From: Bacteroidota bacterium
GTDB taxonomy: Bacteria > Bacteroidota > Bacteroidia > B-17B0 > Aurantibacillaceae
Length of the DNA stretch: 64,000 nt
Direction: 5' to 3'
Assembly: GCA_021155905.1 (NCBI GenBank)
Contig: JAJNBG010000008.1
Span: 1-64,000 of the forward strand
Shown here: positions 1-64,000 of the stretch, in pieces
Layout of the letters: each line of letters opens with the position of its first letter
Position numbering within the stretch: the stretch's first letter is position 1
The notes under the pieces: model-generated
Seen by the model: the letters and a program-made list of their open reading frames with translations, nothing else
Database searches by the model: none
What the model was told of the DNA's origin: nothing
Made by a program: the position numbers and the translations under genes

Positions 1-34
1 TAAAAGGTTAATTAGTGGAATTATATAAAAAGCA

Positions 35-42
35 TATCTTTG
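35..42 (+). promoter_or_regulatory. -7 promoter element of trmH
   Basis: TATCTTTG matches the Bacteroidota sigma-A -7 consensus TAnnTTTG. It ends four bases before the trmH ATG, so the transcript would have almost no leader. No clear -33 TTG is seen at the usual spacing. Confidence 0.55.
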
Positions 43-46
43 CAAA

Positions 47-742
47 ATGTCTGATTTAGCCTATAAAAAAGCCTTAACCGAGTACCTGGAAGGATTTGTA
101 AGTGAACGCCGCAGAGGCAGGTTACACGAAGTTTTAGAAGAAAGAACCAATCACATGACGCTGGTCCTCGAAGACGTTTACCAAACCCATAATTTCAGCG
201 CGGTTCTGCGAAGTGCGGATATATTTGGCATTCAGACCACCAATTTTATTGAGAACCGGAACAAATACAAAATCAGCGAAGACGTTTCCATGGGTTCCAC
301 TCAATGGCTGACCTTAAACCGTTACCAGAAATTTGAAAATAATACCCAGGCTTGTTTGTCGGATTTAAAACAACAAGGCTATAAAATTGTGGCCACCTCT
401 CTGCAGAAAAACAGTGTGTCTTTGGATGAGCTGGATATCTCAAAACCATTTGCTCTGGTGTTTGGCACGGAGTTAACAGGCATCTCCAAAGATGTGGAAG
501 GCATGGCTGATGAATTTGTGAAATTACCCATGTATGGCTTTACGGAAAGCTTTAACATTAGCGTATGCGCCGCTTTATGCATGCACCAACTCAGCACCCG
601 CATCCGCAAGGAAGTTCCGAACTATGGATTGACGGCTTCAGAGAAAGAAGATATTTATATCGAATGGCTAAAGGCCTCTATCCGTAAACATGATCTCATC
701 ATCAAGGAATTTGATGAGAAGTATAAGGCTGTAAACTCATAA
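47..742 (+). CDS. trmH: tRNA (guanosine-2'-O-)-methyltransferase TrmH
   Basis: Likely SAM-dependent SPOUT enzyme that 2'-O-methylates guanosine 18 in the D loop of tRNA. The three SPOUT motifs are present: the motif 1 Asn and Arg in NFSAVLRSAD (residues 49-58), FGTELTGIS (139-147), and the trefoil-knot motif around PMYGFTESFNISVCAA (161-176). The N-terminal helical part with RRRGRLHEVLEERT is typical of TrmH rather than RlmB. At 231 aa it has the normal length of a stand-alone TrmH. The ATG at 47 is set by the promoter four bases upstream. It is monocistronic: a repeat-like spacer and a new promoter separate it from lpxD. Substrate assignment (G18) is from family similarity. Confidence 0.88.
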   Translation: MSDLAYKKALTEYLEGFVSERRRGRLHEVLEERTNHMTLVLEDVYQTHNFSAVLRSADIFGIQTTNFIENRNKYKISEDVSMGSTQWLTLNRYQKFENNTQACLSDLKQQGYKIVATSLQKNSVSLDELDISKPFALVFGTELTGISKDVEGMADEFVKLPMYGFTESFNISVCAALCMHQLSTRIRKEVPNYGLTASEKEDIYIEWLKASIRKHDLIIKEFDEKYKAVNS

Positions 743-744
743 CG

Positions 745-850
745 CGAGAGGGATTGTAGCGAAAATCCTTTTTGCCTGTCTCCCGCAAAAAGATTGCAGC
801 GTAAAGCCCGGTGCCTGCGTGCTTTTTTGCAGGCACTCGCCCAAATCTTT
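745..850. repeat. intergenic repeat-like palindromes
   Basis: The trmH-lpxD spacer holds two related short palindromic motifs: GGATTGTAGCGAAAATCC (751-768) and a diverged copy, GATTGCAGCGTAAAGCCC (792-809). A hairpin follows with stem GTGCCTGC/GCAGGCAC (811-818/829-836). The GATTGyAGCG motif resembles short repeats I associate with Bacteroidota spacers, but copy number outside this window is unknown. The hairpin could also stop trmH transcription, although no T-run follows directly. Confidence 0.4.
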
Positions 851-909
851 TTATCCTCAAACACACACCTTCCTGTCAACAAATAATAGGCTTTTAAGGA
901 TACTTTCTA

Positions 910-939
910 TTGTCTTTTTGTAGAAAAACCATATATTTG
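910..939 (+). promoter_or_regulatory. promoter of the lpxD operon
   Basis: TTG at 910-912, a 19-base spacer, then TATATTTG at 932-939, matching the Bacteroidota -33/-7 pattern. The lpxD ATG starts five bases after the last base of the -7 box, again implying a nearly leaderless transcript. Confidence 0.65.
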
Positions 940-943
940 AGAG

Positions 944-1972
944 ATGGAATTTTCTGCAGCTCAAATAGCAGCCTTATTAGGCGGAACAGTAGAAGGGAAT
1001 GAAAACACCGCTGTGTCAAACCTTTCTAAAATAGAAGAAGGTGTACCCGGTACTTTGTCGTTTCTGGCAAATCCTAAATACACCAATTACATATACGATA
1101 CGGACGCCAGCGTGGTGATCGTAAATAAAACACTTGTACTGGACAAACCCGTAAAATCAAGCTGCACGCTGATTCGCGTGGATGATTCTTATGCCAGTTT
1201 CGCCACGTTACTGGAAATGTACAATCAGTTCAAGGGCAACAAAACAGGTATTGAACAACCTTCTTTCATCAGCGAATCTGCCAAATACGGTGCAGATTGT
1301 TATGTTGGGGCTTTCGCGTATATCGGTAACAATGTAAAAATTGGCAACAATACCAAAATCTATCCTCACGTGTACATTGGCGATAATTGTACAATTGGTG
1401 ATAATACCACGTTATTTTCAGGAGTGAAAGTGTATCACGAATGTAAAATCGGGAACAATGTGACCGTCCATTCAAGTACGGTTATTGGTAGTGATGGTTT
1501 TGGATTTGCACCACAGGATGGAAAAGAATTTGCCAAGGTACCACAGATCGGAAACGTGGTGATTGAAGATAATATTGAAATTGGCTCTAACTGTTCGATT
1601 GATCGCGCCACCCTGGGTTCTACTATTTTACGCAAAGGTGTGAAACTGGATAACCTCGTACAGATTGCCCATAATGTGGAAGTCGGTGAAAACACTGTAA
1701 TTGCCGGTTTATCAGGTGTTGCAGGTTCAACCAAAGTTGGAAAAAATGTAATGATTGCTGCACAGGTAGGTATTGTGGGGCATATTAAAATTGCCGATGG
1801 CGTGAAGATAGCCGGACAAGCCGGTGTTGGTTCGTCCATTGAGAAAGAGAATGAAATTGTACAAGGCTCACCATCCTTTCCCCTGGGGGATTTCAGAAGA
1901 AGCTATGTGCTTTTCCGTAATTTGCCAAAACTGAATGACCGGATCAAGGATATTGAAAATAAATTAAAGTAA
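944..1972 (+). CDS. lpxD: UDP-3-O-(3-hydroxyacyl)glucosamine N-acyltransferase LpxD
   Basis: Third enzyme of lipid A synthesis: transfers a 3-hydroxyacyl chain from acyl carrier protein to the 2-amino group of UDP-3-O-acylglucosamine. The N-terminal uridine-binding domain spans about residues 1-100. Left-handed beta-helix hexapeptide repeats (IGxNxx type) run from about 105 to 320. The catalytic His is H243 in [11 protein letters not shown], and the conserved GSDGFGFA lies at 182-189. At 342 aa it has normal length. It heads a + strand cluster with lpxC/fabZ and lpxA, an order common in Bacteroidota. A good promoter lies immediately upstream. Cytoplasmic trimer in the known family. Confidence 0.95.
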
Positions 1973-2071
1973 ATGTGTCGATGAGTCAATTAGACCATGT
2001 GACAATTAATGAATAAAATAAATAAGAACATTGGCAAATTAACAAATTGCCGAATTGACTAATTAAGCACT

Positions 2072-3502
2072 ATGGCCGATAAGCAAAGAACAATTCAAAA
2101 AGCAGTATCCGTTACCGGAAAAGGCTTACATACAGGAGCACCTGTTACATTAACGTTTAATCCTGCCCCTGAAAACCACTGGTATAAATTTCAACGCATG
2201 GATGTAGAAGGGCAACCAACTATTGATGCTGATTGCGATTTAGTTGTAGATACTTCCCGTGGTACAACCCTGGAACAAAACGGTGCACGTGTTCATACCA
2301 CCGAGCACGTTTTAGCGGCTTTAGTGGGAATGAATATCGATAATTGCCTTATCCAGGTGACAGGCCCTGAAATGCCGATCATGGATGGAAGTTCTTTAAA
2401 TTTTATTGAAGTTCTTGAGACAGCAGGTGTTGTTGAACAAGAAGCATTTCGTGATTACTACGAGCTAACGGAAAACCTGACCTATGAAGATCCGATTAAA
2501 AAAGTAGAAATGCTGGCTGTGCCTCAGGACGAGTTCCGTGTGACCGTAATGGTTGACTATGGTAGCGAAGTGTTAGGTACGCAACATGCGTCCATGTATA
2601 ACATCGGACAGTTTAAAGAGGAAATTGCTCCTTGCCGTACCTTCGTTTTCTTAAGAGAGTTAGAAGCCCTTATTGCTCACAACCTGATTAAAGGTGGTGA
2701 CATGGATAACGCCATTGTTTTAGTAGATAGCGAATTGCCTGAAGACAAATTAAATTACCTGCGTAAAGTATTTAATAAACCGGATGTTGAAGTAAAAGGA
2801 AAAGGTGTTTTGAATAACACAAAACTACGTTTCTTTAATGAGCCTGCCCGTCATAAATTACTGGATATTGTTGGTGACCTTGCTTTGGTTGGTAAGCCGA
2901 TGAAGATCCATGTATTAGCTGCTTTACCGGGTCATGCAGGGAATGTTGCTTTTGCAAAAAAATTAAAGGCCTTAGCCAAAATTCAAAAAGCGGAAAAAGA
3001 TTATCCAAAAATTGATCTGAATAAGCCGCCTTTAATGAATACCATGGATATCATGAAATTACTGCCGCACCGTCAGCCGATGATGTTGGTGGATAAAATC
3101 ATGGAAATGTCTGAAAAACATGTGATCGGTATTAAAAATGTAACCTTGAATGAAGAGTTCTTTAAAGGGCATTTCCCTGACAATCCGGTTATGCCGGGTG
3201 TTTTAATCATCGAAGCGATGGCCCAATGTGGAGGCGTTTTGGTATTAGGAACAGTTCCCGATCCTGAAAATTACCTGACCTATTTTATCAAAATTGATAA
3301 TGTAAAATTCAAACAAAAAGTAGTCCCTGGAGATACGCTCGTGTTCAGTTTACATTTAGTAACTCCTATCCGCCGTGGTATTTGTCATATGCGCGGTGTG
3401 GCTTACGTTAATAACAAGCCGGTGATGGAAGGTGAAATGATGGCGCAAATTGTTAAGGTAAAAGGACACGAAGTAAAAACAACCGAAGCTCAATTAGCTT
3501 AA
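2072..3502 (+). CDS. lpxC/fabZ: bifunctional UDP-3-O-acyl-GlcNAc deacetylase / 3-hydroxyacyl-ACP dehydratase (LpxC-FabZ)
   Basis: Fusion of two enzymes. Residues 1 to about 310 are LpxC, the zinc amidase making the committed step of lipid A synthesis. Its zinc ligands are visible as H79 in [10 protein letters not shown] and H261/D265 in HKLLD, and a catalytic His as H288 in GHAGN. Residues about 325-476 are FabZ, the fatty acid synthesis dehydratase, with HRQPMMLVD at 333-341, catalytic H367 in [11 protein letters not shown] and E381. The fusion is characteristic of Bacteroidota and ties lipid A flux to hydroxyacyl-ACP use. It lies 99 bp after lpxD and 15 bp before lpxA, so probably one operon. 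Confidence 0.96.
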
Positions 3503-3517
3503 TATTAAAAATAATTT

Positions 3518-4291
3518 ATGATTTCACCTCTTGCCAACGTCAGTCCTAAAGCCAAAATAGGTAAAAACGTCACCATTGAGCCCTTCGCAACGGTATATGA
3601 GGATGTTACCATTGGCGACAATACATACATTCATCCTAATGCGATTATTTATCCGGATACGACCATTGGCAGTAACTGTCAGATTTTTCCCGGTGCTTTA
3701 ATCGGTGTCGTATCTCAGGATCTGAAATACAAAGGTGAGAAAGCAAAAACAACTATAGGAAACAATACCATTATCAGGGAATATGTTACCGTTCACAAAG
3801 GAACAGCTGACCGTATGGTGACCTCTGTTGGAGATAATTGCCTGCTTATGGGCTATGTACACGTAGCTCACGACTGTATCATCGGCAACAATGTTATTTT
3901 AGCCAATTATGTAGGTCTGGCCGGCCATGTGACAATAGAGGATTTCGTGATCATTGAAGGATATGCTGCTGTCCAGCAATTTATTGTCATAGGCGCTCAT
4001 AGTTTTTTAGCTGCAGCCACCCAGGTTCGCAAAAATGTTCCTCCCTTTATCAGGGTAGCAAGAGAACCGTTACAATATATTGGTGTTAACACCGTGGGGC
4101 TTTCCCGAAGGGGTTTTGAAAAAGAAACGATTAATCAGATCGAGGATATTTACCGTTTGATTTTTGTTCGCGGTCATAATGTTTCAAATGCCCTGGATGT
4201 AGTTGCACAGGAAATACCGGACTCGGAAGCCAGGAAGCAAATCATCAAGTTTATCAAATCTTCCCAGGACGGAATCGTCAAAGGAATATAA
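3518..4291 (+). CDS. lpxA: acyl-ACP:UDP-N-acetylglucosamine O-acyltransferase LpxA
   Basis: First enzyme of lipid A synthesis: adds a 3-hydroxyacyl group to the 3-OH of UDP-GlcNAc. Hexapeptide repeats forming a left-handed beta helix fill residues 1 to about 190, and a short helical C-terminal domain follows. The catalytic His is H118 in VHVAHDC. The segment AAVQQF has Gln where the E. coli enzyme has His144; I recall Gln here in other Bacteroidota LpxA proteins, so I do not treat it as a defect. Length 257 aa is normal. It starts 15 bp after lpxC/fabZ and is probably co-transcribed with it. Confidence 0.94.
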   Translation: MISPLANVSPKAKIGKNVTIEPFATVYEDVTIGDNTYIHPNAIIYPDTTIGSNCQIFPGALIGVVSQDLKYKGEKAKTTIGNNTIIREYVTVHKGTADRMVTSVGDNCLLMGYVHVAHDCIIGNNVILANYVGLAGHVTIEDFVIIEGYAAVQQFIVIGAHSFLAAATQVRKNVPPFIRVAREPLQYIGVNTVGLSRRGFEKETINQIEDIYRLIFVRGHNVSNALDVVAQEIPDSEARKQIIKFIKSSQDGIVKGI

Positions 4292-4366
4292 GATGAAAGA
4301 TGAATTGTTGAATTATAGATTAAATCCAAACTCATTAACTCTCTTTCTCAATAACTCAAAACTAAT

Positions 4367-5341
4367 ATGTCACGCATACTTACAGGAATAACCAGTAATA
4401 ATATCCCACATTTAGGAAATATATTGGGAGCCATATTACCTGCGATTGAATTAAGTAAACAACCGGGAAATAATTCTTTATTATTTATTGCTGACATGCA
4501 TTCGCTTATTTCACAAAAAGATGCTGCATCCAGAATAAGCAGCGTGAATTCGGTTGCTGCTACCTGGCTGGCATTTGATTTTGATACAGAAAAAAATATG
4601 CTGTACCGCCAGAGCCGTATTCCCGAGGTATGCGAGTTAACCTGGTATTTGAATTGTTTCACACCTTATCCTATGTTGGCCAATGCTCATTCATTTAAAG
4701 ATAAATCTGACCGTTTAAGTGATGTAAATTCTGGGCTGTTTACCTATCCGGTATTAATGGCCGCTGATATCATTTTATACGATGCTGATTTCGTGCCGGT
4801 GGGTAAAGACCAGATTCAGCATTTAGAGATCACCAGGGATATTGCTTCAAAGTTCAATGCACAATACAACCAGGATATCTTTGTGATCCCTGAGGCAAAA
4901 GTGGATGAAACCGTGATGATTGTTCCGGGAATCGACGGACAAAAAATGAGCAAGTCCTACAATAACTTTATCAATATTTTTTTACCGGACAAAGATCTTA
5001 AAAAAGTGGTAATGAGCATCGTAACAGATGCTAAAACCCTGGAAGAGCCAAAAGATCCGGATACCTGTAACGTTTTTAAGCTATATCAACTGCTGGCTGA
5101 TAAAGATCAGAATTCCGAAATGCGTTCGAATTATACCAAAGGAAACTACGGCTATGGCCACGCCAAAACCGCCTTGTATGAATTGATCATCTCCAAATTT
5201 GAAAAACAAAGAAACCGTTACTGGGAGTTAATGAATAACCCTGCAGAGCTGGAGAGAGAATTGCAGGTTGGTGAAGAGAAAGCCAGGAAAATGGCCGCCG
5301 AAAAATTAAAGCTGGTAAGATCCGTTCTAGGATTTTCATAA
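4367..5341 (+). CDS. trpS: tryptophanyl-tRNA synthetase
   Basis: Class I aminoacyl-tRNA synthetase charging tRNA-Trp. The HIGH-like motif is PHLGN (residues 14-18) and the KMSKS loop is exact at 193-197 in GQKMSKSYNNF. The tryptophan/ATP site segment GKDQIQHLEITRDIA is also present. Length 324 aa is typical. The ATG at 4367 gives MSRILTGITSNNIPHLGN, which places the HIGH motif at the normal distance from the N-terminus. It lies 75 bp after lpxA on the same strand; co-transcription is possible. A perfect 8-bp hairpin without a T-run follows at 5349-5370. Confidence 0.94.
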   Translation: MSRILTGITSNNIPHLGNILGAILPAIELSKQPGNNSLLFIADMHSLISQKDAASRISSVNSVAATWLAFDFDTEKNMLYRQSRIPEVCELTWYLNCFTPYPMLANAHSFKDKSDRLSDVNSGLFTYPVLMAADIILYDADFVPVGKDQIQHLEITRDIASKFNAQYNQDIFVIPEAKVDETVMIVPGIDGQKMSKSYNNFINIFLPDKDLKKVVMSIVTDAKTLEEPKDPDTCNVFKLYQLLADKDQNSEMRSNYTKGNYGYGHAKTALYELIISKFEKQRNRYWELMNNPAELERELQVGEEKARKMAAEKLKLVRSVLGFS

Positions 5342-5447
5342 GAAACATATAATGTTTTAACCAACATTATTATATAGCTTTCCTCCCGAAAAAGATGTCA
5401 TCGGATCAGTTCTCGTTCCTGAAAATTAACTTTTTAAAACCAATCGT

Positions 5448-6659
5448 ATGAAAAAAATCTACTCTGCTTTATTTTTAGTAATCGCCATGGCTTTCGGGAT
5501 GAAAGTGAAGGCACAGTGCACAGGATGCACCACCAACATTACGGGATTAAATACCTCTAATCACATTATCTCCTCGGGGCAAACCATGTGCATATCCGCT
5601 ACAGGAACTGTAACCGGTTTAATAACCGTGTCTTCAGGCGGTATATTGTGTAACCAGGGAAAAATTGGCTCCAGTAATGTACTCATCGCCGGAGGTACTT
5701 TCAAAAATTACGGAACCATTGACACCTACAGCGTTACCGTGTCTTCGGCTGGAACGTTTACCAATTATGCCACGGCTTTAATCGATAGTTTGTGGATCAC
5801 CCAGGCAAACACAACCTTCATCAACATCGGTACGCAAACAGGAACAGCCTTCGCCATCACCGAAAATGCTTCGGCCACCAATAACGGAACCATGACTGTT
5901 TTTAACCAGGGCGATTCCTTAGCTACGTTCATTAATAATGGGAACATGACGGTGACCCATGATTGCGCACATTCATATACCAGCACCTGTATCAATAACG
6001 GAAACATGACCATTAACAATGATTTCTTCTCAACCTATAGAACTACTTTTACGAATAATGGCTATATGAATGTCGTGCGTGATTTCGTTAATTCGTATGG
6101 TGCCAATTTCACTACCATGTGCATGATCAATGTTGGAAGGGACTGGTGGAATACATATTCAGCCGGCATATACGGGCCTGCTCTTGCAAGTTGTGGCGGA
6201 TTTTCCGTGACCGGAGCAAGTTATAATACAGCAACACTTGGTTCATCAACGACCCATATAGATATTTGTGATGCCGGGCATCCCGGAACAGGAATAGATG
6301 GTGCCGGAGGAACGATTGCCAGTACTACCACTTACTGTACCTGCACCAACAGCTGCGCATTGGTAGCAGTGGGGGTGAATGAACTGGAAAATAAAAATTC
6401 TGTTTTTATCGAAACCATTTACCCGAACCCAACATCAAACACCCTTAACATTAAACTCAATAATACAAACAGTGAAACACTGTTGATAGAAGTGATGGAT
6501 ATGATGGGGAAAACAATCAGCACCAGAACCTATGCGGCTTATATCGGTGAAAACGAATTGCAGTTAGATGTGAACGCACTTTCGCAAGGCACTTATATTT
6601 TAAGTTTAACGGATTCAAAACAGCTGCAAGCGAAGCGCCTGTTTAGTATTACAAAGTAA
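5448..6659 (+). CDS. secreted protein with T9SS type A sorting domain
   Basis: Unrecognised exported protein of 403 aa. A signal peptide (MKKIYSALFLVIAMAFGMKVKAQ) is clear. Residues about 25-310 are rich in Asn, Thr, Gly and Ser with repeats of the form NNGNMT, INNGNMTI and TNNGYMNV, which suggests a parallel beta-helix or similar repeat solenoid. The last 75 residues form a T9SS type A C-terminal domain, with YPNPTSNTLNI, an ELQLDVNALSQGTY segment and terminal KRLFSITK. The protein should cross the outer membrane through the type IX system and stay surface-bound or be released. A strong terminator follows, so it is likely monocistronic. Function unknown. Confidence 0.85.
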   Translation: MKKIYSALFLVIAMAFGMKVKAQCTGCTTNITGLNTSNHIISSGQTMCISATGTVTGLITVSSGGILCNQGKIGSSNVLIAGGTFKNYGTIDTYSVTVSSAGTFTNYATALIDSLWITQANTTFINIGTQTGTAFAITENASATNNGTMTVFNQGDSLATFINNGNMTVTHDCAHSYTSTCINNGNMTINNDFFSTYRTTFTNNGYMNVVRDFVNSYGANFTTMCMINVGRDWWNTYSAGIYGPALASCGGFSVTGASYNTATLGSSTTHIDICDAGHPGTGIDGAGGTIASTTTYCTCTNSCALVAVGVNELENKNSVFIETIYPNPTSNTLNIKLNNTNSETLLIEVMDMMGKTISTRTYAAYIGENELQLDVNALSQGTYILSLTDSKQLQAKRLFSITK

Positions 6660-6672
6660 TTTTACTTGCTAC

Positions 6673-6708
6673 AAAAAACGCCCGGTGTTCCTACCGGGCG
6701 TTTTTTTT
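6673..6708 (+). terminator. intrinsic terminator
   Basis: Stem CGCCCGGT/ACCGGGCG (6679-6686/6693-6700), six-base loop, then eight T. An A-run precedes the stem, so it may act in both directions. It ends the T9SS protein gene. Confidence 0.9.
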
Positions 6709-6767
6709 GCCGAATACAATTGCTTAGCATTTTTATGGTACTTTTTTTTATTGATGAATTTAGAACT

Positions 6768-7237
6768 AACTTTTTGTCTTGATACAAAAAGTTAACAAAA
6801 AGATCAAGGCTTATTAAAATATAGCTAAAATCTACGCGGCATCAAGCTGATGCTTTGAAAGCGCTTCGCGAACAGCCCAAACCATCTACGCGCATGCTCC
6901 CGCCTTTTGATACCGCTTGATTTATACGCTAAATTTTAATAGGCCATCAATACCTAGCCAGATCTTCATCATTCTATTGTAAGATATAGATGTGCTATAA
7001 AAAACCTGACAGCATAGTACTAGCACCTCTATCATACGTTGGTAATAGTGCGGCTGGTTTTGGCGAAAGAGTGCGGGGCTGAGCGTTGAGAAAATGTTCA
7101 GTGAACATTTTTAGCGAAGAGCCAGCATGTGTGTAGTTTTTTTCACTCCGTTTCCCGGGCCGCCTTGCGCGCAAAAAATGGCGGTTGGTCTTTCGCCTTG
7201 ATTTTTTTGTTACTTTTTTCATCAAGGAAAAAAGTAA
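6768..7237. repeat. mosaic inverted-repeat element R1 (arms epsilon and beta)
   Basis: Between convergent genes. The left end is a shared-stem module: AACTTTTTGT/ACAAAAAGTT (6768-6777/6784-6793) competes with CTTGAT/ATCAAG (6778-6783/6803-6808). Next is an arm type seen only here (epsilon, bounded by TTATTAAAATATAGC and GCTAAATTTTAATAGG). The core, with GTAAGATATAG, starts near 6979. The beta arm follows (AAAAAATGGCGGTTGG at its distal side). The right end is again a shared-stem module: CCTTGA/TCAAGG (7196-7201/7222-7227) against TTACTTTTTT/AAAAAAGTAA (7210-7219/7228-7237). No outer GATAC hairpin is seen at either end. ORFs here are by-products of the arms. Confidence 0.75.
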
Positions 7238-7326
7238 ACTAAAGATCCTTTTGGATTCACGCCATGGCGTGATTGCAAAAGGATCAGATGATGTTTTCAA
7301 TAAGAAAATGAAAATTGATTTTTCGG

Positions 7327-7350
7327 TTCTCGACTACGCTCGAACTGACA
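7327..7350. repeat. short dispersed CTCGA..TCGA-type repeat
   Basis: TTCTCGACTACGCTCGAACT and following bases. Diverged relatives lie at 18416-18440, 32563-32584, 40498-40521 and 54092-54115. All carry a CGACTnCGCT or AGCGnAGTCG centre next to GTGAC/GTCAC. They are a second, shorter repeat class, separate from the large mosaic elements. Confidence 0.55.
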
Positions 7351-7371
7351 AATCAGGTGATCGTCACCTGA

Positions 7372-9324
7372 TTAAATCCCTAACTTCCTTCTGCACTTCC
7401 AGATCAATACAAGATCTTTTTCAATGCTATAATCTTTAGCATACCGCAAATTAGCAAGCTTGATTTTATTGCTATCCACGTCCGGAGGTAATAATAAAGA
7501 AGGTGACAACACGGAACGCTTGATCTCCGGCAGTGATTTATCGGATACTTTGCCGTAACCTACCCAGGAATAAAATCCGAATAAGACATTGAAACAATTG
7601 ATAAAATAATTTTTCTTGTTGTCCTGGATAGGCAACAAAAGGGGACTAAAGAAAATAGCCAGCACGCTAATACCAATATCCAGCAAACGTTTATTACGGC
7701 GGTTCTTGGATTTAGAAATACTGTTCACATCAATCATGTACAAATCACCGGCCGTATCAATGTTATTACTTCCAATGATGGACAGACTTTCCGGTGGCGC
7801 AATTTTAAAATCAACGCCACTGGAAACAAGTGTGAGCATGTTATTGATGATGAACTGTGAACTGATATCCTTGGCACAGAAAATAATTTCATTGATCTGG
7901 TGTACTTTAATAATCTCATCAATTTGATTGATCTTACCAATGTAATGAGGATTGTGAACCCCGTTGATCTCTGCACTTACAAAACCAACAAAGCCTGGAT
8001 TCGCACGCGTTTCTTTGAGCAGGGCGGATACACGGTTAAATTCCTGTTCCTCCCCGATAATGGCAATGCGCTTAGTTTTAGCACTGCTTAAACTATATGA
8101 CTTTAATTTCAAAATGTGGAAGAGTAAACGCGTCACGACAAAGCAAATCAATGCCCAACTGGTTCCTAATAGAATTAAAGCCCTTGAAAATCGCAGGTAC
8201 TCCGGCAATAACGAATAACCCAACAAAATAAAGATGGTTCCCACCAACACGCCACGGATGATCCTCAGCAACCTGATTGGTTTATCGTATCCACCGTTAA
8301 AGTATACCATGATGATCCAGGCAGTGGCGTATAAAGGAAACGCGACACTCAATAACTTCTCTGAATAGATATTACCGTCGACACCGGTGTTTTGCTGATA
8401 TATATTTTTGATGGCAAATAATCCAAGGGTAATGACTGTAAAGTCGAGAATAGGAACCGTAAAAGCTTTAAAGAATCTTGACAATAAAGCAATGCCTGCC
8501 TTCAGAAAAATAGCCAGGTGAATCATGGCATTGAACCAGAAAGCATGTGAACCACTGAAATGTTTCTTGGAAAAAATAGCCATGGCTTTGTAAAAAATCA
8601 CCACGTAATTTAAGCTGCTGCGCTTGGTACTCTCTCCTTTATAATGAATAATCTGTGTATCCGGGAAATAATAATTCTTATAGCCGGCTTTCTTAATACG
8701 GTAAGAGAGGTCAATATCTTCCCCATACATAAAAAATGTTTCATCCAGTAAGCCAATCTGATCCAAAACCGATTTGCGCATGAGCATAAAAGCGCCACTC
8801 ATCACATCAATCTCGTTGATTTGATCTTCGGGTAAATAAGACAAGTGATATTTTCCAAAGCGTTTTGATTTCGGAAAAAACCTTGAAAAGCCAAACATTT
8901 TATAAAAGGCCACTTCCGGTGTGGGGAGGCCTCGTTTAGACTCCGGGGCAAAATTCCCCTGTCCGTCCAGCATTTTCACACCCAATCCCCCTGCTTCGGG
9001 GTGAGCATCCATAAAAGCAAGTATTTTTGTAAAGGTATCCTCCTGTACCACAGTGTCGGGGTTCAGGAGTAACACATATTCGCCCTTTGCCACACGCAGG
9101 GCCTGATTATTAGCCACAGAGAAACCGGTATTGGTTTTATTGACAATCAGGTTGATTTGCGGAAACTTTTCTTTGATGAGAGTAACAGATCCGTCTACGG
9201 AGTTATTATCCACTACAAAAACCTCGCATTCAAAGCTTTCGGAAGCCTTTAATACAGAAAACAAACACTGTTCTATAAAGTGCTTGACATTGTAGTTTAC
9301 AATAACAACGGATAGTTTAGTCAC
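7372..9324 (-). CDS. membrane glycosyltransferase family 2 protein with C-terminal sugar-transferase-like region
   Basis: 650 aa. Residues 1 to about 240 form a GT2 domain of the rhamnosyltransferase (WbbL) type: VVIVNYN near the start, VVDNNS, the LLLNPDT acceptor/metal region, and the MYGEDIDLSYRIKKAG motif. Several membrane segments follow (about 260-410). Then comes a Rossmann-like stretch (RIAIIGEEQEFNRV). Finally there is a segment starting NKRLLDIGISVLAIFFSPLL, which resembles the beginning of polyprenyl-phosphate sugar-phosphotransferases. The rest of that domain is short and lacks recognisable catalytic motifs, so it is probably degenerate. Likely role is building cell-surface polysaccharide at the inner membrane. 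Single gene, with the tRNA upstream. Confidence 0.75.
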   Translation of the reverse strand: MTKLSVVIVNYNVKHFIEQCLFSVLKASESFECEVFVVDNNSVDGSVTLIKEKFPQINLIVNKTNTGFSVANNQALRVAKGEYVLLLNPDTVVQEDTFTKILAFMDAHPEAGGLGVKMLDGQGNFAPESKRGLPTPEVAFYKMFGFSRFFPKSKRFGKYHLSYLPEDQINEIDVMSGAFMLMRKSVLDQIGLLDETFFMYGEDIDLSYRIKKAGYKNYYFPDTQIIHYKGESTKRSSLNYVVIFYKAMAIFSKKHFSGSHAFWFNAMIHLAIFLKAGIALLSRFFKAFTVPILDFTVITLGLFAIKNIYQQNTGVDGNIYSEKLLSVAFPLYATAWIIMVYFNGGYDKPIRLLRIIRGVLVGTIFILLGYSLLPEYLRFSRALILLGTSWALICFVVTRLLFHILKLKSYSLSSAKTKRIAIIGEEQEFNRVSALLKETRANPGFVGFVSAEINGVHNPHYIGKINQIDEIIKVHQINEIIFCAKDISSQFIINNMLTLVSSGVDFKIAPPESLSIIGSNNIDTAGDLYMIDVNSISKSKNRRNKRLLDIGISVLAIFFSPLLLPIQDNKKNYFINCFNVLFGFYSWVGYGKVSDKSLPEIKRSVLSPSLLLPPDVDSNKIKLANLRYAKDYSIEKDLVLIWKCRRKLGI

Positions 9325-9453
9325 AGGCTATAAAGTTCTAAAAATAACAAAATATTGTGAAAACCGAAGATTTTAAAAAAGTAACTATTAGTATGAAAAA
9401 AAACAGTAAATTCGCATTCCAATTTCAGATGTAATGATTTTTACCCTGAATCT

Positions 9454-9527
9454 GGTCCCGTAGCTCAGCTGGATAGAGCAACAGCCTTCTAAGCTGTGGG
9501 CCATTGGTTCGAATCCAATCGGGATCA
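9454..9527 (+). tRNA. tRNA-Arg (anticodon TCT)
   Basis: Full cloverleaf. Acceptor GGTCCCG (9454-9460) pairs with CGGGATC (9520-9526), with discriminator A9527. The D arm is GCTC..GAGC. The anticodon stem is ACAGC/GCTGT (9481-9485/9493-9497) with loop CTTCTAA, giving anticodon TCT, which reads AGA/AGG. The T arm contains GGTTCGAATCC. CCA is not encoded. Confidence 0.96.
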
Positions 9528-9551
9528 CTCCTAAAGTTTAGGAAACTTTGA

Positions 9552-9577
9552 AACCTCAGTATTTACTGGGGTTTTTT
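9552..9577 (+). terminator. intrinsic terminator after tRNA-Arg
   Basis: Stem AACCTCAGT/ACTGGGGTT (9552-9560/9565-9573, one G-T pair), four-base loop ATTT, then a T-run. It lies 24 bp after the tRNA. Confidence 0.8.
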
Positions 9578-9791
9578 GTTATCTGTACTTATCGTTGATA
9601 AACTGTTGGGTAAAAATGATAAGTGAATTGCACAAAACACTTGCATATTACCAAAATTGTCTTATTTTTAATGGGCAAATTTTTTTAATATTTCCATAAC
9701 GTTGATGATATCTTCACATACTATTTTTACGCGAATCTTACATGACATAGTTTTAAAAGCTTTTGGGCCATCAACCCGATTGGTTCTTTGT

Positions 9792-9799
9792 TATGTTTG
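9792..9799 (+). promoter_or_regulatory. -7 promoter element
   Basis: TATGTTTG matches TAnnTTTG, 15 bases before the ATG of the small exported protein at 9815. Confidence 0.45.
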
Positions 9800-9814
9800 C
9801 CAAAAAAATAAACA

Positions 9815-10237
9815 ATGAAAGTTATATTCCTGATTCTTAGTTTCATATTTACACTTTTTCCTAACAACGAAAAACTGGATAACTGCAATGGTATCGACCG
9901 TTTCATTTTTGGTACGCCCAAAGAACAATTCAAGAACATTACCTTAGAACTGGAACAAGGCAATGCGCAATTGTACACGATGAATCCGGAGGCCATGAAG
10001 ATCCCCGGTGTACAGATAGAGGACCTGAGAATATCATTTATTAAAAACAAGCTTTCTGCAATATCTCTTAGTACAAAAAATGCATCCGGGGCAGCCCTTT
10101 TTAAATATTTAAAAGAAACCTATGGAGCTCCTACCAAAAACAAAAACCAATTTGAATGGATTGGAAAACGAGCCTCTATTATGCTTGAGTTATTCAAGAA
10201 CAACAAAGACGCAGCCGTTGATGTTTACAGTAAATAA
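9815..10237 (+). CDS. hypothetical small exported protein
   Basis: 140 aa, not recognised. The N-terminus MKVIFLILSFIFTLFP looks like a signal peptide without a lipobox Cys, so a periplasmic protein is likely. The mature part starts with CNGIDRFIFGTPKEQFKN, followed by an alternating alpha/beta pattern with ISFIKNKLSAISLSTKN and a C-terminal FEWIGKRASIMLELF. A TAnnTTTG box lies upstream. It converges on the FMN reductase gene with only 25 bp between stops and no visible terminator. Confidence 0.65.
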   Translation: MKVIFLILSFIFTLFPNNEKLDNCNGIDRFIFGTPKEQFKNITLELEQGNAQLYTMNPEAMKIPGVQIEDLRISFIKNKLSAISLSTKNASGAALFKYLKETYGAPTKNKNQFEWIGKRASIMLELFKNNKDAAVDVYSK

Positions 10238-10262
10238 CTCACTGTAAATCGATCCTTAAAAA

Positions 10263-10820
10263 TTACACCCTTACCGTTTTTAATGCCGTACCCCAACTTA
10301 TCACCTGATCGATCAGTTTGTGCAGGTGTTTTTCATGATGCTCTGTTGGCTTAAATACGGTGTAATGTTCAAAGTCCCGGTCGGTATAAAGCAATACCTG
10401 TGCATGCACATTAGCCATTTTCAATTCTGTAGCAATACCCCGAAGATGCTCCACCGCCCTGGATCCGCCAACCGATCCATACGAAACAAATCCTGCCACT
10501 TTATTGTTCCACTCGGCATACACAAAATCCAGCGCGTTTTTTAAAGCCGCGCAGGTACTATGATTGTACTCAGGTGTTACAAAAATAAAAGCGTCGAAGG
10601 TGCCCACTTTTTCCGCCCATTTTATCGTATGTTCGTTTGCATATTTGTGGCGGGAGGGCGTGATAGGTTCATCCAGTAAAGGCAGGTTCTGATCCCTGAG
10701 ATCTATCAATTCAAACTCCGCCCCTCCTTTTGCTTTTGCTGTTTCGTAGGCCCATTTGGCAACGCCTTCACCTATCCTGTTCGGACGGGTACTTCCCAAT
10801 ATGATTGCAATCTTTATCAT
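10263..10820 (-). CDS. NAD(P)H-dependent FMN reductase family oxidoreductase
   Basis: 185 aa flavodoxin-like protein. The FMN phosphate-binding loop GSTRPNRIGEGVAKW lies near the N-terminus (about 9-23). The flavin-ring motif PEYNHSTCAALKNALD lies near 84-99, and YGSVGGSRAVEHLRG follows. This matches the NADPH-dependent FMN reductase/azoreductase-like family (PF03358), which reduces FMN or quinones with NAD(P)H. The physiological substrate cannot be told from sequence. Length is normal and it stands alone on the - strand. Confidence 0.85.
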   Translation of the reverse strand: MIKIAIILGSTRPNRIGEGVAKWAYETAKAKGGAEFELIDLRDQNLPLLDEPITPSRHKYANEHTIKWAEKVGTFDAFIFVTPEYNHSTCAALKNALDFVYAEWNNKVAGFVSYGSVGGSRAVEHLRGIATELKMANVHAQVLLYTDRDFEHYTVFKPTEHHEKHLHKLIDQVISWGTALKTVRV

Positions 10821-11205
10821 AATCTGTTATTTAAGTTCTTCTTATATCCTTTTCAAAATTAATCAGGAATCATTTTTCTATGTTACACGTTTTTAAAGAG
10901 AATGTCTTTGTATCATTTGTATAAAATAAAATTTAAAAAAAACATGTAAGGATTTGCAATGTTTAATATTCGCAATAACACCAGGTTTGATTGCCAGAAA
11001 AAAAATGCATAGAAATTTCTGCGCCAGTCATAGTAAAAAGTTCGCTGGAAAATTCCACTCAAAAGCACAAGTTACAAAAGCGTTATATCAAATACACATA
11101 GGGCTATGCTTCGCCCGATATTACCGAAAACTTAGGCAAATGCGATGATCACGATAGTAACTTTACATCAAAGAACAAGAGTACTAAGAACTAAAGAACT
11201 GAATC
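10821..11205. other. intergenic region without recognisable feature
   Basis: 385 bp, AT-rich on the reductase side. A 64-codon ORF at 10954-11148 has no signal peptide, motif or plausible family and is not called. No RNA gene, repeat or terminator is seen. Confidence 0.6.
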
Positions 11206-11463
11206 ATGGCACTAGATATTAATATGTTTTATTCCTGCACCGTTGAAGAACGGCTGGAAATCATCAGCGACAGCGGTGAGTACATTAACAGCATCAAACA
11301 CTTCGGATACTATATTCACCTGTACACAGCAGAAGGCGACTTTATAGAAATTTATTACAACATCGACACCAACGAAATAGAAGATGTGGAAATCCTGGAT
11401 CCGGACAATGAACGCTTAAACTGGTTTGCCATTGCGGTCGATATATCGGATTTGTACAGATAG
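11206..11463 (+). CDS. hypothetical acidic small protein
   Basis: 85 aa, not recognised. No signal peptide or membrane segment. It is strongly acidic (many Asp/Glu) with alternating hydrophobics such as YYIHLYTAEGDFIEIYYN, which suggests a small beta-rich cytoplasmic protein. It ends 18 bp before the next gene on the same strand, so the two are probably co-transcribed. Confidence 0.6.
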   Translation: MALDINMFYSCTVEERLEIISDSGEYINSIKHFGYYIHLYTAEGDFIEIYYNIDTNEIEDVEILDPDNERLNWFAIAVDISDLYR

Positions 11464-11481
11464 AGAAAGCTGTCCCCTTGT

Positions 11482-11892
11482 ATGAAACCCAAAGCAAATA
11501 TCATTACTTTCCAAACTCCTTTGGCATCCTGTTGGCTAGAGGGTAAAACCCTCTGCATATCTTCAAACAATCTCCCTCGTACAAAAGAAAATATCCGTGA
11601 ACATTACCAGGTCCTGAAAGGCATCGTCAGGAGAAAAGTTTGCTGGATGCTTCACTTCGAAACCTGCCAGAACTTTGATGAGGAAGTGAGTGCTGTAATC
11701 GATGAGGAACTTCCACGCATCTGTACCTGCATTGCCATCATCGCTAAAACAGATTGCGAAAAATTAGCTGCCAGCTATTTTCAGCAATTTAAAAAGGTAG
11801 GGATTCCAGTGAAACTTTGTGAAAGCGAGCGGGAAGCTAGGGTTTGGCTAAAGCGTTTGGATAATCAACGGCGCGGGATTTCCAAAGCATAA
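11482..11892 (+). CDS. STAS-like small protein, paralogue of the pair at 56.5-57.4 kb
   Basis: 136 aa, no signal peptide. It shares layout and several positions with the two proteins at 56491-56874 and 56981-57364: a start of about 20 residues, a central alpha/beta part, a hydrophobic strand (CTCIAIIAKT here, KSCAIITNS there) followed by a helix, and an end with a charged patch before xxWL (REARVWLKRL). The length and secondary-structure pattern resemble SpoIIAA/STAS-like small domains (DUF7793-type); this is inference. Function unknown. Probably in operon with the upstream acidic protein. Confidence 0.6.
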   Translation: MKPKANIITFQTPLASCWLEGKTLCISSNNLPRTKENIREHYQVLKGIVRRKVCWMLHFETCQNFDEEVSAVIDEELPRICTCIAIIAKTDCEKLAASYFQQFKKVGIPVKLCESEREARVWLKRLDNQRRGISKA

Positions 11893-11990
11893 AGCTTTGG
11901 AACAATTTTAACTTATTTTCTTTGTTCTAAATGCAATGTTCGAATGTTTCAGATTCCGAGAGATATCAGAACGTATATGCACTTGTTCCT

Positions 11991-12630
11991 GATACTTTTG
12001 GACTTCGGCACGCTCAGTCACCGAGTATCCAAAACTTATTCTTTCTATTCTTTTTCATTGATGAGGGCAATTGTGCAGTGCACAATTGAGCCAGGCTGTG
12101 GATGGAGTAAGCAAAAAAGTCAAGTCAAAACGATCTCCCCGCGCTCTTTTCTTTTTTGAGATTCGCAACCACAAGAGGAAGATACTTTTTGAAAAAGTAT
12201 CCAAAAGCGATTTCCTATTTTCTTTTTGCTTGAACAAAAGAAACAAAAATTCAAGTCAAAACGATGTCCCCGCGCTCTTTTGATTTTTAAGTTTCGCTAC
12301 CAAAAGAGAACTAAAGCTCTTTTGGGCTCAACTAAAATAATCAAAATTTACAGCTTATCCGCCGCCGCGTTTTGACAGGCCAACCCCCTTTCAAGTCGAA
12401 ATTTTATATGAGAGATTGTGCTGCGGTATGCTGTCGGAGTTTACTGTACATCTATATCTCACAAGAGCATGATGAACATTTGACTTATAATGGTGCGTGG
12501 ACGTGAACGAACGGTGCGAACTACAATTTTTTTGCGAGTTCTTGCGCTGTGCGTCCCAAAAAAGATTGGAGTTGGCGTTCGTTCTTGACTTTTTTGATTA
12601 CTTTTTTCGTCAAGGAAAAAAGTAATGTAA
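11991..12630. repeat. mosaic inverted-repeat element R2 (arms gamma and alpha, extra head)
   Basis: Begins with an outer hairpin GATACTTTT..GAGTATCC whose loop carries a CTTCGGCACGCTCAG repeat. A partial head follows with a 21-base palindrome, stem CAATTGTGCA/TGCACAATTG (12068-12077/12079-12088). A second outer hairpin lies at 12181-12201. The gamma arm runs between GTCAAAACG near 12255 and CGTTTTGAC near 12368. The core is inverted near 12449-12471. The alpha arm (AACGAACGGTGCGAACT, then AGTTGGCGTTCGTT) ends in a shared-stem module: CTTGAC/GTCAAG (12584-12589/12609-12614) against ATTACTTTTTT/AAAAAAGTAAT (12597-12607/12616-12626). It lies between co-directional genes. Confidence 0.75.
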
Positions 12631-12691
12631 AAGATCAGCGATTATTAAAAGCATTACACCGAAAACAAAAAACGACAGTATGTTTTATCTA

Positions 12692-12699
12692 TAACTTTG
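12692..12699 (+). promoter_or_regulatory. -7 promoter element of the cation efflux gene
   Basis: TAACTTTG matches TAnnTTTG. A transcript starting about 7 bases downstream would contain both candidate starts (12715 and 12754). Confidence 0.5.
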
Positions 12700-12753
12700 G
12701 TAAAAAACTAACGCATGAGACAGTTAGTGTTATTATTGTTTAACAAACAAAAC

Positions 12754-13650
12754 ATGGCGCATGATCATGCACATCATATTCCGGCGGGGCGTTCACTGAA
12801 CACAGCTTTTGTGGTGGGTATTATTTTAAATTCCGTTTTTGTGATTATTGAATTTGCCACCGGTTTCTATACCAATTCACTCGCACTGCTTTCAGACGCC
12901 GGACATAATTTAAGTGATGTGGGTACCCTGGCCCTATCGCTCTTTGCGTTTCAAATGACCAAACAAAAAGCAAGCGCCACCTACACCTACGGTTTTCATA
13001 AAGGCACCATTCTGGCATCACTGGCAAACGCTGTCATTTTGTTGATCGCTGTGGGAAGTATCGGCTGGGAAGCCATTCAGCGATTCATGACGCCCGAAGA
13101 AACACAAGGAAATATAATTAGCGCTGTAGCCGGCATCGGTATCATCGTGAACACCGTGTCTGCTTTCATGTTTTTTCGCGATAAGGAAAAAGACCTCAAT
13201 GTGAAAGGCGCCTACTTACATTTGGCAGTGGACGCCCTCGTGTCTATCGGTGTGGTTATTGCCGGTTTCCTGATTTCCTATACCGGACTTAAATGGATTG
13301 ATCCACTCATCAGTCTGCTGATCATGGTGGTTGTACTTTACAGCAGCTGGGGTCTGCTCACCGAGAGCTTACGCTTATCCCTCGACGCGGTTCCAAAATA
13401 CATCGATCCGGAAAAAATCAAAAACAAACTCTTAAACATGAAAGGCGTAAAGGATATTCACCATATCCACATCTGGGCAATGAGCACCACCAAAAATGCC
13501 ATGACCGCGCATTTGCTTCTCCACGAAGGTCTTTCAGAAAAAGATATTGCCGATCTTAAACACCAGGCCAAACATGAACTGGAGCATCTCAATATTCAGC
13601 ATGTGACCTTAGAGACTGAGGTTAAGGTTTGTGATGATGAAGATTGTTAA
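12754..13650 (+). CDS. cation diffusion facilitator (zinc/cadmium/cobalt efflux) transporter
   Basis: 298 aa from the chosen start MAHDHAHH. An upstream in-frame ATG at 12715 would add 13 residues that do not fit the family. Six transmembrane helices. Metal-site residues are HxxxD in helix 2 (H51, D55 in HNLSD) and in helix 5 (H156, D160 in HLAVD). A C-terminal cytoplasmic ferredoxin-like domain (about 210-298) is His-rich. The N-terminal HDHAHH may bind metal. Family role is proton-coupled export of Zn2+ or similar ions across the inner membrane. Metal specificity is not decided by sequence. The gene is preceded by mosaic element R2. Confidence 0.92.
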   Translation: MAHDHAHHIPAGRSLNTAFVVGIILNSVFVIIEFATGFYTNSLALLSDAGHNLSDVGTLALSLFAFQMTKQKASATYTYGFHKGTILASLANAVILLIAVGSIGWEAIQRFMTPEETQGNIISAVAGIGIIVNTVSAFMFFRDKEKDLNVKGAYLHLAVDALVSIGVVIAGFLISYTGLKWIDPLISLLIMVVVLYSSWGLLTESLRLSLDAVPKYIDPEKIKNKLLNMKGVKDIHHIHIWAMSTTKNAMTAHLLLHEGLSEKDIADLKHQAKHELEHLNIQHVTLETEVKVCDDEDC

Positions 13651-13734
13651 TCTTCATCTAATAAATTTTTCTGATTTTTCTCCTTGATACTTTTTGCAGC
13701 CTTAGAACTAACTTTCTGTCCTCATATTTTTTAA

Positions 13735-14178
13735 GATACTTTTTGCAGCCAAAAAGTATCCAAAAAGCTTATGATTTTGTGATAGGCAATTTTTGGATGC
13801 CGTTATCACTCCATCCAAAACCGCTGATAAAAGCAACCCGCTTGCGCATGCCGACCCTTCGTTGCTCTTACAGCTATTGCTGCACAAAATCATAGTCCCA
13901 CACCTGATGTTCATCATGCTATTGTGAGATATAGAGGTGCTATAAAACTCCGATCAAAGTTTTACTTTTTAATTAAACGTCCAATGCTGCTGTAAACTTC
14001 CGACAGCATAGTGCGGGGACGTGAACGAACGGTGCGAACTACAATTTTTTCGGGAATCCTTGCGCTGTGCGCCCCGAAAAAGATTGGAGTTGGCGTTCGT
14101 TCTTGGTTTTTTGGTTCTTTTTCATCAAGGAAAAAGAACATAACGAATAAGCCTTTGGATACTTTTCGCAAAAGTATC
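13735..14178. repeat. mosaic inverted-repeat element R3 (arms delta and alpha)
   Basis: Clean element with both outer hairpins: 13735-13761 (GATACTTTTTGCAGCC then AAAAAGTATCC) and 14158-14178 (GATACTTTTCGCAAAAGTATC). The delta arm is bounded by TATGATTTTGTG and CACAAAATCATA. The core GTGAGATATAG begins at 13924. The alpha arm has AACGAACGGTGCGAACT and AGTTGGCGTTCGTT. The right shared-stem module is GTTCTTTTTC/GAAAAAGAAC (14114-14123/14130-14139) against CTTG/CAAG (14102-14105/14126-14129). It sits between convergent genes. Confidence 0.8.
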
Positions 14179-14285
14179 GTTCTCGTTTTAGTAGCGAGCC
14201 TTATAAATTTAAGGAAGCGAACCTCCGCGCGTAATTTTCAATAAATGAGACCCTGAATCCGCCAGCTGGCGGACAGGGTGACGCA

Positions 14286-14320
14286 ATAAAGAAAGCCCGG
14301 ACAAACCGGGCTTTCTTTAT
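14286..14320. terminator. bidirectional terminator
   Basis: Perfect 13-bp stem AAAGAAAGCCCGG/CCGGGCTTTCTTT (14288-14300/14306-14318) with a five-base loop. It lies just beyond the stop of the - strand esterase gene. Confidence 0.75.
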
Positions 14321-14337
14321 AATAATAAAAAGAAAAT

Positions 14338-15663
14338 CTATTTAAAAATCACCTTCTGTGTTGTAGAAGCCCCTGACTTATCCGAAACTTTTAAGAAATA
14401 TAATCCCGCGGAAAGATTATTCTTTTTAATACGGTAAGAAGTATTTTCGGTAACATCCGATGAAATGGTTTTACCTGTTATGTCTACCAATTCAATACGG
14501 TGTGTGGTGTTGGAATTGGAAAACTCAATGGTCATTTCATTGTCTGATGGATTTGGATACACGGACGAAATAACAGCGTTAGTACTTAACTCCGAAATGC
14601 TTACAAAACCGGGAGAAGCACAGGTCATGACAACATTAGCCGTGCAGGTTGTGTAGGAATACAAGTTGGCAGTTTGTGCTGTGGCATTTTGTGGTAATAA
14701 TGGTGCATCGCCGCAGGTTAAATTAGAAACCAAAAAGTCACGGATAAACTTCACGGTAGAATCCATGTAAAGTGTTGAGGAATTAAAAGGTACATGGTCT
14801 TTGCCATACCAGGTATAAAAAGGATTGTTGATACCAATCGCATTGGCATGCTCTTTCAACATACGGCTACCATCCAAAACAATTAAGGGCTGACCCAATG
14901 GTGCTGCCAGACCACGGTTATATTTTACAGTCCCGTCAATCGTACCATGCATGGACACAAAAGGAACATCACCCGGTTCAATCCATCCGTATTTTCCCAA
15001 AGCTCCGCATAAATTAATGACACCTTTTATTTTAGCTGAGTAACATTGATTTCCGCTGTATCCTTCCATCCCTCCAAGGGTTGTCAGGGTACTAGGGTTC
15101 ACGTAGTAATTTACTTCACAGGATTTATTCAGGTAAGCTGTGTGCAAAGCCGTGATGGCTCCTGCAGAGCTTCCACCGATAAAAATACTATTGGTATCAA
15201 TTTTATAGGTATTGGTAGTTAAACGGTCTTTGTAGAAAAAGCGAATAGACGCTTTCATATCCTGTACTGCTCTCAACACCGCTTTCACCGCTCCGGTTGA
15301 ATCAAATGGCGTTAAACCTAAACGATAATTAATAGACACACACACAAATCCTTTCTTCGCAAATTTCTGGGAAAGTGCTACCATATCCGCATCTGTTTTG
15401 GAACCTCCAATGAAACTTCCACCATGTGCCCAGATGATTAGGGGACGAGCCGTTTCCAAATCTCCGGTCGGCTGGTACACATCCATCGTTAACGATTGAG
15501 TAGTACCACTCGCTGTAGTATTTGAACCAAATACAATGTTACTGGACGTTGTATAGGCCGTAAACGTATCTGCGGCATACCTTCCGGTGGCACAGGGCGA
15601 TTGAGCACTCATCCATCCGGCGGATGCTAATAAGGTTAAAGAGAGTAAGTAGATTTTTCTCAT
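14338..15663 (-). CDS. secreted alpha/beta hydrolase (esterase) with T9SS sorting domain
   Basis: 441 aa. Signal peptide at 1-20. The catalytic domain is a carboxylesterase/BD-FAE-like alpha/beta hydrolase: oxyanion motif HGGS (80-83), nucleophile S166 in GGSSAGA, and a late His in GKDHVPF. The final ~75 residues are a T9SS type A domain (VYPNPSDNEMTIEFS..., ending STTQKVIFK), so the enzyme should be exported to the surface or medium. The substrate is an ester, not further defined. A terminator follows; the GDSL gene upstream is separated by 91 bp, so co-transcription with it is possible but not shown. Confidence 0.85.
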   Translation of the reverse strand: MRKIYLLSLTLLASAGWMSAQSPCATGRYAADTFTAYTTSSNIVFGSNTTASGTTQSLTMDVYQPTGDLETARPLIIWAHGGSFIGGSKTDADMVALSQKFAKKGFVCVSINYRLGLTPFDSTGAVKAVLRAVQDMKASIRFFYKDRLTTNTYKIDTNSIFIGGSSAGAITALHTAYLNKSCEVNYYVNPSTLTTLGGMEGYSGNQCYSAKIKGVINLCGALGKYGWIEPGDVPFVSMHGTIDGTVKYNRGLAAPLGQPLIVLDGSRMLKEHANAIGINNPFYTWYGKDHVPFNSSTLYMDSTVKFIRDFLVSNLTCGDAPLLPQNATAQTANLYSYTTCTANVVMTCASPGFVSISELSTNAVISSVYPNPSDNEMTIEFSNSNTTHRIELVDITGKTISSDVTENTSYRIKKNNLSAGLYFLKVSDKSGASTTQKVIFK

Positions 15664-15754
15664 GTTGTTTAATTTAGGTTATTATAAATTTAATAAAATA
15701 AATTAAAGCACAAAGGCATTTCGACCAATTCAGAAGATCGCGTGACGAAATTTA

Positions 15755-17071
15755 CTATGGAAAAATAACGGCCGGATATTTCATGGCATTGGTTTCGGGA
15801 ATGGTTGAACCATACTGCGTGTTAATGGCTTTAATGAATTCATTGGCCAGTAAAGCATTTCCGCGTGGTGTTAAATTTAAACCATCCAGTGAATAGAAGC
15901 CTCCGGAAACAAATGCAGCGTTCACGGCCACACCGTTATACATGTATCCCGCTTTTACTTTCGCGAAGAAGCCATTCACATCCACAAAAGCCAGTCCTTT
16001 CGCATTGGCGATATTTCTTAAAATGACATTGTAAGAGTTGATGGCATCCTCGATGGAATCTATTTCAGAAAGAGTTAATGAATAGCGGTCGGGTATCGGA
16101 TTCAGGGATCCCCATTTATGACATTTGATGGAGTCCAAGGGAACGTTCAGTAAAATGAGTTCTCCGGCCACGGCTTGTCTGAAACCTAAAAAAGGATTTT
16201 TGGAATCCATGATCATGAAGCCGTTATCGCCTTCATAAAAAGTGGTACCGTCCAGGGCGGAGTAAAAGCTGGTGAGGTTAGTCGCAGAAGTAGCATCCAG
16301 TTTCAGGGCGTTCCAGGCGATGGTATTAAAATAGGCCATGCTGCGGATACTCGGGATATTGGCGATCACACCTTTGGAACCATTGGCGCTTAGCTGATCA
16401 ATCACCTGGTTGATACTGGCTTCGAAACCAGTACCTACTGCACCGGCAACAGGTGTCAGGCTTTCAGACGCGGCACCCTTTAAGGCAAAGCTTAACGCAT
16501 CATTCACTCCTAACATCACCGAAAAGAAAGTCGCGTTTTTAGCCACGGCATCGGACAGTACAGATGAGGATGCACTGGAAGACATGCGCTGATAAAATGG
16601 ATTGGTATAACCGGATACAGTCGCATCAATCACCTTCATGTCCGGAACACCCATGTTGTTGAAAGGACCCTGGTTATAGACGTTGGTAGAAAAAACCGAT
16701 GCATCTCCCTGCGTGGCAATTTTCACCGGACCCAAAGACACTGCACCCAAACAATCGGTGCGATCTCCCAGTTTGGAAGGCGCGTTATTGGTATTACCCA
16801 CACCGATAGAAGCAGGCGATACGTTAGGAATTTTAAAGTCTCCACCGCCCACTAGTTTTAATTGTTCGGCGAGGATAGCAGCATAGGAATTCTGTTGTAC
16901 ATCGTAGTACAAGGCACCATTGGCATACCCCGCCGTCATGGAAGAACCCAGGGCCACATAGTTAGAAGCGTCAATGTCACCACCGTCGGCTTCGGGGGTA
17001 TCAAATTTTGGTTTGCAGGAGGTGAGGATTCCCAGGCCCAGCACTATAAAAGAGAATTGTTGAAATGTCAT
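15755..17071 (-). CDS. SGNH/GDSL hydrolase lipoprotein
   Basis: 438 aa lipoprotein with lipobox LTSC (Cys19). Block I is GSSM with S44 as the expected nucleophile (GDSL in the classic form). The GxND block is present as LGVNDAL. The last block reads LDGLNLTPRGN: the Asp is present, but the position where the SGNH triad His usually sits (DGxH) is Asn. Either another His serves or activity is changed. It starts 11 bp after the FadL-type porin gene, so the two form an operon, probably for hydrolysis and uptake of lipids or esters at the outer membrane. Confidence 0.8.
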   Translation of the reverse strand: MTFQQFSFIVLGLGILTSCKPKFDTPEADGGDIDASNYVALGSSMTAGYANGALYYDVQQNSYAAILAEQLKLVGGGDFKIPNVSPASIGVGNTNNAPSKLGDRTDCLGAVSLGPVKIATQGDASVFSTNVYNQGPFNNMGVPDMKVIDATVSGYTNPFYQRMSSSASSSVLSDAVAKNATFFSVMLGVNDALSFALKGAASESLTPVAGAVGTGFEASINQVIDQLSANGSKGVIANIPSIRSMAYFNTIAWNALKLDATSATNLTSFYSALDGTTFYEGDNGFMIMDSKNPFLGFRQAVAGELILLNVPLDSIKCHKWGSLNPIPDRYSLTLSEIDSIEDAINSYNVILRNIANAKGLAFVDVNGFFAKVKAGYMYNGVAVNAAFVSGGFYSLDGLNLTPRGNALLANEFIKAINTQYGSTIPETNAMKYPAVIFP

Positions 17072-17082
17072 GTTCTTGTATT

Positions 17083-18312
17083 TTAAAATTTATAGCCAAT
17101 GGAAATACCAGGGGCGCAAACGTTAGTCTTAAAGGTGCCGCTCAGATTAGTTTCTTTGTTGGTACCGCTGCGCTCTAAATGCGTGAATAAAAAAGACGCG
17201 TCGAGTTTTAAATGTTTGCCGATTTCATAACCAATACCGGCGGTATAGTTCACACGGTTGGCATCCGGTGTTTCAGGAGTCACGTAGCCATCCTGCACCG
17301 GCGTAATTCCGTAGGCCAAACCCAAACGTGCCGCGAAATGTTCTGTTACTTTATACTGTGCTCCTCCGCGAAAGGCAAAAGTATTTTTATACATACGGGC
17401 CGACTTCGTATCGATCAAAGAAGCCGTATTGTTTTCGTAATCAAACGACAAGGTATCGTAAGCTTTCCAACCCACGTAATTAATGTCTAAAGCGAAATCC
17501 AGTTTAGAATTTGCCTTATAGGCCATGCCTAAGCTCAATACACTTGGCAGCGGTAATTTGGATTTGAATTTTCCGTCGGGGAAATTTGCCGACACTCCTT
17601 CCGGTACATCAAAGTTGGCCTGTCCGTCGTTCACCGCCATGTTTACTTTAGAACGGTAGGTTAAACCGATACTCAATTTTTCAATGGGCTTAAAATAAAC
17701 CCCAACGTTAAAACCATAGCCATGGGCTTTTCCGCTAAGCTCCGCGTGTCCGTAATTGCCATTGGCATCCACCAATGGAATGTCTTTTTGTAAATTTACT
17801 TTCCCGGTAGCGTACACAAACCCCGCTCCTATTCCTAAATTCTTCGTGAGCTTATAACTCACCGTAGGCTGAATAAAAATAGCCCTCAGTTCCAAACGCG
17901 TTAAAGCAAAACGACCTGTCCAGTTATCCTCCCACTGCACCGTACTTCCAAAGGGTGTATACACGGCCAGTCCTAGTTTTAACTTGGAACTGTCTTTCAG
18001 TTCAAACATCCCATAGGCGGCAAAGGGTGTACTCACCGGGGAGTTGGTTCTTGATACCTCATGGGTTTTATCATCCATGAATGCTCCCCGCGCAAACGTA
18101 GGTGTTACTCCCAAATTGAATTGAGTACCATGCACAAAAGAGGCTCCACCGGGATTAAAGAATAAGCTTGAAGCATCCTGCATGAAAGCGGTTCCTGCCC
18201 CACCCATGCCTTGTTGTTTCTGACCCTGTAAGTTTACCTGGAAGCCCTGTGCGTAATCACGCACAGGAGATACCATGATGATAAGTATTATTATTTTGTA
18301 GAGTGAACTCAT
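17083..18312 (-). CDS. OMPP1/FadL/TodX family outer-membrane transport protein
   Basis: 409 aa from the start MSSLYKIIILIIMVSP, which gives a signal peptide ending ..VRDYAQ. The longer reading frame upstream adds 27 residues without sense. The N-terminus after cleavage (GFQVNLQGQKQQGMGGAGTA) is the FadL hatch/S3-type motif with Gly-rich QGMGGAGTA, followed by DASSLFFNPGG. The rest is amphipathic beta strands of a 14-stranded barrel ending in SIGYKF. Family members let long-chain fatty acids or other hydrophobic compounds cross the outer membrane. It is followed after 11 bp by a GDSL lipoprotein, which supports a lipid-use locus. Confidence 0.88.
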   Translation of the reverse strand: MSSLYKIIILIIMVSPVRDYAQGFQVNLQGQKQQGMGGAGTAFMQDASSLFFNPGGASFVHGTQFNLGVTPTFARGAFMDDKTHEVSRTNSPVSTPFAAYGMFELKDSSKLKLGLAVYTPFGSTVQWEDNWTGRFALTRLELRAIFIQPTVSYKLTKNLGIGAGFVYATGKVNLQKDIPLVDANGNYGHAELSGKAHGYGFNVGVYFKPIEKLSIGLTYRSKVNMAVNDGQANFDVPEGVSANFPDGKFKSKLPLPSVLSLGMAYKANSKLDFALDINYVGWKAYDTLSFDYENNTASLIDTKSARMYKNTFAFRGGAQYKVTEHFAARLGLAYGITPVQDGYVTPETPDANRVNYTAGIGYEIGKHLKLDASFLFTHLERSGTNKETNLSGTFKTNVCAPGISIGYKF

Positions 18313-18415
18313 AGAATTAAATTTTAATAGAGATAAATGTACTAAAATGTTTGAATAGTAAAAGTATTGGTCAGGCTGAACTTGATTCAGCATCTGTTCT
18401 TTTCATGCTGAAACT

Positions 18416-18440
18416 GTCACATCGAGCGGAGTCGAAGTGC
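18416..18440. repeat. short dispersed CTCGA..TCGA-type repeat
   Basis: GTCACATCGAGCGGAGTCGA and following bases, a relative of the copy at 7327-7350. It sits just outside mosaic element R4. Confidence 0.5.
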
Positions 18441-18463
18441 AGAATCTCTTTATTTTTTATTTA

Positions 18464-18889
18464 GTCACTTTTTGCAGCCAAAAAGTAACCAAAAAGCTTA
18501 TGATTTTGTGATAGGCAATTTGCTGCTTCCGCTATCGCTTCAGCTGCAACCGCTGATAAAAGCAACCCGCTTGCGCGTGCCCGCCCTACGTTGCTTTTAC
18601 AGCTATTGCTGCACAAAATCATAGTACCTCACCTGATGTTCACCATGCTCTCGTGAGATATAGATGTGCTTATTAAAACTTCAAATGCTGCTGTAAAATT
18701 TCCGATGAGAAAGCGCGTAGGTCCGTCAAAACGCGGCGCCGGATGAGCTGTGAATTTTGATTTTTTTAGTTGAGTCCAAAAGAGCTTTAGTCCTCTTTTG
18801 GTAGCGAAACTTAAAAATCAAAAGAGCGCGGGGACATCGTTTTGACTTGTTTTTTTTGGTTACTTTTTTTAACTAAGAAAAAAAGTAAC
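18464..18889. repeat. mosaic inverted-repeat element R4 (arms delta and gamma)
   Basis: The outer left hairpin (18464-18489) is a variant, GTCACTTTTTGCAGCC then AAAAAGTAAC. The delta arm is bounded by TATGATTTTGTG (about 18499) and CACAAAATCATA (about 18613). The core CGTGAGATATAG begins at 18652. The gamma arm lies between CGTCAAAACGCGG and CATCGTTTTGACTTG. It ends with GGTTACTTTTTTT/AAAAAAAGTAAC; the competing stem is weak here (CTTG against CTAAG). It lies between two - strand genes, beside the left border of the defence operon region. Confidence 0.75.
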
Positions 18890-18924
18890 ATAAAGAAGTC
18901 AGAGATATTTAAGTATCAGTAAGG

Positions 18925-19404
18925 CTATTTCTTAGGCTTACTGGACTTTGACTGAGCAAGCATCCCTTCATACAGCGCAATCCATTCCTTCGGCGTCATT
19001 TTTTGACTAAGCTCAGCAATGAGCTTAAAGGGAATCTCCTCCGGTTTCTTAAACCGAATACAACTCTTGCCCATATCCAGTTTGGATTTAACATGTTTGG
19101 GATATTCGGTTACGAACCAGTTGAGGAGTTTGGGATCGGAATAAATGCCCATGTGGTAGAGGGCGATGAAATTCTTTTGGTTGGCAATGGCCATGAAGCC
19201 CAGGGGTAACGAAGGATCACAATGATAACCGGCGGGGTATGTTTTGAGGGGCACCATGTAGTTGATCATGCCGTAGGCCATTTTTTCTTCAAAGCCTTTG
19301 GGCAGGTTTTTGAGGATGGTATCGCGTAATTTGCTGAAGGCTTCCTGCCTGTCTTCAGGAACTTCCTTTAAATACTCTTTGGCGGTGGCAGTTTCGGATC
19401 TCAT
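18925..19404 (-). CDS. DUF1801 (YdhG-like) domain protein
   Basis: 159 aa cytoplasmic protein. It has the DUF1801 layout: an N-terminal helical part with LRDTILKNLPKGFEEKMAYGMINY, then a beta-rich core with MVPLKTYPAG and NQKNFIALYHMGIY, and the KSKLDMGKSCIRFKKPEEIP segment. Family function is not well established (related to frataxin-like YdhG folds). It is divergent from hsdM with a 148-bp gap and forms the left neighbour of the defence operon. Confidence 0.85.
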   Translation of the reverse strand: MRSETATAKEYLKEVPEDRQEAFSKLRDTILKNLPKGFEEKMAYGMINYMVPLKTYPAGYHCDPSLPLGFMAIANQKNFIALYHMGIYSDPKLLNWFVTEYPKHVKSKLDMGKSCIRFKKPEEIPFKLIAELSQKMTPKEWIALYEGMLAQSKSSKPKK

Positions 19405-19525
19405 AGCAATAGGGGTTTAAAACAGGAATAAATATAGGGGATTTTGCTTGTAAAATACAACCGGGAACTGGTAGAAAGAACCATAAAAATTAATAAGATA
19501 ATGTTACATAATTCACAGGAAAGCT

Positions 19526-19533
19526 TATTTTTG
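19526..19533 (+). promoter_or_regulatory. -7 promoter element of the defence operon
   Basis: TATTTTTG matches TAnnTTTG, 19 bases before the hsdM ATG. It is the only clear candidate promoter for the six genes that follow. Confidence 0.5.
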
Positions 19534-19552
19534 GGTAGATAAGTACTATAAA

Positions 19553-21400
19553 ATGACTCAGGAACAATTAAAAGAATTAGAAGATAAACTTTGGTCAGCG
19601 GCTGATAAGCTACGTGCTGATAGTGGACTAAAATCAACTCAATACTCCGCCCCTATTTTGGGATTGATATTTTTACGGTTTGCCTCCATAAAATACAAAA
19701 AAGCGAAACCGGAAATTGAAAAAGAACTAAAGGCACAGGCAGGAAAAAGAAAACAACAAACTATTGATGAAATAGCTTTGTTAAAATGTGGATTTTATTT
19801 GCCACCGGAAGCGGAATATGATTATCTATTAAACCTACCGGAAAAAGAAAACATTGTTAAGAAAATTAAGGCGGCAATGGAAGCCATTGAAACTTATAAG
19901 CCGGAGCTTGCAGGATGTTTGCCAAAGGACGAATACTTTAATTTAATTTTAAAAGACAAGAACAATCCTAAACACGAAGATTTTAGCTTACCAAAATCAT
20001 TGCTCAAAACTTTTAAAGATATTCCAGAAGATGTAACGGGTGATGTATTTGGTAAAGTATATGAGTATTTTTTAGGTGAATTTGCATTAGCTGAAGGCCA
20101 AGGCGGAGGGCAGTTCTTTACGCCTACATCAGTAGTAAAGCTAATGGTAGAAATTATTGAGCCATATCAAGGGACTATTTATGATCCAGCCTGCGGTAGT
20201 GGTGGAATGTTTGTACAAAGCTCTAACTTTATTGATAAACGTAGAGAAGAGTTGCATGACACAAACACAAAAGATTTAATGGTGTATGGTGGCGAAAAAG
20301 ATACTGAGACTGTAAAAATTGCAAAAATGAATATTGCAGTAAATGGATTAAGGGGCCAAATTATTGCATCCAATGCTTATTATGAGGATCCTTTTGAAAG
20401 CTATGGCAAGTTTGATTATGTGATGGCAAATCCTCCGTTTAATGTGAATGATGTTAACCTCGACAGAGTAAAAGGACAGAGACGCTTTAATGAATATGGA
20501 ATTCCTCAAAATAAAACAAAAAAAACAGGAGCAAAGAAAAACGACGCTAATACTGTACCTAACGCTAATTATTTATGGATTAACCTATTTGCATCTTCTT
20601 TAAAACCAACAGGACGCGCAGCGTTGGTAATGCCAAACTCAACCAGCGATGCAAGAAACAGTGAGGCTGATATAAGACAAAAATTAGTAAAAAGCGGTGT
20701 AATAGATATGATGCTCACCTTACCTAAAAACATGTTTTATACCGTCACTCTACCAGCCACCTTATGGTTTTTTGATAAAAACAATGCTGGCAAAAAAGAT
20801 CGTAAAATATTATTTATTGATGCACGTAATATTTTCAAGCAGGTTACACGGGCGCATCGTGTGTTTACTGATGAACAAGTGCAGAACATAGCGAGTATTG
20901 TTCGGCTTTACCGTGGCGATACTAAGCAATTTAAAGAATTGCTTCAAAAATATAGAAAACAAGTGATTATTTTTGAAAAACAATGTAATGCTGTTTCCTC
21001 TCTTGTAAATAACTTAACAGCTTCCCTTAAAAAAGAAAAGGATATTAAAATAAAAAGAAATATTGAAAAAGAATTAGACGAAAAGCAAAAACTATACAAA
21101 ACTGCAGTTGATCAACAAAATTATTTTATTTCTCAAATAACTTGGTTAACTGATCGATTTCCAAATAATAAATATGAGGATGTTATCGGCCTATGCAAAG
21201 CAGCTTCTATAGCAGATATTGAAGAACAAGATTGGAGCTTAAATCCTGGCAGATATGTAGGAGTTATAATCGAAGAGGATGGTCTAACAGAAGAGGAATT
21301 TATGACAGACATGATAAATAATAACAATACTTTAAATATTTTAATGGATAAATCCGCTAGATTAGAAAAGTTGATAAATGAAAATTTAGTGAGATTGTAA
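19553..21400 (+). CDS. hsdM: type I restriction-modification system methyltransferase subunit HsdM
   Basis: 615 aa N6-adenine methyltransferase subunit. The N-terminal helical HsdM domain spans about 1-150 (LKELEDKLWSAADKLRAD at its start). The SAM site follows: QFFTPTSVVKLMVEI, motif I DPACGSGGMF (211-220), and catalytic motif IV NPPF (293-296). A long coiled-coil stretch (about 440-520) lies before the C-terminal part. With HsdS it methylates the target site; with HsdR it forms the restriction complex. First gene of a six-gene operon. Its stop overlaps the hsdS start (TAATG at 21398-21402), so translation is coupled. Normal length, AT-rich like the whole operon. Confidence 0.95.
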   Translation: MTQEQLKELEDKLWSAADKLRADSGLKSTQYSAPILGLIFLRFASIKYKKAKPEIEKELKAQAGKRKQQTIDEIALLKCGFYLPPEAEYDYLLNLPEKENIVKKIKAAMEAIETYKPELAGCLPKDEYFNLILKDKNNPKHEDFSLPKSLLKTFKDIPEDVTGDVFGKVYEYFLGEFALAEGQGGGQFFTPTSVVKLMVEIIEPYQGTIYDPACGSGGMFVQSSNFIDKRREELHDTNTKDLMVYGGEKDTETVKIAKMNIAVNGLRGQIIASNAYYEDPFESYGKFDYVMANPPFNVNDVNLDRVKGQRRFNEYGIPQNKTKKTGAKKNDANTVPNANYLWINLFASSLKPTGRAALVMPNSTSDARNSEADIRQKLVKSGVIDMMLTLPKNMFYTVTLPATLWFFDKNNAGKKDRKILFIDARNIFKQVTRAHRVFTDEQVQNIASIVRLYRGDTKQFKELLQKYRKQVIIFEKQCNAVSSLVNNLTASLKKEKDIKIKRNIEKELDEKQKLYKTAVDQQNYFISQITWLTDRFPNNKYEDVIGLCKAASIADIEEQDWSLNPGRYVGVIIEEDGLTEEEFMTDMINNNNTLNILMDKSARLEKLINENLVRL

Positions 21401-22665
21401 TGGAAGAATGGAAGGAAATAGAATTAGGTAAAATAGGAAGGGAGATTAGACGTTCTTATAAATATAATAAAGAGGATAATTTATTATATATAGGGTATGA
21501 ACACATTGAGCAACAAACACTGAAGCTCCTAAATTATGGCACCTCGAAAGATATACAAAGTGACAAAAAGAAATTTATACAAGGTGATATCTTATTTGGT
21601 ACACTAAGACCATATTTTAGAAAAGTAATAATTACAGAGTTTGATGGAGTTTGTTCAACTGACTTGGCTATTATTAATGCAAATAGTGGATATGATCAAA
21701 AATTTCTTTTTTACATTTTAGCTTCACAAGCTCTGATAGATTTTGCTAACGTTACTTCAAATGGAACAAAGATGCCGCGTGCAAAATGGAATATTTTAGC
21801 AAAAACTAAATGGAACGTCCCTTCGCTAAATACACAGCAACAAATTGCTTCTATACTCGGAAATTATGATAGCCTAATAGAGATAAATAGTCAAAAAATA
21901 AAAATTTTAGATGAAACATCACAACAACTCTATAAAGAATGGTTTATAAGAATGCGTTTCCCTAATTATAAAAAAACAAAATTTGAAAAAGGAATACCTA
22001 AACCTTGGAAATTAGAATCTATGGAAAATGTTATCGATTACCATATTGGTGGTGGTTGGGGCAATGATGACGAGACAAATGAATTTTCTGTTTCAGGTTA
22101 TGTAATAAGGGGAACAGATATACCAAAGGTAAAAAAAGGCGAGGCAAATCATGAGGTGTATCGTTTTCATAAAGCTTCAAACATTAAATCGAGAGAACTT
22201 ATAGAAGGTGATATTGTTTTTGAAACAGCTGGAGGTACCGAGGGGCAGCCATTGGGAAGAACTTGTTTTATTACACAGGAAATTCTTGATCATTATGGAG
22301 ACAAGGTTATGGCTGCAAGTTTCTGTAAGCAGATAAGAACCACAACAATACCTTCTCTTTATTTATATTATTATTTAAATTACTTATATGATACCGGAAT
22401 GATCGAATCATTTCAGGTACAGTCTACAGGAATAAGTAACTATCAATTCGAACCATTTTTGAAGTTTCAACAAATTATACTTCCTAATGACGATTTAATG
22501 AAGTTATTTCATGATAAAGTCATGCCAATACAGAAACAAATAGCAATTCTTGGTCAGCAAAATGCACAGCTAAGACAAATAAGAGATCGGTTATTGCCTA
22601 GATTAATTAGTGGTAAGCTAAAAATAAAAAAAATAAAAAATAAAAAAGAGGCAATCAATATATGA
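21400..22665 (+). CDS. hsdS: type I restriction-modification specificity subunit HsdS
   Basis: 421 aa DNA-recognition subunit with two target-recognition domains (about 1-150 and 205-370), each followed by a conserved helical spacer (LNTQQQIASILGNYDSLIEI and the C-terminal QKQIAILGQQNAQLRQIRDRLLPRLISG). The bipartite sequence recognised cannot be read from the protein. The start is coupled to hsdM by TAATG, and the stop overlaps the next start by four bases (ATGA at 22662-22665). The C-terminus is Lys-rich. No second specificity gene, inverted repeat or recombinase is seen nearby, so phase switching is not indicated. Confidence 0.93.
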   Translation: MEEWKEIELGKIGREIRRSYKYNKEDNLLYIGYEHIEQQTLKLLNYGTSKDIQSDKKKFIQGDILFGTLRPYFRKVIITEFDGVCSTDLAIINANSGYDQKFLFYILASQALIDFANVTSNGTKMPRAKWNILAKTKWNVPSLNTQQQIASILGNYDSLIEINSQKIKILDETSQQLYKEWFIRMRFPNYKKTKFEKGIPKPWKLESMENVIDYHIGGGWGNDDETNEFSVSGYVIRGTDIPKVKKGEANHEVYRFHKASNIKSRELIEGDIVFETAGGTEGQPLGRTCFITQEILDHYGDKVMAASFCKQIRTTTIPSLYLYYYLNYLYDTGMIESFQVQSTGISNYQFEPFLKFQQIILPNDDLMKLFHDKVMPIQKQIAILGQQNAQLRQIRDRLLPRLISGKLKIKKIKNKKEAINI

Positions 22666-24620
22666 TATCTACAAACACAGGAATTTTCACCCCTGACAGC
22701 AAAACAATTGAACAAGTATTTGGTGATACAAAGGCATATTATTCTATGCCAGAATATCAAAGGCCTTATAGCTGGGATGATGAACGCGTAAATCAATTAT
22801 GGGATGACTTAAAAACAGCTTATTTAAATTATTATGAGTCTATAATTGCAAACGAAAATCCAATTGCTGATGAGAATTATTTTTTAGGTTCAATAATATT
22901 AACGCCTGGGAAAAATTGTTTTGATGTTGTTGATGGACAGCAAAGATTAACAACATTAATGATTATGTTTTGTGTCATTCGGGATTTATACCCCGCTCTT
23001 AATGAAGGAGACGATTCTGATACAGAAAGCATAAGCGCAAATGATATTAAATCATTTATAAAAAACAAAAAAAACAGACTCCATCTCTTAACACACTTAA
23101 ATAATCAAAATGATTTTGAACAAGAGATTGCAAACGAATCAATAAAATGGCCGCAAAAGTTTACACAAGCTGACAAGAACAATAAAAAATACATAAATAC
23201 AGCTATACTTTTTAAAAAACATTTTGAGGAATTTGTTAATGAAAACCCAACCAAGTTAAGTTCTTATATAAATTATATTTTTAAAAATGTTAGATTAATA
23301 ACTATAGTATGTAGTAGTCAGGCCTTTGCTATAAAATTGTTTCAGGTATTAAATACGCGAGGTATGGATTTAGCTCCTGCTGACTTAATAAAAAGTTATT
23401 TATATGGTAACCTCTCAAAATTTGCTACTGATGAAACAATAGTTGATCAGAGGAAAGCATTTATGCAAGAATGGAATGCTATTGAACAGATGCTGAAAAC
23501 CACTGATGATAGCATTACTGACATGCTAAATATGTATTTATACTATATATCAAATGCTAATCCACGTAGAACTTTATACGAAGAACTTCAACCATATATC
23601 GAAAATAAAAATCCAAATAGTTTTTTATATAATTTAAAAAAATTTACAGAAGATTACATTAATATATACAATACTAAAAATCAATACATATATTCATTAT
23701 TCTATTTGCAGCACCAATTATATTGGAAACCTATTTTAACCGGCTGTAAACAAACCAATTTTGTTTCGGTAAATGAATTTGTTCCAGTCTTAAGTCGTTT
23801 CTATTACTTGTTTTGGATTGCCGGTTATACATCACCTAAGATCAAACAAATTTCATTTAATATTATGAAATGGATAAAGGGCAAAGTTGATTTTTCCATT
23901 AAGGATACTGATAACGAATTTGAAAAATTTCTTTTATTTACAAATACTATAGAATCCCAGTATGTAGAAGCATATACTAGCCTTACAGATAATACATGTG
24001 AGATTGATTTTTCTAAAGAAACACCTATTAGATTGCTCGATGCCCTTAACTTTAAGCTAGAGGAGAAGCTAACCCTAGAAAAGGTCTACGATTATGCCAA
24101 GTCCAGGATATTGGATGATTGTTATGGTGAAAACTGGCTCAAACCTTTATTAATTTTGATTGAATATAAACAAGTTGAAAATGTTGATTATATCGCTTTA
24201 GATAAAAATATTCATGCAGAACATATAATGCCACAAAACAGAGATTTTCAATACTGGAAAGATTTGTATTCTGAAATTGAATACAGAGAACGCATTATGA
24301 AAATAGAAAATCTAACACTTTTGTCCGGAACAAAAAATATTCAAGCGAGTAACAGACCCTTTAATATAAACAGTGAATCTGCATTAGAAGAAGAAAAAAT
24401 TAAATTATTAGATGAGGGATCAGGTAACTACCATGATAAATTATTTATATATACCGGGAAAGGAATTGACGGCACAACTAAATACAGGATAACGCAATAT
24501 ATCGTAGATAAATATACAGAGTGGAATAAGGCTGAAATGCAAGAAAGAAAAACATGGATTATTGATCAAATTGAAAAGGCACTTAAAATCAATCTTACAA
24601 GTGATAAGCTTCATCAATAA
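22662..24620 (+). CDS. DUF262/DUF1524 GmrSD-like restriction protein
   Basis: 652 aa. The N-terminal DUF262 (GmrS-like, ParB-type NTPase) part has YQRPYSWDDERV, DGQQR (91-95) and NTRG (231-234). The C-terminal DUF1524 part is an HNH-type nuclease with HAEHIMPQN (518-526) and NLTLLSGTKNIQASNRPF. This is the full single-chain architecture of GmrSD/SspE/BrxU-type enzymes, which cut modified phage DNA using nucleotide hydrolysis. It lies between hsdS and hsdR, overlaps hsdS by four bases, and is therefore co-expressed with the type I system. Inferred role is restriction of phages whose modified DNA escapes HsdR. Confidence 0.85.
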   Translation: MISTNTGIFTPDSKTIEQVFGDTKAYYSMPEYQRPYSWDDERVNQLWDDLKTAYLNYYESIIANENPIADENYFLGSIILTPGKNCFDVVDGQQRLTTLMIMFCVIRDLYPALNEGDDSDTESISANDIKSFIKNKKNRLHLLTHLNNQNDFEQEIANESIKWPQKFTQADKNNKKYINTAILFKKHFEEFVNENPTKLSSYINYIFKNVRLITIVCSSQAFAIKLFQVLNTRGMDLAPADLIKSYLYGNLSKFATDETIVDQRKAFMQEWNAIEQMLKTTDDSITDMLNMYLYYISNANPRRTLYEELQPYIENKNPNSFLYNLKKFTEDYINIYNTKNQYIYSLFYLQHQLYWKPILTGCKQTNFVSVNEFVPVLSRFYYLFWIAGYTSPKIKQISFNIMKWIKGKVDFSIKDTDNEFEKFLLFTNTIESQYVEAYTSLTDNTCEIDFSKETPIRLLDALNFKLEEKLTLEKVYDYAKSRILDDCYGENWLKPLLILIEYKQVENVDYIALDKNIHAEHIMPQNRDFQYWKDLYSEIEYRERIMKIENLTLLSGTKNIQASNRPFNINSESALEEEKIKLLDEGSGNYHDKLFIYTGKGIDGTTKYRITQYIVDKYTEWNKAEMQERKTWIIDQIEKALKINLTSDKLHQ

Positions 24621-24638
24621 TAATTTTTAATTAATATT

Positions 24639-27600
24639 ATGGCAAACTATATATCGGAAGATCAAATTGAAAAAGGTATAATCCAGATTTTCGAAAAAAA
24701 ACTTGGTTACCGTCATTTAAATTGTCATGATAGTGATATAACAGGCCGTGAAGCCGAAACCGATGTCATCATTAAACCATTACTAAAAAAACAACTTGTC
24801 AAACTTAATGAGGACGTACCTGAAAGCGCTATTGAAGAAGCTCTTTCAGTTTTGATAAAATCAAATAATGCCTTAAGTCCTATAGCTGCAAACAGGGAAA
24901 TGTTTGGTTTAATAAAAAATGGCGTTCAAGTCGAGATTACTAATGATGAGGATAGAAAAGAACCGGTAATTGTAAAAATAATTGATTTTGAAAATGAATC
25001 TGAAAATGATTTTTTAGTTGTATCACAACTATGGGTGAAAGGCGAAGTACGACAACGCCCTGATTTAATTGTTTATATAAATGGTTTGCCACTGGTATTT
25101 ATTGAATTAAAAAATTCAAATATTGGTATCCGTAATGCTTATGATGATAATTTAACACGGTACAAAAAAGTCATTCCAAATTTATTTCATTATAACAGTA
25201 TTTGTATACTAAGCAACGGCTTAGAAACTAAAGTTGGAAGTTCCTTCGCCGGATACGAACACTTTTTTAACTGGATGCGGGTTGAAGATGAAAAAGAAGT
25301 CCCTGATAAAAAAAGAATAAAAAAATTCGGTGTTAGTTTAGACTATGCCGTATTGGGGTTATGTGATAAAAAGAGATTATTAGATTATTATGAAAATTTC
25401 ATCTTCTTTTATAAAGATACTGTAAAAATTTGTGCAAAAAATCATCAGTTCTTGGGAGTAAACAATGCCGTAGATAATTTTAATCTCAGATTGCAACATG
25501 ATGCCGATGCAACTGATACAGCAAATAAAGGGAAATTAGGTGTGTTCTGGCATACTCAAGGCAGTGGAAAGAGTTACAGTATGATTTTCTTTACACGCAA
25601 AGTGTTCAGGAAGTTTACAGGAAACTATACATTTTTGATCGTTACAGACAGAGATGATTTGGATGATCAGATTTATCGTAATTACCTGGGTGCAGGGGCA
25701 TTTTCAAAAAGTGAACGATGCCGTCCAAAAAACGGTGAAGAATTAAGGCAAATGTTGCAAACTAACAAGCGCTACATTTTTACTCTTATTCAAAAATTCA
25801 GGTTCGATAAAGGGAAATCATATCCGGTTATTTCAGATCGGAATGACATCATTGTTATTGTTGATGAAGCTCACCGTACTCAGTACAAGGATCTCGCTGG
25901 AAACATGCGAATAGCGCTTCCAAATGCGCAATACATAGCCTTTACAGGAACGCCATTATTAGGGAGTAAAAAACTTACAAATGATTTGTTTGGTTCTACT
26001 GTTTCTGAATATAACTTTCAGCAATCTGTTGAGGACGGAGCAACAGTTCCATTATTTTATCATAAAAGAGTACCGGAAGTGCTTTTACAAAATGATACGC
26101 TGGCAGAAGATTTTGCTGAAATTATAGAAGAAGATAATCTAACACCTGAACAACAGGAGAAATTAGAAAGAGAATTTGCCCAGGAGTTATCGGTACTAAA
26201 AGCAGATGACCGCTTAGATACTATTGCAAAAGACATTGTTTACCATTTTCCAAGGCGCGGGTATTTAGGGAAAGGGATGGTAATATCTGTAGATAAATTC
26301 ACTGCTGTAAGAATGTATGATAAAGTTCAGTATTTCTGGAAAGAAGAAATTCAGAAATTAAATTCAGAAATTGCTAAAGCAAAAACAACTGATGAGAAAA
26401 ACGAACTGACAGACATTAGGAACTGGATGCGAAAAGTAGAAATGGCTGTTGTAATTAGTGAAGAAGCAGGGGAAGAAGAGAAATTCTCTTTAAAAAATTT
26501 AGATATCAAACCACATCGTAAAAAAATAAATGATGTAGATGAAAATGGGAATGAGTTAGAAGATAAATTTAAAGACCCAAAAGATCCATTACAATTAGTT
26601 TTCGTATGTAGTATGTGGCTAACCGGCTTTGACGCGCCGACAGTATCTACATTATATTTAGATAAACCAATGAAAGATCATACCCTCATGCAGACCATTG
26701 CAAGGGCAAACAGGGTAACTGATTTTACACTAAACAATAAACCAAAGAAAAACGGATTAATTGTAGATTATTATAATGTATTTAGAAATTTAAAGAAAGC
26801 ATTTGCTTCTTATGGTGGTGGAACTATAGAAGGAACGACCGATGAAACACCAGTTAAAGAAAAAGACTATATATATGATCTGCTCAAAACTGCTATTGAT
26901 GAATGTGTTACTTGGTGTACATCGATTAATATTGATTTGGAAGCAATTATCCGGTCAAACACTGTATTTCAAAATTTAGGTTTATTTGATGATTATGCAA
27001 ATACAATTTTAGGAAATGATGAGCATAAAAAACAATATAATGTATATGACAATGCGATTGATGCACTTTATGAAGCGTGCAGACCGGAAATATTAAATCG
27101 TAAAAAGGAATTTGAAATGGCCTCTGTTATACACTATTTAAGAAATGTAATAGAAGGAAAAGTTGATAGAGGGGATTTAGATAATTCAAAAAGAAAAATA
27201 AGCGAATTATTGGACGAGAGTATTATTGCTCAAAACACTGAGCAAAGTAATGAAAGTGTTATAATACATGACGTATCTACATCAGCCGATAAAAAAGAAT
27301 ATTATATTTCCGCGTGGAAAAGCATTGATCTAAGTAAATTGGATATTGATAAGCTTCGCGAAAAGTTTAAAGAAGCTAAACACAAAAACATCGAGATTAA
27401 TGATTTAAGAGCTTTTATTCAGGAAAAACTTGAATTAATGTTGTCTAAAAACAGTACACGTATAGATTTTGCACAGAGATTACAGGAAATTATAGATAAA
27501 TATAATTCTGGTGGGGCGTTAACTGAAAGCTACTTTAGTGATTTAATGAATTTTGTCGATAATTTGAAATTGGAAGAAGAACGTCACATTAAAGTAGGTT

Positions 27601-27914
27601 TAACCGAAGAGGAATTAGAGTTGTTTGATTTACTAAAAAAAGACAGTCTTACAAAAGACGAAGAACAAAAAGTAAAGAATGCAGCCAAAAATTTATTGAA
27701 ACGTTTAAAAGAAGAGCAACCAAGTGTATTAATAAATGATTGGCATAAAGATACAGTAACCAAATTACAGGTACAATCAGCCATTAAAACAGTACTTGAT
27801 ACTTACCTACCTGATAGTTACGATAGAACCGTTTATAGTGATAAGTGTGATACTATATTTGAGCATTTAATTACTATGGCAGCAACTGGAGATAAAAGAG
27901 CATTTGTTAATTAA
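24639..27914 (+). CDS. hsdR: type I restriction enzyme endonuclease/translocase subunit HsdR
   Basis: 1091 aa. N-terminal PD-(D/E)xK nuclease with D142 in RPDL and E156-L-K158 in FIELKNS. Superfamily 2 translocase motor with Walker A TQGSGKS (306-312), DEAH box D409-H412 (VDEAHRTQ), AFTGTP, and a second RecA half with LTGFDAPTVSTLYLDKP and the motif VI-like QTIARANR. A C-terminal helical domain binds HsdM. It translocates unmodified DNA using ATP and cuts at a distance. It starts 18 bp after the DUF262 gene. All key motifs are intact, so the system looks functional. Confidence 0.94.
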   Translation: MANYISEDQIEKGIIQIFEKKLGYRHLNCHDSDITGREAETDVIIKPLLKKQLVKLNEDVPESAIEEALSVLIKSNNALSPIAANREMFGLIKNGVQVEITNDEDRKEPVIVKIIDFENESENDFLVVSQLWVKGEVRQRPDLIVYINGLPLVFIELKNSNIGIRNAYDDNLTRYKKVIPNLFHYNSICILSNGLETKVGSSFAGYEHFFNWMRVEDEKEVPDKKRIKKFGVSLDYAVLGLCDKKRLLDYYENFIFFYKDTVKICAKNHQFLGVNNAVDNFNLRLQHDADATDTANKGKLGVFWHTQGSGKSYSMIFFTRKVFRKFTGNYTFLIVTDRDDLDDQIYRNYLGAGAFSKSERCRPKNGEELRQMLQTNKRYIFTLIQKFRFDKGKSYPVISDRNDIIVIVDEAHRTQYKDLAGNMRIALPNAQYIAFTGTPLLGSKKLTNDLFGSTVSEYNFQQSVEDGATVPLFYHKRVPEVLLQNDTLAEDFAEIIEEDNLTPEQQEKLEREFAQELSVLKADDRLDTIAKDIVYHFPRRGYLGKGMVISVDKFTAVRMYDKVQYFWKEEIQKLNSEIAKAKTTDEKNELTDIRNWMRKVEMAVVISEEAGEEEKFSLKNLDIKPHRKKINDVDENGNELEDKFKDPKDPLQLVFVCSMWLTGFDAPTVSTLYLDKPMKDHTLMQTIARANRVTDFTLNNKPKKNGLIVDYYNVFRNLKKAFASYGGGTIEGTTDETPVKEKDYIYDLLKTAIDECVTWCTSINIDLEAIIRSNTVFQNLGLFDDYANTILGNDEHKKQYNVYDNAIDALYEACRPEILNRKKEFEMASVIHYLRNVIEGKVDRGDLDNSKRKISELLDESIIAQNTEQSNESVIIHDVSTSADKKEYYISAWKSIDLSKLDIDKLREKFKEAKHKNIEINDLRAFIQEKLELMLSKNSTRIDFAQRLQEIIDKYNSGGALTESYFSDLMNFVDNLKLEEERHIKVGLTEEELELFDLLKKDSLTKDEEQKVKNAAKNLLKRLKEEQPSVLINDWHKDTVTKLQVQSAIKTVLDTYLPDSYDRTVYSDKCDTIFEHLITMAATGDKRAFVN

Positions 27915-27936
27915 CTATTACTAATCACTTGAAAAC

Positions 27937-30030
27937 ATGATTAAAATTGATAACACTATTAAACCACCTTCTTTCACCAGTGAAAGTCACTTAAATATAA
28001 AAAAAGATTTAAAAAAATATTATAAAGATGAAAATGTAGCTAATAAACAAGGCTATTTTAAGTCGGGGTTGGCGTTGATATTAAATGCGGACGCAAAAGA
28101 AGCTTTGAAAAAAGTTTTTCGCAGTAAATGTGGGTATTGCGAAAGTGTAACAAATGGCGATATTGACAATTTTAGGCCAAAAAACGGCGCTAGAAACTTA
28201 GATGGAAAAGTATCTTCCAAGCATTATTGGTGGCTAAGTTTTGAATGGGAGAACTTTATTTATTGTTGTCCAACTTGCAATAGCTTCAAAGGCAATTGGT
28301 TTCCGGTAGTAGGGAACAGGATGAAAATAGAAAGTACAGATACGCTATTGGAAAAAAATTTACTAATTGACCCAACTACAGAGCATACTGAAGAACACTT
28401 TTCTTATGCTGATAGTGGTGAAATAATTGGTATCACAGAAAGAGGGAAAATTACAATTGAAATTCTAAAATTAAATCGACAAGAATTAGTTTCTCAAAGA
28501 AGAAATGTCTATAAAGAAGAAAGTAATAGATTTAATTTAACGAACTTAGGTTCAAATAGAGTAGAAAAAATTGACTTTGTCGATTATTTAGCATACTACC
28601 GCTCATTAATTAATTCACAATCAGATTTGCCTTTTATTGGAATTAGACTCTTTTTTATAAGAACAAACATAAATACCAAGCCAAAATTAGCATCAAAAAT
28701 TAATGCTGAAATTCCGGGATTCTTAAATATAAAAACTACAACAAAAAAACAATCTCACTTCAAATTTAAAAAGCATCCAAACTTAAAAAGTTCGGTTATA
28801 AGTAAAATTGAAATTGAGAATTTCAAAAGCATTGAAAATTTAACAATTGACATTAATAATCCACAATTCAAAAATGGTCAATCCCCATGGTTGATGTTAT
28901 TAGGGGAAAATTCAGTTGGAAAAACATCAATATTGCAGGCAATTGCAATAGGATTAGCAGGACAAAATTATTTAAATAAAATTTCAGATATATATGATTT
29001 TAATAGATTTATAAATATTAATGCTCAAAAATCAGTGATAAAAATTTGGTTTTTTGGAGAAGATAGTCCTAATGAAGTAACAATATCTAAAAATAGAGTA
29101 ACATCAAATGAGACTATTAGTCCAACTTACATAATAGGTTATGGTTCTACACGTTTATTTCCAGATGGAACAATAAAACACGAAAAAGTAAATGGCCATG
29201 TTAAAATAAAAAATATTTTTAAGCCTTACGTTACTCTCAATAACCCAAATGAATGGTTAATTTCAAGAAGTGAAGGTGCATTTAATAAGGCGGCTAAAAG
29301 AATTAAAATCGGGTTAGCATTAAATGATGAAGATAGATTAATCAGAAGAGGTAAAGAAATAATTTTACTTAGAAATAATTTAGAAGCGTCATTAGATTCT
29401 TTAAGCGATGGATATAAATCATCAATCACTTTAATAGTGGACATTATGAGTACAATGAGTGCCGAATCTTCAGATTATTCAGATATAAACGGCATAGTAT
29501 TATTAGATGAAATTGAAACTCATCTGCATCCGAAATGGAAAATGAAAATTGTAAAAAGTATTCGAGAAGCTTTTCCAAAGTTAACCGTGTTTGCTACTAC
29601 TCATGATCCTTTGTGTTTAAAAGGATTATATGAAAACGAAGTAATTGTTTTGAGTAAAAACAAAAACAATAAATTGAAATTAATAAAAAATTTACCTTCT
29701 ACTGATGAATTAAGAGCAGATCAACTGCTAACTTCCGAGTTTTTTGGGTTAAATAGTACTTTAGATGAAGCAACTGAGAATAATATAGAAAGATTTTATT
29801 TTCTTTTATCAAGAGCAAATTTAACACTTGATGAAACAAATGAATTAGATGTATTAAAGATACTAATGGACAAGAAAATAACCATTGGCGATTCATTAAG
29901 GGATATAATTCTTTATAAATCAATAGATAAAATGATTGCTGAAAATAAATTTTCAAATGTAGAAATCAGTGATTCAATATTAAATGAAAAAACATTTAAT
30001 AGAATTGACAAACTTCTTAAAAGTTTCTAA
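27937..30030 (+). CDS. fusion of a PtuB-like HNH domain (His replaced) and a PtuA-like ABC ATPase
   Basis: 697 aa. Residues about 1-270 are an HNH domain of the PtuB/TIGR02646 type: zinc Cys pairs CGYC (65-68) and CPTC (111-114), with N115 of the HNH. The metal/base motif, normally D-I-E-H-F-R-P-K, reads D-I-D-N-F-R-P-K: Asn78 replaces the catalytic His. Residues about 285-600 are an ABC/OLD-type ATPase: Walker A GENSVGKTS (323-331), signature LSDGYKS (489-495), Walker B GIVLLDEIETHLHP (519-532), H-loop TTHDP (554-558). Septu and some retron systems use separate PtuA ATPase and PtuB HNH proteins; here they are joined. It starts 22 bp after hsdR and ends one base before the stand-alone HNH gene. 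Inferred role: sensor and scaffold, with nuclease activity supplied by the partner. Confidence 0.75.
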   Translation: MIKIDNTIKPPSFTSESHLNIKKDLKKYYKDENVANKQGYFKSGLALILNADAKEALKKVFRSKCGYCESVTNGDIDNFRPKNGARNLDGKVSSKHYWWLSFEWENFIYCCPTCNSFKGNWFPVVGNRMKIESTDTLLEKNLLIDPTTEHTEEHFSYADSGEIIGITERGKITIEILKLNRQELVSQRRNVYKEESNRFNLTNLGSNRVEKIDFVDYLAYYRSLINSQSDLPFIGIRLFFIRTNINTKPKLASKINAEIPGFLNIKTTTKKQSHFKFKKHPNLKSSVISKIEIENFKSIENLTIDINNPQFKNGQSPWLMLLGENSVGKTSILQAIAIGLAGQNYLNKISDIYDFNRFININAQKSVIKIWFFGEDSPNEVTISKNRVTSNETISPTYIIGYGSTRLFPDGTIKHEKVNGHVKIKNIFKPYVTLNNPNEWLISRSEGAFNKAAKRIKIGLALNDEDRLIRRGKEIILLRNNLEASLDSLSDGYKSSITLIVDIMSTMSAESSDYSDINGIVLLDEIETHLHPKWKMKIVKSIREAFPKLTVFATTHDPLCLKGLYENEVIVLSKNKNNKLKLIKNLPSTDELRADQLLTSEFFGLNSTLDEATENNIERFYFLLSRANLTLDETNELDVLKILMDKKITIGDSLRDIILYKSIDKMIAENKFSNVEISDSILNEKTFNRIDKLLKSF

Positions 30031-30031
30031 T

Positions 30032-30904
30032 ATGATTTTTTTTGATAAGACAAAAGGCATTAGACCAACCTGTTTTGATGATATACACTCAGATCTAAAT
30101 AAAGAAAAGCAAGAAGCTATTAATTTATTTAAAATTAAAAAAAATTATCTGGAGAAATATAAATATAAGGCATACAATAATGATGAAATAAAGACTGCCC
30201 TAATAAAATTATTCCATGGTAAGTGCTGTTACTGTGAGTCAAGAATTGCAGGCACACAACCAGGAGACATTGAACATTTTCGTCCTAAAGGAAAAATAAT
30301 AGATTTTGACTCTAATGAATTAAGGCCGGGCTATTATTGGCTAGCATATGATTGGGATAATTTGCTTTACGCATGTAGAAGTTGTAATTCACTATGTGGA
30401 CAAGAACTTGAGGATGAGGATGAAGTGAAGGTTGTAGGTAAAGGAAATAAATTTCCTTTAGTTAAACCATATAGAAACATTTTAGATCATAAAATCGGGA
30501 TAAATAATGAAGAAGCATTTCGGCTGTTAATTAATCCATGCATAGAAGATCCTGAAAAGTTTTTTCAATATGATGAGCAATATGCAAGTATTAAACCTAG
30601 TTTTAAATCTGGATTCAAAAGCCAACAGGCACAAACATCGATTGATATATACGGATTGACACGTCTACAATTGGTTATAGACAGAAAGCGAGTACTTGAT
30701 GATGTGTTTTTTTTGATAGAGCAATTGAATTCTTATTTAGATGATTTGAAAACTGCACAGAAAAATAAGACCATTGACAAGGTTAAACTTGAGACGAACA
30801 TCGATAAAATCACTGACAAGCTTGAAGAAAAGGCAAAAGAGGGTGAGCCTTATGCTGGGATGGTGCGACAGCTATTGAAAAATCATATAAAGACTGTTAA
30901 ATAG
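30032..30904 (+). CDS. stand-alone HNH endonuclease (PtuB-like, TIGR02646 type)
   Basis: 290 aa from the ATG one base after the previous stop. An upstream in-frame ATG at 29984 lies inside the previous gene and adds residues unlike the family. Zinc Cys pairs are CCYC (65-68) and C115/C118 (CRSCN), with N119. The catalytic motif is intact: D79-I-E-H82-F-R-P-K86. A C-terminal helical region (about 215-290) is likely for partner binding. It is paralogous in layout to the N-terminal part of the upstream fusion, but keeps the His that the fusion lost. Last gene of the defence operon. Its stop is four bases from the stop of the convergent gene, with no terminator between them. Confidence 0.8.
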   Translation: MIFFDKTKGIRPTCFDDIHSDLNKEKQEAINLFKIKKNYLEKYKYKAYNNDEIKTALIKLFHGKCCYCESRIAGTQPGDIEHFRPKGKIIDFDSNELRPGYYWLAYDWDNLLYACRSCNSLCGQELEDEDEVKVVGKGNKFPLVKPYRNILDHKIGINNEEAFRLLINPCIEDPEKFFQYDEQYASIKPSFKSGFKSQQAQTSIDIYGLTRLQLVIDRKRVLDDVFFLIEQLNSYLDDLKTAQKNKTIDKVKLETNIDKITDKLEEKAKEGEPYAGMVRQLLKNHIKTVK

Positions 30905-30908
30905 TATG

Positions 30909-31700
30909 TTATCTTTCTTTATAAGAAACCGGTCTATTAAACTGGTTGGTACTGATGCTCATTTTAAATTCGTTGGAGTATAAGGAATCCCCACCGTTTA
31001 ATACTTTTAGGCGGCAGGAGGTTAAAAAATCACCGCTACACTTAACGCCCCGTGTAAACGCAAAATACTGTGGCGGTATATCTAAGGTATAATAACTGTT
31101 ACCGCACCAGCTATGACTCCAGTATTCAATAGCTCTCCATTTGCGGTGCTTGTCCTGCGCTTCCACGATCATCATGATGCTTCCGTCCTGTATTTCTATA
31201 GTAGCGGTTTTAGTATTAGAAACATTGGCAATATATACAGGAAAACTTTTTACGTCCTGCGTGAGCGTATCATCCTGTAACAAGGGTCTGTTGTCATCAA
31301 AACTCCGGTGAAATAAATAGCTTGCCCAGATAGGACGTTTCGTCATTGTAATTTCGTGAATGGTATCCACGATCACTACCAACCCTTTTTTGGAATAGGT
31401 TTGTTTAACTTCTTCGGTAGGTTTCCAGAATTGATGAGTCTTCATGGTATCCGCATACTTTCTATCGGGATCAAACTCTGAGCAAAAGGGTTTCACACAT
31501 TCCAGGTCGTACCAGGCATTCATCATATATTGTGGCATGAGGCATAAGCTGCTTTTTTGTTTATCGGTTTTAATGATGGGAATTTTAAACTCAGGCTCTT
31601 GGGGAGGGATTCCGCAGGATGATAATACGGTAATGATGCTTACAAACAATAAAATCGTAAGTATACTAACGACGATTAAAATGGGATTAAAGCTTCTCAT
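30909..31700 (-). CDS. hypothetical membrane-anchored or lipoprotein
   Basis: 263 aa, not recognised. The N-terminus MRSFNPILIVVSILTILLF.. is a long hydrophobic segment followed by LSSCG. It is therefore either a lipoprotein with Cys at about 29 or a signal-anchored periplasmic protein. The mature part is beta-rich with Cys residues and Trp/Tyr-rich motifs (WRAIEYWSHSWCGNSYYTLDIPP). A truncated paralogue of its N-terminus lies at 34274-34474. It is convergent with the defence operon and has base composition closer to the rest of the chromosome, so it probably marks the right border. Confidence 0.6.
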   Translation of the reverse strand: MRSFNPILIVVSILTILLFVSIITVLSSCGIPPQEPEFKIPIIKTDKQKSSLCLMPQYMMNAWYDLECVKPFCSEFDPDRKYADTMKTHQFWKPTEEVKQTYSKKGLVVIVDTIHEITMTKRPIWASYLFHRSFDDNRPLLQDDTLTQDVKSFPVYIANVSNTKTATIEIQDGSIMMIVEAQDKHRKWRAIEYWSHSWCGNSYYTLDIPPQYFAFTRGVKCSGDFLTSCRLKVLNGGDSLYSNEFKMSISTNQFNRPVSYKER

Positions 31701-32010
31701 AGTTTCAGGTATTAAGAGATTAAACGAGGGATGCTATGTTAAAGTTAATTTCATTGCCTCTCAACAACTACGACAAACTCATAAGCAGTAACATCTGCTT
31801 GGCAACTGGTTAGTAATAGTGTATAAGTGGTATTTATTTTTATAATGTAATTGCTTTATTTAGATACAGGAGGTGGTTTAATTGTATCTTCTACATAGTT
31901 CTAAGAGTACGCTCCCGCTCCGCCGCATTTGTAATGCTGCGGTACATAACAATGCCTACAAAAACCTCTAAAAAATCCCTGAACTCTTTCATTTCTTTAC
32001 GGAATACTGC

Positions 32011-32303
32011 CATGTCTTTAAACAGGTAGTCATCTTTCTATATATGGACATCCACCTTTACACGCATAGATAATCTCCTTTACACGAACAGAAAAGTACT
32101 TACTCACTTGTAGACTAGTACTTATCTACACAGGGATAAGCACTTTACCGTAAACAGACAAGCCTTTATCCACGTGGGCATAGCCACCTTTCTATTCACA
32201 GGCAAGTACCTTTCCACAGACAGACAGCTACCTTCCTCTGAACAGACAAAGTCTTTCCATCAGGTAGACAATCCCCTCTTCCGACGAAAAAATACCCTCA
32301 CTA
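32011..32303. repeat. degenerate ~22-bp tandem array
   Basis: About 13-14 units of 20-24 bases with approximate consensus CTTTnCACACAGACAAGTA. Good units include CTTTACCGTAAACAGACAAG (near 32143), CCTTTCTATTCACAGGCAAG (near 32187) and CCTTTCCACAGACAGACAGC (near 32209). There are no spacers, so it is not a CRISPR. The unit is not a multiple of three and no reading frame spans it, so it is probably not coding. The period is close to two helical turns. Confidence 0.55.
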
Positions 32304-32562
32304 CAAATGGAAATCGTGCTATCTATGAATAGAAAATAGCTTAGGCATTTAAAAAAACGATGGCTTAAATGGATTGAAATGTTAAAGCGATCATGCCAGC
32401 TCCTGGCTCTTCAAAAAAATTTTTCTCTCAAACATCCAATATTTACAGGAAACAGAAAATTTCTTTGCTTCCTTAACATTTTTTTGGCGCCTGTTAAATT
32501 GCATTTTGGCACAGAGCTTGGAAATTGTGTTGGCGAAAGACCCAAAATAAAAATTAAAAGCG

Positions 32563-32584
32563 CTTCGACTCCGCTCAGCGTGAC
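32563..32584. repeat. short dispersed CTTCGACTCCGCTCAG repeat
   Basis: CTTCGACTCCGCTCAGCGTG followed by AC. It belongs to the same short class as the copies at 7327, 18416, 40498 and 54092. Confidence 0.5.
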
Positions 32585-32730
32585 AAAAAAAATAAACCTG
32601 ATGAATAATTTTTACTAAACCACCTCTTGATCTAAAGTAGCAGCGCAAAATTGATTGAGCGTGTTTTTTGAACAAAAACTTTTTAACGACATTAAATAAT
32701 GTTTTTGAAAAAATTTAAAATGTAAAAATT

Positions 32731-33426
32731 ATGTCACAAGCAAAATTTATTCCGACATCGGATTCAGACAAAGTTGTTTGGTTAAACAACTTCACCACCA
32801 AAATGAGTTTATATGCCACTCCTTTAGGTGTAACCACAGCAGAGTTAACCGCCCTGCAAAAAGACAATGCTTACTTCTCTTACCTCATTAGTATGATGGA
32901 AGTGTATCGTCAGAATTTATTAAACTTAGCCGGTTACAAAAACATGCTCAAGCGTGCCGTAGGTCAACAACACATTGGTGCTTTACCAGCACTCCCTACC
33001 CTACCCGCTGCTCCTCCAGCCGTTTCGGAGGGCGTGTTCGATAGAGTGAGCAAGCTGGTAGCACGTATCAAAGCAAGTTTAAACTACAGCGATAACATTG
33101 GTTCCGATTTGGGTGTTATTTCTCCAACCGAAACGATTGATGTTACCACCATGCAACCCGAAATTAAAATTAACCTCGAAGTTGGTAAGCCACACCTCAA
33201 ATGGAAAAAAGGTTATTCCGATGCCATCGATCTTTACGGAGATCACAATGACGGACAAGGCTTTGTATTCATCGGCCGCTTCACCCGCAACGAGTACCTC
33301 GACATCACACCTTTAGCCACCGGCAAAGTGTTTGATGAATGGAGCTATAAAGCCATCTATGTGATTGCCGATGTACAGGTAGGCTTGTATAGTAAGGTAA
33401 CCAGTGTGGATGTGAAGAAAATGTAG
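32731..33426 (+). CDS. hypothetical two-domain protein
   Basis: 231 aa, no signal peptide. Residues 1 to about 85 are mostly helical (SDKVVWLNNFTTKMSLYA.., LISMMEVYRQNLLNLAGYKN). A Pro/Ala linker (ALPALPTLPAAPPA) at about 96-110 follows. The C-terminal half looks like a beta sandwich of fibronectin type III kind: LKWKKGYSDAIDLYGD.., FVFIGRFTRNEYLDITPL, EWSYKAIYVIADVQVG. I have seen this general layout in Bacteroidota hypotheticals but know no function. A strong terminator follows directly. Confidence 0.7.
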   Translation: MSQAKFIPTSDSDKVVWLNNFTTKMSLYATPLGVTTAELTALQKDNAYFSYLISMMEVYRQNLLNLAGYKNMLKRAVGQQHIGALPALPTLPAAPPAVSEGVFDRVSKLVARIKASLNYSDNIGSDLGVISPTETIDVTTMQPEIKINLEVGKPHLKWKKGYSDAIDLYGDHNDGQGFVFIGRFTRNEYLDITPLATGKVFDEWSYKAIYVIADVQVGLYSKVTSVDVKKM

Positions 33427-33447
33427 CCTATTCTTTTCTCTCTCTTT

Positions 33448-33478
33448 AAAGGTCCTCCAGCAATGGAGGACCTTTTTT
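33448..33478 (+). terminator. intrinsic terminator
   Basis: Perfect 12-bp stem AAAGGTCCTCCA/TGGAGGACCTTT (33448-33459/33464-33475), GCAA loop, then T-run. The A-run upstream allows bidirectional action. Confidence 0.92.
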
Positions 33479-33512
33479 ATACTTGCTTTTTTCATTGCTA
33501 AAAAAAGAGAAT

Positions 33513-34042
33513 GATACTTTTGCGATCCCGATAGCTATCGGGAGTATCCAAAAGCGTTTCTTATTTACTTTTTTCCTTGACGAAAAAAGTAACAAAAAAG
33601 TCAAGGCGAAAGACCAACCGCCATTTGCCCCGCAAAAACCTTTATGAATGGCGGTTCACACTCTTTATTCATGGCTTTTCTATTTTTGCCTAAGGTATAA
33701 ATGAGTGCTTCGCAATTCACCAAAATCACCCGCACTATTACCAACGTATGAGTTAGGTGCTGGCGCTTTACTGTCAAAGTTTTTACTGCAGCATTCGAAG
33801 TTTAATAAAAAGTAAAACCTCTGATCGAAGTTTTATAGCACACCTATATCTTACAATAGCATGATGAACATCAGGTGTGGGACTATGATTTGTGCAGCAA
33901 TAGCTGGAAAATGAATAAAGGGAAGGTATGCGCAAGCGGATTCATTTTAACAGCGGTTGATGCTGAAGTGATAACGGCAGCAGCAAATTGCCTATCACAA
34001 AATCATAAGCTTTTTGGTTACTTTTTGGCTGCAAAAAGTGAC
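33513..34042. repeat. mosaic inverted-repeat element R5 (arms beta and delta)
   Basis: The outer left hairpin at 33513-33548 has the palindrome CCCGATAGCTATCGGG as its loop. The shared-stem module is TTACTTTTTTC/GAAAAAAGTAA (33565-33575/33582-33592) against CTTGAC/GTCAAG (33576-33581/33600-33605). The beta arm has CAACCGCCATTTG and AATGGCGGTT. The core is inverted near 33844-33856. The delta arm runs from CTATGATTTGTGCAGC to ATCACAAAATCATA. The right outer hairpin is GTTACTTTTTGGCTGC then AAAAAGTGAC, ending at 34042. It lies between convergent genes. Confidence 0.78.
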
Positions 34043-34202
34043 TAAATAAAATTCAAATAAATTTAGTTCTAAATTGTTTGCATGGAAGGCAAAGAAAGGA
34101 AGTAGTAAGTTTGGCTGCAAAAAGCATCTTAAAAAATATCAAGACAATTTAGTTCTAAAATTGCAAATTGCAAAACTCAAAGAAGCATTAGCTAGAGGCA
34201 AT

Positions 34203-34237
34203 AAAAAAATCCCCTCAGTAATGGGGGGATCTTTTTT
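34203..34237. terminator. bidirectional terminator
   Basis: A-run, ATCCCC stem, eight-base loop, GGGGAT stem and T-run. It lies 37 bp beyond the stop of the - strand mini-gene at 34274-34474. Confidence 0.7.
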
Positions 34238-34273
34238 ATTGGGGTTAAACTCCAGGCGAAAATTTTTACCAAA

Positions 34274-34474
34274 TCAATATCCTTCCGGGCCTTCGCCATC
34301 CACTGTGGCGCCAGACATCGCGTAGGTATTTTGTGTATCAGTTTGAAGGTGGGATATTTTATACTTAACCTCTTTCGGAGGAATTCCTTTACACGATAAG
34401 ATGGTGATGGTCGTTACAAAACACAAAAGCGTTAGTAAACTGATACAGATCAAAGTGGGATTAAAGCGTTTCAT
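34274..34474 (-). CDS. short paralogue of the 30.9 kb lipoprotein N-terminus
   Basis: 66 aa. MKRFNPTLICISLLTLLCF.. followed by ILSCKGIPPKE aligns with MRSFNPILIVVSILTILLF.. and VLSSCGIPPQEPEFKI of the 263-aa protein at 30909-31700. The similarity ends at about residue 50 and a short unrelated tail follows. It could be a real small lipoprotein (lipobox ILSC) or a truncated duplicate. It has its own terminator, which favours expression. It lies between mosaic elements R5 and R6. Confidence 0.5.
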   Translation of the reverse strand: MKRFNPTLICISLLTLLCFVTTITILSCKGIPPKEVKYKISHLQTDTQNTYAMSGATVDGEGPEGY

Positions 34475-34538
34475 AGGACCGGATTTTAAGAGATAAAGAA
34501 CAGGAGCATGCTATTTTTATTTACTACATTTTTACCGT

Positions 34539-34724
34539 TCAATGCTTCATGAGCTTATCGTCAAAATAGTCATCAGGCCTTCTGGTCATATAAATGGTTC
34601 TGCCACATTTAGCGCAAATGGTTTCGCCACTGTGTTGTTGTATAATTAAATGTGGGTGGGAACAAGTTAGGCTTTTGCCTAGTTCCAAAAGGAATAATCC
34701 TCTTATTTTGTGTAACCGGAACAT
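34539..34724 (-). CDS. small putative zinc-ribbon protein
   Basis: 61 aa. Possible zinc ligands are C21 and H23/H25 (TCSHPH) and a CAKCG knuckle (about 38-42), followed by RTIYMTRRPDDYFDDKLMKH. The first ~18 residues may not be translated; an internal start is not obvious. The spacing is compatible with a small treble-clef or ribbon. Function unknown. It is 64 bp upstream of the lipoprotein paralogue on the same strand. Confidence 0.4.
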   Translation of the reverse strand: MFRLHKIRGLFLLELGKSLTCSHPHLIIQQHSGETICAKCGRTIYMTRRPDDYFDDKLMKH

Positions 34725-34830
34725 GTTGTATCTTTTTTCTATGAAATTAAAACATTTTGCAAGTGAGCCCGATATATTTAGTTAAGGACTGTTTTTAAAT
34801 AGCCGGATATAACATTTCCTTGCTTAGAAT

Positions 34831-35551
34831 GATACTTTTTGACTTCGGCACGCTCAGCCGCCGAGTATCCAAAAGCGATTTCTATTTTTTCTTTTTGCTT
34901 GATGAAAAAGAAACATTTAGAATTACTTTCTATTTCCTGTCGCGAAAAGAAGATCACAGATGCTCTGTATGTACTTTTGGACTTCGGTACGCTCAGCCAC
35001 CGAGTATCCAAAAGCGATTTCTGTCTTACTTTTTTCCTTGATGAGGGCAATTGTGTAGTACACAATTGAGCCAGGCAGTGGGTTGAGTAAGCAAAAAAAT
35101 CAAGAACAAACGCCAACTTGTTTTTGCCTACGGCGTTCCCTTTTCTTTTTCTTTTTGCTTGAACAAAAAGAAACAAAAATTCAAGAACGAAAACCAACCG
35201 CCATTTTTTGCCCGCAGGGCTCCCCAGGAAACGGAGTGAAAAAATGGCGGTTCGCACTTTTCGTTCACGTCCCCGCGCCAACTGTGGTCATAGCTTTATC
35301 ATTCTCTCGTGAGATAAAGACGTATAAAATAGATCGAAATTTTATAGCACACCTCTATCTCACAAGAGTATGATGAACATCAGGTGTGGGACTATGATTT
35401 TGTGCAGCAATAGCTGTAAAAGCAACGTAGGGACGGCATGCGCAAGCGGGTTGCTTTTATCAGTGGTTGCAGCTGAAGCGATAGCGGAAGCGGCAAATTG
35501 CCTATCACAAAATCATAAGCTTTTTGGATACTTTTTGGCTGCAAAAGTATC
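34831..35551. repeat. mosaic inverted-repeat element R6 (alpha/beta hybrid arm and delta arm)
   Basis: Longest copy. It has two head hairpins whose loops carry CTTCGGCACGCTCAG-type repeats (34831 and about 34970). A 21-base palindrome, stem CAATTGTGTA/TACACAATTG (35048-35057/35059-35068), is shared with R2. The shared-stem module is TTTCTTTTTG/CAAAAAGAAA (35148-35157/35164-35173) against CTTGAA/TTCAAG (35158-35163/35180-35185). The left arm is a hybrid: outer alpha-like AAGAACGAAA, inner beta-like CCAACCGCCATTTTTTGC. The core is inverted near 35352-35365. The delta arm ends at ATCACAAAATCATA, then the outer hairpin at 35527-35551. It lies between divergent small genes. Confidence 0.78.
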
Positions 35552-35621
35552 AAAGAAAGTAAAGAAGAGAGTTTGTCTGTAACTATTACACAATTTTAAG
35601 TTATAGTTAAAAATAGTAAAT

Positions 35622-35915
35622 ATGAAGGCCATGGCATATATGTTGCATTCTTTTAAGAGCACAACCCACATTAAAGTGCAAGAACCGATGAACACTCTCA
35701 GCGTAACGACATTAAATCAGTTTGGATTCATGGAAGACAGTATGAAGTCTAACCAGATTATTAAAGTGTTTACTAAAGACAAACTGGAAATTATTTTAAA
35801 AGATAACTCCTTTTACTACTCTAATATGGGTATCGACTATCCATTAAATGATTTGAGCGCCCTCAAAAAATTATACAAAGAGAATCGTAAAACCGAATTG
35901 AAGCCGGTTTTTTGA
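35622..35915 (+). CDS. hypothetical small protein
   Basis: 97 aa, not recognised. No signal peptide. Charged and mixed alpha/beta: SNQIIKVFTKDKLEIILKDNSFYYSNMGIDYPLNDLSALKKLYKENRK. In-frame ATGs at codons 4, 7 and 23 make the true start uncertain. It lies between mosaic element R6 and the FG-GAP gene. The codon pattern looks coding but support is limited. Confidence 0.5.
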   Translation: MKAMAYMLHSFKSTTHIKVQEPMNTLSVTTLNQFGFMEDSMKSNQIIKVFTKDKLEIILKDNSFYYSNMGIDYPLNDLSALKKLYKENRKTELKPVF

Positions 35916-36255
35916 CCAACTATTCCAAGTTCTATGGCTGCAAAAAATCAAAGAATCAGTCTGATGTCATGCTGATTTTAGCTAATTTTTACAGGCCTTG
36001 ATTTCTTTCTTAAACGTCTTCTCATTCGGTCTGCAATAAACCGTGACCAGGTACACCACCTCCCAGAATACTTAAAAAATCCCCTTCCCGTGATATACTG
36101 AATGCTGCTTGCTTTTACCTGTAAAAATGAAATTCAATTATTCGCGGGGTTTTTTAGCTGGTGCTGCCACCTGATACCAGTCCCTCCGGACGAACCTGAA
36201 CAATTGTCCTTTATTATGTTACATTTGGTAAACATTCAATACTTAAATCATACAT
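35916..36255. other. intergenic region
   Basis: 340 bp. Apart from the TACATTTG promoter box at 36220-36227 I see no gene, repeat or RNA here. Confidence 0.55.
36220..36227 (+). promoter_or_regulatory. -7 promoter element of the FG-GAP protein gene
   Basis: TACATTTG matches TAnnTTTG, 28 bases before the ATG at 36256. Confidence 0.5.
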
Positions 36256-38712
36256 ATGAAAAAAAAATTACTCGTACTTATCTTTGTCACCATGGCAATA
36301 ATAGCGAACTCTCAAAATAAAACGGTTTGTTTTGGAATTATCAATACGCCTACCACTACAGGAAACCCCAATGGAATCACATCGGGAGATTTCAACAATG
36401 ATGGTAAGATGGACATGGTTACCTGCAATAGTGTTTCAAATAACATATCCGTTTTTTTAGGTACTGGAACCGGAACTTTTACACACAACGGAAATGTTTT
36501 AGTTGGAACCAACCCGTATGCTGTGATTACTGCGGATTTTAATAAGGACACCATTCTTGATCTGGTTGTTACCAATCACAATTCAAACAACTTTTCGGTT
36601 TTGATGGGTTTAGGAACAGGTGGATTTGCAACGGCAATCAATTATACAACAAGTGCCGGACCAACCGCGGTAACTACAAGCGATTTTAATAAAGACGGCA
36701 ATTTAGATTTAGCCTTATCGAACGATGGCGGATCAAATGTTGTGTCCTTTTTTTACGGAAATGCGAGTGGAGTTTTTGGTGCCGCTCAGAATAAGAATAT
36801 AGGGACGATATCTCTTATTATAGTTTCCGCTGACTTTAATGGCGATAGTTATCCGGATATTGCTACGGTAAACGGGCCATCCAATAATGTTTCCATTAAA
36901 CTGGGATCTGCTTCCGGATTTGATACTACGTTTATTAATTATAATGTTGGAACCTATCCGGCATCCTTAGCCTTTGCTGATTTTAATAATGATGGAAAAC
37001 TGGATCTTGTTGCTGCCAATGCTAATTCCAATAATATCTCTGTTTTATTGGGAACAGGTTCCGGCTCCTTCGCCGGCATGGTGAACTACGCTGCAGGATC
37101 GGGCATGTCCTCAATTGTTGCCGCTGATTTAGATGGAGACTCTTTTAACGATGTGGCAGTTGCCAACTATAACACAAACACCATTTCTGTTTTGCGTGGC
37201 AATGGAAGTGGAACTTTTGGTACAGCCATTAATTTTGCTTCATTAAACGGGCCTACAACTTTAACTTTTGCAGATTACAATAACGATTCAAAAATGGATT
37301 TAGGAGTTACAAACAATAGTGCTAATTATGCGTCAGTATTATTAAACTCAACTTTTTCTGTGACGATCAGTTCAGGAAACACGACATTGTGTTCGGGGGA
37401 CACGGCTATTTTAAACGGAGCGGGAGGAATGACCTATTCATGGAGTAACGGTAGCACATCATCAGTCATTGCTGTGAATCCAACAAGTACAACAAATTAT
37501 TCTTTAACGGGAACCAATATAGATGGTTGCACAAACACACAGGCACAATCAGTAACAGTTAATCCCAAGCCGGTTTTAACCGTGAGTATACCTGATACGT
37601 TAGTTTGTAGTGGTAGTTTAGCATTCCTGACTGCCTCAGGCGCAACTTCATATATCTGGAATACAGGAGCAACTACCTCTCAAATCAATTTTCGGCCAAC
37701 AATGAATACCAGTTTTACCGTAACCGGGACAAACGTCCAGGGCTGTTCGGCTTCTAAAGTCAGAACTGTGTATGTAACACCATCCAAATCTTTAAGTGGA
37801 ACAGTAACCAGCACCCTGGGAACTTCCAGTGGCAACATGGTTTTATACAGGTATAGTTCCTATTTAAGTAAATGGGATTCTGTTGCTTTTACGCCATTCA
37901 GTTCAACTTATAATTTTGGCGCGGTTGATAGTTCCTTATATGTAATAAAAGCAATACCTACTGCCACAAACGAGCAGGCAACTTATGGTACCAGCGCCAT
38001 TAGCTGGCAGGACGCTGATGTGATAGCTCATGGCTGCAATGCTAACACAAACCAAAATATTACCATCATTCCTTTAGCCAATATTGGTACGGGCACAGGT
38101 TCGTTTACAGGAAAAATATATAAAGGAAATGGTTTTGGGATGCGAACAAATGGTGTCACTGTGCCTGGTAACCCAATTGGCGGAATCATTGTTAAAGGTG
38201 GTAAAAATCCGGGTGGACAAATGTTTGTGCAAACCCTGACGGCGACTGATGGAACTTATACTTTATCCGGAATGCCAAATAATGGCGCGATGGATGATTA
38301 TTTTATCTTGGTAGATGTTGCAGGATTAGATACAAATGGAACCTATCATCGCAAAATTACCTCAACTAATAATACCTTTACAGGTTTGGATTTTACGATT
38401 GACTCTATCTATGTTAATCCACAAACTTTTATCAGCGTAAATGATCTCATCGCGAAAGAATATTCCATCAAAGTATTCCCTAATCCTGCGAGCAGTGAGG
38501 TAACAATACAATACAACCCAAAAGGTGATTCAAATGTGAAGATTGAATTGTTTGATGTTTTTGGAAAACCTGTAAGAGTTGTTATTAAGGAAGGGGAAAT
38601 AGATCAGCACTCTTCTACAATTGCATTGGGCGATCTGGCGTCCGGCATGTATTTTATAAAATTAAAAATTAATAATAGCGAGAGCACTATTAAATTATTT
38701 GTAACGGATTAA
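36256..38712 (+). CDS. secreted FG-GAP/VCBS repeat protein with T9SS sorting domain
   Basis: 818 aa. Signal peptide MKKKLLVLIFVTMAIIANSQ. Residues about 25-370 contain seven FG-GAP/VCBS repeats, each with a calcium-type loop such as GDFNNDGKMD, SDFNKDGNLD, ADFNGDSYPD, ADFNNDGKLD and ADLDGDSFND, giving a seven-bladed propeller. Two Ig-like domains follow (CSGDTAILNGAGGMTYSWSN.. and CSGSLAFLTASGATSYIWNT..), then a further beta domain, and a T9SS type A domain (VFPNPASSEVTIQYN.., ending STIKLFVTD). It is probably a surface adhesin or binding protein; the ligand is unknown. A terminator follows and it is likely monocistronic. Confidence 0.88.
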   Translation: MKKKLLVLIFVTMAIIANSQNKTVCFGIINTPTTTGNPNGITSGDFNNDGKMDMVTCNSVSNNISVFLGTGTGTFTHNGNVLVGTNPYAVITADFNKDTILDLVVTNHNSNNFSVLMGLGTGGFATAINYTTSAGPTAVTTSDFNKDGNLDLALSNDGGSNVVSFFYGNASGVFGAAQNKNIGTISLIIVSADFNGDSYPDIATVNGPSNNVSIKLGSASGFDTTFINYNVGTYPASLAFADFNNDGKLDLVAANANSNNISVLLGTGSGSFAGMVNYAAGSGMSSIVAADLDGDSFNDVAVANYNTNTISVLRGNGSGTFGTAINFASLNGPTTLTFADYNNDSKMDLGVTNNSANYASVLLNSTFSVTISSGNTTLCSGDTAILNGAGGMTYSWSNGSTSSVIAVNPTSTTNYSLTGTNIDGCTNTQAQSVTVNPKPVLTVSIPDTLVCSGSLAFLTASGATSYIWNTGATTSQINFRPTMNTSFTVTGTNVQGCSASKVRTVYVTPSKSLSGTVTSTLGTSSGNMVLYRYSSYLSKWDSVAFTPFSSTYNFGAVDSSLYVIKAIPTATNEQATYGTSAISWQDADVIAHGCNANTNQNITIIPLANIGTGTGSFTGKIYKGNGFGMRTNGVTVPGNPIGGIIVKGGKNPGGQMFVQTLTATDGTYTLSGMPNNGAMDDYFILVDVAGLDTNGTYHRKITSTNNTFTGLDFTIDSIYVNPQTFISVNDLIAKEYSIKVFPNPASSEVTIQYNPKGDSNVKIELFDVFGKPVRVVIKEGEIDQHSSTIALGDLASGMYFIKLKINNSESTIKLFVTD

Positions 38713-38728
38713 TTAAATAAACAGATTT

Positions 38729-38763
38729 AAAAGCCATCCATTTCTTAGTGGGTGGCTTTTTTA
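38729..38763 (+). terminator. intrinsic terminator
   Basis: Stem AAAAGCCATCC/GGGTGGCTTTT with one G-T pair and a loop of about eight bases, then T-run. It ends the FG-GAP gene. Confidence 0.8.
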
Positions 38764-38842
38764 TTTAATACACTTTTAAAACAATGGTTATATAGACTGC
38801 TTCGCGATATTGAAACCCCTGATAATTATCGGGAGAGCATGA

Positions 38843-39775
38843 TTATTTATTCATCGCCTTCAATTGCTCTTCCAGGAATTTGATTCCTTCGGTAAAGCTA
38901 TGTGGGTTATAACCTAAATCCCGTTTCGCTTTATCAATGATGAAGCCCGTAATTGGTGGGCGCTTAGCCGGCTGTTTGATGTCGGCTGATTTGGAAGGCT
39001 TGATCAATGACTTATCCAGTTTATAATAATCTGCTATCAGGTGCGCCACTTCTAAAATATTTAAAAAATCTTTTCCTGAAATGTTATAAATGCCGCTCGC
39101 TTTTTTCTCAGCAATCAAAATACAACCATCCGCCAGGTCTTCCGCCAGCGTTGGAGTACGGTACTGATCGTCCACTACATTAATGGTTTTGCCCTGCTCT
39201 AAATTTTGTTTCACCCATAACACAATATTACTGCGACTCATATTATCCACGATGCCATACACCAGTACCGTACGTGCAATGGCCCAATGTAAGGAAGAAG
39301 CCTGCACAATATTTTCAGCGGCCAGTTTACTTTCCGCGTAGTAACTTAAAGGATTGGGTTTTTCATTTTCATCCAACGGTCCATGGCTGCCATCAAAAAT
39401 GAAATCAGTGGAGAGGTGAATGAAATGAGGTTTATAATCAGGATTCTTTTTGCATAACTCTTCTAAAACACTTACCTGGTGCTGCACTGCGGTTACGTTC
39501 ATTAACCAGCAGTTTTCTTTGTCTGTTTCGCAGGCATCCACGTTGGTCATGGCTGCGGTGTTGATGATCACGTCCGGCATGTATTTGGTAAATACGGAAG
39601 CTACATTTTCGTAATTAGTAATGTCCAATGCGGCATACTCATAACCCGATGTATTCACCAAACGGTTTTCGCCACGTGCGGTTGCGATACAGGTAATATT
39701 TGTTTTGTCTTTTAGTTTGTATACTAATTTTTGGCCTAACAGGCCATTTGAGCCGGTGATCAGAATTTTTTGCAT
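38843..39775 (-). CDS. RmlD-like NAD(P)-dependent sugar-nucleotide reductase (extended SDR)
   Basis: 310 aa from the start MQKILITGSNGLLGQKL. The longer frame upstream runs into mosaic element R7 and is not used. Rossmann GSNGLLG (GxxGxxG, residues 8-14), NTAAMTNVDACE after beta 4, and YxxxK in YYAESKLAAE. The family is RmlD/dTDP-4-dehydrorhamnose reductase-like and makes deoxysugar nucleotides for surface glycans. No other rml gene lies nearby, so the exact substrate is open. It converges on the FG-GAP gene. Confidence 0.82.
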   Translation of the reverse strand: MQKILITGSNGLLGQKLVYKLKDKTNITCIATARGENRLVNTSGYEYAALDITNYENVASVFTKYMPDVIINTAAMTNVDACETDKENCWLMNVTAVQHQVSVLEELCKKNPDYKPHFIHLSTDFIFDGSHGPLDENEKPNPLSYYAESKLAAENIVQASSLHWAIARTVLVYGIVDNMSRSNIVLWVKQNLEQGKTINVVDDQYRTPTLAEDLADGCILIAEKKASGIYNISGKDFLNILEVAHLIADYYKLDKSLIKPSKSADIKQPAKRPPITGFIIDKAKRDLGYNPHSFTEGIKFLEEQLKAMNK

Positions 39776-39832
39776 GAAGTAAATATACGAATTGGGCCTT
39801 ACTTTCTTTGCCTCCCATGCATAGGAAATAGT

Positions 39833-40308
39833 GATACTTTTGAAAAAGTATCCAAAACTTAGCTTCTCTTTTTCTTTTTGCTTGATCAAAAAGAAACAAA
39901 AAATCAAGAACGAACGCCAACTTCAATCTTTTTAGGGGCGCACAGCGCAGGAACTCCCTAAAAAATTGTAGTTCGCACCGTTCGTTCACGTCCACGCACC
40001 ATTTGCAGGCAGAAATTTTCAATGCTTTCGTGAGATATAGGTGAATAACAAATCTCCGGGCCTTTTAGCACTTCTCTCTCATAAAATTTCCGATCGGAAA
40101 GCGCGGAGACCGGTCAAAACGCGGAGGCGGATAAGCTGTGAATTTGTATTTATTAGATGAGCCCAAAAGAGCTTTAGTCCTCTTTTGGAGGCGAATCTTA
40201 TAAATACAAAGAGCGCCGGGACATCGTTTTGACTTGATTTTTTCGTTCTTTTTCATCAAGGAAAAAGAACATAGAAAAGCGGTTTTGGATACTTTTTCAA
40301 AAAGTATC
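39833..40308. repeat. mosaic inverted-repeat element R7 (arms alpha and gamma)
   Basis: Both outer hairpins are present: 39833-39852 (GATACTTTTGAAAAAGTATC) and 40288-40308 (GATACTTTTTCAAAAAGTATC). The left shared-stem module pairs TTTCTTTTTG/CAAAAAGAAA against CTTGAT/ATCAAG. The alpha arm has AACGAACGCCAACT and AGTTCGCACCGTTCGTT. The core GTGAGATATAG lies at 40030-40040. The gamma arm lies between GTCAAAACGCGG and CGTTTTGACTTGA. The right module is GTTCTTTTTC/GAAAAAGAAC (40245-40254/40261-40270) against CTTGAT/ATCAAG (40233-40238/40255-40260), with no free bases between. Confidence 0.8.
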
Positions 40309-40358
40309 GTTCTTGTTTAACGATGAAACTAAAAATGAAATTGTCTAAGACGTTTTGT

Positions 40359-40374
40359 CCCGATAGCTATCGGG
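40359..40374. repeat. palindrome CCCGATAGCTATCGGG
   Basis: Perfect 16-base palindrome outside any element. The same sequence forms the loop of R5's left hairpin (33527-33542). It recurs with one mismatch at 54075-54090, and its 14-base centre lies at 55374-55387 inside a gene. Confidence 0.6.
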
Positions 40375-40497
40375 ATGATTTTTTTGTTAAGCTACACACG
40401 GTCTGGCTCAAATGTATACAATACATTTGCCCTGTATCAAGACAAAAAGTAGTTCTAAGGCTGCAAAAGTATCAAAGAAAATAAGCTAAAAAGCAGC

Positions 40498-40567
40498 TTC
40501 TCGACTTCGCTCGAAGTGACAGTATTAAAATATGGTAGCTGAGGAGGTTGCTGAGCTTGCCGAAGTG
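40498..40567. repeat. short dispersed repeats
   Basis: TTCTCGACTTCGCTCGAAGT followed by GACA (40498-40521), then GGTTGCTGAGCTTGCCGAAG (40546-40565). Both are relatives of the short CTTCG/GAAG repeat class seen elsewhere in the window. They lie just beyond the stop of the LRR gene. Confidence 0.45.
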
Positions 40568-40576
40568 TCCTCGAAG

Positions 40577-41185
40577 TTACCACTTGCAGCGGCAACTCGG
40601 TGAAAGATACACCTTCGCATTGGGCAAACTGTTGGTGATGCTTTTTTGAACCTCATCGCTGATTAAAATATTACGAAGGTCAAGGACGCGCAAAGATTTT
40701 AAATTGGCGAAGGAAGGGTATTCCTCAAAGTTATTACTCCAGAGATCCAGGATCTCCAGCTTTTCGAGGTTAGCAATTTGTGGGGGAATGCTTTCAAGAT
40801 CGTTCTGGTTGAAGTTGATGTATTTCAAATTCACCAGCTTACCAATTTCTTTGGGTAAGTGTCTTAAGCCGGTTTTACTAACTGCGAGGTATTGCAGGTT
40901 AGTGAGTAAGCCGATGCTATCCGGTAATTCAGAAATGGAGTTTTTACTGAGGTCGAGATACTGCAGATTTTTCATTTGCAGGATCTGTTTAGGAAAGGAT
41001 TTTAAGTGCTGTTTTCTTAAGACCAGTTTAATAACAGCGTCCGGATTTTTCATCGCTTCCTGGAGTGATTCGAAGCCCTGCAGGGTATCAAGTGATAAAG
41101 AATCCAGTAATTGTGCTTTAACGGAAGTTGTCGAAAAAAACAACCCCACGACCAGCACTATTCTAATTAAAATTTTATACATCAT
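40577..41185 (-). CDS. exported leucine-rich repeat protein
   Basis: 202 aa. A signal peptide ends near VKAQ (about residue 25). Five to six leucine-rich repeats of about 23 residues follow, of the LxxLxxLdLSxNxIxxLPxxI type: MKNLQYLDLSKNSISELPDS, LTNLQYLAVSKTGLRHLPKE, LVNLKYINFNQNDLESIPPQ, LEKLEILDLWSNNFEEYP. It is probably a periplasmic or surface binding protein. Its start overlaps the end of ribF by 11 bp, so translation is likely coupled, although a functional link with flavin synthesis is not evident. Confidence 0.78.
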   Translation of the reverse strand: MMYKILIRIVLVVGLFFSTTSVKAQLLDSLSLDTLQGFESLQEAMKNPDAVIKLVLRKQHLKSFPKQILQMKNLQYLDLSKNSISELPDSIGLLTNLQYLAVSKTGLRHLPKEIGKLVNLKYINFNQNDLESIPPQIANLEKLEILDLWSNNFEEYPSFANLKSLRVLDLRNILISDEVQKSITNSLPNAKVYLSPSCRCKW

Positions 41186-42098
41186 TACAGGCTATTTTAT
41201 CGCTTGCCAGGGCATGCTTGAGTTCCTCTAAGTTAGCAAATTTTTTCTCATCACGGATGCGCTTAACAAATTCTAACCTCAATTCCTGCCCATAAATCTC
41301 CTGATCAAAATCAAAAATATTCACTTCAATTTTTATGTTGTGGTCGGTATCCGTTGTTGGATTGTAACCAATACTTAACATGCCTTTATAGATCGAATCA
41401 TGCAAAATAACATTCACTGCATACACGCCTATTTTCGGGATCAGTTTATCCTCGTCTTTGATGTAAATGTTGGCTGTGGGATAACCGAGCGTTCTTCCTA
41501 ATTGTTTTCCTTTCACCACTTCACCCGAAATGAAAAAAGCATAGCCCAGGTAATCGTTGGCGGTTTTAATATCGCCTTCTTCAATGGCTTTACGGATGCG
41601 TGTGCTACTGATATTTAACTGGTTGATCTCCTGTGCAGAAATTTCTTCCACTTCAAAATGATAAACCGGGGCCAGTTGTTTCAAGGTTTCGATGCTTCCT
41701 TCGCGGTTGCTTCCAAAACGGTGATCGTAACCAATCACCAGGGTTTTTGTTTTTAAGCCTTTTGAAATAATATCGGAGATATAGTCATTGGCATTCATTT
41801 GAGAAAACTCTTTGGTGAATGGAAAAACCAATACATGATCAATTCCGTATTGTTTCAGGAGCTCACATTTTTCGTCAGTGGTCGTGATCAACTTCAGATC
41901 TTTTTGCTCAGGAAATAAAATTTTGCGTGGGTGCGGATCAAAGGTAAACAGGACAGTTTCTCCACCTTGCTTTTGTTTCAACTCTACTAAACGGCTGATG
42001 ATTTTTTGATGACCCTTATGTACACCGTCAAACGTCCCAATGGTAACAATGGAATTGGAAAGGGAAGCTAACTCAGAGATATGATGGTAAATGTGCAC
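41175..42098 (-). CDS. ribF: bifunctional riboflavin kinase / FAD synthetase
   Basis: 307 aa cytoplasmic enzyme making FMN from riboflavin and then FAD. The N-terminal nucleotidyltransferase (FMN adenylyltransferase) domain has GTFDGVHKGHQKI (about 22-34) and the SSTRIRKAIEEG motif. The C-terminal riboflavin kinase domain has GRTLGYPTANI. The reading frame opens with GTG at 42098 (protein start MHIYHHISEL), which gives the usual family N-terminus; no ATG fits. A TATCTTTG promoter box lies 14 bases upstream. It overlaps the downstream LRR gene. Confidence 0.92.
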   Translation of the reverse strand: MHIYHHISELASLSNSIVTIGTFDGVHKGHQKIISRLVELKQKQGGETVLFTFDPHPRKILFPEQKDLKLITTTDEKCELLKQYGIDHVLVFPFTKEFSQMNANDYISDIISKGLKTKTLVIGYDHRFGSNREGSIETLKQLAPVYHFEVEEISAQEINQLNISSTRIRKAIEEGDIKTANDYLGYAFFISGEVVKGKQLGRTLGYPTANIYIKDEDKLIPKIGVYAVNVILHDSIYKGMLSIGYNPTTDTDHNIKIEVNIFDFDQEIYGQELRLEFVKRIRDEKKFANLEELKHALASDKIACNDV

Positions 42099-42112
42099 AG
42101 ATTATTGAGGGA

Positions 42113-42120
42113 CAAAGATA
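42113..42120 (-). promoter_or_regulatory. -7 promoter element of ribF
   Basis: On the - strand TATCTTTG matches TAnnTTTG, ending 14 bases before the GTG start of ribF. It supports that start. Confidence 0.55.
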
Positions 42121-42159
42121 AGAGAAATACATTTAACTGGTGAGAACATCGGTAAGGGT

Positions 42160-43317
42160 TTAAAATACTTTAACGCTTCCGTTTTTGATGATGTAATCCA
42201 CGCCGTTGATGTTGAACTTTTTGCCCGTGCTTTGTTTCATCAAATCGGTAATGTCCTGTTCGATCGTATGCACGGAGCCCTTGGTTTTATAGGCAATGTT
42301 CAGGTAATCTTCATTGATTTCCATGCCCTCATAAACACCGCATAACACCACCCTCACCGGAACTTTGATTCGTGACAGCATTTTGATGTCACGTGCTTTT
42401 GCCCAGTTATCTGCAATCAATATCACATCTTCTACCTTGCCGCTTTTATTTAAACCAAAAATAATAGCTTCCACCGGGTTCTCAGGCGCATCTCCACCCT
42501 GTCCTTTCCGGATGGTCGACTCCATGGTAGAGATCAGTTCTTCTACGGTTTTTGCTTTACAGTGATATACCCCACCGGTAGCGCCAATCTTTTTATTTTC
42601 GTCCTTCTTGTTATCCCCGTCATTAAAAAAGACAAAGTGCTGGCTCGTCGTATCCTTCAGAAAATGTAATTTCAACCAGGTACTGATTTGCTGCGCGTAG
42701 GGATACATGCTCCCCGTTAAATCCGCCACAATCAGTTTATTTTTCCAGGTTTTATTCCGGTTCAGCACATTAAACACAACGCTATTGGCCGTGTCTGCCT
42801 CATTAGGCTGCAGGTTCGTCTCCGTTTCGGTGCTTCTGCTTTCGAACGAAAAATTTCCTTTCTTATCATACACGCGATAGTATCCATCCAGGTTACCCTT
42901 CTTATATTTTCCTTCGGCTTTAATGTGCCCGTTGGCATAATACTCCAGTTCCAGTCCCTCTTTAATCCCGTTCTTAAAGGTCTCAAACAAAAGTTTCCTG
43001 CATTTCTTCGTGTAAGAAATTGACGGCCCGTCGAGTGCACCATCTTTAAAATAGGCTTCCTTTTCCACACAGTCAGGCTCATCATACCAGTTGATTTCAA
43101 GACCCTGTTTTTTATTGTTTTTATAGGAAACTTCTTGCTTTAAATCGCCGTTTGGCCAGAATTCTTTCCATACCCCCTGCTTCAAACTGTCGCGATCGAT
43201 GACATTGATTGTATCGTGGTCATAAATCCGGTAGGAAGTCATGGATTGCGCCCTGGATGTATTTTGATCCAGGAGAAAACCAATAAAAAGGATATAAATG
43301 AACCGTAGTATTTTCAC
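42160..43317 (-). CDS. exported MORN-like repeat plus VWA-like domain protein
   Basis: 385 aa. Signal peptide ends near SRAQ (about 24). Residues about 45-160 carry MORN/YwqK-type repeats of the form GxxxxYxxNGxxxxxxxYKxGxxxG (KQGVWKEFWPNGDLKQEVSY.., GLELEYYANGHIKAEGKYKK, NLDGYYRVYDKKGNF). From about 193 a von Willebrand A-like fold begins (KLIVADLTGSMYPYA, a MIDAS-like DxTxS), with GQGGDAPENPVEAI and VILIADNW later. The combination suggests a periplasmic protein-binding factor; the role is unknown. It is divergent from pheS with 42 bp between starts. Confidence 0.72.
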   Translation of the reverse strand: MKILRFIYILFIGFLLDQNTSRAQSMTSYRIYDHDTINVIDRDSLKQGVWKEFWPNGDLKQEVSYKNNKKQGLEINWYDEPDCVEKEAYFKDGALDGPSISYTKKCRKLLFETFKNGIKEGLELEYYANGHIKAEGKYKKGNLDGYYRVYDKKGNFSFESRSTETETNLQPNEADTANSVVFNVLNRNKTWKNKLIVADLTGSMYPYAQQISTWLKLHFLKDTTSQHFVFFNDGDNKKDENKKIGATGGVYHCKAKTVEELISTMESTIRKGQGGDAPENPVEAIIFGLNKSGKVEDVILIADNWAKARDIKMLSRIKVPVRVVLCGVYEGMEINEDYLNIAYKTKGSVHTIEQDITDLMKQSTGKKFNINGVDYIIKNGSVKVF

Positions 43318-43331
43318 TACCTAAAATTGCT

Positions 43332-43339
43332 TAAATTTG
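43332..43339 (+). promoter_or_regulatory. -7 promoter element of pheS
   Basis: TAAATTTG matches TAnnTTTG and ends 20 bases before the pheS ATG at 43360. It lies downstream of the in-frame ATG at 43327, so it rules that start out. Confidence 0.6.
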
Positions 43340-43359
43340 CGGGAATTATCAAATTTATT

Positions 43360-44385
43360 ATGTTAGAAAAAATAAATAGTTTACTGGCAGAAGTGGAAGA
43401 GTTCGCGGCTCAGAGTAAAGAGCAGGTGGAAGAATACCGGATTAAATGGTTAAGTAAAAAAGGAGAGATCACTTCTTTGTTTGACGATTTTAAATCGGTG
43501 GCTCCGGAAATCAAACGTGAGGTTGGCCAGAAATTGAATGAACTGAAAACAAGGGCTCAGGATAAAATCAACACCCTGAAAGAAAAACATGATAATGCCT
43601 CTGATAAAGGCGCTTCTAAGGACATTGATCTTACGTTACCGGGTGACCCAACGATCCAGATTGGCTCCCGTCATCCTTTATCACTGGTGAAAAACCAGAT
43701 TATTGATGTGTTTGCGCGCATTGGCTTTACCGTGAGTGATGGCCGCGAAATTGAAGATGACTGGCATAACTTTACTGCCCTCAATACTCCTGAAAACCAC
43801 CCGGCGCGTGATATGCAGGATACCTTTTACGTGGAACTAAACCCGGAAATGGTATTGCGCACACAAACCTCATCGGTACAGGTGCATATCATGGAAAATC
43901 AAAAACCACCGATCCGTACCATTTCACCGGGAAGGGTTTACCGTAACGAAGCTATTAGTGCCCGTGCGCATTGCCAGTTTCACCAGATTGAAGGTTTATA
44001 CATTGATGAAAAAGTGTCGTTTGCTGATTTAAAGCAGACTCTGAATTTCTTTGCCAAAGAATTATTCGGCACCGAAACAAAAATACGCATGCGCCCAAGT
44101 TATTTCCCCTTTACCGAACCAAGTGCGGAAGTAGATATCAGCTGCACCATATGTAAAGGAGAAGGCTGCAATGTATGTAAACACACCGGCTGGGTAGAAA
44201 TTTTAGGTTGTGGCATGGTGGACCCACAGGTGTTAGACAACTGTGGTATCGATTCTAAAAAATACAGCGGCTTTGCTTTTGGAATGGGTATAGAACGTAT
44301 CACGATGTTAAAATACCGGGTGAAAGATCTGCGTTTGTTTTTTGAAAATGATGTGCGGTTTTTAAAACAGTTCTCAGGAGAATAA
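43360..44385 (+). CDS. pheS: phenylalanyl-tRNA synthetase alpha subunit
   Basis: 341 aa from MLEKINSLLAEVEEF. Class II synthetase catalytic subunit. N-terminal coiled coil (about 1-85) for tRNA binding. Motif 1 region around HPLSLVKNQIIDVFARIGF, motif 2 with RVYRNEAISARAHCQFHQIEG, and motif 3 FAFGMGIERITML near the end. RMRPSYFPFTEPSAEVDI lines the active site. The CTICKGEGCNVCKHTGW segment has Cys pairs that could bind zinc. pheT is not adjacent, which is common in this phylum. Confidence 0.95.
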   Translation: MLEKINSLLAEVEEFAAQSKEQVEEYRIKWLSKKGEITSLFDDFKSVAPEIKREVGQKLNELKTRAQDKINTLKEKHDNASDKGASKDIDLTLPGDPTIQIGSRHPLSLVKNQIIDVFARIGFTVSDGREIEDDWHNFTALNTPENHPARDMQDTFYVELNPEMVLRTQTSSVQVHIMENQKPPIRTISPGRVYRNEAISARAHCQFHQIEGLYIDEKVSFADLKQTLNFFAKELFGTETKIRMRPSYFPFTEPSAEVDISCTICKGEGCNVCKHTGWVEILGCGMVDPQVLDNCGIDSKKYSGFAFGMGIERITMLKYRVKDLRLFFENDVRFLKQFSGE

Positions 44386-44444
44386 TTTGACCGATAATCC
44401 TGTTTGAATAAATCAGACAAGAGTATGTAAATTTTAATCATCAC

Positions 44445-44765
44445 ATGGAAAAGCTTCCAAGGAAAGAACTCATTTTTGACATGTTGGAAAAAGAACCCAA
44501 CGATGTGTTCCTGAATTATGCTTTAGCCATGGAACATTTGGCAACCGGTGATTATACCGATGCCGACGCGCAGTTTAAAAAAGTACTGGAAATAAACCCC
44601 TCTTACCTACCCTGCTACTATCAGTTGGGACAAGTGAACGAAAAACTAAACCATACCGACATCGCTTTAGGTTATTACAAGTTAGGCGTGGCATTAGCAC
44701 AATCCCAAAACAATAAAAAAGCTTTAGGGGAATTGAATGAAGCGATTTGGATGCTTGAAGATTAA
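44445..44765 (+). CDS. small TPR-repeat protein
   Basis: 106 aa without signal peptide. It contains about two and a half tetratricopeptide repeats: NDVFLNYALAMEHLATGDYTDADAQFKKVLEINPSYLPCYYQLGQVNEKLNHTDIALGYY.., with the W-L-G-Y-A-F-A-P positions partly kept. Such short TPR proteins are protein-interaction modules, and the partner is unknown. It lies 59 bp after pheS on the same strand and is probably co-transcribed. Mosaic element R8 follows. Confidence 0.78.
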   Translation: MEKLPRKELIFDMLEKEPNDVFLNYALAMEHLATGDYTDADAQFKKVLEINPSYLPCYYQLGQVNEKLNHTDIALGYYKLGVALAQSQNNKKALGELNEAIWMLED

Positions 44766-44779
44766 CCGATAGTGATTAT

Positions 44780-45232
44780 GATACTTTTGCGATCCCGGTA
44801 GCTTTCGGGAGTATCCAAAAGCGTTCTTCTTCTTACTTTTTTTCTTGATAAAAAAAGTAAGCAAAAAAATCAAGAACGAACGCCAACTCCAATCTTTTTT
44901 GGGACGCACAGTGCAAGGACTCCCAAAAAAATTGTAGTTCGCACCGTTCGTTCACGTCCCCGCGCCATCTACAGTCAGAAATTTCTTATACAATTGTAAG
45001 ATATAGATGAGCTAAAAACTCGCGTGGCATAGCGCTAGCACCTCTCTCATACGTTGGTAATAGTGCGGCTGGTTTTGGCAATTCGGTGCGAACTGCCATT
45101 TTTTTACTCCGTTTCCCGGGCAGCCTTGCGCGCAAAAAATGGTAGTTGGCGAATTGCCTTGATTTTTTGTTTCTTTTTCATCAAGGAAAAAGAAAAAAGA
45201 GATTAAGTTTTGGATACTTTTTCAAAAATATC
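44780..45232. repeat. mosaic inverted-repeat element R8 (arms alpha and beta)
   Basis: The outer left hairpin at 44780-44815 has a CCCGGTAGCTTTCGGG loop, a variant of the 16-base palindrome. A shared-stem module with CTTACTTTTTTT/AAAAAAAGTAAG follows. The alpha arm has AACGAACGCCAACT and AGTTCGCACCGTTCGTT. The core GTAAGATATAG begins at 44996. The beta arm runs from GCAATTCGGTGCGAACTGCC to GGTAGTTGGCGAATTGC. The right module is TTTCTTTTTC/GAAAAAGAAA (45170-45179/45186-45195) against CCTTGA/TCAAGG (45157-45162/45181-45186). The outer right hairpin ends at 45232. It lies between co-directional genes. Confidence 0.8.
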
Positions 45233-45322
45233 GTCCTTGCCCTTGACTAGAAAAAAGTAACAGAAAAATAGTTCACGATATGAGTATCCGGTATTTTTAT
45301 ACCTTTAATAAAAATACCACTG

Positions 45323-47482
45323 ATGAACCCAATCGAATTTAAACCTTCCAAAACACTCAATGTTCTTGTGTGGTTAGCGATCATACCATCTTTAATAGGG
45401 GAATTTTTTAAAGTCATGCATTGGCCGGGCGCGGGACCGCTGATGATTCTGGGAACATTTGTGTTTGCGTTCATGTATCTTCCGTTATACATAATTGAAA
45501 GCTGGAAGACCAAAGAAACAACAAAGTCAAAACTGATGTTGATCTCAAAAGGGTTAGTTGTCCATCTTTTTTCCCTGGGATTTTTATTCAAGATCCAGCA
45601 TTGGCCAGGGGCCGGCATCCTTTCACTTGCTAACAACTATCTCTTGTTTTTTGTTATTGTTCCGTTTGCTTTATATCATTTAGCTAAAGCCGGCAAAACC
45701 AGTCTTACACAAACTCATTCCATCCTCATTGTGTGCTATTTCTTCAGTCACATGCTGAGTGCTCTTTTAAATTCCGGATCAGGCAGGGTTAACATCGACA
45801 CCGTTCTTCAACAGGGATTAAACACCGAAGAGGCGTTGAGAACCGCTTCGTCCCGAAACAAACAATTATATGCGACACTGAATAATATCCAAATCGATGA
45901 AAACAACGCCATTAAATACAAAGCAAAAAAAGTAAAGACTCTTACCGATTCTGCAGTCAACCATATTAAAAACCTAAAGGCACATTTATTAATCAGTATC
46001 GATAAAATTCCGAAGTCAAAAGCCGACAGCCTCTCCTCCATTGATATTGAAAATAAAGTCAACGCTGACATTACTACCATGATTCTGATTGGTAACGAAT
46101 TTAGCCCTAATAAAGATATTCACTCAGCTTTAAAATTAAAGTCAGTCATTAACACCTACAGGGATTCTTTATTAAGCCTGGTGCAGGAACAAAACCGGGC
46201 CATCATGAAAGAAGGTTTGAATCTGAGCACGGATAATTACACCAGCGAGGACGGAGAACCGGTAAGCTGGGAAATGACCAATTTTAATTTTATGCCCTTG
46301 ATTTATGTCTATAATCTCCTCACCAATATAGAGTATGAAATTAAAAATGCAGAATACCAGGCACTCACAGATATTATCAATTCCGGAAACAAAGAATTGA
46401 ACACGGCCCTCTTCAGCCAGATTTCAGAACTCAACTCAAAATATGACGCAGCAAAGAAACAGGAAGAAATCGCGAAGCTGCAAACCGAAAACGAAAGAGG
46501 CATGAAATTATTGAATGCCAAAGACATGGAATTGAGTGATTCTAAACAAACCATTATCTATTTTACGCTTATCATCATGGTGTTCTTTTTACTGGTGTTT
46601 TTTGTGATACGAAGTAATTATCTCAGGAAACAAACCAACAAAACACTCCTGCAACAAAAAGAAATCATTGAAACTCAGAAAACGGAAGTAGAGAATCAAA
46701 AACATCTTGTGGAAGAAAAACAAAAAGAAATCATTGATAGTATTTCTTATGCCAGGCGTTTACAGGAAGCTATTTTACCTCCCCGGGAATTTTTAAATAC
46801 TTATGTGCCTGACAATTTCATTTACTACAAACCTAAGGACCTGGTTGCCGGCGATTTTTATTGGGCAGAAAGTATTGGTGACCTGTTTTTTATTGCCGCT
46901 GCTGACAGCACAGGACACGGGGTACCGGGCGCCATGGTTTCCGTGGTTTGTTCAAACGCTTTAAACAGAACAGTAAAAGAATTTGGATTAACCGAAACAG
47001 GTAAGATCCTTGACAAAACCAGGGATCTGGTCGTACAGACCTTTGAAAAAAGTACCAGTGAAGTGAAGGACGGGATGGACATCTCTTTATTATGCATCGA
47101 CTCCAAAAACAAAAAAATTACCTGGAGCGGAGCCAATAATCCTTTGTGGTATATTTCTCCTTTGGATGGGGATGTTATACTAAAACAAATCAAAGCCGAT
47201 AAACAACCAATTGGTAAAACTGATTATCCAAAACCATTTACCACACATGAGATTGAATATAAAACCAACACTACCTTTTATTTATTCACGGATGGTTTCG
47301 CAGATCAGTTTGGCGGTCCCGATGGTAAAAAATTTAAATACAAACAGTTTTCTGAGCTGTTGATCAATAATCAAACACTCAGCTTGCCAGAGCAATCCGA
47401 TTTTCTAAACGGCGTATTTGAGAACTGGAAGAAGGACCTTGAACAGGTGGATGATGTTTGTGTTATTGGCGTTAGGGTTTAA
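45323..47482 (+). CDS. SpoIIE-type PP2C phosphatase with GldL-like membrane domain
   Basis: 719 aa. The N-terminal membrane domain has two helical hairpins, each with the same motif: FKVMHWPGAG (29-38) and FKIQHWPGAG (89-98). This motif resembles the transmembrane region of GldL, the T9SS/gliding motor protein. Two more hydrophobic segments follow at about 100-150. A soluble, mostly helical sensor-like region spans about 170-400, and one more membrane helix (about 412-434). A coiled coil and a SpoIIE-type PP2C Ser/Thr phosphatase domain (SISYARRLQEAILPP, GDFYWAE, DSTGHGVPGAMVS, ANNPLW, LFTDGFADQFGG) complete it. It probably signals from the membrane to a partner-switching pathway. Confidence 0.82.
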   Translation: MNPIEFKPSKTLNVLVWLAIIPSLIGEFFKVMHWPGAGPLMILGTFVFAFMYLPLYIIESWKTKETTKSKLMLISKGLVVHLFSLGFLFKIQHWPGAGILSLANNYLLFFVIVPFALYHLAKAGKTSLTQTHSILIVCYFFSHMLSALLNSGSGRVNIDTVLQQGLNTEEALRTASSRNKQLYATLNNIQIDENNAIKYKAKKVKTLTDSAVNHIKNLKAHLLISIDKIPKSKADSLSSIDIENKVNADITTMILIGNEFSPNKDIHSALKLKSVINTYRDSLLSLVQEQNRAIMKEGLNLSTDNYTSEDGEPVSWEMTNFNFMPLIYVYNLLTNIEYEIKNAEYQALTDIINSGNKELNTALFSQISELNSKYDAAKKQEEIAKLQTENERGMKLLNAKDMELSDSKQTIIYFTLIIMVFFLLVFFVIRSNYLRKQTNKTLLQQKEIIETQKTEVENQKHLVEEKQKEIIDSISYARRLQEAILPPREFLNTYVPDNFIYYKPKDLVAGDFYWAESIGDLFFIAAADSTGHGVPGAMVSVVCSNALNRTVKEFGLTETGKILDKTRDLVVQTFEKSTSEVKDGMDISLLCIDSKNKKITWSGANNPLWYISPLDGDVILKQIKADKQPIGKTDYPKPFTTHEIEYKTNTTFYLFTDGFADQFGGPDGKKFKYKQFSELLINNQTLSLPEQSDFLNGVFENWKKDLEQVDDVCVIGVRV

Positions 47483-47518
47483 CAGAAATATTTAGCATCT
47501 CCTAATATTCTATTTCAT

Positions 47519-48003
47519 GATACTTTTGCGAAAAGTATCCAAAAGCGTTTTTATTTGTTCTTTTTCCTTGATGAAAAAGAACCAAAAAATCAAGTCAAAA
47601 CGATGCCCGCGCGCTCTTTGTATTTATAAGATTCGCTGCTAAACGAGAACTAAAGCTCGTTTAGGCTCATCTAAATAAATACAAATTCACAGCTCGTCCG
47701 GCGCCACGTTTTGACAGGCCTCCGCGCTTTCCAGTCGAAATTTTATAAGAGAGATGTACTAGCGCTATGATATCAGAGTTTTATAGCACATCTATATCTT
47801 ACAATTGTATAAGAAATTTCTGACTGCAAATGGCGCGGGGACGTGAACGAACGGTGCGAACTACAATTTTTTAGGGGTTCCTGCGCTGTGCGCCCCTAAA
47901 AAGATTGGAGTTGGCGTTCGTTCTTGATTTTTTTGCTTACTTTTTTTATCAAGAAAAAAAGTAAGATAAAAGATGCTTTTGGATACTTTTTTGCAAAGGT
48001 ATC
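47519..48003. repeat. mosaic inverted-repeat element R9 (arms gamma and alpha)
   Basis: Both outer hairpins are present: 47519-47539 (GATACTTTTGCGAAAAGTATC) and 47982-48003. The left shared-stem module pairs GTTCTTTTTC/GAAAAAGAAC against CTTGAT/ATCAAG. The gamma arm lies between GTCAAAACGATG and CACGTTTTGAC. The core is inverted near 47800-47815. The alpha arm has AACGAACGGTGCGAACT and AGTTGGCGTTCGTT. The right module is CTTACTTTTTTT/AAAAAAAGTAAG (47936-47947/47954-47965) against CTTGAT/ATCAAG (47923-47928/47948-47953). It lies between convergent genes. Confidence 0.8.
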
Positions 48004-48033
48004 GTTCTAACCGGTACACAAGCCATTAACATT

Positions 48034-49653
48034 TTATAATACCTTGGTAACTACCATTTTATTTCCCACACGATCAGTAACCTCTATTTTAAGCGTTCCG
48101 CTTTTCGTAGAAAGCGCGCAGGAAATCGTGCAGGATTTCGCGTCGTATTCAGCAATCTGCCATACATCATTCAGGTAGATGTGATACTCCGCAATGCCAC
48201 TTTGGGTATCGGCCACTTTAAACGATAAAATATTGGTGGCCGGCGCCTTCTTTTTGGGTTGTGGAAAACCAATCACCGGCGCGATGGTATCATAAGCAAT
48301 ACTGAATACCCCGAAGGATTTACTTTCGGTTTTAAACCAACCGTTTTCATACTTGCCGGTAAGACAAGTTTCTTCATTCATTACAATCATTTTATCTTCT
48401 TTTCCTTTGATGGGCTTGTACACTTTTAATGATATCGAAAAAGGTTTTAATAACACATCGTTCTTATTGCCAATAATGGCTTTTCCCAGTTTATTGAAAT
48501 AAGCGCCTACAGAGGCCGCCTTCGTTAATGAGTTCGCTTTGATGCTGTATTCAATGTCTTCTTTTTTGATATTAAAATCTTTGTCACAACTTACATTCAT
48601 TCCGGGACTTACTTTGTAGCCTTCGAGTTTTGGTGCTTTGACATAAAAAGCAATTTGGCTGACATTGCCTTTCTCATCTGTAACCATCAACTCCAGTTTA
48701 TGCGACAAGGTATCCCTGAGCTCTATTTTACCGCCATTCACGCGGGTCTTATAAATATCAATGTCGTAACAGGTGGGAACAAAACATTTTTGAAATTTCA
48801 CACCATTCACTTTTTCACTGAAGTAATTTACATAACGCCCGTTATCAAAGCTGATGTAATTTAACTGATGCCGGTATACCAATTGGCCATCCATTTTTAA
48901 CGCGGCTTCATAAATATTATTTTTATTAGTACTTCCATTGGCCTGGTCATAACCGGCGAAAGCAATAGCAAAAGTGTTTTGCTTCAGGATAAAAGTGTTT
49001 TTAGGAACCGATAATTTTCCACCGGCACTCACAACAGAAACCAATTGTTGTGTGATCCTGTTAGTATCCTGCGTATTATAAATGGCCAGGTGTGTTAAAA
49101 CAGGTTTCAGATCATCTTTGATATCATACACTAATAAGGGATTGACAGGAATTTCTGATTTTTCAGTCCTGATCTCAAAATGCAAATGTGGACCGGTCGA
49201 GCTTCCGGAATTACCTGAATAACCAATCACATCGCCCTGTTTCACCTTTAAATCATCGGGTTTAGGAAACAGCTCCAGTTCATTCTTTTTTAATTCCTGC
49301 TGGTGATCTCTGACATACAATTCTATGTTTCCTGCAAACTTTTTCTGGTGTGCATATACAGTGGCGTAACCGTTAGGGTGTGTGATGTACAACACTTTTC
49401 CATAACCGCCACTACTGATTTTTATCCGGCTCACGTAGCCATCTGCCACACTTTTAATAGGTAAATTATTTTTTGGGTCGGTACTGAAATCGAGCCCCGC
49501 GTGAAAGTGATTAGGGCGGATCTCTCCATAATTACCCGTCACTACCACCTCGCGATCGATGGGATAAATAAAACCGAAACCGTTAGTTTGCGCGTAACAA
49601 AATTCACAACAACTTACTAAAAAAAGGAAAAACGGTGCTCTGAAATTTATCAT
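48034..49653 (-). CDS. M23 family metallopeptidase (LytM-type)
   Basis: 539 aa from MINFRAPFFLFLVSCCEF, giving a signal peptide ending CYAQ. An in-frame ATG 12 codons upstream is less likely. The LytM/M23 zinc site is complete: H and D in NHFHAGLDFS (about 37-46) and the catalytic pair in GPHLHFEIR. The domain sits at the N-terminal side (about 20-170). The remaining ~370 residues are beta-rich repeats of unknown role. It is a periplasmic or surface peptidoglycan hydrolase or its regulator. It is divergent from the coiled-coil gene. Confidence 0.85.
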   Translation of the reverse strand: MINFRAPFFLFLVSCCEFCYAQTNGFGFIYPIDREVVVTGNYGEIRPNHFHAGLDFSTDPKNNLPIKSVADGYVSRIKISSGGYGKVLYITHPNGYATVYAHQKKFAGNIELYVRDHQQELKKNELELFPKPDDLKVKQGDVIGYSGNSGSSTGPHLHFEIRTEKSEIPVNPLLVYDIKDDLKPVLTHLAIYNTQDTNRITQQLVSVVSAGGKLSVPKNTFILKQNTFAIAFAGYDQANGSTNKNNIYEAALKMDGQLVYRHQLNYISFDNGRYVNYFSEKVNGVKFQKCFVPTCYDIDIYKTRVNGGKIELRDTLSHKLELMVTDEKGNVSQIAFYVKAPKLEGYKVSPGMNVSCDKDFNIKKEDIEYSIKANSLTKAASVGAYFNKLGKAIIGNKNDVLLKPFSISLKVYKPIKGKEDKMIVMNEETCLTGKYENGWFKTESKSFGVFSIAYDTIAPVIGFPQPKKKAPATNILSFKVADTQSGIAEYHIYLNDVWQIAEYDAKSCTISCALSTKSGTLKIEVTDRVGNKMVVTKVL

Positions 49654-49702
49654 TATGCTAAGGTTAATTTGTATGAAGTTAATTAACAACGAGTTGTTGA
49701 TG

Positions 49703-49710
49703 CAAAGTTA
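49703..49710 (-). promoter_or_regulatory. -7 promoter element of the M23 peptidase gene
   Basis: On the - strand TAACTTTG matches TAnnTTTG. It gives a leader of about 45 bases to the chosen start at 49653. Confidence 0.5.
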
Positions 49711-49769
49711 AAGTCTTAAGTAAAATGAGTTCGTCTAAACTCTATTTTTAACCAACAACAAACTGTTTA

Positions 49770-52037
49770 TTGAGCATGAATGTAGAAAACATAAAATCAG
49801 AATTACAACAAGTGTTAGACAGCGATGTAGCGCTGCGTAAGGAGTATAACGAGATCAAACGTTCGTTAAGCGACTACCGCAACCAACTCATCCAACGCGA
49901 TGAAGATTGCAAGCGTTTGCAGGTCTCTATCGACGTTTTAAACACCAAGCTGGTTGTTATGGAGCGTGATAACACGAACTACAAAAGCGAAGTGAACTCG
50001 TTCAAGGAGTTGCGCAACAACATCCGCGAACAATTACAGGAAAAACAGGATGAGATTACCAACCTGTTGGGCCGCATCGATGAATTGAACAGCCAGTTGG
50101 CTTCAATTTCCTCGGAATACGAATCAAGGATTTCTGAACTACAATCTTCCTCGCAGGAAGAAATAAATAATTTAAAATCGTCTTACGAAGCGCAGTTAGC
50201 GGAATTAAAATCCAATACTTCCTACCAGCAAAGCGGCATCCGCAATGAACTGGAAACAAAGATCAATGATTTAACAGCTACTTACAACACAACCTACCAG
50301 GAAACAGTTACTTCTTACGAAAGTCAGATCGAGCAATTGAAATCTGATTTTAACGCGCAGTTGGAATTCGTGAAGCAGGAATCTGAAAGCCGTATCGCAT
50401 CTTTATCAGATTCAAGTGAAGAAAGTGTTTCTAATTTAACCAATGAGTACGAAGCGAGAATTAATTCTTTGTCGGCACAGTGGGAAACTGAAAAAACTGA
50501 AATTACTTCGTCATACGAAAACCAGATCTCTTCATTAACAGGTGCTTATAGCAGCGAAAAGTCTGAGTTGATCGGTTCTTACGAATCACAAATCTCTGAA
50601 CTGAATACGCAATTAGAAACGAAGCAGGCAGAATTTGAATCAGAATTAAATTCTACCATTGAATCGTTAAACGCATCCTATACTCAAAAAGAAAGTGAGT
50701 TAAAGGCCTTCTATGAAAATGAATTAGCGAATACCTCAAACTCTTCCGGATCTTTACTGGAAAGCATCAAGGCAGAATACGAAGAAAAATTAGCCAATGC
50801 TGTTCTTCACTCCAATACTCAGAATTCGAAGTTATCAGATGACATGAGTAAGATGGTTGTTGAAAATGAACACTTCAAAGAGAAGATCCGCGAAATGGTG
50901 TATCACATCGATGCACAAAATACAAAAACGGATGAGCTGACTTTAGAGATCCAGCGTAAGTCGGATGAGATTGCTCAACATATTAATAGCTATTCTACCT
51001 TATCTTCAGAATTTGAAACTTATAAGAATTCTCAGTTAGCGAGCATAGATGAGCAGGTAAGCGTTTTAAATTCTAAAATCACAGAATTAGAAAACCTGGT
51101 TTCTGAAAAAGATGAAATGATTGCTGAATTGACTTCTTCTGTAGAAGAGAAAATCAGTCAAATAGAGAGTTTAACTCAATCGGGTTCCGAATTACAGGGA
51201 CAGTTTAATGAGTTATCCTCTACCTATGTAAACGAAAAAGAAAACTCGCAGGTTGAATTCAATAAATTACTGGCAGAGAACAGTTCTTTGATTTCTGAAA
51301 TTGACGCGACTGCCGATAAATTAGAAACTACTGAAGCGGAATTACAATTAGTACAGGCGGAACTGACCGAATTGAAATCCGTTGCGGAAGGTAAAGCGGC
51401 TGACTTAAAGGAAACGTTGAACAGTAAAAATTACGAGATCACAAATTTAACAGCCAATAATATGGCTTTGCAAACAGAGCTGGATTTGTTAAAAGCGGAA
51501 CTGGATAATGTCCGCAGTGAATTACAGTCGGCTGTTTCATTAAATGAAGGAAGCTCATCTTTACAGGAAGAATATAACAATTTGCTTTCCCTGAAAGCTG
51601 AAATGGAAACCGAACTGAGTTCATACCAATCATCGATTGAATTTTTAAATTCACAGGTTGCAGAATTAACAGGTTCGATTGCCGGGTTCCAGTCAGAGAT
51701 TTCCGAACTTAAATCTGCCCAGAAAACTGAAGAGCAGGATGCGTTTATTGACCGTTTATTCAAGCAAATTGATATTTTAAGTGATGAGCGTATGAGCTTG
51801 TTAAATGAAAAAGAAGAGATGGCCAACCAGTTGTTAAAAATGAACGAAACGGTTGCTTCTATTTCGCAACATGTTGATTCTCATAATATTGACATAACTG
51901 CATTGGATAGTCACAGAAAAAATGTTATTTTAGCAGGAAGTTCAAGTAATGCCGGTTCTGAAAAAACAGTCATGAAAAAACAAATAAGTGAGTTGGTGCG
52001 TGAAATTGATAAATGTATAGCTCTGTTGAGTGCTTAA
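49770..52037 (+). CDS. long coiled-coil protein
   Basis: 755 aa, almost entirely heptad-patterned coiled coil rich in Glu, Ser, Asn and Leu, with many short internal repeats of the form YESQISEL and ENEL. No signal peptide, membrane segment or catalytic domain. The ATGs at 49770 and 49776 (MSMNVEN) are both possible. It lies 21 bp before zapA on the same strand. That position suggests a structural role near the divisome, but no specific family was recognised. Low-complexity composition makes similarity to other coiled-coil proteins unreliable. Confidence 0.75.
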   Translation: MSMNVENIKSELQQVLDSDVALRKEYNEIKRSLSDYRNQLIQRDEDCKRLQVSIDVLNTKLVVMERDNTNYKSEVNSFKELRNNIREQLQEKQDEITNLLGRIDELNSQLASISSEYESRISELQSSSQEEINNLKSSYEAQLAELKSNTSYQQSGIRNELETKINDLTATYNTTYQETVTSYESQIEQLKSDFNAQLEFVKQESESRIASLSDSSEESVSNLTNEYEARINSLSAQWETEKTEITSSYENQISSLTGAYSSEKSELIGSYESQISELNTQLETKQAEFESELNSTIESLNASYTQKESELKAFYENELANTSNSSGSLLESIKAEYEEKLANAVLHSNTQNSKLSDDMSKMVVENEHFKEKIREMVYHIDAQNTKTDELTLEIQRKSDEIAQHINSYSTLSSEFETYKNSQLASIDEQVSVLNSKITELENLVSEKDEMIAELTSSVEEKISQIESLTQSGSELQGQFNELSSTYVNEKENSQVEFNKLLAENSSLISEIDATADKLETTEAELQLVQAELTELKSVAEGKAADLKETLNSKNYEITNLTANNMALQTELDLLKAELDNVRSELQSAVSLNEGSSSLQEEYNNLLSLKAEMETELSSYQSSIEFLNSQVAELTGSIAGFQSEISELKSAQKTEEQDAFIDRLFKQIDILSDERMSLLNEKEEMANQLLKMNETVASISQHVDSHNIDITALDSHRKNVILAGSSSNAGSEKTVMKKQISELVREIDKCIALLSA

Positions 52038-52058
52038 AAAGAAAATTAGCTTAGTTTA

Positions 52059-52367
52059 ATGAGCGATGTAAGTGTAAAAGTAGAAATTGCAGGCGGTTTA
52101 TATACGCTGAAAGTTAAAAGCGAAGACGAAAACAACGTTAAACAGGCAGTTGAGTTAATAAATCAGAAGATCTCGGAATTTGAAAGAAATTACGGGGTAA
52201 AAGATAAAAAAGATGTGTTGGCAATGGTTACTTTACAGTTGGTTAGCCAACTTGGAAAAGAAAAGAACCAGGCCGAGCAGGAGTTAAGCACTCTGAGATT
52301 GGTGTTAGAAGATGTAGAGCAAATGTTGGCTCAGCATAAAGATAACATACAGCAAACAGAAGATTAA
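52059..52367 (+). CDS. zapA: cell division protein ZapA
   Basis: 102 aa. It has the ZapA pattern: an N-terminal beta part (VKVEIAGGLYTLKVKSEDENNVKQAVELINQKISEF) and a long C-terminal coiled-coil helix (ALQ-like VTLQLVSQLGKEKNQAEQELSTL). ZapA bundles FtsZ protofilaments at midcell. It lies between the coiled-coil gene and rny, a gene order I know from other Bacteroidota. It is followed by a terminator. Confidence 0.85.
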   Translation: MSDVSVKVEIAGGLYTLKVKSEDENNVKQAVELINQKISEFERNYGVKDKKDVLAMVTLQLVSQLGKEKNQAEQELSTLRLVLEDVEQMLAQHKDNIQQTED

Positions 52368-52400
52368 ACAGATATAAGTCTTTAAAACAGACCTTTTTTG

Positions 52401-52442
52401 ACGCACAAATTTTGAAGCAATTCAAAGGTTTGTGCGTTTTTT
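52401..52442 (+). terminator. intrinsic terminator after zapA
   Basis: Stem ACGCACAAA/TTTGTGCGT (52401-52409/52429-52437) with an inner TTTGAA/TTCAAA extension and GCAA loop, then T-run. Confidence 0.88.
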
Positions 52443-52514
52443 GTTAAGGATCATTCGGATAGTCGCCCTGGATAATCTTTAAATAGTATAAACAATGTGC
52501 GACAATAAAAAATT

Positions 52515-54059
52515 ATGTTAACAACCATATTTATCGCCATTGCATTAATTGCAGGTGTAGTTGCGGGTTTTGTGATTGCCAATTCCCGGTTAAATAAAAG
52601 CAGCGTTCAGGAAAAACAAAACCTGATTAAAGAAGCTGAAGTAAAAGCGGAAACGCTTAAACAAGAGAAAATTTTACAAGCCAAAGAAAAGTTTTTGCAA
52701 TTAAAAGCAGAGCATGATAAGGCAGTGAATGAACGTAACCAACAATTAGTGGTTTTAGAAAACAAAGCCAAGCAACGTGAAGGTGATCTTGCTAAAAAAG
52801 TAGAAGAGGTTACTAAAAAGGATAAAGAATTAGAACAACAGAAAATACAATTAAACTCACAGGTAGAGGTTTATAAAAAGAAAAGCGAAGAGATCGAAAA
52901 GTCTCACCGCAAGCAGGTGGAGTTATTGGAAAAGGTTTCCGGCTTAAGCGCGGAAGAAGCAAAATCCCAGTTAATTGAAAGTGTAAAAGCAGAAGCTAAA
53001 ACCGATGCTATGGCTTTTATTAAAGATACCATGGATGAAGCGAAGATCAACGCTAACAAAGAAGCGAAAAAGATCATTATTCAATCTATCCAGCGTTTAG
53101 CAACAGAAACAGCCATTGAGAATTCAGTGACCGTTTTCCATATTGAAAGTGATGAGATCAAGGGACGGATCATCGGTCGTGAAGGTCGTAACATTCGTGC
53201 TTTAGAAGCAGCCACCGGTGTGGAGGTGATTGTGGATGATACCCCGGATGCAATTACTTTATCCTGTTTTGATTCTATCCGTCGTGAAATCTGTCGTTTG
53301 TCATTACATCAATTGGTAACAGATGGACGTATTCACCCGGCACGAATTGAAGAGATCGTGGAGAAAACGAAGAAGATGATTGATGAGGAGATTGTGGAAA
53401 CCGGTAAGCGTACATGTATCGACTTAGGGATTCACGGCTTACATCCTGAATTGATCAGAATGGTAGGTCGTATGAAATACCGTTCTTCTTACGGACAAAA
53501 TTTATTACAACACAGTAGAGAAGTAGCCAACTTATGTGCCATCATGGCCAGCGAAATGGGTTTAAATCCCAAAATCGCGAAGCGTGCAGGCTTATTACAT
53601 GATATTGGAAAAGTGCCGGATGAAGAACCGGAATTACCACATGCGATCCTTGGTATGAAGCTGGCTGAAAAATATAAAGAGAAACCGGAAGTATGTAATG
53701 CCATTGGAGCCCATCACGACGAAATTGAAATGACCACTTTATATTCACCAATTGTTCAGGTGTGTGATGCTATCAGCGGTGCAAGACCAGGCGCAAGACG
53801 TGAGGTGGCAGAACAATACATGAAGCGTTTGAAAGATCTGGAAGCATTGGCCCTGGCCTATGAAGGTGTAGAAAAAACCTACGCCATCCAGGCAGGACGT
53901 GAAGTGCGTGTATTGGTATCAGCAGATAAAGTAGATGATAAACAATCAGAACAGTTAGCGTTCGATATCTCTCAAAAAATTCAAACCGAAATGACCTACC
54001 CGGGTCAGGTTAAAGTTACCGTGATACGTGAAGTGCGTGCTACGGCATACGCGAAGTAA
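52515..54059 (+). CDS. rny: ribonuclease Y
   Basis: 514 aa membrane-anchored endoribonuclease starting mRNA decay. N-terminal transmembrane helix (about 3-24), long Lys/Glu-rich coiled coil (about 30-150), KH domain with [19 protein letters not shown] (about 217-235), and HD phosphohydrolase domain with H362-D363 in LLHDIGK and HHDE later. Normal length and all motifs intact. It is separated from zapA by a terminator and followed by another terminator, so it is a single transcription unit. Confidence 0.95.
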
Positions 54060-54074
54060 AAAATGTCAGTTTGT

Positions 54075-54115
54075 CCCGATAGCTATAGGGAGTCACACTG
54101 AGCGTAGTCGATTGC
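54075..54115. repeat. palindrome variant plus short repeat
   Basis: CCCGATAGCTATAGGG (54075-54090, one mismatch to the perfect palindrome) is directly followed by GTCACACTGAGCGTAGTCGA and bases to 54115, a member of the short dispersed repeat class. The two classes also meet in the outer hairpin loops of the mosaic elements. Confidence 0.5.
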
Positions 54116-54134
54116 ATGAACAACATAATCTTAC

Positions 54135-54166
54135 AAAAAGCTGCATCATATGATGCAGCTTTTTTA
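54135..54166 (+). terminator. intrinsic terminator after rny
   Basis: Nearly complete palindrome AAAAAGCTGCATCA then TATGATGCAGCTTTTTT, with stem CTGCATCA/TGATGCAG flanked by A- and T-runs. It is suited to either direction. Confidence 0.9.
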
Positions 54167-54316
54167 TTTATATTTGGTAGACTAATCATTTATTATCTGT
54201 TGTAAATGTTGTAATGGAAATAGCACTTAGTGAGTAATTATAAGAAGCCAAATACCCGCAACATGGTAGCTGCAAACCGTAATAAGTAATGTGCCTAAAA
54301 TAGCTATATTTAAATT

Positions 54317-54811
54317 ATGACAGACAAGTTCACCTATAAAATAAAGACACCTTCTGAATGTACCGACAAAGAACTGAAGGAATTTTATGAAATTGTTTTG
54401 AAAGGCGGGAAAGTCCAAAAAGAGGGGCTGGAAAACCGAATTCGTAAGTGCAAATATCTGGGTTTTTGTATGGATGATGAACATCCGGTTGGAACTTCTG
54501 CCATAAAACAACCGTCTGAAAACTATATTAACACTGTTATTAAAGACCACTTAATAAATAGAAACGCAAGCGAACTTAAGTTTGAAATGGGCTACTCATG
54601 CACTATTCCGGAATACAGAAAAAGGGGTATCAGTTCTGAGTTAAAAACATTGTTGTTAAACAAAATGAGTGGTGAAAAAGGAATTATCTACTGTACAACT
54701 GCAATTTTAAGCAGTCAACATTTTTTAGATGATCATGGCTTTACAAACGTGGGAGTGGATTATGATGGGAAAAATGATAAAAATATCAAATATTATGAAA
54801 AACAATTGTAG
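54317..54811 (+). CDS. GNAT-family N-acetyltransferase-like protein
   Basis: 164 aa. The acetyl-CoA binding motif A is visible as YSCTIPEYRKRGISSELKTL (about 95-114), with the R-x-x-G-x-S pattern. Preceding strands include CKYLGFCMDDEHPVGTSAIK. The C-terminal end HFLDDHGFTNVGVDY fits the last strands. Acceptor substrate unknown. It lies alone on the + strand after the rny terminator. Confidence 0.7.
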   Translation: MTDKFTYKIKTPSECTDKELKEFYEIVLKGGKVQKEGLENRIRKCKYLGFCMDDEHPVGTSAIKQPSENYINTVIKDHLINRNASELKFEMGYSCTIPEYRKRGISSELKTLLLNKMSGEKGIIYCTTAILSSQHFLDDHGFTNVGVDYDGKNDKNIKYYEKQL

Positions 54812-54953
54812 GCAAAATTATATTAAATTAAGCTTCACACTTTATAAGGACCTTAAAAAAAACGTCTTAGTCAAATGCGAATTACTTTAGATACGTTTTC
54901 ATTTGAGGATTAATTAAAAAATAAAATTTGAATAACAATTAAAAATTAAAACT

Positions 54954-55406
54954 ATGGCAAGTATCAATCCACATATTAATTTCAACGGTAACGCAGAAGA
55001 AGCATTCAACTTTTACAAATCAGTATTTGGCGGAGAGTTCGCGAAAATAACGCGTTTCAAAGATTTGGCAAGCGCTGAATTTCCCGTAGCAGAAAATGAA
55101 GCAAATAAAATAATGCACATTGCTTTGCCAATCGGTAAAACTATTTTAATGGCTAATGATGTACCTGAAATATTGGGACGAACAAACGAAAATGAGAACA
55201 GAAGCAAAATTGTAATTAGTGCAGAAAGTAAAGAAGAAGCCGACAAATTATTCAATGGACTTTCCGCAGGCGGACAAATTGAAATGCCTATTTCAGACAG
55301 CCCCTGGGGTTCATATTTTGGTATGTTTAGAGACAAATATGGCATTGAATGGATGGTAGATTTTGACTCAACTCCGATAGCTATCGGCGATAAGGAACGA
55401 ATTTAG
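54954..55406 (+). CDS. VOC family (PhnB/glyoxalase-like) protein
   Basis: 150 aa. Single-chain vicinal oxygen chelate protein of the PhnB/3-dmu-9_3-mt type: INPHINFNGNAEEAFNFYKSVFGG at the start, then SDSPWGSYFGMFRDKYGIEWMVDF near the end. Metal residues of true glyoxalases are not clearly kept, and substrates are unknown for this group. The C-terminal residues (TPIAIGDKERI) are partly encoded by the intergenic-type palindrome CCGATAGCTATCGG at 55374-55387, so the end of the gene has probably been altered by that repeat. Confidence 0.85.
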   Translation: MASINPHINFNGNAEEAFNFYKSVFGGEFAKITRFKDLASAEFPVAENEANKIMHIALPIGKTILMANDVPEILGRTNENENRSKIVISAESKEEADKLFNGLSAGGQIEMPISDSPWGSYFGMFRDKYGIEWMVDFDSTPIAIGDKERI

Positions 55407-55448
55407 CCGAAGAAAAACAAACAGATATAGCAAAAAGAAAAATTGACT

Positions 55449-55500
55449 ATGGCAAAAAGTAAATTAATGGAAATGAACAATGTCGGTATTGTTGTAGACT
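55449..55500 (+). pseudogene. truncated remnant of another VOC-family gene
   Basis: ATG at 55449 encodes MAKSKLMEMNNVGIVVDC, which resembles the N-terminus of a distinct glyoxalase/VOC family (..MNNVGIVV, then normally a variable region and FFxELG). The reading stays open for only about 20 further codons and bears no family sequence. I read it as the remaining 5' end of a deleted gene beside the intact VOC gene. Not long enough for certainty. Confidence 0.45.
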
Positions 55501-55530
55501 GCTATCAAAAGCTTTTCGCTATCTTTAAGT

Positions 55531-56364
55531 ATGAACAAAAAACTCATCAAATTTTTTAAGATCATCGGGATCATTATCGTGGTGATTTATGCAAGCATTT
55601 GCGCTTTACTGTATTTCAGTCAGGATAATTTGTTGTTTCATCCTCAGCCTACAGACAAGACAGAGATTGCAAAAATCATTGAAGCCAATCCAGGTTTTGA
55701 CACCGTTTCATTTATCATGAAAGATGGTAACCGGACTTACGGTTTCTTATCTAAAGATACGCTGGAAGAAAAGCTGCCATTGGTTTTATATTTCGGAGGT
55801 AATGCCGAAGAGGTCTCTCATTTAATGGAGTATCGAAACTATTTTCCAAATTCTGTTATGGCCCTGATCAACTACCGAAGCTTTGGATTGAGCAGAGGCA
55901 TCATATCGGAAAAAACCATGTTCAGTGATGCCCTGGAAATATATGATCAGTTGATCAGCAATCCCAAAGTAGATGCTAATAAGGTGATCGTTATAGGCCG
56001 CAGCATCGGAACGGGTGTGGCCACTTATTTATCGTCACAACGTAAAACAACAGCAACCGTATTGATTACACCTTACGAAAATATGATCGAAGTGGCTTTT
56101 GAAAAATATCCCTTTGTACCAATTGGCTTACTGATCAATCACCGCTTCGAATCTGATATTTACGCCCCAAAAATTGTGACGCCCATGTTAGCTCTTATCT
56201 CCTCTAACGATCAGGTTATCCCAAAACATCATGCCTATGCTTTAACCAAAGCATGGAAAGGAAGCACCAGCGTTTTGGAAGTAAATGAGGACCACAACTC
56301 CATCATGAATAATGAAGTCGTGTGGAGGAGAATTGAGACCTTTGTCACCGAACATACGAAGTAA
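55531..56364 (+). CDS. alpha/beta hydrolase with N-terminal membrane anchor
   Basis: 277 aa. Hydrophobic N-terminus (FKIIGIIIVVIYASICALLYF, about 8-28) anchors the protein. FLFHPQP-like LLFHPQPTDK follows, a hallmark of this bacterial hydrolase group (BEM46/YqkD-like). Nucleophile elbow GRSIGTG (S about 152), Asp in SSNDQVIPKHHA and His in EDHNSIMNN complete the triad. It probably acts in the periplasm on an unknown ester or peptide substrate. Confidence 0.82.
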   Translation: MNKKLIKFFKIIGIIIVVIYASICALLYFSQDNLLFHPQPTDKTEIAKIIEANPGFDTVSFIMKDGNRTYGFLSKDTLEEKLPLVLYFGGNAEEVSHLMEYRNYFPNSVMALINYRSFGLSRGIISEKTMFSDALEIYDQLISNPKVDANKVIVIGRSIGTGVATYLSSQRKTTATVLITPYENMIEVAFEKYPFVPIGLLINHRFESDIYAPKIVTPMLALISSNDQVIPKHHAYALTKAWKGSTSVLEVNEDHNSIMNNEVVWRRIETFVTEHTK

Positions 56365-56490
56365 GGTATTCGTTATTACATCTATCCCTGTCTTTTTTGT
56401 CAATTTACATGAAATGTTAAAAATCTATTTTGTGCTAAATACCCGTTTAACGGTAGTGGTTAACTCACAGAAAGCTTTAATTTTATTTTT

Positions 56491-56874
56491 ATGGGAAACC
56501 CGGAAAATAAAAAGATTTCGATTGAATTAGTCAACGGCATTTTAGTGGGCACCTATCTCTGTGAAATTGTTGATTTGGAAACAGCCAAGGCAGGAGTTTC
56601 CGATAGGATGGAAAATTTTGGCCATAAAGCTTTTCCACTGTTGGTATACACCAATAAAGTAAAACACATCTCAAAAGATGCCAGGGAATATTTAGCATCG
56701 GAAGCAGGTTGCCAAAAAGTAAAATCCTGCGCAATCATTACCAATTCTATCGTAACCCGGGTGATTGCCAATTTTTTTTTACATATTAACAAACCATTAG
56801 TGCCTACTAAATTATTCACTGACGAAGAGAGCGCCACGCAATGGCTTTCCAAAAAGAAAACTAAAAATTCCTGA
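56491..56874 (+). CDS. STAS-like small protein, tandem copy 1
   Basis: 127 aa, no signal peptide. Strong similarity to the next gene across the whole length: ISIELVNGILVGTYLCEIVD.., KVKHISKDAREYLASEAGC, VTRVIANFFLHINKPLVPTKLFT, and the end EESATQWL. Alternating alpha/beta order resembles SpoIIAA/STAS-like domains (DUF7793-type); this is inference. Function unknown. The ATG at 56491 is preceded by AT-rich sequence also present before the second copy (TTAATTTTAT). Confidence 0.7.
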   Translation: MGNPENKKISIELVNGILVGTYLCEIVDLETAKAGVSDRMENFGHKAFPLLVYTNKVKHISKDAREYLASEAGCQKVKSCAIITNSIVTRVIANFFLHINKPLVPTKLFTDEESATQWLSKKKTKNS

Positions 56875-56980
56875 TCGCTATTGCTACACAGGCGATGCGT
56901 TAAATATGCAAGCGTTTAAAAAGAGATAATAAATAACATGCAATATTGCATTGAGAGAAAAACATTAATTTTATTATCAC

Positions 56981-57364
56981 ATGATTATAACCGAACATAT
57001 CACTGATTTTGTGTCCATTGAATTAGTCAACGGCATATTGATTGGCACCTTAAAATGTGAATACGTTGATATCGCAATAGCACGGGCGGCAGTTAAGTAC
57101 CGACTCAAACATTTCGGGGATAAAGATTACCTGATGATTATAAACATGAACAATGTGAAACATATAACCAAAGAAGCCAGGGAATATTTAGCTTCAGAAA
57201 AAGGGTGCCGCAAAATCAAATGCGGTGCCATTATTATTAGTTCGGAGGTAACTAAAATCATTGCTAATTTTTTCATAAGAATCAACAAACCTCTGGTACC
57301 TACCAGTTTATTTACGAGTGAAGAAAAGGCCAGGCAATGGCTTTTATCCTGCGATAAAAGTTAA
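56981..57364 (+). CDS. STAS-like small protein, tandem copy 2
   Basis: 127 aa, duplicate of the preceding gene with similar core: SIELVNGILIGTLKCEYVDI.., NVKHITKEAREYLASEKGC, VTKIIANFFIRINKPLVPTSLFT, EEKARQWLL. The N-terminus differs (MIITEHITDF). A third, more distant relative is at 11482-11892. Its stop codon overlaps the stop of the convergent DedA gene (57361-57364). Function unknown. Confidence 0.7.
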   Translation: MIITEHITDFVSIELVNGILIGTLKCEYVDIAIARAAVKYRLKHFGDKDYLMIINMNNVKHITKEAREYLASEKGCRKIKCGAIIISSEVTKIIANFFIRINKPLVPTSLFTSEEKARQWLLSCDKS

Positions 57365-57987
57365 ATGCTCTTTTTTCTGGTATTAAAATACGTCATCACT
57401 ACCGGAATCGCAGTGATGACAATTAAGGCGATAACTATGTAACCAAGGTAATTTTCAATCCATGGGAATTTAATCCCTAAAAAATAAGCAATGCTGGCAA
57501 TGCTACCGATCCAGGCGAAAGCGCCAATCACATTATGGATCATAAAGGCTTTAAAATCCACTTTTATAACGCCCGCCAGTATTGGCGCAAAGGTGCGGAT
57601 GATTGGCAGAAACCGACCCAAAATTAAGGTCTTACCGCCATGTTTATCATAAAAAGCCTGGGTCATAATCAGATGTTTCTTTCTGAATAATAAACTGTCT
57701 TTCCTGGCATATAAATTCGCACCGGCTTTTCTGCCAAACCAATAACCAAATACATTTCCTAAAATAGCAGCTAACATAAGTAATGGTAAAACTACCAGAA
57801 ACGGCGCACCTAATAAATCGGGCTTGGTGGCGCACACCAACCCTGAAATGAAAATCAAAGAGTCACCAGGTAAAAAAAATCCGACTAACAAACCTGTTTC
57901 CGCAAATACAACAAACAACAACAAACCCAAGCCGCCATAATGTATGATGCTTTCAGGATCGGTTAATGTTTTTAGAAATTCAAGCAT
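57361..57987 (-). CDS. DedA-family membrane protein
   Basis: 208 aa from MLEFLKTLTDPESI. The in-frame ATG five codons upstream lies inside the promoter box. DedA/SNARE-associated fold with several membrane helices: GLVGFFLPGDSLIFISGL (E/D-containing re-entrant loop), GNVFGYWFGRKAG, and the amphipathic GRFLPIIRTFAPILAGV motif with the conserved Arg residues. Members help undecaprenyl or phospholipid flipping and envelope homeostasis. Stop codons of this and the convergent gene overlap. Confidence 0.88.
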   Translation of the reverse strand: MLEFLKTLTDPESIIHYGGLGLLLFVVFAETGLLVGFFLPGDSLIFISGLVCATKPDLLGAPFLVVLPLLMLAAILGNVFGYWFGRKAGANLYARKDSLLFRKKHLIMTQAFYDKHGGKTLILGRFLPIIRTFAPILAGVIKVDFKAFMIHNVIGAFAWIGSIASIAYFLGIKFPWIENYLGYIVIALIVITAIPVVMTYFNTRKKSI

Positions 57988-57999
57988 GTTTTTATAAGA

Positions 58000-58007
58000 C
58001 AAAAATA
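58000..58007 (-). promoter_or_regulatory. -7 promoter element of the DedA gene
   Basis: On the - strand TATTTTTG matches TAnnTTTG, 12 bases upstream of the start at 57987. Confidence 0.5.
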
Positions 58008-58167
58008 AGAGAATAAAAACAGTAACCTAGTTATAATTTTTCATGTTTCTATTATAGTGTATAGGACATAATACACTTTTTATAACAGGTTACATCGTCC
58101 AAGAAGGATGCAAGGATAGCTTGTGGATTAGTTGTGAGATGCTGAACTAAGTTCAGCATGACAATTA

Positions 58168-59976
58168 CTAGGCGATATCAAAAGACATTCTTTTTTTCTC
58201 AATACTTGCCTTGATATCAGTTAACTGCCCTTTTGGAATAGAGCTGATCAGGTTCTTCGTATACTGGCTTTTTGGATTCTGGTAGATCTCATCGGCATCC
58301 CCCATTTCTTCGATTTTACCTTTGTTCATGACAACCATCCGGTCGCTCATAAATTTAACCACCGACAAATCATGAGAAATAAAAATATAGGTGAATTTGA
58401 ACTCACGTTTTAAATCATTCAACAAGTTCAATACCTGCGCCTGCACGGACACATCCAATGCACTCACACTCTCATCGCAAATAATAAATTTAGGATTCAG
58501 GGATAATGCCCGGGCAATACACACACGCTGGCGCTGCCCACCGCTAAACTCATGCGGGTAACGGCTAAATTGTTTTTCCGTTAAACCTACTTTATTCAAT
58601 AACTCGTATACTTTTTCTTTACGCTGGTTATTGTTCGCTAAAATATTATGAACCTGCATAGGTTCCATTAATGCTTCACCAATGGTAATACGAGGATTCA
58701 GTGAAGAGTAAGGATCCTGGAAAATGATCTGCATGTCTTTTCTCAACTGCCGCATATCATTCGGTTTCAAACGCATCAGGTCATTCCGCTGAAAAAATAT
58801 TTTCCCTTCCGTTGGTTCGGTTAACCTTAAAATGGTACGGCCCAAAGTTGTTTTTCCGCAGCCACTTTCCCCTACCAATCCCAATGTTTCTCCTTCATAT
58901 ACATCCAGGGTTACATCATCTACCGCCTTGATATAATCCAATGTCCGGCCAAAAAATGTTTTGTTATTCGGGAAATAAGTTTTAAGATTCTGGATCTCAA
59001 GAATCTTGGAACGCTCATATAATTCTTTATGCTCTCTTGCTCTTTGCTCCTTAGAAATGATCACGCTGTTAATGGCCTCGCTTACCGTTGTTGGAATTTC
59101 CAACATATTTCCTTCTTCATCCGTACTCATAAAATCCGCAGACACCGGCAACCGCATTAAACGCTTGTCTAATGGCGGACGGCAGGCTAACAAACTCTTG
59201 GTGTACGGATGCTTTGGATTGCTGAATATTTCAAGTACAGGCCCCTGCTCCACTACTTTTCCTTTGTACATCACCATCACCTTATCCGCCAGTTCGGCAA
59301 TTACACCAAGGTCATGCGTAATGAACATTATACCCATGTCATGCTCCCTTTGCAATTGCAACATAAGATCTAATATGGTTTTTTGAACGGTCACATCCAA
59401 AGCAGTTGTTGGCTCATCCGCAATTAATACACGCGGATTACAGCTCATAGCCATAGCAATCATGACACGCTGCTTCTGACCACCGGAAATCTGGTGTGGA
59501 TACACATTAAAAACTCTTTCCGGATCAGGCAATTGAACCTGTTCAAATAATTTTAAGGTTTTCTTTTTGGCTTCCTTACGCGAAACTTTCTGATGCAATA
59601 TAATAGCTTCCATTACTTGGTTACCACAAGTGTAAACAGGATTCAGGCTGGTCATCGGTTCCTGGAAGATCATGGCAATTTCATTCCCACGGAACGCACG
59701 CATTTCTTCAGCTGGAAGGTTTCTAAGATTAACTATGCCTTTATGTTTTGAATGGTAAAGCATTTCGCCACCAAACACACGGCCCGGAGGATTTGGAATC
59801 AACTGCATGATGGATAAAGACGTCACCGATTTCCCTGAACCGCTTTCTCCAACAATACCAATAGTTTCGCCTTTATGAAGCGTGAAGGACACATCGTCCA
59901 CCGCTTTCACAAATTCGCCGTCTGACTTAAACTCAGTAACTAAATTTTTGACTTCCAGTAATACCTCTTTTTGCAT
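58168..59976 (-). CDS. fused peptide ABC transporter ATP-binding protein (DppD-DppF type)
   Basis: 602 aa with two complete ABC ATPase domains in one chain. First (about 1-260): Walker A GESGSGKS, signature ISGGQKQR, Walker B LIADEPTTALD. Second (about 330-590): GESGCGKT, FSGGQRQR, ICDESVSALD. Each half ends with an oligopeptide-transporter C-terminal segment (NPKHPYTKSLLACRPPLD; NPKSQYTKNLISSIP). It powers import of di/oligopeptides or similar solutes; permeases and binding protein are not adjacent. Double-domain fusion is common for this family in Bacteroidota. Confidence 0.9.
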   Translation of the reverse strand: MQKEVLLEVKNLVTEFKSDGEFVKAVDDVSFTLHKGETIGIVGESGSGKSVTSLSIMQLIPNPPGRVFGGEMLYHSKHKGIVNLRNLPAEEMRAFRGNEIAMIFQEPMTSLNPVYTCGNQVMEAIILHQKVSRKEAKKKTLKLFEQVQLPDPERVFNVYPHQISGGQKQRVMIAMAMSCNPRVLIADEPTTALDVTVQKTILDLMLQLQREHDMGIMFITHDLGVIAELADKVMVMYKGKVVEQGPVLEIFSNPKHPYTKSLLACRPPLDKRLMRLPVSADFMSTDEEGNMLEIPTTVSEAINSVIISKEQRAREHKELYERSKILEIQNLKTYFPNNKTFFGRTLDYIKAVDDVTLDVYEGETLGLVGESGCGKTTLGRTILRLTEPTEGKIFFQRNDLMRLKPNDMRQLRKDMQIIFQDPYSSLNPRITIGEALMEPMQVHNILANNNQRKEKVYELLNKVGLTEKQFSRYPHEFSGGQRQRVCIARALSLNPKFIICDESVSALDVSVQAQVLNLLNDLKREFKFTYIFISHDLSVVKFMSDRMVVMNKGKIEEMGDADEIYQNPKSQYTKNLISSIPKGQLTDIKASIEKKRMSFDIA

Positions 59977-60065
59977 AATATATCATACGAATATAGGAAA
60001 TTTGAATGAACCTCAAAGTTTTTGGTTGGGCAAAATATGCTATTTATCGAATTTCCGGAAGATGC

Positions 60066-61409
60066 TTATCCCTTATAAAATAACCATTTTCCGAGCTCTT
60101 TCCAGGTAGTTTTTTTACCATACATTAAGATCCCGGTGCGGTAAATTTTCCCGGCCAGCCATGTAAAGAATAAGAAGCCCACCACCAACGAAACCATTGA
60201 TAAAGCCAGCTCCCAAACCGGAACACCAAACGGTAACCTGACCATCATAACGATGGGTGAGGTCAATGGAAAGATCGAGAAAAACTGTGCCAATCCACTG
60301 TCGGGATCAGTTGCTACACCCTGCGCAATGGCAAAACTGATAATTAACGGAGCTGTGACAGGGATCATAAATTGTTGAGTATCTGCTTCGCTGTCTACCG
60401 CCGAACCAATGGCGGCAAACAATGCTGCATATAACAAGTAACCGAACAGAAAGTAAAACGCAAAAGATAAAGCAATGTGGGTTTTATCCACTTTTCCCAG
60501 GTTATTCATAAAATCCAGGGCCTCATTCGGCGTTTTTACTTTTTCCATTTTATCAGTACCGGCCGTCAAATCGTTTTTCATGACCTTTTCAATTTGCTGG
60601 TTCTGTGTGATCTGATCCGCAATCTGGTCCTTTAGCAGCACGCCATTAATAAAGGTACTAATAAGGAGTGTTAAAATAATCCAGAGTAAAAACTGCGTCA
60701 GGCCAACCATTGCCACGCCTACAATTTTCCCTAACATCAACTGGAAAGGTTTCACAGAAGATACAATGACTTCGACGATGCGGTTTGTTTTTTCTTCGAT
60801 GACGCCGCGCATCACCTGGGCACCGTATAAAAAGATCATGATGTAAATGGCAATGGCCAGGGTAAAGCCGATTAACATATTAGTTTCCGAATTTGTTTTT
60901 TGATCCTCGCCATCTTCAGTGACTTTAATGGTAGCAATTTCCACCGGTCGTCTCGCCCGCTCAATTTTACCCAGGTCAATACTATCTCCCTGCAAGCGGT
61001 AATCAAACAAAATATTTTCCATCGTATTATTGATGTATTGTTCAATGCTGATTCCTGGCTGTTTTTTATAATACAAATGCGGCGTCGTTTTTTGATTGTT
61101 GATCGCTTCAATGTCAATTTCCATCACCAGGTCAAACGTACCTTCCTTTAATTTTGCTTTGGCAGCATCAATACTTCCTACGCCATATGTAAATTTAATT
61201 TCTTTGGTATCAGGAAGTTTATCAATGAATAAGCCGCTATGATCCAATACAAAAATTTTATGCTCGGTTTTATCCCGCATGGCCAACCATACAGGAACCA
61301 CCATGATACCGGCCATTAACAAGGGGCCTAAAATAGTCATCACCAGAAATGATTTTTTCTTAACCCTTGAAAAATATTCCCGTTGGATAATTAAAAATAA
61401 TTTATTCAT
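60066..61409 (-). CDS. ABC-2 type transporter permease (NatB-like)
   Basis: 447 aa. An N-terminal membrane helix (about 20-42) follows a positively charged start (REYFSRVKKKSF). A large extracytoplasmic domain (about 45-185) and then five to six further membrane helices follow: IAIYIMIFLYGAQVMRGVIEEKTNRIVEVIVSSVKPFQLMLGK.., the EKTNRIVEVI signature of the NatB/ABC-2 family. It partners with the ATPase whose gene starts just upstream (61435-62385). The exported substrate (possibly Na+ or a drug) is unproven. Confidence 0.88.
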   Translation of the reverse strand: MNKLFLIIQREYFSRVKKKSFLVMTILGPLLMAGIMVVPVWLAMRDKTEHKIFVLDHSGLFIDKLPDTKEIKFTYGVGSIDAAKAKLKEGTFDLVMEIDIEAINNQKTTPHLYYKKQPGISIEQYINNTMENILFDYRLQGDSIDLGKIERARRPVEIATIKVTEDGEDQKTNSETNMLIGFTLAIAIYIMIFLYGAQVMRGVIEEKTNRIVEVIVSSVKPFQLMLGKIVGVAMVGLTQFLLWIILTLLISTFINGVLLKDQIADQITQNQQIEKVMKNDLTAGTDKMEKVKTPNEALDFMNNLGKVDKTHIALSFAFYFLFGYLLYAALFAAIGSAVDSEADTQQFMIPVTAPLIISFAIAQGVATDPDSGLAQFFSIFPLTSPIVMMVRLPFGVPVWELALSMVSLVVGFLFFTWLAGKIYRTGILMYGKKTTWKELGKWLFYKG

Positions 61410-61434
61410 TGTTTAAATGCTGTTTAAATTAAGA

Positions 61435-62385
61435 TTATTCTGTAAATGTGCTTTGTGTATTTAAAGTCGTTTTATTTTCCACCACGGAAATAAAAATATC
61501 GTTCATAGAAGGAACAATTTCGTTAAAGGATAAGATCTCCGCATTGGCCAAAACAGCCTGCAACAAATCGTTCGGTTTATTCTGGCGAAGCATTTTAACT
61601 GTTACAGTATGTACGTCTTCATCAGAGTTTTTTTCTATTAACTCCGCTCCCGCCCACAAGGCATTTGTAAAACCCATCATGTTTCCTTTGAAAGTGATTT
61701 TAAACGTATTGCTTTTATAGGTCTTACGAATTTCTTTCACCGAGCCATCCAGTAATTTTTCCGCTTTATTGATCAGGGCGATATTGTCACACAGCTCTTC
61801 CACGCTACCCATGTTATGAGTGGAAAAAATAATGGTCGCTCCTTTATCCCTTAATTCTAAAATTTCATTCTTAATCAGTTGAGCATTGATTGGATCGAAA
61901 CCACTAAAAGGTTCATCAAGTATCAATAATTTTGGCTCATGCAACACCGTGACAATAAACTGAACTTTTTGCTGCATACCTTTACTTAACTCTTCAATCT
62001 TTTTATCCCACCAGTTTTCGATTTCAAATTTTTTGAACCAATGCTGTAATTTCGCTTTAGCCTCTGCTTTTTTCAAACCTTTCAACTGCGCTAAATACAT
62101 GGCTTGTTCACCAACGGCCATTTTTTTATAAAGACCTCTTTCCTCAGGAAGATACCCGATAAAATCCACGTGCTTTGGTGCCAGATGCTCTCCGTTAAAT
62201 AACACTTCACCTTTATCTGGTCCGGTAATCTGGTTGATGATCCGGATCAAAGAGGTTTTTCCCGCTCCGTTTGGTCCTAATAAACCAAATATTTTCTGGG
62301 GCTCCACTACCAGGCTGACATCTTTGAGAGCAACATGGTTGGCGTAATTTTTATGAATATTCTTTACTTCTAATATGGGTGTCAT
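61435..62385 (-). CDS. ABC transporter ATP-binding protein (NatA-like)
   Basis: 316 aa. Walker A LLGPNGAGKTS (about 34-44), Q-loop in YLPEERGLYKKM, signature LSKGMQQK, Walker B LILDEPFSGFD, H-loop STHN. The C-terminal ~90 residues are the DUF4162-type extension of this family. It ends 25 bp before the permease gene, so the two are one operon. A near-consensus TAAATTCG promoter box lies upstream on the - strand. Confidence 0.92.
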   Translation of the reverse strand: MTPILEVKNIHKNYANHVALKDVSLVVEPQKIFGLLGPNGAGKTSLIRIINQITGPDKGEVLFNGEHLAPKHVDFIGYLPEERGLYKKMAVGEQAMYLAQLKGLKKAEAKAKLQHWFKKFEIENWWDKKIEELSKGMQQKVQFIVTVLHEPKLLILDEPFSGFDPINAQLIKNEILELRDKGATIIFSTHNMGSVEELCDNIALINKAEKLLDGSVKEIRKTYKSNTFKITFKGNMMGFTNALWAGAELIEKNSDEDVHTVTVKMLRQNKPNDLLQAVLANAEILSFNEIVPSMNDIFISVVENKTTLNTQSTFTE

Positions 62386-62449
62386 AATATAAATTGATGT
62401 GCGAATTTAACTTACTATTTACTAAGATACATTGCCACTCAACACTATT

Positions 62450-63634
62450 TTACTCTACATAAAACGCCAGTCCTTTTAAATATTCTCCCTCTGGGAAATT
62501 TGGCGTGATGGTATGATCGGCCGGCTGGGATAAGGTATGCAATAACTTCATATGCCTTCTCGATTCTATGGCTGCCGCTGTGACCGTGTTATAAAATAAT
62601 TTTTTATCAATGACACCAGAACAGGAGAAGGTAAATAAAATACCGCCTTTTTTGATGTTCTGCAGGGCCATCTGATTCAATCGTTTATAACCAATTACCG
62701 CATTATGGGATACATCCCTGCTTTTAGCAAAGGCCGGAGGATCCAGGATAATGATATCATAATTTTTTCCGTGATCCTTTAAGTAGTCAAAAGTATCCAC
62801 CGCAAAACCTTCATGATTGGTTGCATTATTTAATACAGCATTTTTATTGCAAAGGTTAATGGCCTTTGCGCTTGAATCTACAGAATGAATGATCTCACAA
62901 CCATGCCTGGCAGCATACATAGAGAATCCACCTGTATAGGAAAATGTATTCAGGACACGTTTTCCTTTACTGTAGTTACCCAACAGACTTCTGTTCTCAC
63001 GCTGATCAATGAAGAATCCTGTCTTTTGTCCGTTGATAAAATCAATGTAAAACTTCACATCGTTTTCGAGCACGACTAATTCCTCGTTCAAAGAACCATA
63101 TAAAAATTCATTCGCTAAACCGGAAGAGTAATTATTCGGCAAAGTTTCCGAACTCTTATCATACACACTCTTTAAATCAGCGCCGTACACTTTTTTCAAT
63201 GCCTCTGTTATGTCAACCCGGCACTTGTGCATACCAATACTATGTGCCTGAAAAACCACGTGCCCATCATAAAAATCCATGATCAAACCCGGGCAACCAT
63301 CTCCTTCCCCAAATAACAAACGGTATACATTCGTATGTGGATTTTTTGCCAGGTTTAAAAACTGACGGTATGAAAAAGCCTTTTCTATTTTTTTTACCCA
63401 AAAATCAACGTTAATCTGTTGTTTACTGAAAGAAATGATCCTGCCGGTAATACTGCCTTTTTGATATTGCGCCATTCCAAGGAACTGCTGCTTGGCGGAA
63501 TAAATCTCCACCACATCGCCATCATTAATTCCCTGATCCTGAGTCTTAATTGCTCCAGAAAAGATCCATGGATGAAAACGAAGCACGGGCAATTCTTTGC
63601 CATTTTGTAAGGTAATTTTTGGGTATTCTATCAT
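62450..63634 (-). CDS. class I SAM-dependent rRNA methyltransferase (RlmI-like)
   Basis: 394 aa. N-terminal PUA-like domain (about 1-75), a central EEHEE-type subdomain, and a Rossmann methyltransferase domain: SAM loop in VLNTFSYTGGFSMYAA, acidic motif HSVDSS, catalytic/recognition motif LDPPAFAKS, FTFSCSG. The layout is that of RlmI (23S rRNA m5C1962) and its YccW relatives. Exact target base is inferred. A TAnnTTTG box ends just before the start codon. Confidence 0.85.
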   Translation of the reverse strand: MIEYPKITLQNGKELPVLRFHPWIFSGAIKTQDQGINDGDVVEIYSAKQQFLGMAQYQKGSITGRIISFSKQQINVDFWVKKIEKAFSYRQFLNLAKNPHTNVYRLLFGEGDGCPGLIMDFYDGHVVFQAHSIGMHKCRVDITEALKKVYGADLKSVYDKSSETLPNNYSSGLANEFLYGSLNEELVVLENDVKFYIDFINGQKTGFFIDQRENRSLLGNYSKGKRVLNTFSYTGGFSMYAARHGCEIIHSVDSSAKAINLCNKNAVLNNATNHEGFAVDTFDYLKDHGKNYDIIILDPPAFAKSRDVSHNAVIGYKRLNQMALQNIKKGGILFTFSCSGVIDKKLFYNTVTAAAIESRRHMKLLHTLSQPADHTITPNFPEGEYLKGLAFYVE

Positions 63635-63638
63635 ATCA

Positions 63639-63646
63639 CAAATGTA
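63639..63646 (-). promoter_or_regulatory. -7 promoter element of the RlmI-like gene
   Basis: On the - strand TACATTTG matches TAnnTTTG and ends four bases before the ATG at 63634, so a nearly leaderless transcript is expected. Confidence 0.5.
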
Positions 63647-63690
63647 TCTTATTATCCCTATTTTTAAGCCTCTAAAGCAAAATTTTTAAC

Positions 63691-63698
63691 TAAATTTG
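63691..63698 (+). promoter_or_regulatory. -7 promoter element of the gldC unit
   Basis: TAAATTTG matches TAnnTTTG, 21 bases before the small ORF and about 107 before gldC. Confidence 0.5.
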
Positions 63699-63719
63699 AA
63701 CCTTTATAACAATACGGAT

Positions 63720-63806
63720 ATGACAGATTCTGACTTATTCATCATTCGAACAAAAAAATCGATTTTGATGTTGAATAAACAAGATGATAAAAAAAACAAA
63801 AACTAA
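63720..63806 (+). CDS. 28-codon small ORF coupled to gldC
   Basis: ATG at 63720 opens a 28-residue frame (MTDSDLFIIRTKKSILMLNK then QDDKKNKN) whose TAA shares its last A with the gldC ATG (TAATG, 63804-63808). It is the first ORF after the promoter box. It could be a real micropeptide or a leader that couples translation into gldC. No similarity recognised; conservation in related genomes would decide. Confidence 0.4.
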   Translation: MTDSDLFIIRTKKSILMLNKQDDKKNKN

Positions 63807-64000
63807 TGACAACATCTGAAATTAAATTAAAAGTTACCGTTGATGAAAATCAATTACCTCATAAAATTGAATGGGAAGCAGCTGACGCCAATGAAGGTAG
63901 TATTTGCAAAAGCATGATGCTGGCTTTGTGGGATGAAAAGGAGAACAACACCATGCGCATTGACCTTTGGACCAAAGATATGAGTGTGGATGAGATGAAA
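63806..64000 (+). CDS. gldC: gliding motility protein GldC, 5' part
   Basis: Runs off the window; 65 codons are seen. The start is MTTSEIKLKVTVDENQLPHK, then IEWEAADANEG.., MMLALWDEKENNTMRIDLWT and KDMSVDEMK at the edge. The SEIK..VTVDEN, MxLxLWD and RIDLWTKDM segments are what I recall as typical of GldC, a small cytoplasmic protein of the gliding/T9SS gene set. It is preceded by a coupled small ORF. No GldL/M/N genes are in this window. Confidence 0.85.
   Translation, partial: MTTSEIKLKVTVDENQLPHKIEWEAADANEGSICKSMMLALWDEKENNTMRIDLWTKDMSVDEMK

Follow-up and report, generated by a model that had tools for sequence, protein, structure and literature searches.

A family of modular palindromic DNA elements with unlike hairpin arms in Bacteroidota

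Nine intergenic regions (R1 to R9) in the window, by which we mean the whole 64-kb stretch of Bacteroidota DNA that was analysed, belong to one family of non-coding, chromosome-borne, modular mosaic DNA elements of Bacteroidota. Their unit is a half-element made of an outward 40-nt stem and then one long hairpin arm (types A to F), and half-elements stand alone or, in most cases, form pairs of two unlike arms joined head to head around a core, GTRAGATATAG. As to their nature we lean, with about as much confidence as doubt, towards non-autonomous palindromic DNA elements of REPIN-like layout but hetero-armed, which would be kept as folded DNA and moved by a trans-acting factor.

A shared plan with two unlike arms

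All nine regions were located, and their common parts are stem, arm, core, and outer hairpin. Chance is excluded as the source of these shared parts: the window has 24 occurrences of GATACTTTT, where shuffled sequences have 1.0, and 10 of the core with 1 mismatch allowed, where they have 1.55. Genome-wide, the stem pattern has 36 matches (reversed-pattern control, 0), and arm types could be assigned in 23 two-armed copies, in addition to which there are single-armed and broken copies. The original prediction of a single modular mosaic family is thereby upheld, in that the parts recur together and on the same plan in these 23 copies rather than being rare or independently scattered, despite a few single half-elements. 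It had also held that the same parts follow inverted after the core, which is true of stem and outer hairpin, to which inverted symmetry in R1 to R9 is limited, but not of the arms: arm types differ within the copy in all nine regions and in 23 of 23 typed copies (E-C, B-A, D-B, D-A, D-C, and B-C among them), while random pairing would be expected to give 4.8 same-type pairs (P of finding none = 0.003). Folded as single-stranded DNA, R9 has a z-score of -18.2, and none of 100 shuffled sequences is equally stable. Copies of an arm within this genome are only about 70-97% identical to the reference copy of that arm, so that present activity of the elements finds no support.

R1 (6768-7285) carries the core-oriented pair E-C, with a stem at 6778-6808, arm E at 6807-6950, the core at 6965-7002, arm C in reverse at 7032-7197, and a stem at 7197-7226; both of its outer hairpins had been thought missing, but a variant right one, GATCCTTTT...AAAAGGATC, lies at 7244-7285. 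R2 (11991-12630) and R6 (34831-35551) are compound: each has, on its left side, another outer hairpin together with additional pieces of stem and arm. R2, a B-A pair with its core on the minus strand, starts with an outer hairpin and a partial arm A (11991-12166), followed by the second outer hairpin (12181-12201), arm A (12255-12381), the core (12434-12478), arm B (12495-12588), and a stem (12584-12614). R6 pairs arm D with a B/C chimeric arm: after the outer hairpin at 34831 come a stem with an inserted palindrome near 35030-35100, a stem at 35158-35185, the chimeric arm to 35278, a weaker second core (35309-35319), the core (35334-35379), arm D (35382-35525), and an outer hairpin (35527-35551).

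Three further regions also contain arm D. The D-B pair of R3 (13686-14178) comprises a split outer hairpin (13686-13760), arm D (13762-13905), the core (13908-13953), arm B (14013-14105), and an outer hairpin (14158-14178), and the D-A pair of R4 (18464-18889) an outer hairpin GTCAC..GTAAC, arm D (18491-18634), the core (18637-18680), arm A (18715-18846), and a right stem reaching 18889. R5 (33513-34042), a D-C pair with the core on the minus strand, has an outer hairpin from 33513, a stem (33576-33605), arm C (33605-33752), the core (33825-33870), arm D (33873-34015), and a right hairpin to about 34045. In R4 and R5, the D end has GTCAC/GTTAC in place of GATAC.

R7 (39833-40308) is a B-A pair with an outer hairpin (39833-39852), stem (39881-39908), arm B (39903-39997), core (40030-40040), arm A (40103-40233), stem (40233-40260), and outer hairpin (40288-40308). 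The B-C pair of R8 (44780-45232) has a stem (44844-44874), arm B (44869-44965), core (44993-45021), arm C (45046-45157), stem (45158-45185), and an outer hairpin from 45213. R9 (47519-48003), again B-A with the core on the minus strand, runs through an outer hairpin (47519-47539), stem (47567-47594), arm A (47594-47725), core (47773-47805), arm B (47833-47928), stem (47923-47953), and outer hairpin (47982-48003). Between R8 and R9 stands a 719-aa gene (45323-47482, plus strand) of a large paralogous family, too multi-copy for placement by itself.

Paired changes in stem and arms

The stem as well as arms A and D carry compensatory changes beyond shuffled controls. In the stem, a helix S1 has a loop, CTTGAN, that is complementary to a downstream NTCAAG, with an A-tract as linker, and judged by this pairing the 40-nt stem would be a pseudoknot-like double helix. 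Over all 58 distinct stems, 511 of 522 S1 pairs are Watson-Crick and none is G-T (partner-shuffled, 375; maximum, 402), and the sixth S2 pair, the other S2 letters and five As being preset by the search pattern, is Watson-Crick in 56 of 58 (T-A, A-T, or C-G; shuffled, 26; maximum, 38), with the best of 4 offsets taken per stem, which favors the observed pairing figure. A subset of 50 stems that leaves out 8 imperfect ones reaches 450 of 450 pairs. Since the length of S1 and that of the linker show a mixed correlation in 56 stems (Pearson -0.24; Spearman 0.38, P = 0.004), we do not use it as proof of a pseudoknot.

In arm A, 97.2% of cells are paired and 59 two-sided changes compare with 18 in shuffled and at most 9 in slid controls; for arm D, the corresponding values are 95.8% and 26 versus 8 and at most 6. 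One-sided (G-U) changes are few (2 in arm A, 3 in arm D), and we therefore lean towards pairing in DNA, or template switching, rather than RNA for these two arms. Counting against this are arm B, with 11 one-sided versus 9 two-sided changes and a commonest G-U pair, and two mostly G-U pairs in arm D, one of them constant in 12 of 12.

Sites among genes and in sister species

The placement of the elements is biased to gene ends, as 15 of the 29 assignable sites in the genome lie between convergent, 12 between co-directional, and 2 between divergent genes (15:2, P = 0.002). A divergent placement had been claimed for some of R1 to R9 as well, and none could be assigned among them; ORFs were called mechanically for this purpose, and R5's right neighbor is a spurious frame inside R6. 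At one site, an element end lies inside a coding gene and has taken the place of the last codons of pyrF: the gene stops at the element with about 28 last codons gone, which are intact in the related genomes G007, G009, and G014 and were not found in the 2.6 kb beyond the element.

Siting behind stop codons, mostly away from divergent promoters, would suit elements that act mainly as RNA, that is, as bidirectional terminators or stabilizing structures at gene 3' ends, as would the T-runs outward of the arms, the use of G-U in arm B and two arm D pairs, and the strand sense and A-rich linker of the stem, which are those of a plausible RNA pseudoknot. We nevertheless hold such a main role to be quite improbable: the two halves are oppositely oriented, the stem and arm A have few or no G-U steps, and a simple scan of positions 5400-19500 gave a slight excess only (20 versus 13.4, sd 3.1). 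Moreover, separate terminator-like hairpins stand beside R1, R3, and R5, and the same gene ends in relatives lack the element, in agreement with the earlier view that the elements are not simply terminators, although they may have a terminator side effect. The gene between R2 and R3 is found in 4 of 20 genomes, this one included, and no element was seen beside its orthologs in G017 and G006.

Among 30 own sites, 14 have no comparable place and one pairing, that of R7 by a 71-aa frame, was judged spurious and dropped. The remaining 15 have their flanks together in G007, G009, or G014, and 13 of them are empty in at least one relative (E08, E10, E20, E22, E23, E216, E217, E218, E222, E83, R1, R8, and R9), while E21 and E224 keep element pieces there. 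The comparison of orthologous spacers thus yielded the empty sites that had been proposed as a check but not the target duplications: element ends are inverted, no duplication was seen by eye, and neither it nor the exact junctions can be read because the empty-site spacers are too diverged. At the spot syntenic to R1, G007 lacks the element together with the neighboring gene (5448-6659), and R8, the gene at 45323-47482, and R9 are jointly missing from the syntenic spot in G007 and G009; no arm occurs in 30 kb of G007 covering the spots syntenic to 0-18 kb and 40-54 kb of the window. With the comparison limited to sister species, gain rather than loss would be the simpler reading only at sites that are empty in every one of two or three relatives (R8/R9 and E217).

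Three shared sites carry different arms across species. The flanking genes of E08 are syntenic on both sides (82% and 84% amino acid identity), and core, arm B, and stem align; the left arm is of type E in this genome but of type F in G009. Where this genome has E-B at E83, G009 has F-A in reversed orientation, and the B-C of E224 corresponds in G009 to B together with C and F.

Reshuffling of this kind might need no dedicated enzyme, if old palindromes were spread and rearranged only by host processes such as gene conversion, unequal crossing over, and template switching at hairpins during replication. Paired bases change jointly in blocks, which is what the template switching in imperfect palindromes described in PMC7202029 and PMC8604942 would produce, and such switching could account for the two-sided block changes inside hairpins. 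There is also a direct tandem array of a D-A element in G007 (491-bp period, 2.2 copies), some copies, R3 among them, have half-hairpins joined to other stems, and stems cluster locally, with 11 of the 36 genomic matches inside the 41 kb of R1 to R9 (binomial P ~6e-14). Template switching is, however, a mutation process that does not by itself place sequences at new sites, and lone half-elements stand behind unrelated genes where the compared relatives are empty (E217, E218, and E222). The same stem, moreover, recurs in many Bacteroidota genera, among them Pedobacter, Mucilaginibacter, and Aquimarina. Lone halves at relatives' empty sites and a stem shared by many genera suggest dispersal to new sites, and we regard host processes alone as possible but rather unlikely.

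Known families and the question of an enzyme

A loose stem pattern has matches in 217 of 395 genomes across the phylum, a figure that we do not take as prevalence since many low counts equal the reversed control. R9 matched none of 72,556 plasmid and 50,697 phage records, and one exact stem 35-mer had no match among viral contigs. No Rfam family reaches its gathering score inside the elements (the window's two hits, a tRNA and Flavo-1, lie elsewhere), nothing came near that score at four element loci (best E 0.058), and the literature searched, largely open-access papers, held no description of such elements, which bears out the impression that no named family fits.

As a rule, the interspersed palindromes of bacteria are short, have a single type per element, and are associated with a RAYT. 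PMC3116915 describes REPINs as two palindromic units in inverted order with a predicted fold in single-stranded DNA. Our elements resemble these REPINs and BIMEs in being interspersed, non-coding, and extragenic and in occurring as inverted unit pairs, with singlets beside doublets (PMC3116915), but their half-units of about 200 nt versus 20-40 nt make them much longer, as had been noted at the outset, they combine two unlike arm types per element, and their stems as read have no GTAG foot. According to PMC6006769, the subclass 2.6 RAYTs of Bacteroidetes have "atypical secondary structures" on their flanks, of which further copies lie at other places in the genome, a likeness in phylum and in unusual repeated structures. 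Where loci of this genus and family encode subclass-2.6-like proteins, the palindromes beside them are short ones such as CACCTGTCAGGTTTTAAAACCTGACAGGTG instead of our stems and arms, a comparison made within the genomes examined here.

The elements could accordingly be REPINs of a RAYT (TnpA-REP, Y1 HUH) that was lost from the genome or missed by the assembly. Presence of the element (judged by R9 matches, 5 candidates scored per genome) and of PF01797 is positively associated in 119 relatives, of which 46 have both, 11 the element only, 36 Y1 only, and 26 neither (odds ratio 3.0, P = 0.01, relatedness and genome size uncontrolled). The count of 11 is too high, because G024 holds a weak subclass-2.6-like gene that the PF01797 cut-off of 0.001, which misses some such genes, did not catch. 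Set against this, PF01797 has no match at E<=0.001 in this genome or G007, and at E<=1 this genome has one, at 0.09 and with no readable Y1 frame, and G007 and G027 have none, yet both carry element matches. The absence here is uncertain, as the assembly is 93.9% complete and a gene could be missing. Furthermore, none of 30 strong and 28 weaker PF01797 loci carries stem or arm within about 1.5 kb per side, contig permitting; these 58 are a sample of more places found, with many of the weaker ones arising by chance and one being the match in this genome. Four of the weaker loci strictly match published subclass 2.6 motifs and bear other, short palindromes. Movement by a RAYT, as first suggested, is thus disfavored, and we consider it very unlikely.

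A reverse transcriptase as part of a retro-element was rejected (PF00078, 0 genome matches at E<=0.001). The search for a shared transposase gave no candidate at the stem itself: in 115 named loci (pieces of up to 8 kb), frame clusters at the stem are spurious frames of the arms, and larger clusters lie at scattered distances from it.

MITEs and PATEs are non-autonomous, several hundred bases long, and have inverted ends and palindromes, all of which our elements share, for PATEs as they are generally described. Differences are that here no autonomous parent was found, no target duplication was seen, and the arms are unlike both within one copy and, at a given site, between species. PATEs are the palindrome-associated elements of Haloquadratum (PMC3119063).

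The arms also obey a side rule, with D, E, and F on one side of the core only, A and C on the other only, and B on either. It is kept in 23 of 23 typed own copies and in six typed copies of relatives with a readable core (D-A twice and E-C in G007; F-B twice and F-A in G009). Such handedness would fit modular DNA recombination between handed half-sites, in which a conserved Bacteroidota enzyme would read the pseudoknot-like stem in single-stranded DNA, swap arms at the core, and carry neighboring genes, a scenario that we think unlikely. Copies that depart from the plain plan are one in G012 (L355) in which F adjoins a 30-nt D fragment, the G007 pieces L367 and L369, both of type D and in direct order, and a three-arm element in G009.

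If the elements are instead non-autonomous and moved in trans, as we favor, a DNA enzyme would recognize the folded single strand (or a cruciform), most likely a single-strand nuclease or transposase other than the Y1 genes examined. It would insert halves or pairs, mostly behind stop codons, and arms would later be exchanged between copies by recombination or template switching via the shared stem and core.

In sum, a stem motif that recurs across the phylum heads long, covarying, exchangeable hairpins that stand in unlike pairs. An enzyme that moves them would recognize a pseudoknot-like fold in DNA; if there is none, the family would be a clear natural record of palindrome-driven reshuffling. 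In either case the sister species offer a direct test bed, since they have the same sites with the element, without it, or with other arms.

Anatomy, arm pairing and gene context

The original prediction that nine regions share common parts (R1 to R9, within window 6768-48003) was borne out when all nine were read: they share the named parts. A two-armed element consists of two half-elements joined head to head at the core GTRAGATATAG, and each half comprises, from outside to inside, an outer hairpin (GATACTTTT..AAAAGTATC), a stem and a single long hairpin arm. The window holds 24 occurrences of GATACTTTT, where 1.0 is expected, and 10 of the core, where 1.55 is expected. The commonest stem is NTTCTTTTTC-CTTGAT-GAAAAAGAAN-CAAAAA-ATCAAG, in which the loop closed by helix S1 contains CTTGAN; this pairs with a downstream NTCAAG (S2) in an H-type pseudoknot arrangement. 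The stems of R2, R6 and loci L023 and L026 hold small palindromes inside; insertions of about 50 bp in these unrelated copies are similar (window 12060-12115 and 35040-35100; L023; L026), three of them carrying a palindrome that resembles GGGCAATTGTG..CACAATTGAGCC and L026 a variant form.

A scan of the full assembly, 4.06 Mb in 67 contigs and 93.9% complete, gave 36 matches to the stem pattern and none to its reversed control; 11 of these stems lie within the 41 kb of R1 to R9 (P ~6e-14), and further ones are clustered on contigs C16, C19, C27, C30 and C50. An extended core pattern with at most one mismatch matched 30 times, seven times in unrelated sequence and once (L025) in a stem end. Altogether, 30 sites located via core or stem pattern were handled.

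Arm types A to F were recognised by reading and typed by blastn, F having first been met in the sister-species genome G009. The 23 typed two-armed copies of the genome comprise 5 B-A, 4 D-B, 4 B-C, 3 E-C, 3 E-B, 2 D-A, 1 D-C and 1 E-A pairs; R6 is one of the D-B copies, its B arm being a B/C chimera, and sites outside this set hold lone halves, fragments of chimeric make-up or damaged copies. Two arms of the same type never pair in one copy, where random pairing of these arms expects 4.8 (P = 0.003). When copies are oriented by their core, D and E are confined to the left and A and C to the right, with B on either side; if this side rule is retained, finding no B-B pair has by itself P = 0.014.

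By mechanical ORF calls, under which R5 is convergent only via a spurious frame, the 29 assignable sites lie between convergent (15), co-directional (12) and divergent (2) genes (15:2, P = 0.002). Separate terminator-like hairpins stand beside R1 (6669-6709), R3 (14286-14320) and R5 (33450-33478). Elsewhere in the window, a Flavo-1 RNA (RF01705; 737-817, plus strand; 51.9 bits, E 2.4e-8) directly follows an open frame at 47-742.

Covariation and folding

Stem covariation was assessed on all 58 distinct stems from the scanned loci, excluding from the named loci those with the exact 35-mer used for finding them. Of 522 S1 pairs, 511 are Watson-Crick and none is G-T, against 375 (maximum 402) with shuffled partners. 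At the sixth position of S2, 56 of the 58 stems hold a Watson-Crick pair, against 26 (maximum 38); the remaining S2 letters and an A-run were set by the search pattern, and each stem was scored at the most favourable of four offsets. In tallies that count related copies many times over, arm A (16 sequences) has 59 cells with two-sided changes, compared with 18 in shuffles and no more than 9 in slid controls, and 2 with one-sided changes. Arm D (12 sequences) has 26 two-sided cells, where shuffles give 8 and slid controls 6 at most, and 3 one-sided ones; arm B (16 sequences) varies little, its two-sided cells numbering 9 and its one-sided cells 11. Between groups of copies, arm D has an entirely different apical hairpin with pairing mostly retained. 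As single-stranded DNA, R9 folds at -122 kcal/mol (z = -18.2).

We read the element structure in these alignments as selected. Selection on RNA would account less well for the few G-U steps in the stem and arm A than would DNA pairing or template switching; this signal appears less clear in arms B and D, and one pair of arm D is G-U in 12 of 12 sequences and another in 9.

Filled, empty and differently armed sites in sister species

Neighbouring genes were placed in the sister-species genomes G007, G009 and G014 by searching joined flanking segments. G007 is syntenic over large parts of window 0-18 kb and 40-54 kb, and in 30 kb fetched from this region no arm matches at E<=0.001. Both G007 and G009 lack R8 and R9 along with the 719-aa gene between them, the flanking genes there lying about 60 and 88 bases apart, and R1 and the gene at 5448-6659 are missing in G007, leaving a spacer of 40 bases. 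The 719-aa gene (45323-47482), a predicted member of a much expanded paralogous family, has 54 matching places in its own genome at E<=1e-30. A three-gene block between R3 and R4 (14338-18393) is ordered the other way round in G007, which puts one end of a rearrangement close to these elements.

A paired-flank search at 30 sites left 13 usable and 16 without a pair, and the R7 pair was dropped because it rests on a 71-aa frame judged spurious; with R8 and R9, two pairless sites resolved via G007 synteny, 15 sites were comparable. Thirteen of these 15 are without element in at least one relative, and the other two retain pieces. Some flank matches at sites E83 and E21 are antisense frames of the true neighbour, which leaves the place unaffected. 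Site E217 is empty in three relatives (spacers of 13, 42 and 49 bases). Others carry different arms at one common site: E08 is E-B in its own genome, F-B in G009 and empty in G007; E83 is E-B, F-A in reversed direction in G009 and empty in G007; and E224 is B-C, a D remnant in G007, and in G009 B, core, an inserted stem with C, then F. At E08, flanking coding DNA is 78-92% alike and arm B 96%. B copies are about as alike between G009 and this genome as within it, so arm B may be constrained.

One element end cuts short a gene, presumably pyrF (orotidine-phosphate decarboxylase, judged from its sequence). At E11 (L219 2616-3374, contig C50) the frame runs into the element end and is shortened: in place of its last ~28 codons, which are intact in G007, G009 and G014 (L347, L348, L349), it has a short tail of element sequence. 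The missing codons were not found in the next 2.6 kb (best tblastn E 0.06).

Distribution and proposed movement

The exact stem 35-mer matched at least 115 stretches; among the matches listed are records titled Mucilaginibacter, Pedobacter, Sphingobacterium, Aquimarina, Aequorivita, Christiangramia, Cyclobacterium, Neolewinella, Parabacteroides, Chitinophaga MAGs and one Chlorobiota MAG. By eye, hairpin-like sequence of different letters follows it in most of 23 loci inspected, and L043, from a different genus (g9), combines A-like with B-like arms. An inverted second stem lies within 700 bases, by a strict pattern, at 5 of 115 listed loci (L106, L136, L143, L184, L193). R9 matched no plasmid or phage record, and the 35-mer no viral contig. 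G007 carries copies at other places, among them a tandem D-A array at a contig start (L361 1-1089, contig C21; 2.2 copies, 491-bp period) and others that depart from the plain plan. Several further G007 copies sit where contigs end; these repeats may therefore interrupt assemblies, and copy numbers may be undercounted.

The original prediction likened the elements to those moved by Y1 HUH transposases (PF01797), and this idea is disfavoured: no such transposase was found in the 93.9% complete genome. No reverse transcriptase was found there either. Within a sample of the Y1 places found, no stem or arm occurs at 30 strong loci of relatives or at 28 weaker matches with E up to 1, many of which are chance and one of which belongs to this genome; those read bear other palindromes. 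Across relatives, element and Y1 presence show a mild association, with relatedness uncontrolled. Seven Y1 proteins of the NH[FI]H..YIH[NK]NP type (L321, L323 to L326, L328, L341), adjoined by short palindromes of their own, score weakly against PF01797 (E 1e-7 to 0.02), and a cut-off of 0.001 misses two of them.

The nearest competing explanation is that the elements need no enzyme. Our reading is that they are non-autonomous, that selection acts on their folded DNA, and that a putative factor would move or copy them. The data themselves show the anatomy, covariation, hetero-pairing, turnover and differing arms at a shared site. We infer that the factor would be an enzyme with a single-stranded substrate and that the direction was gain rather than loss; arms would be exchanged between copies by recombination or template switching.
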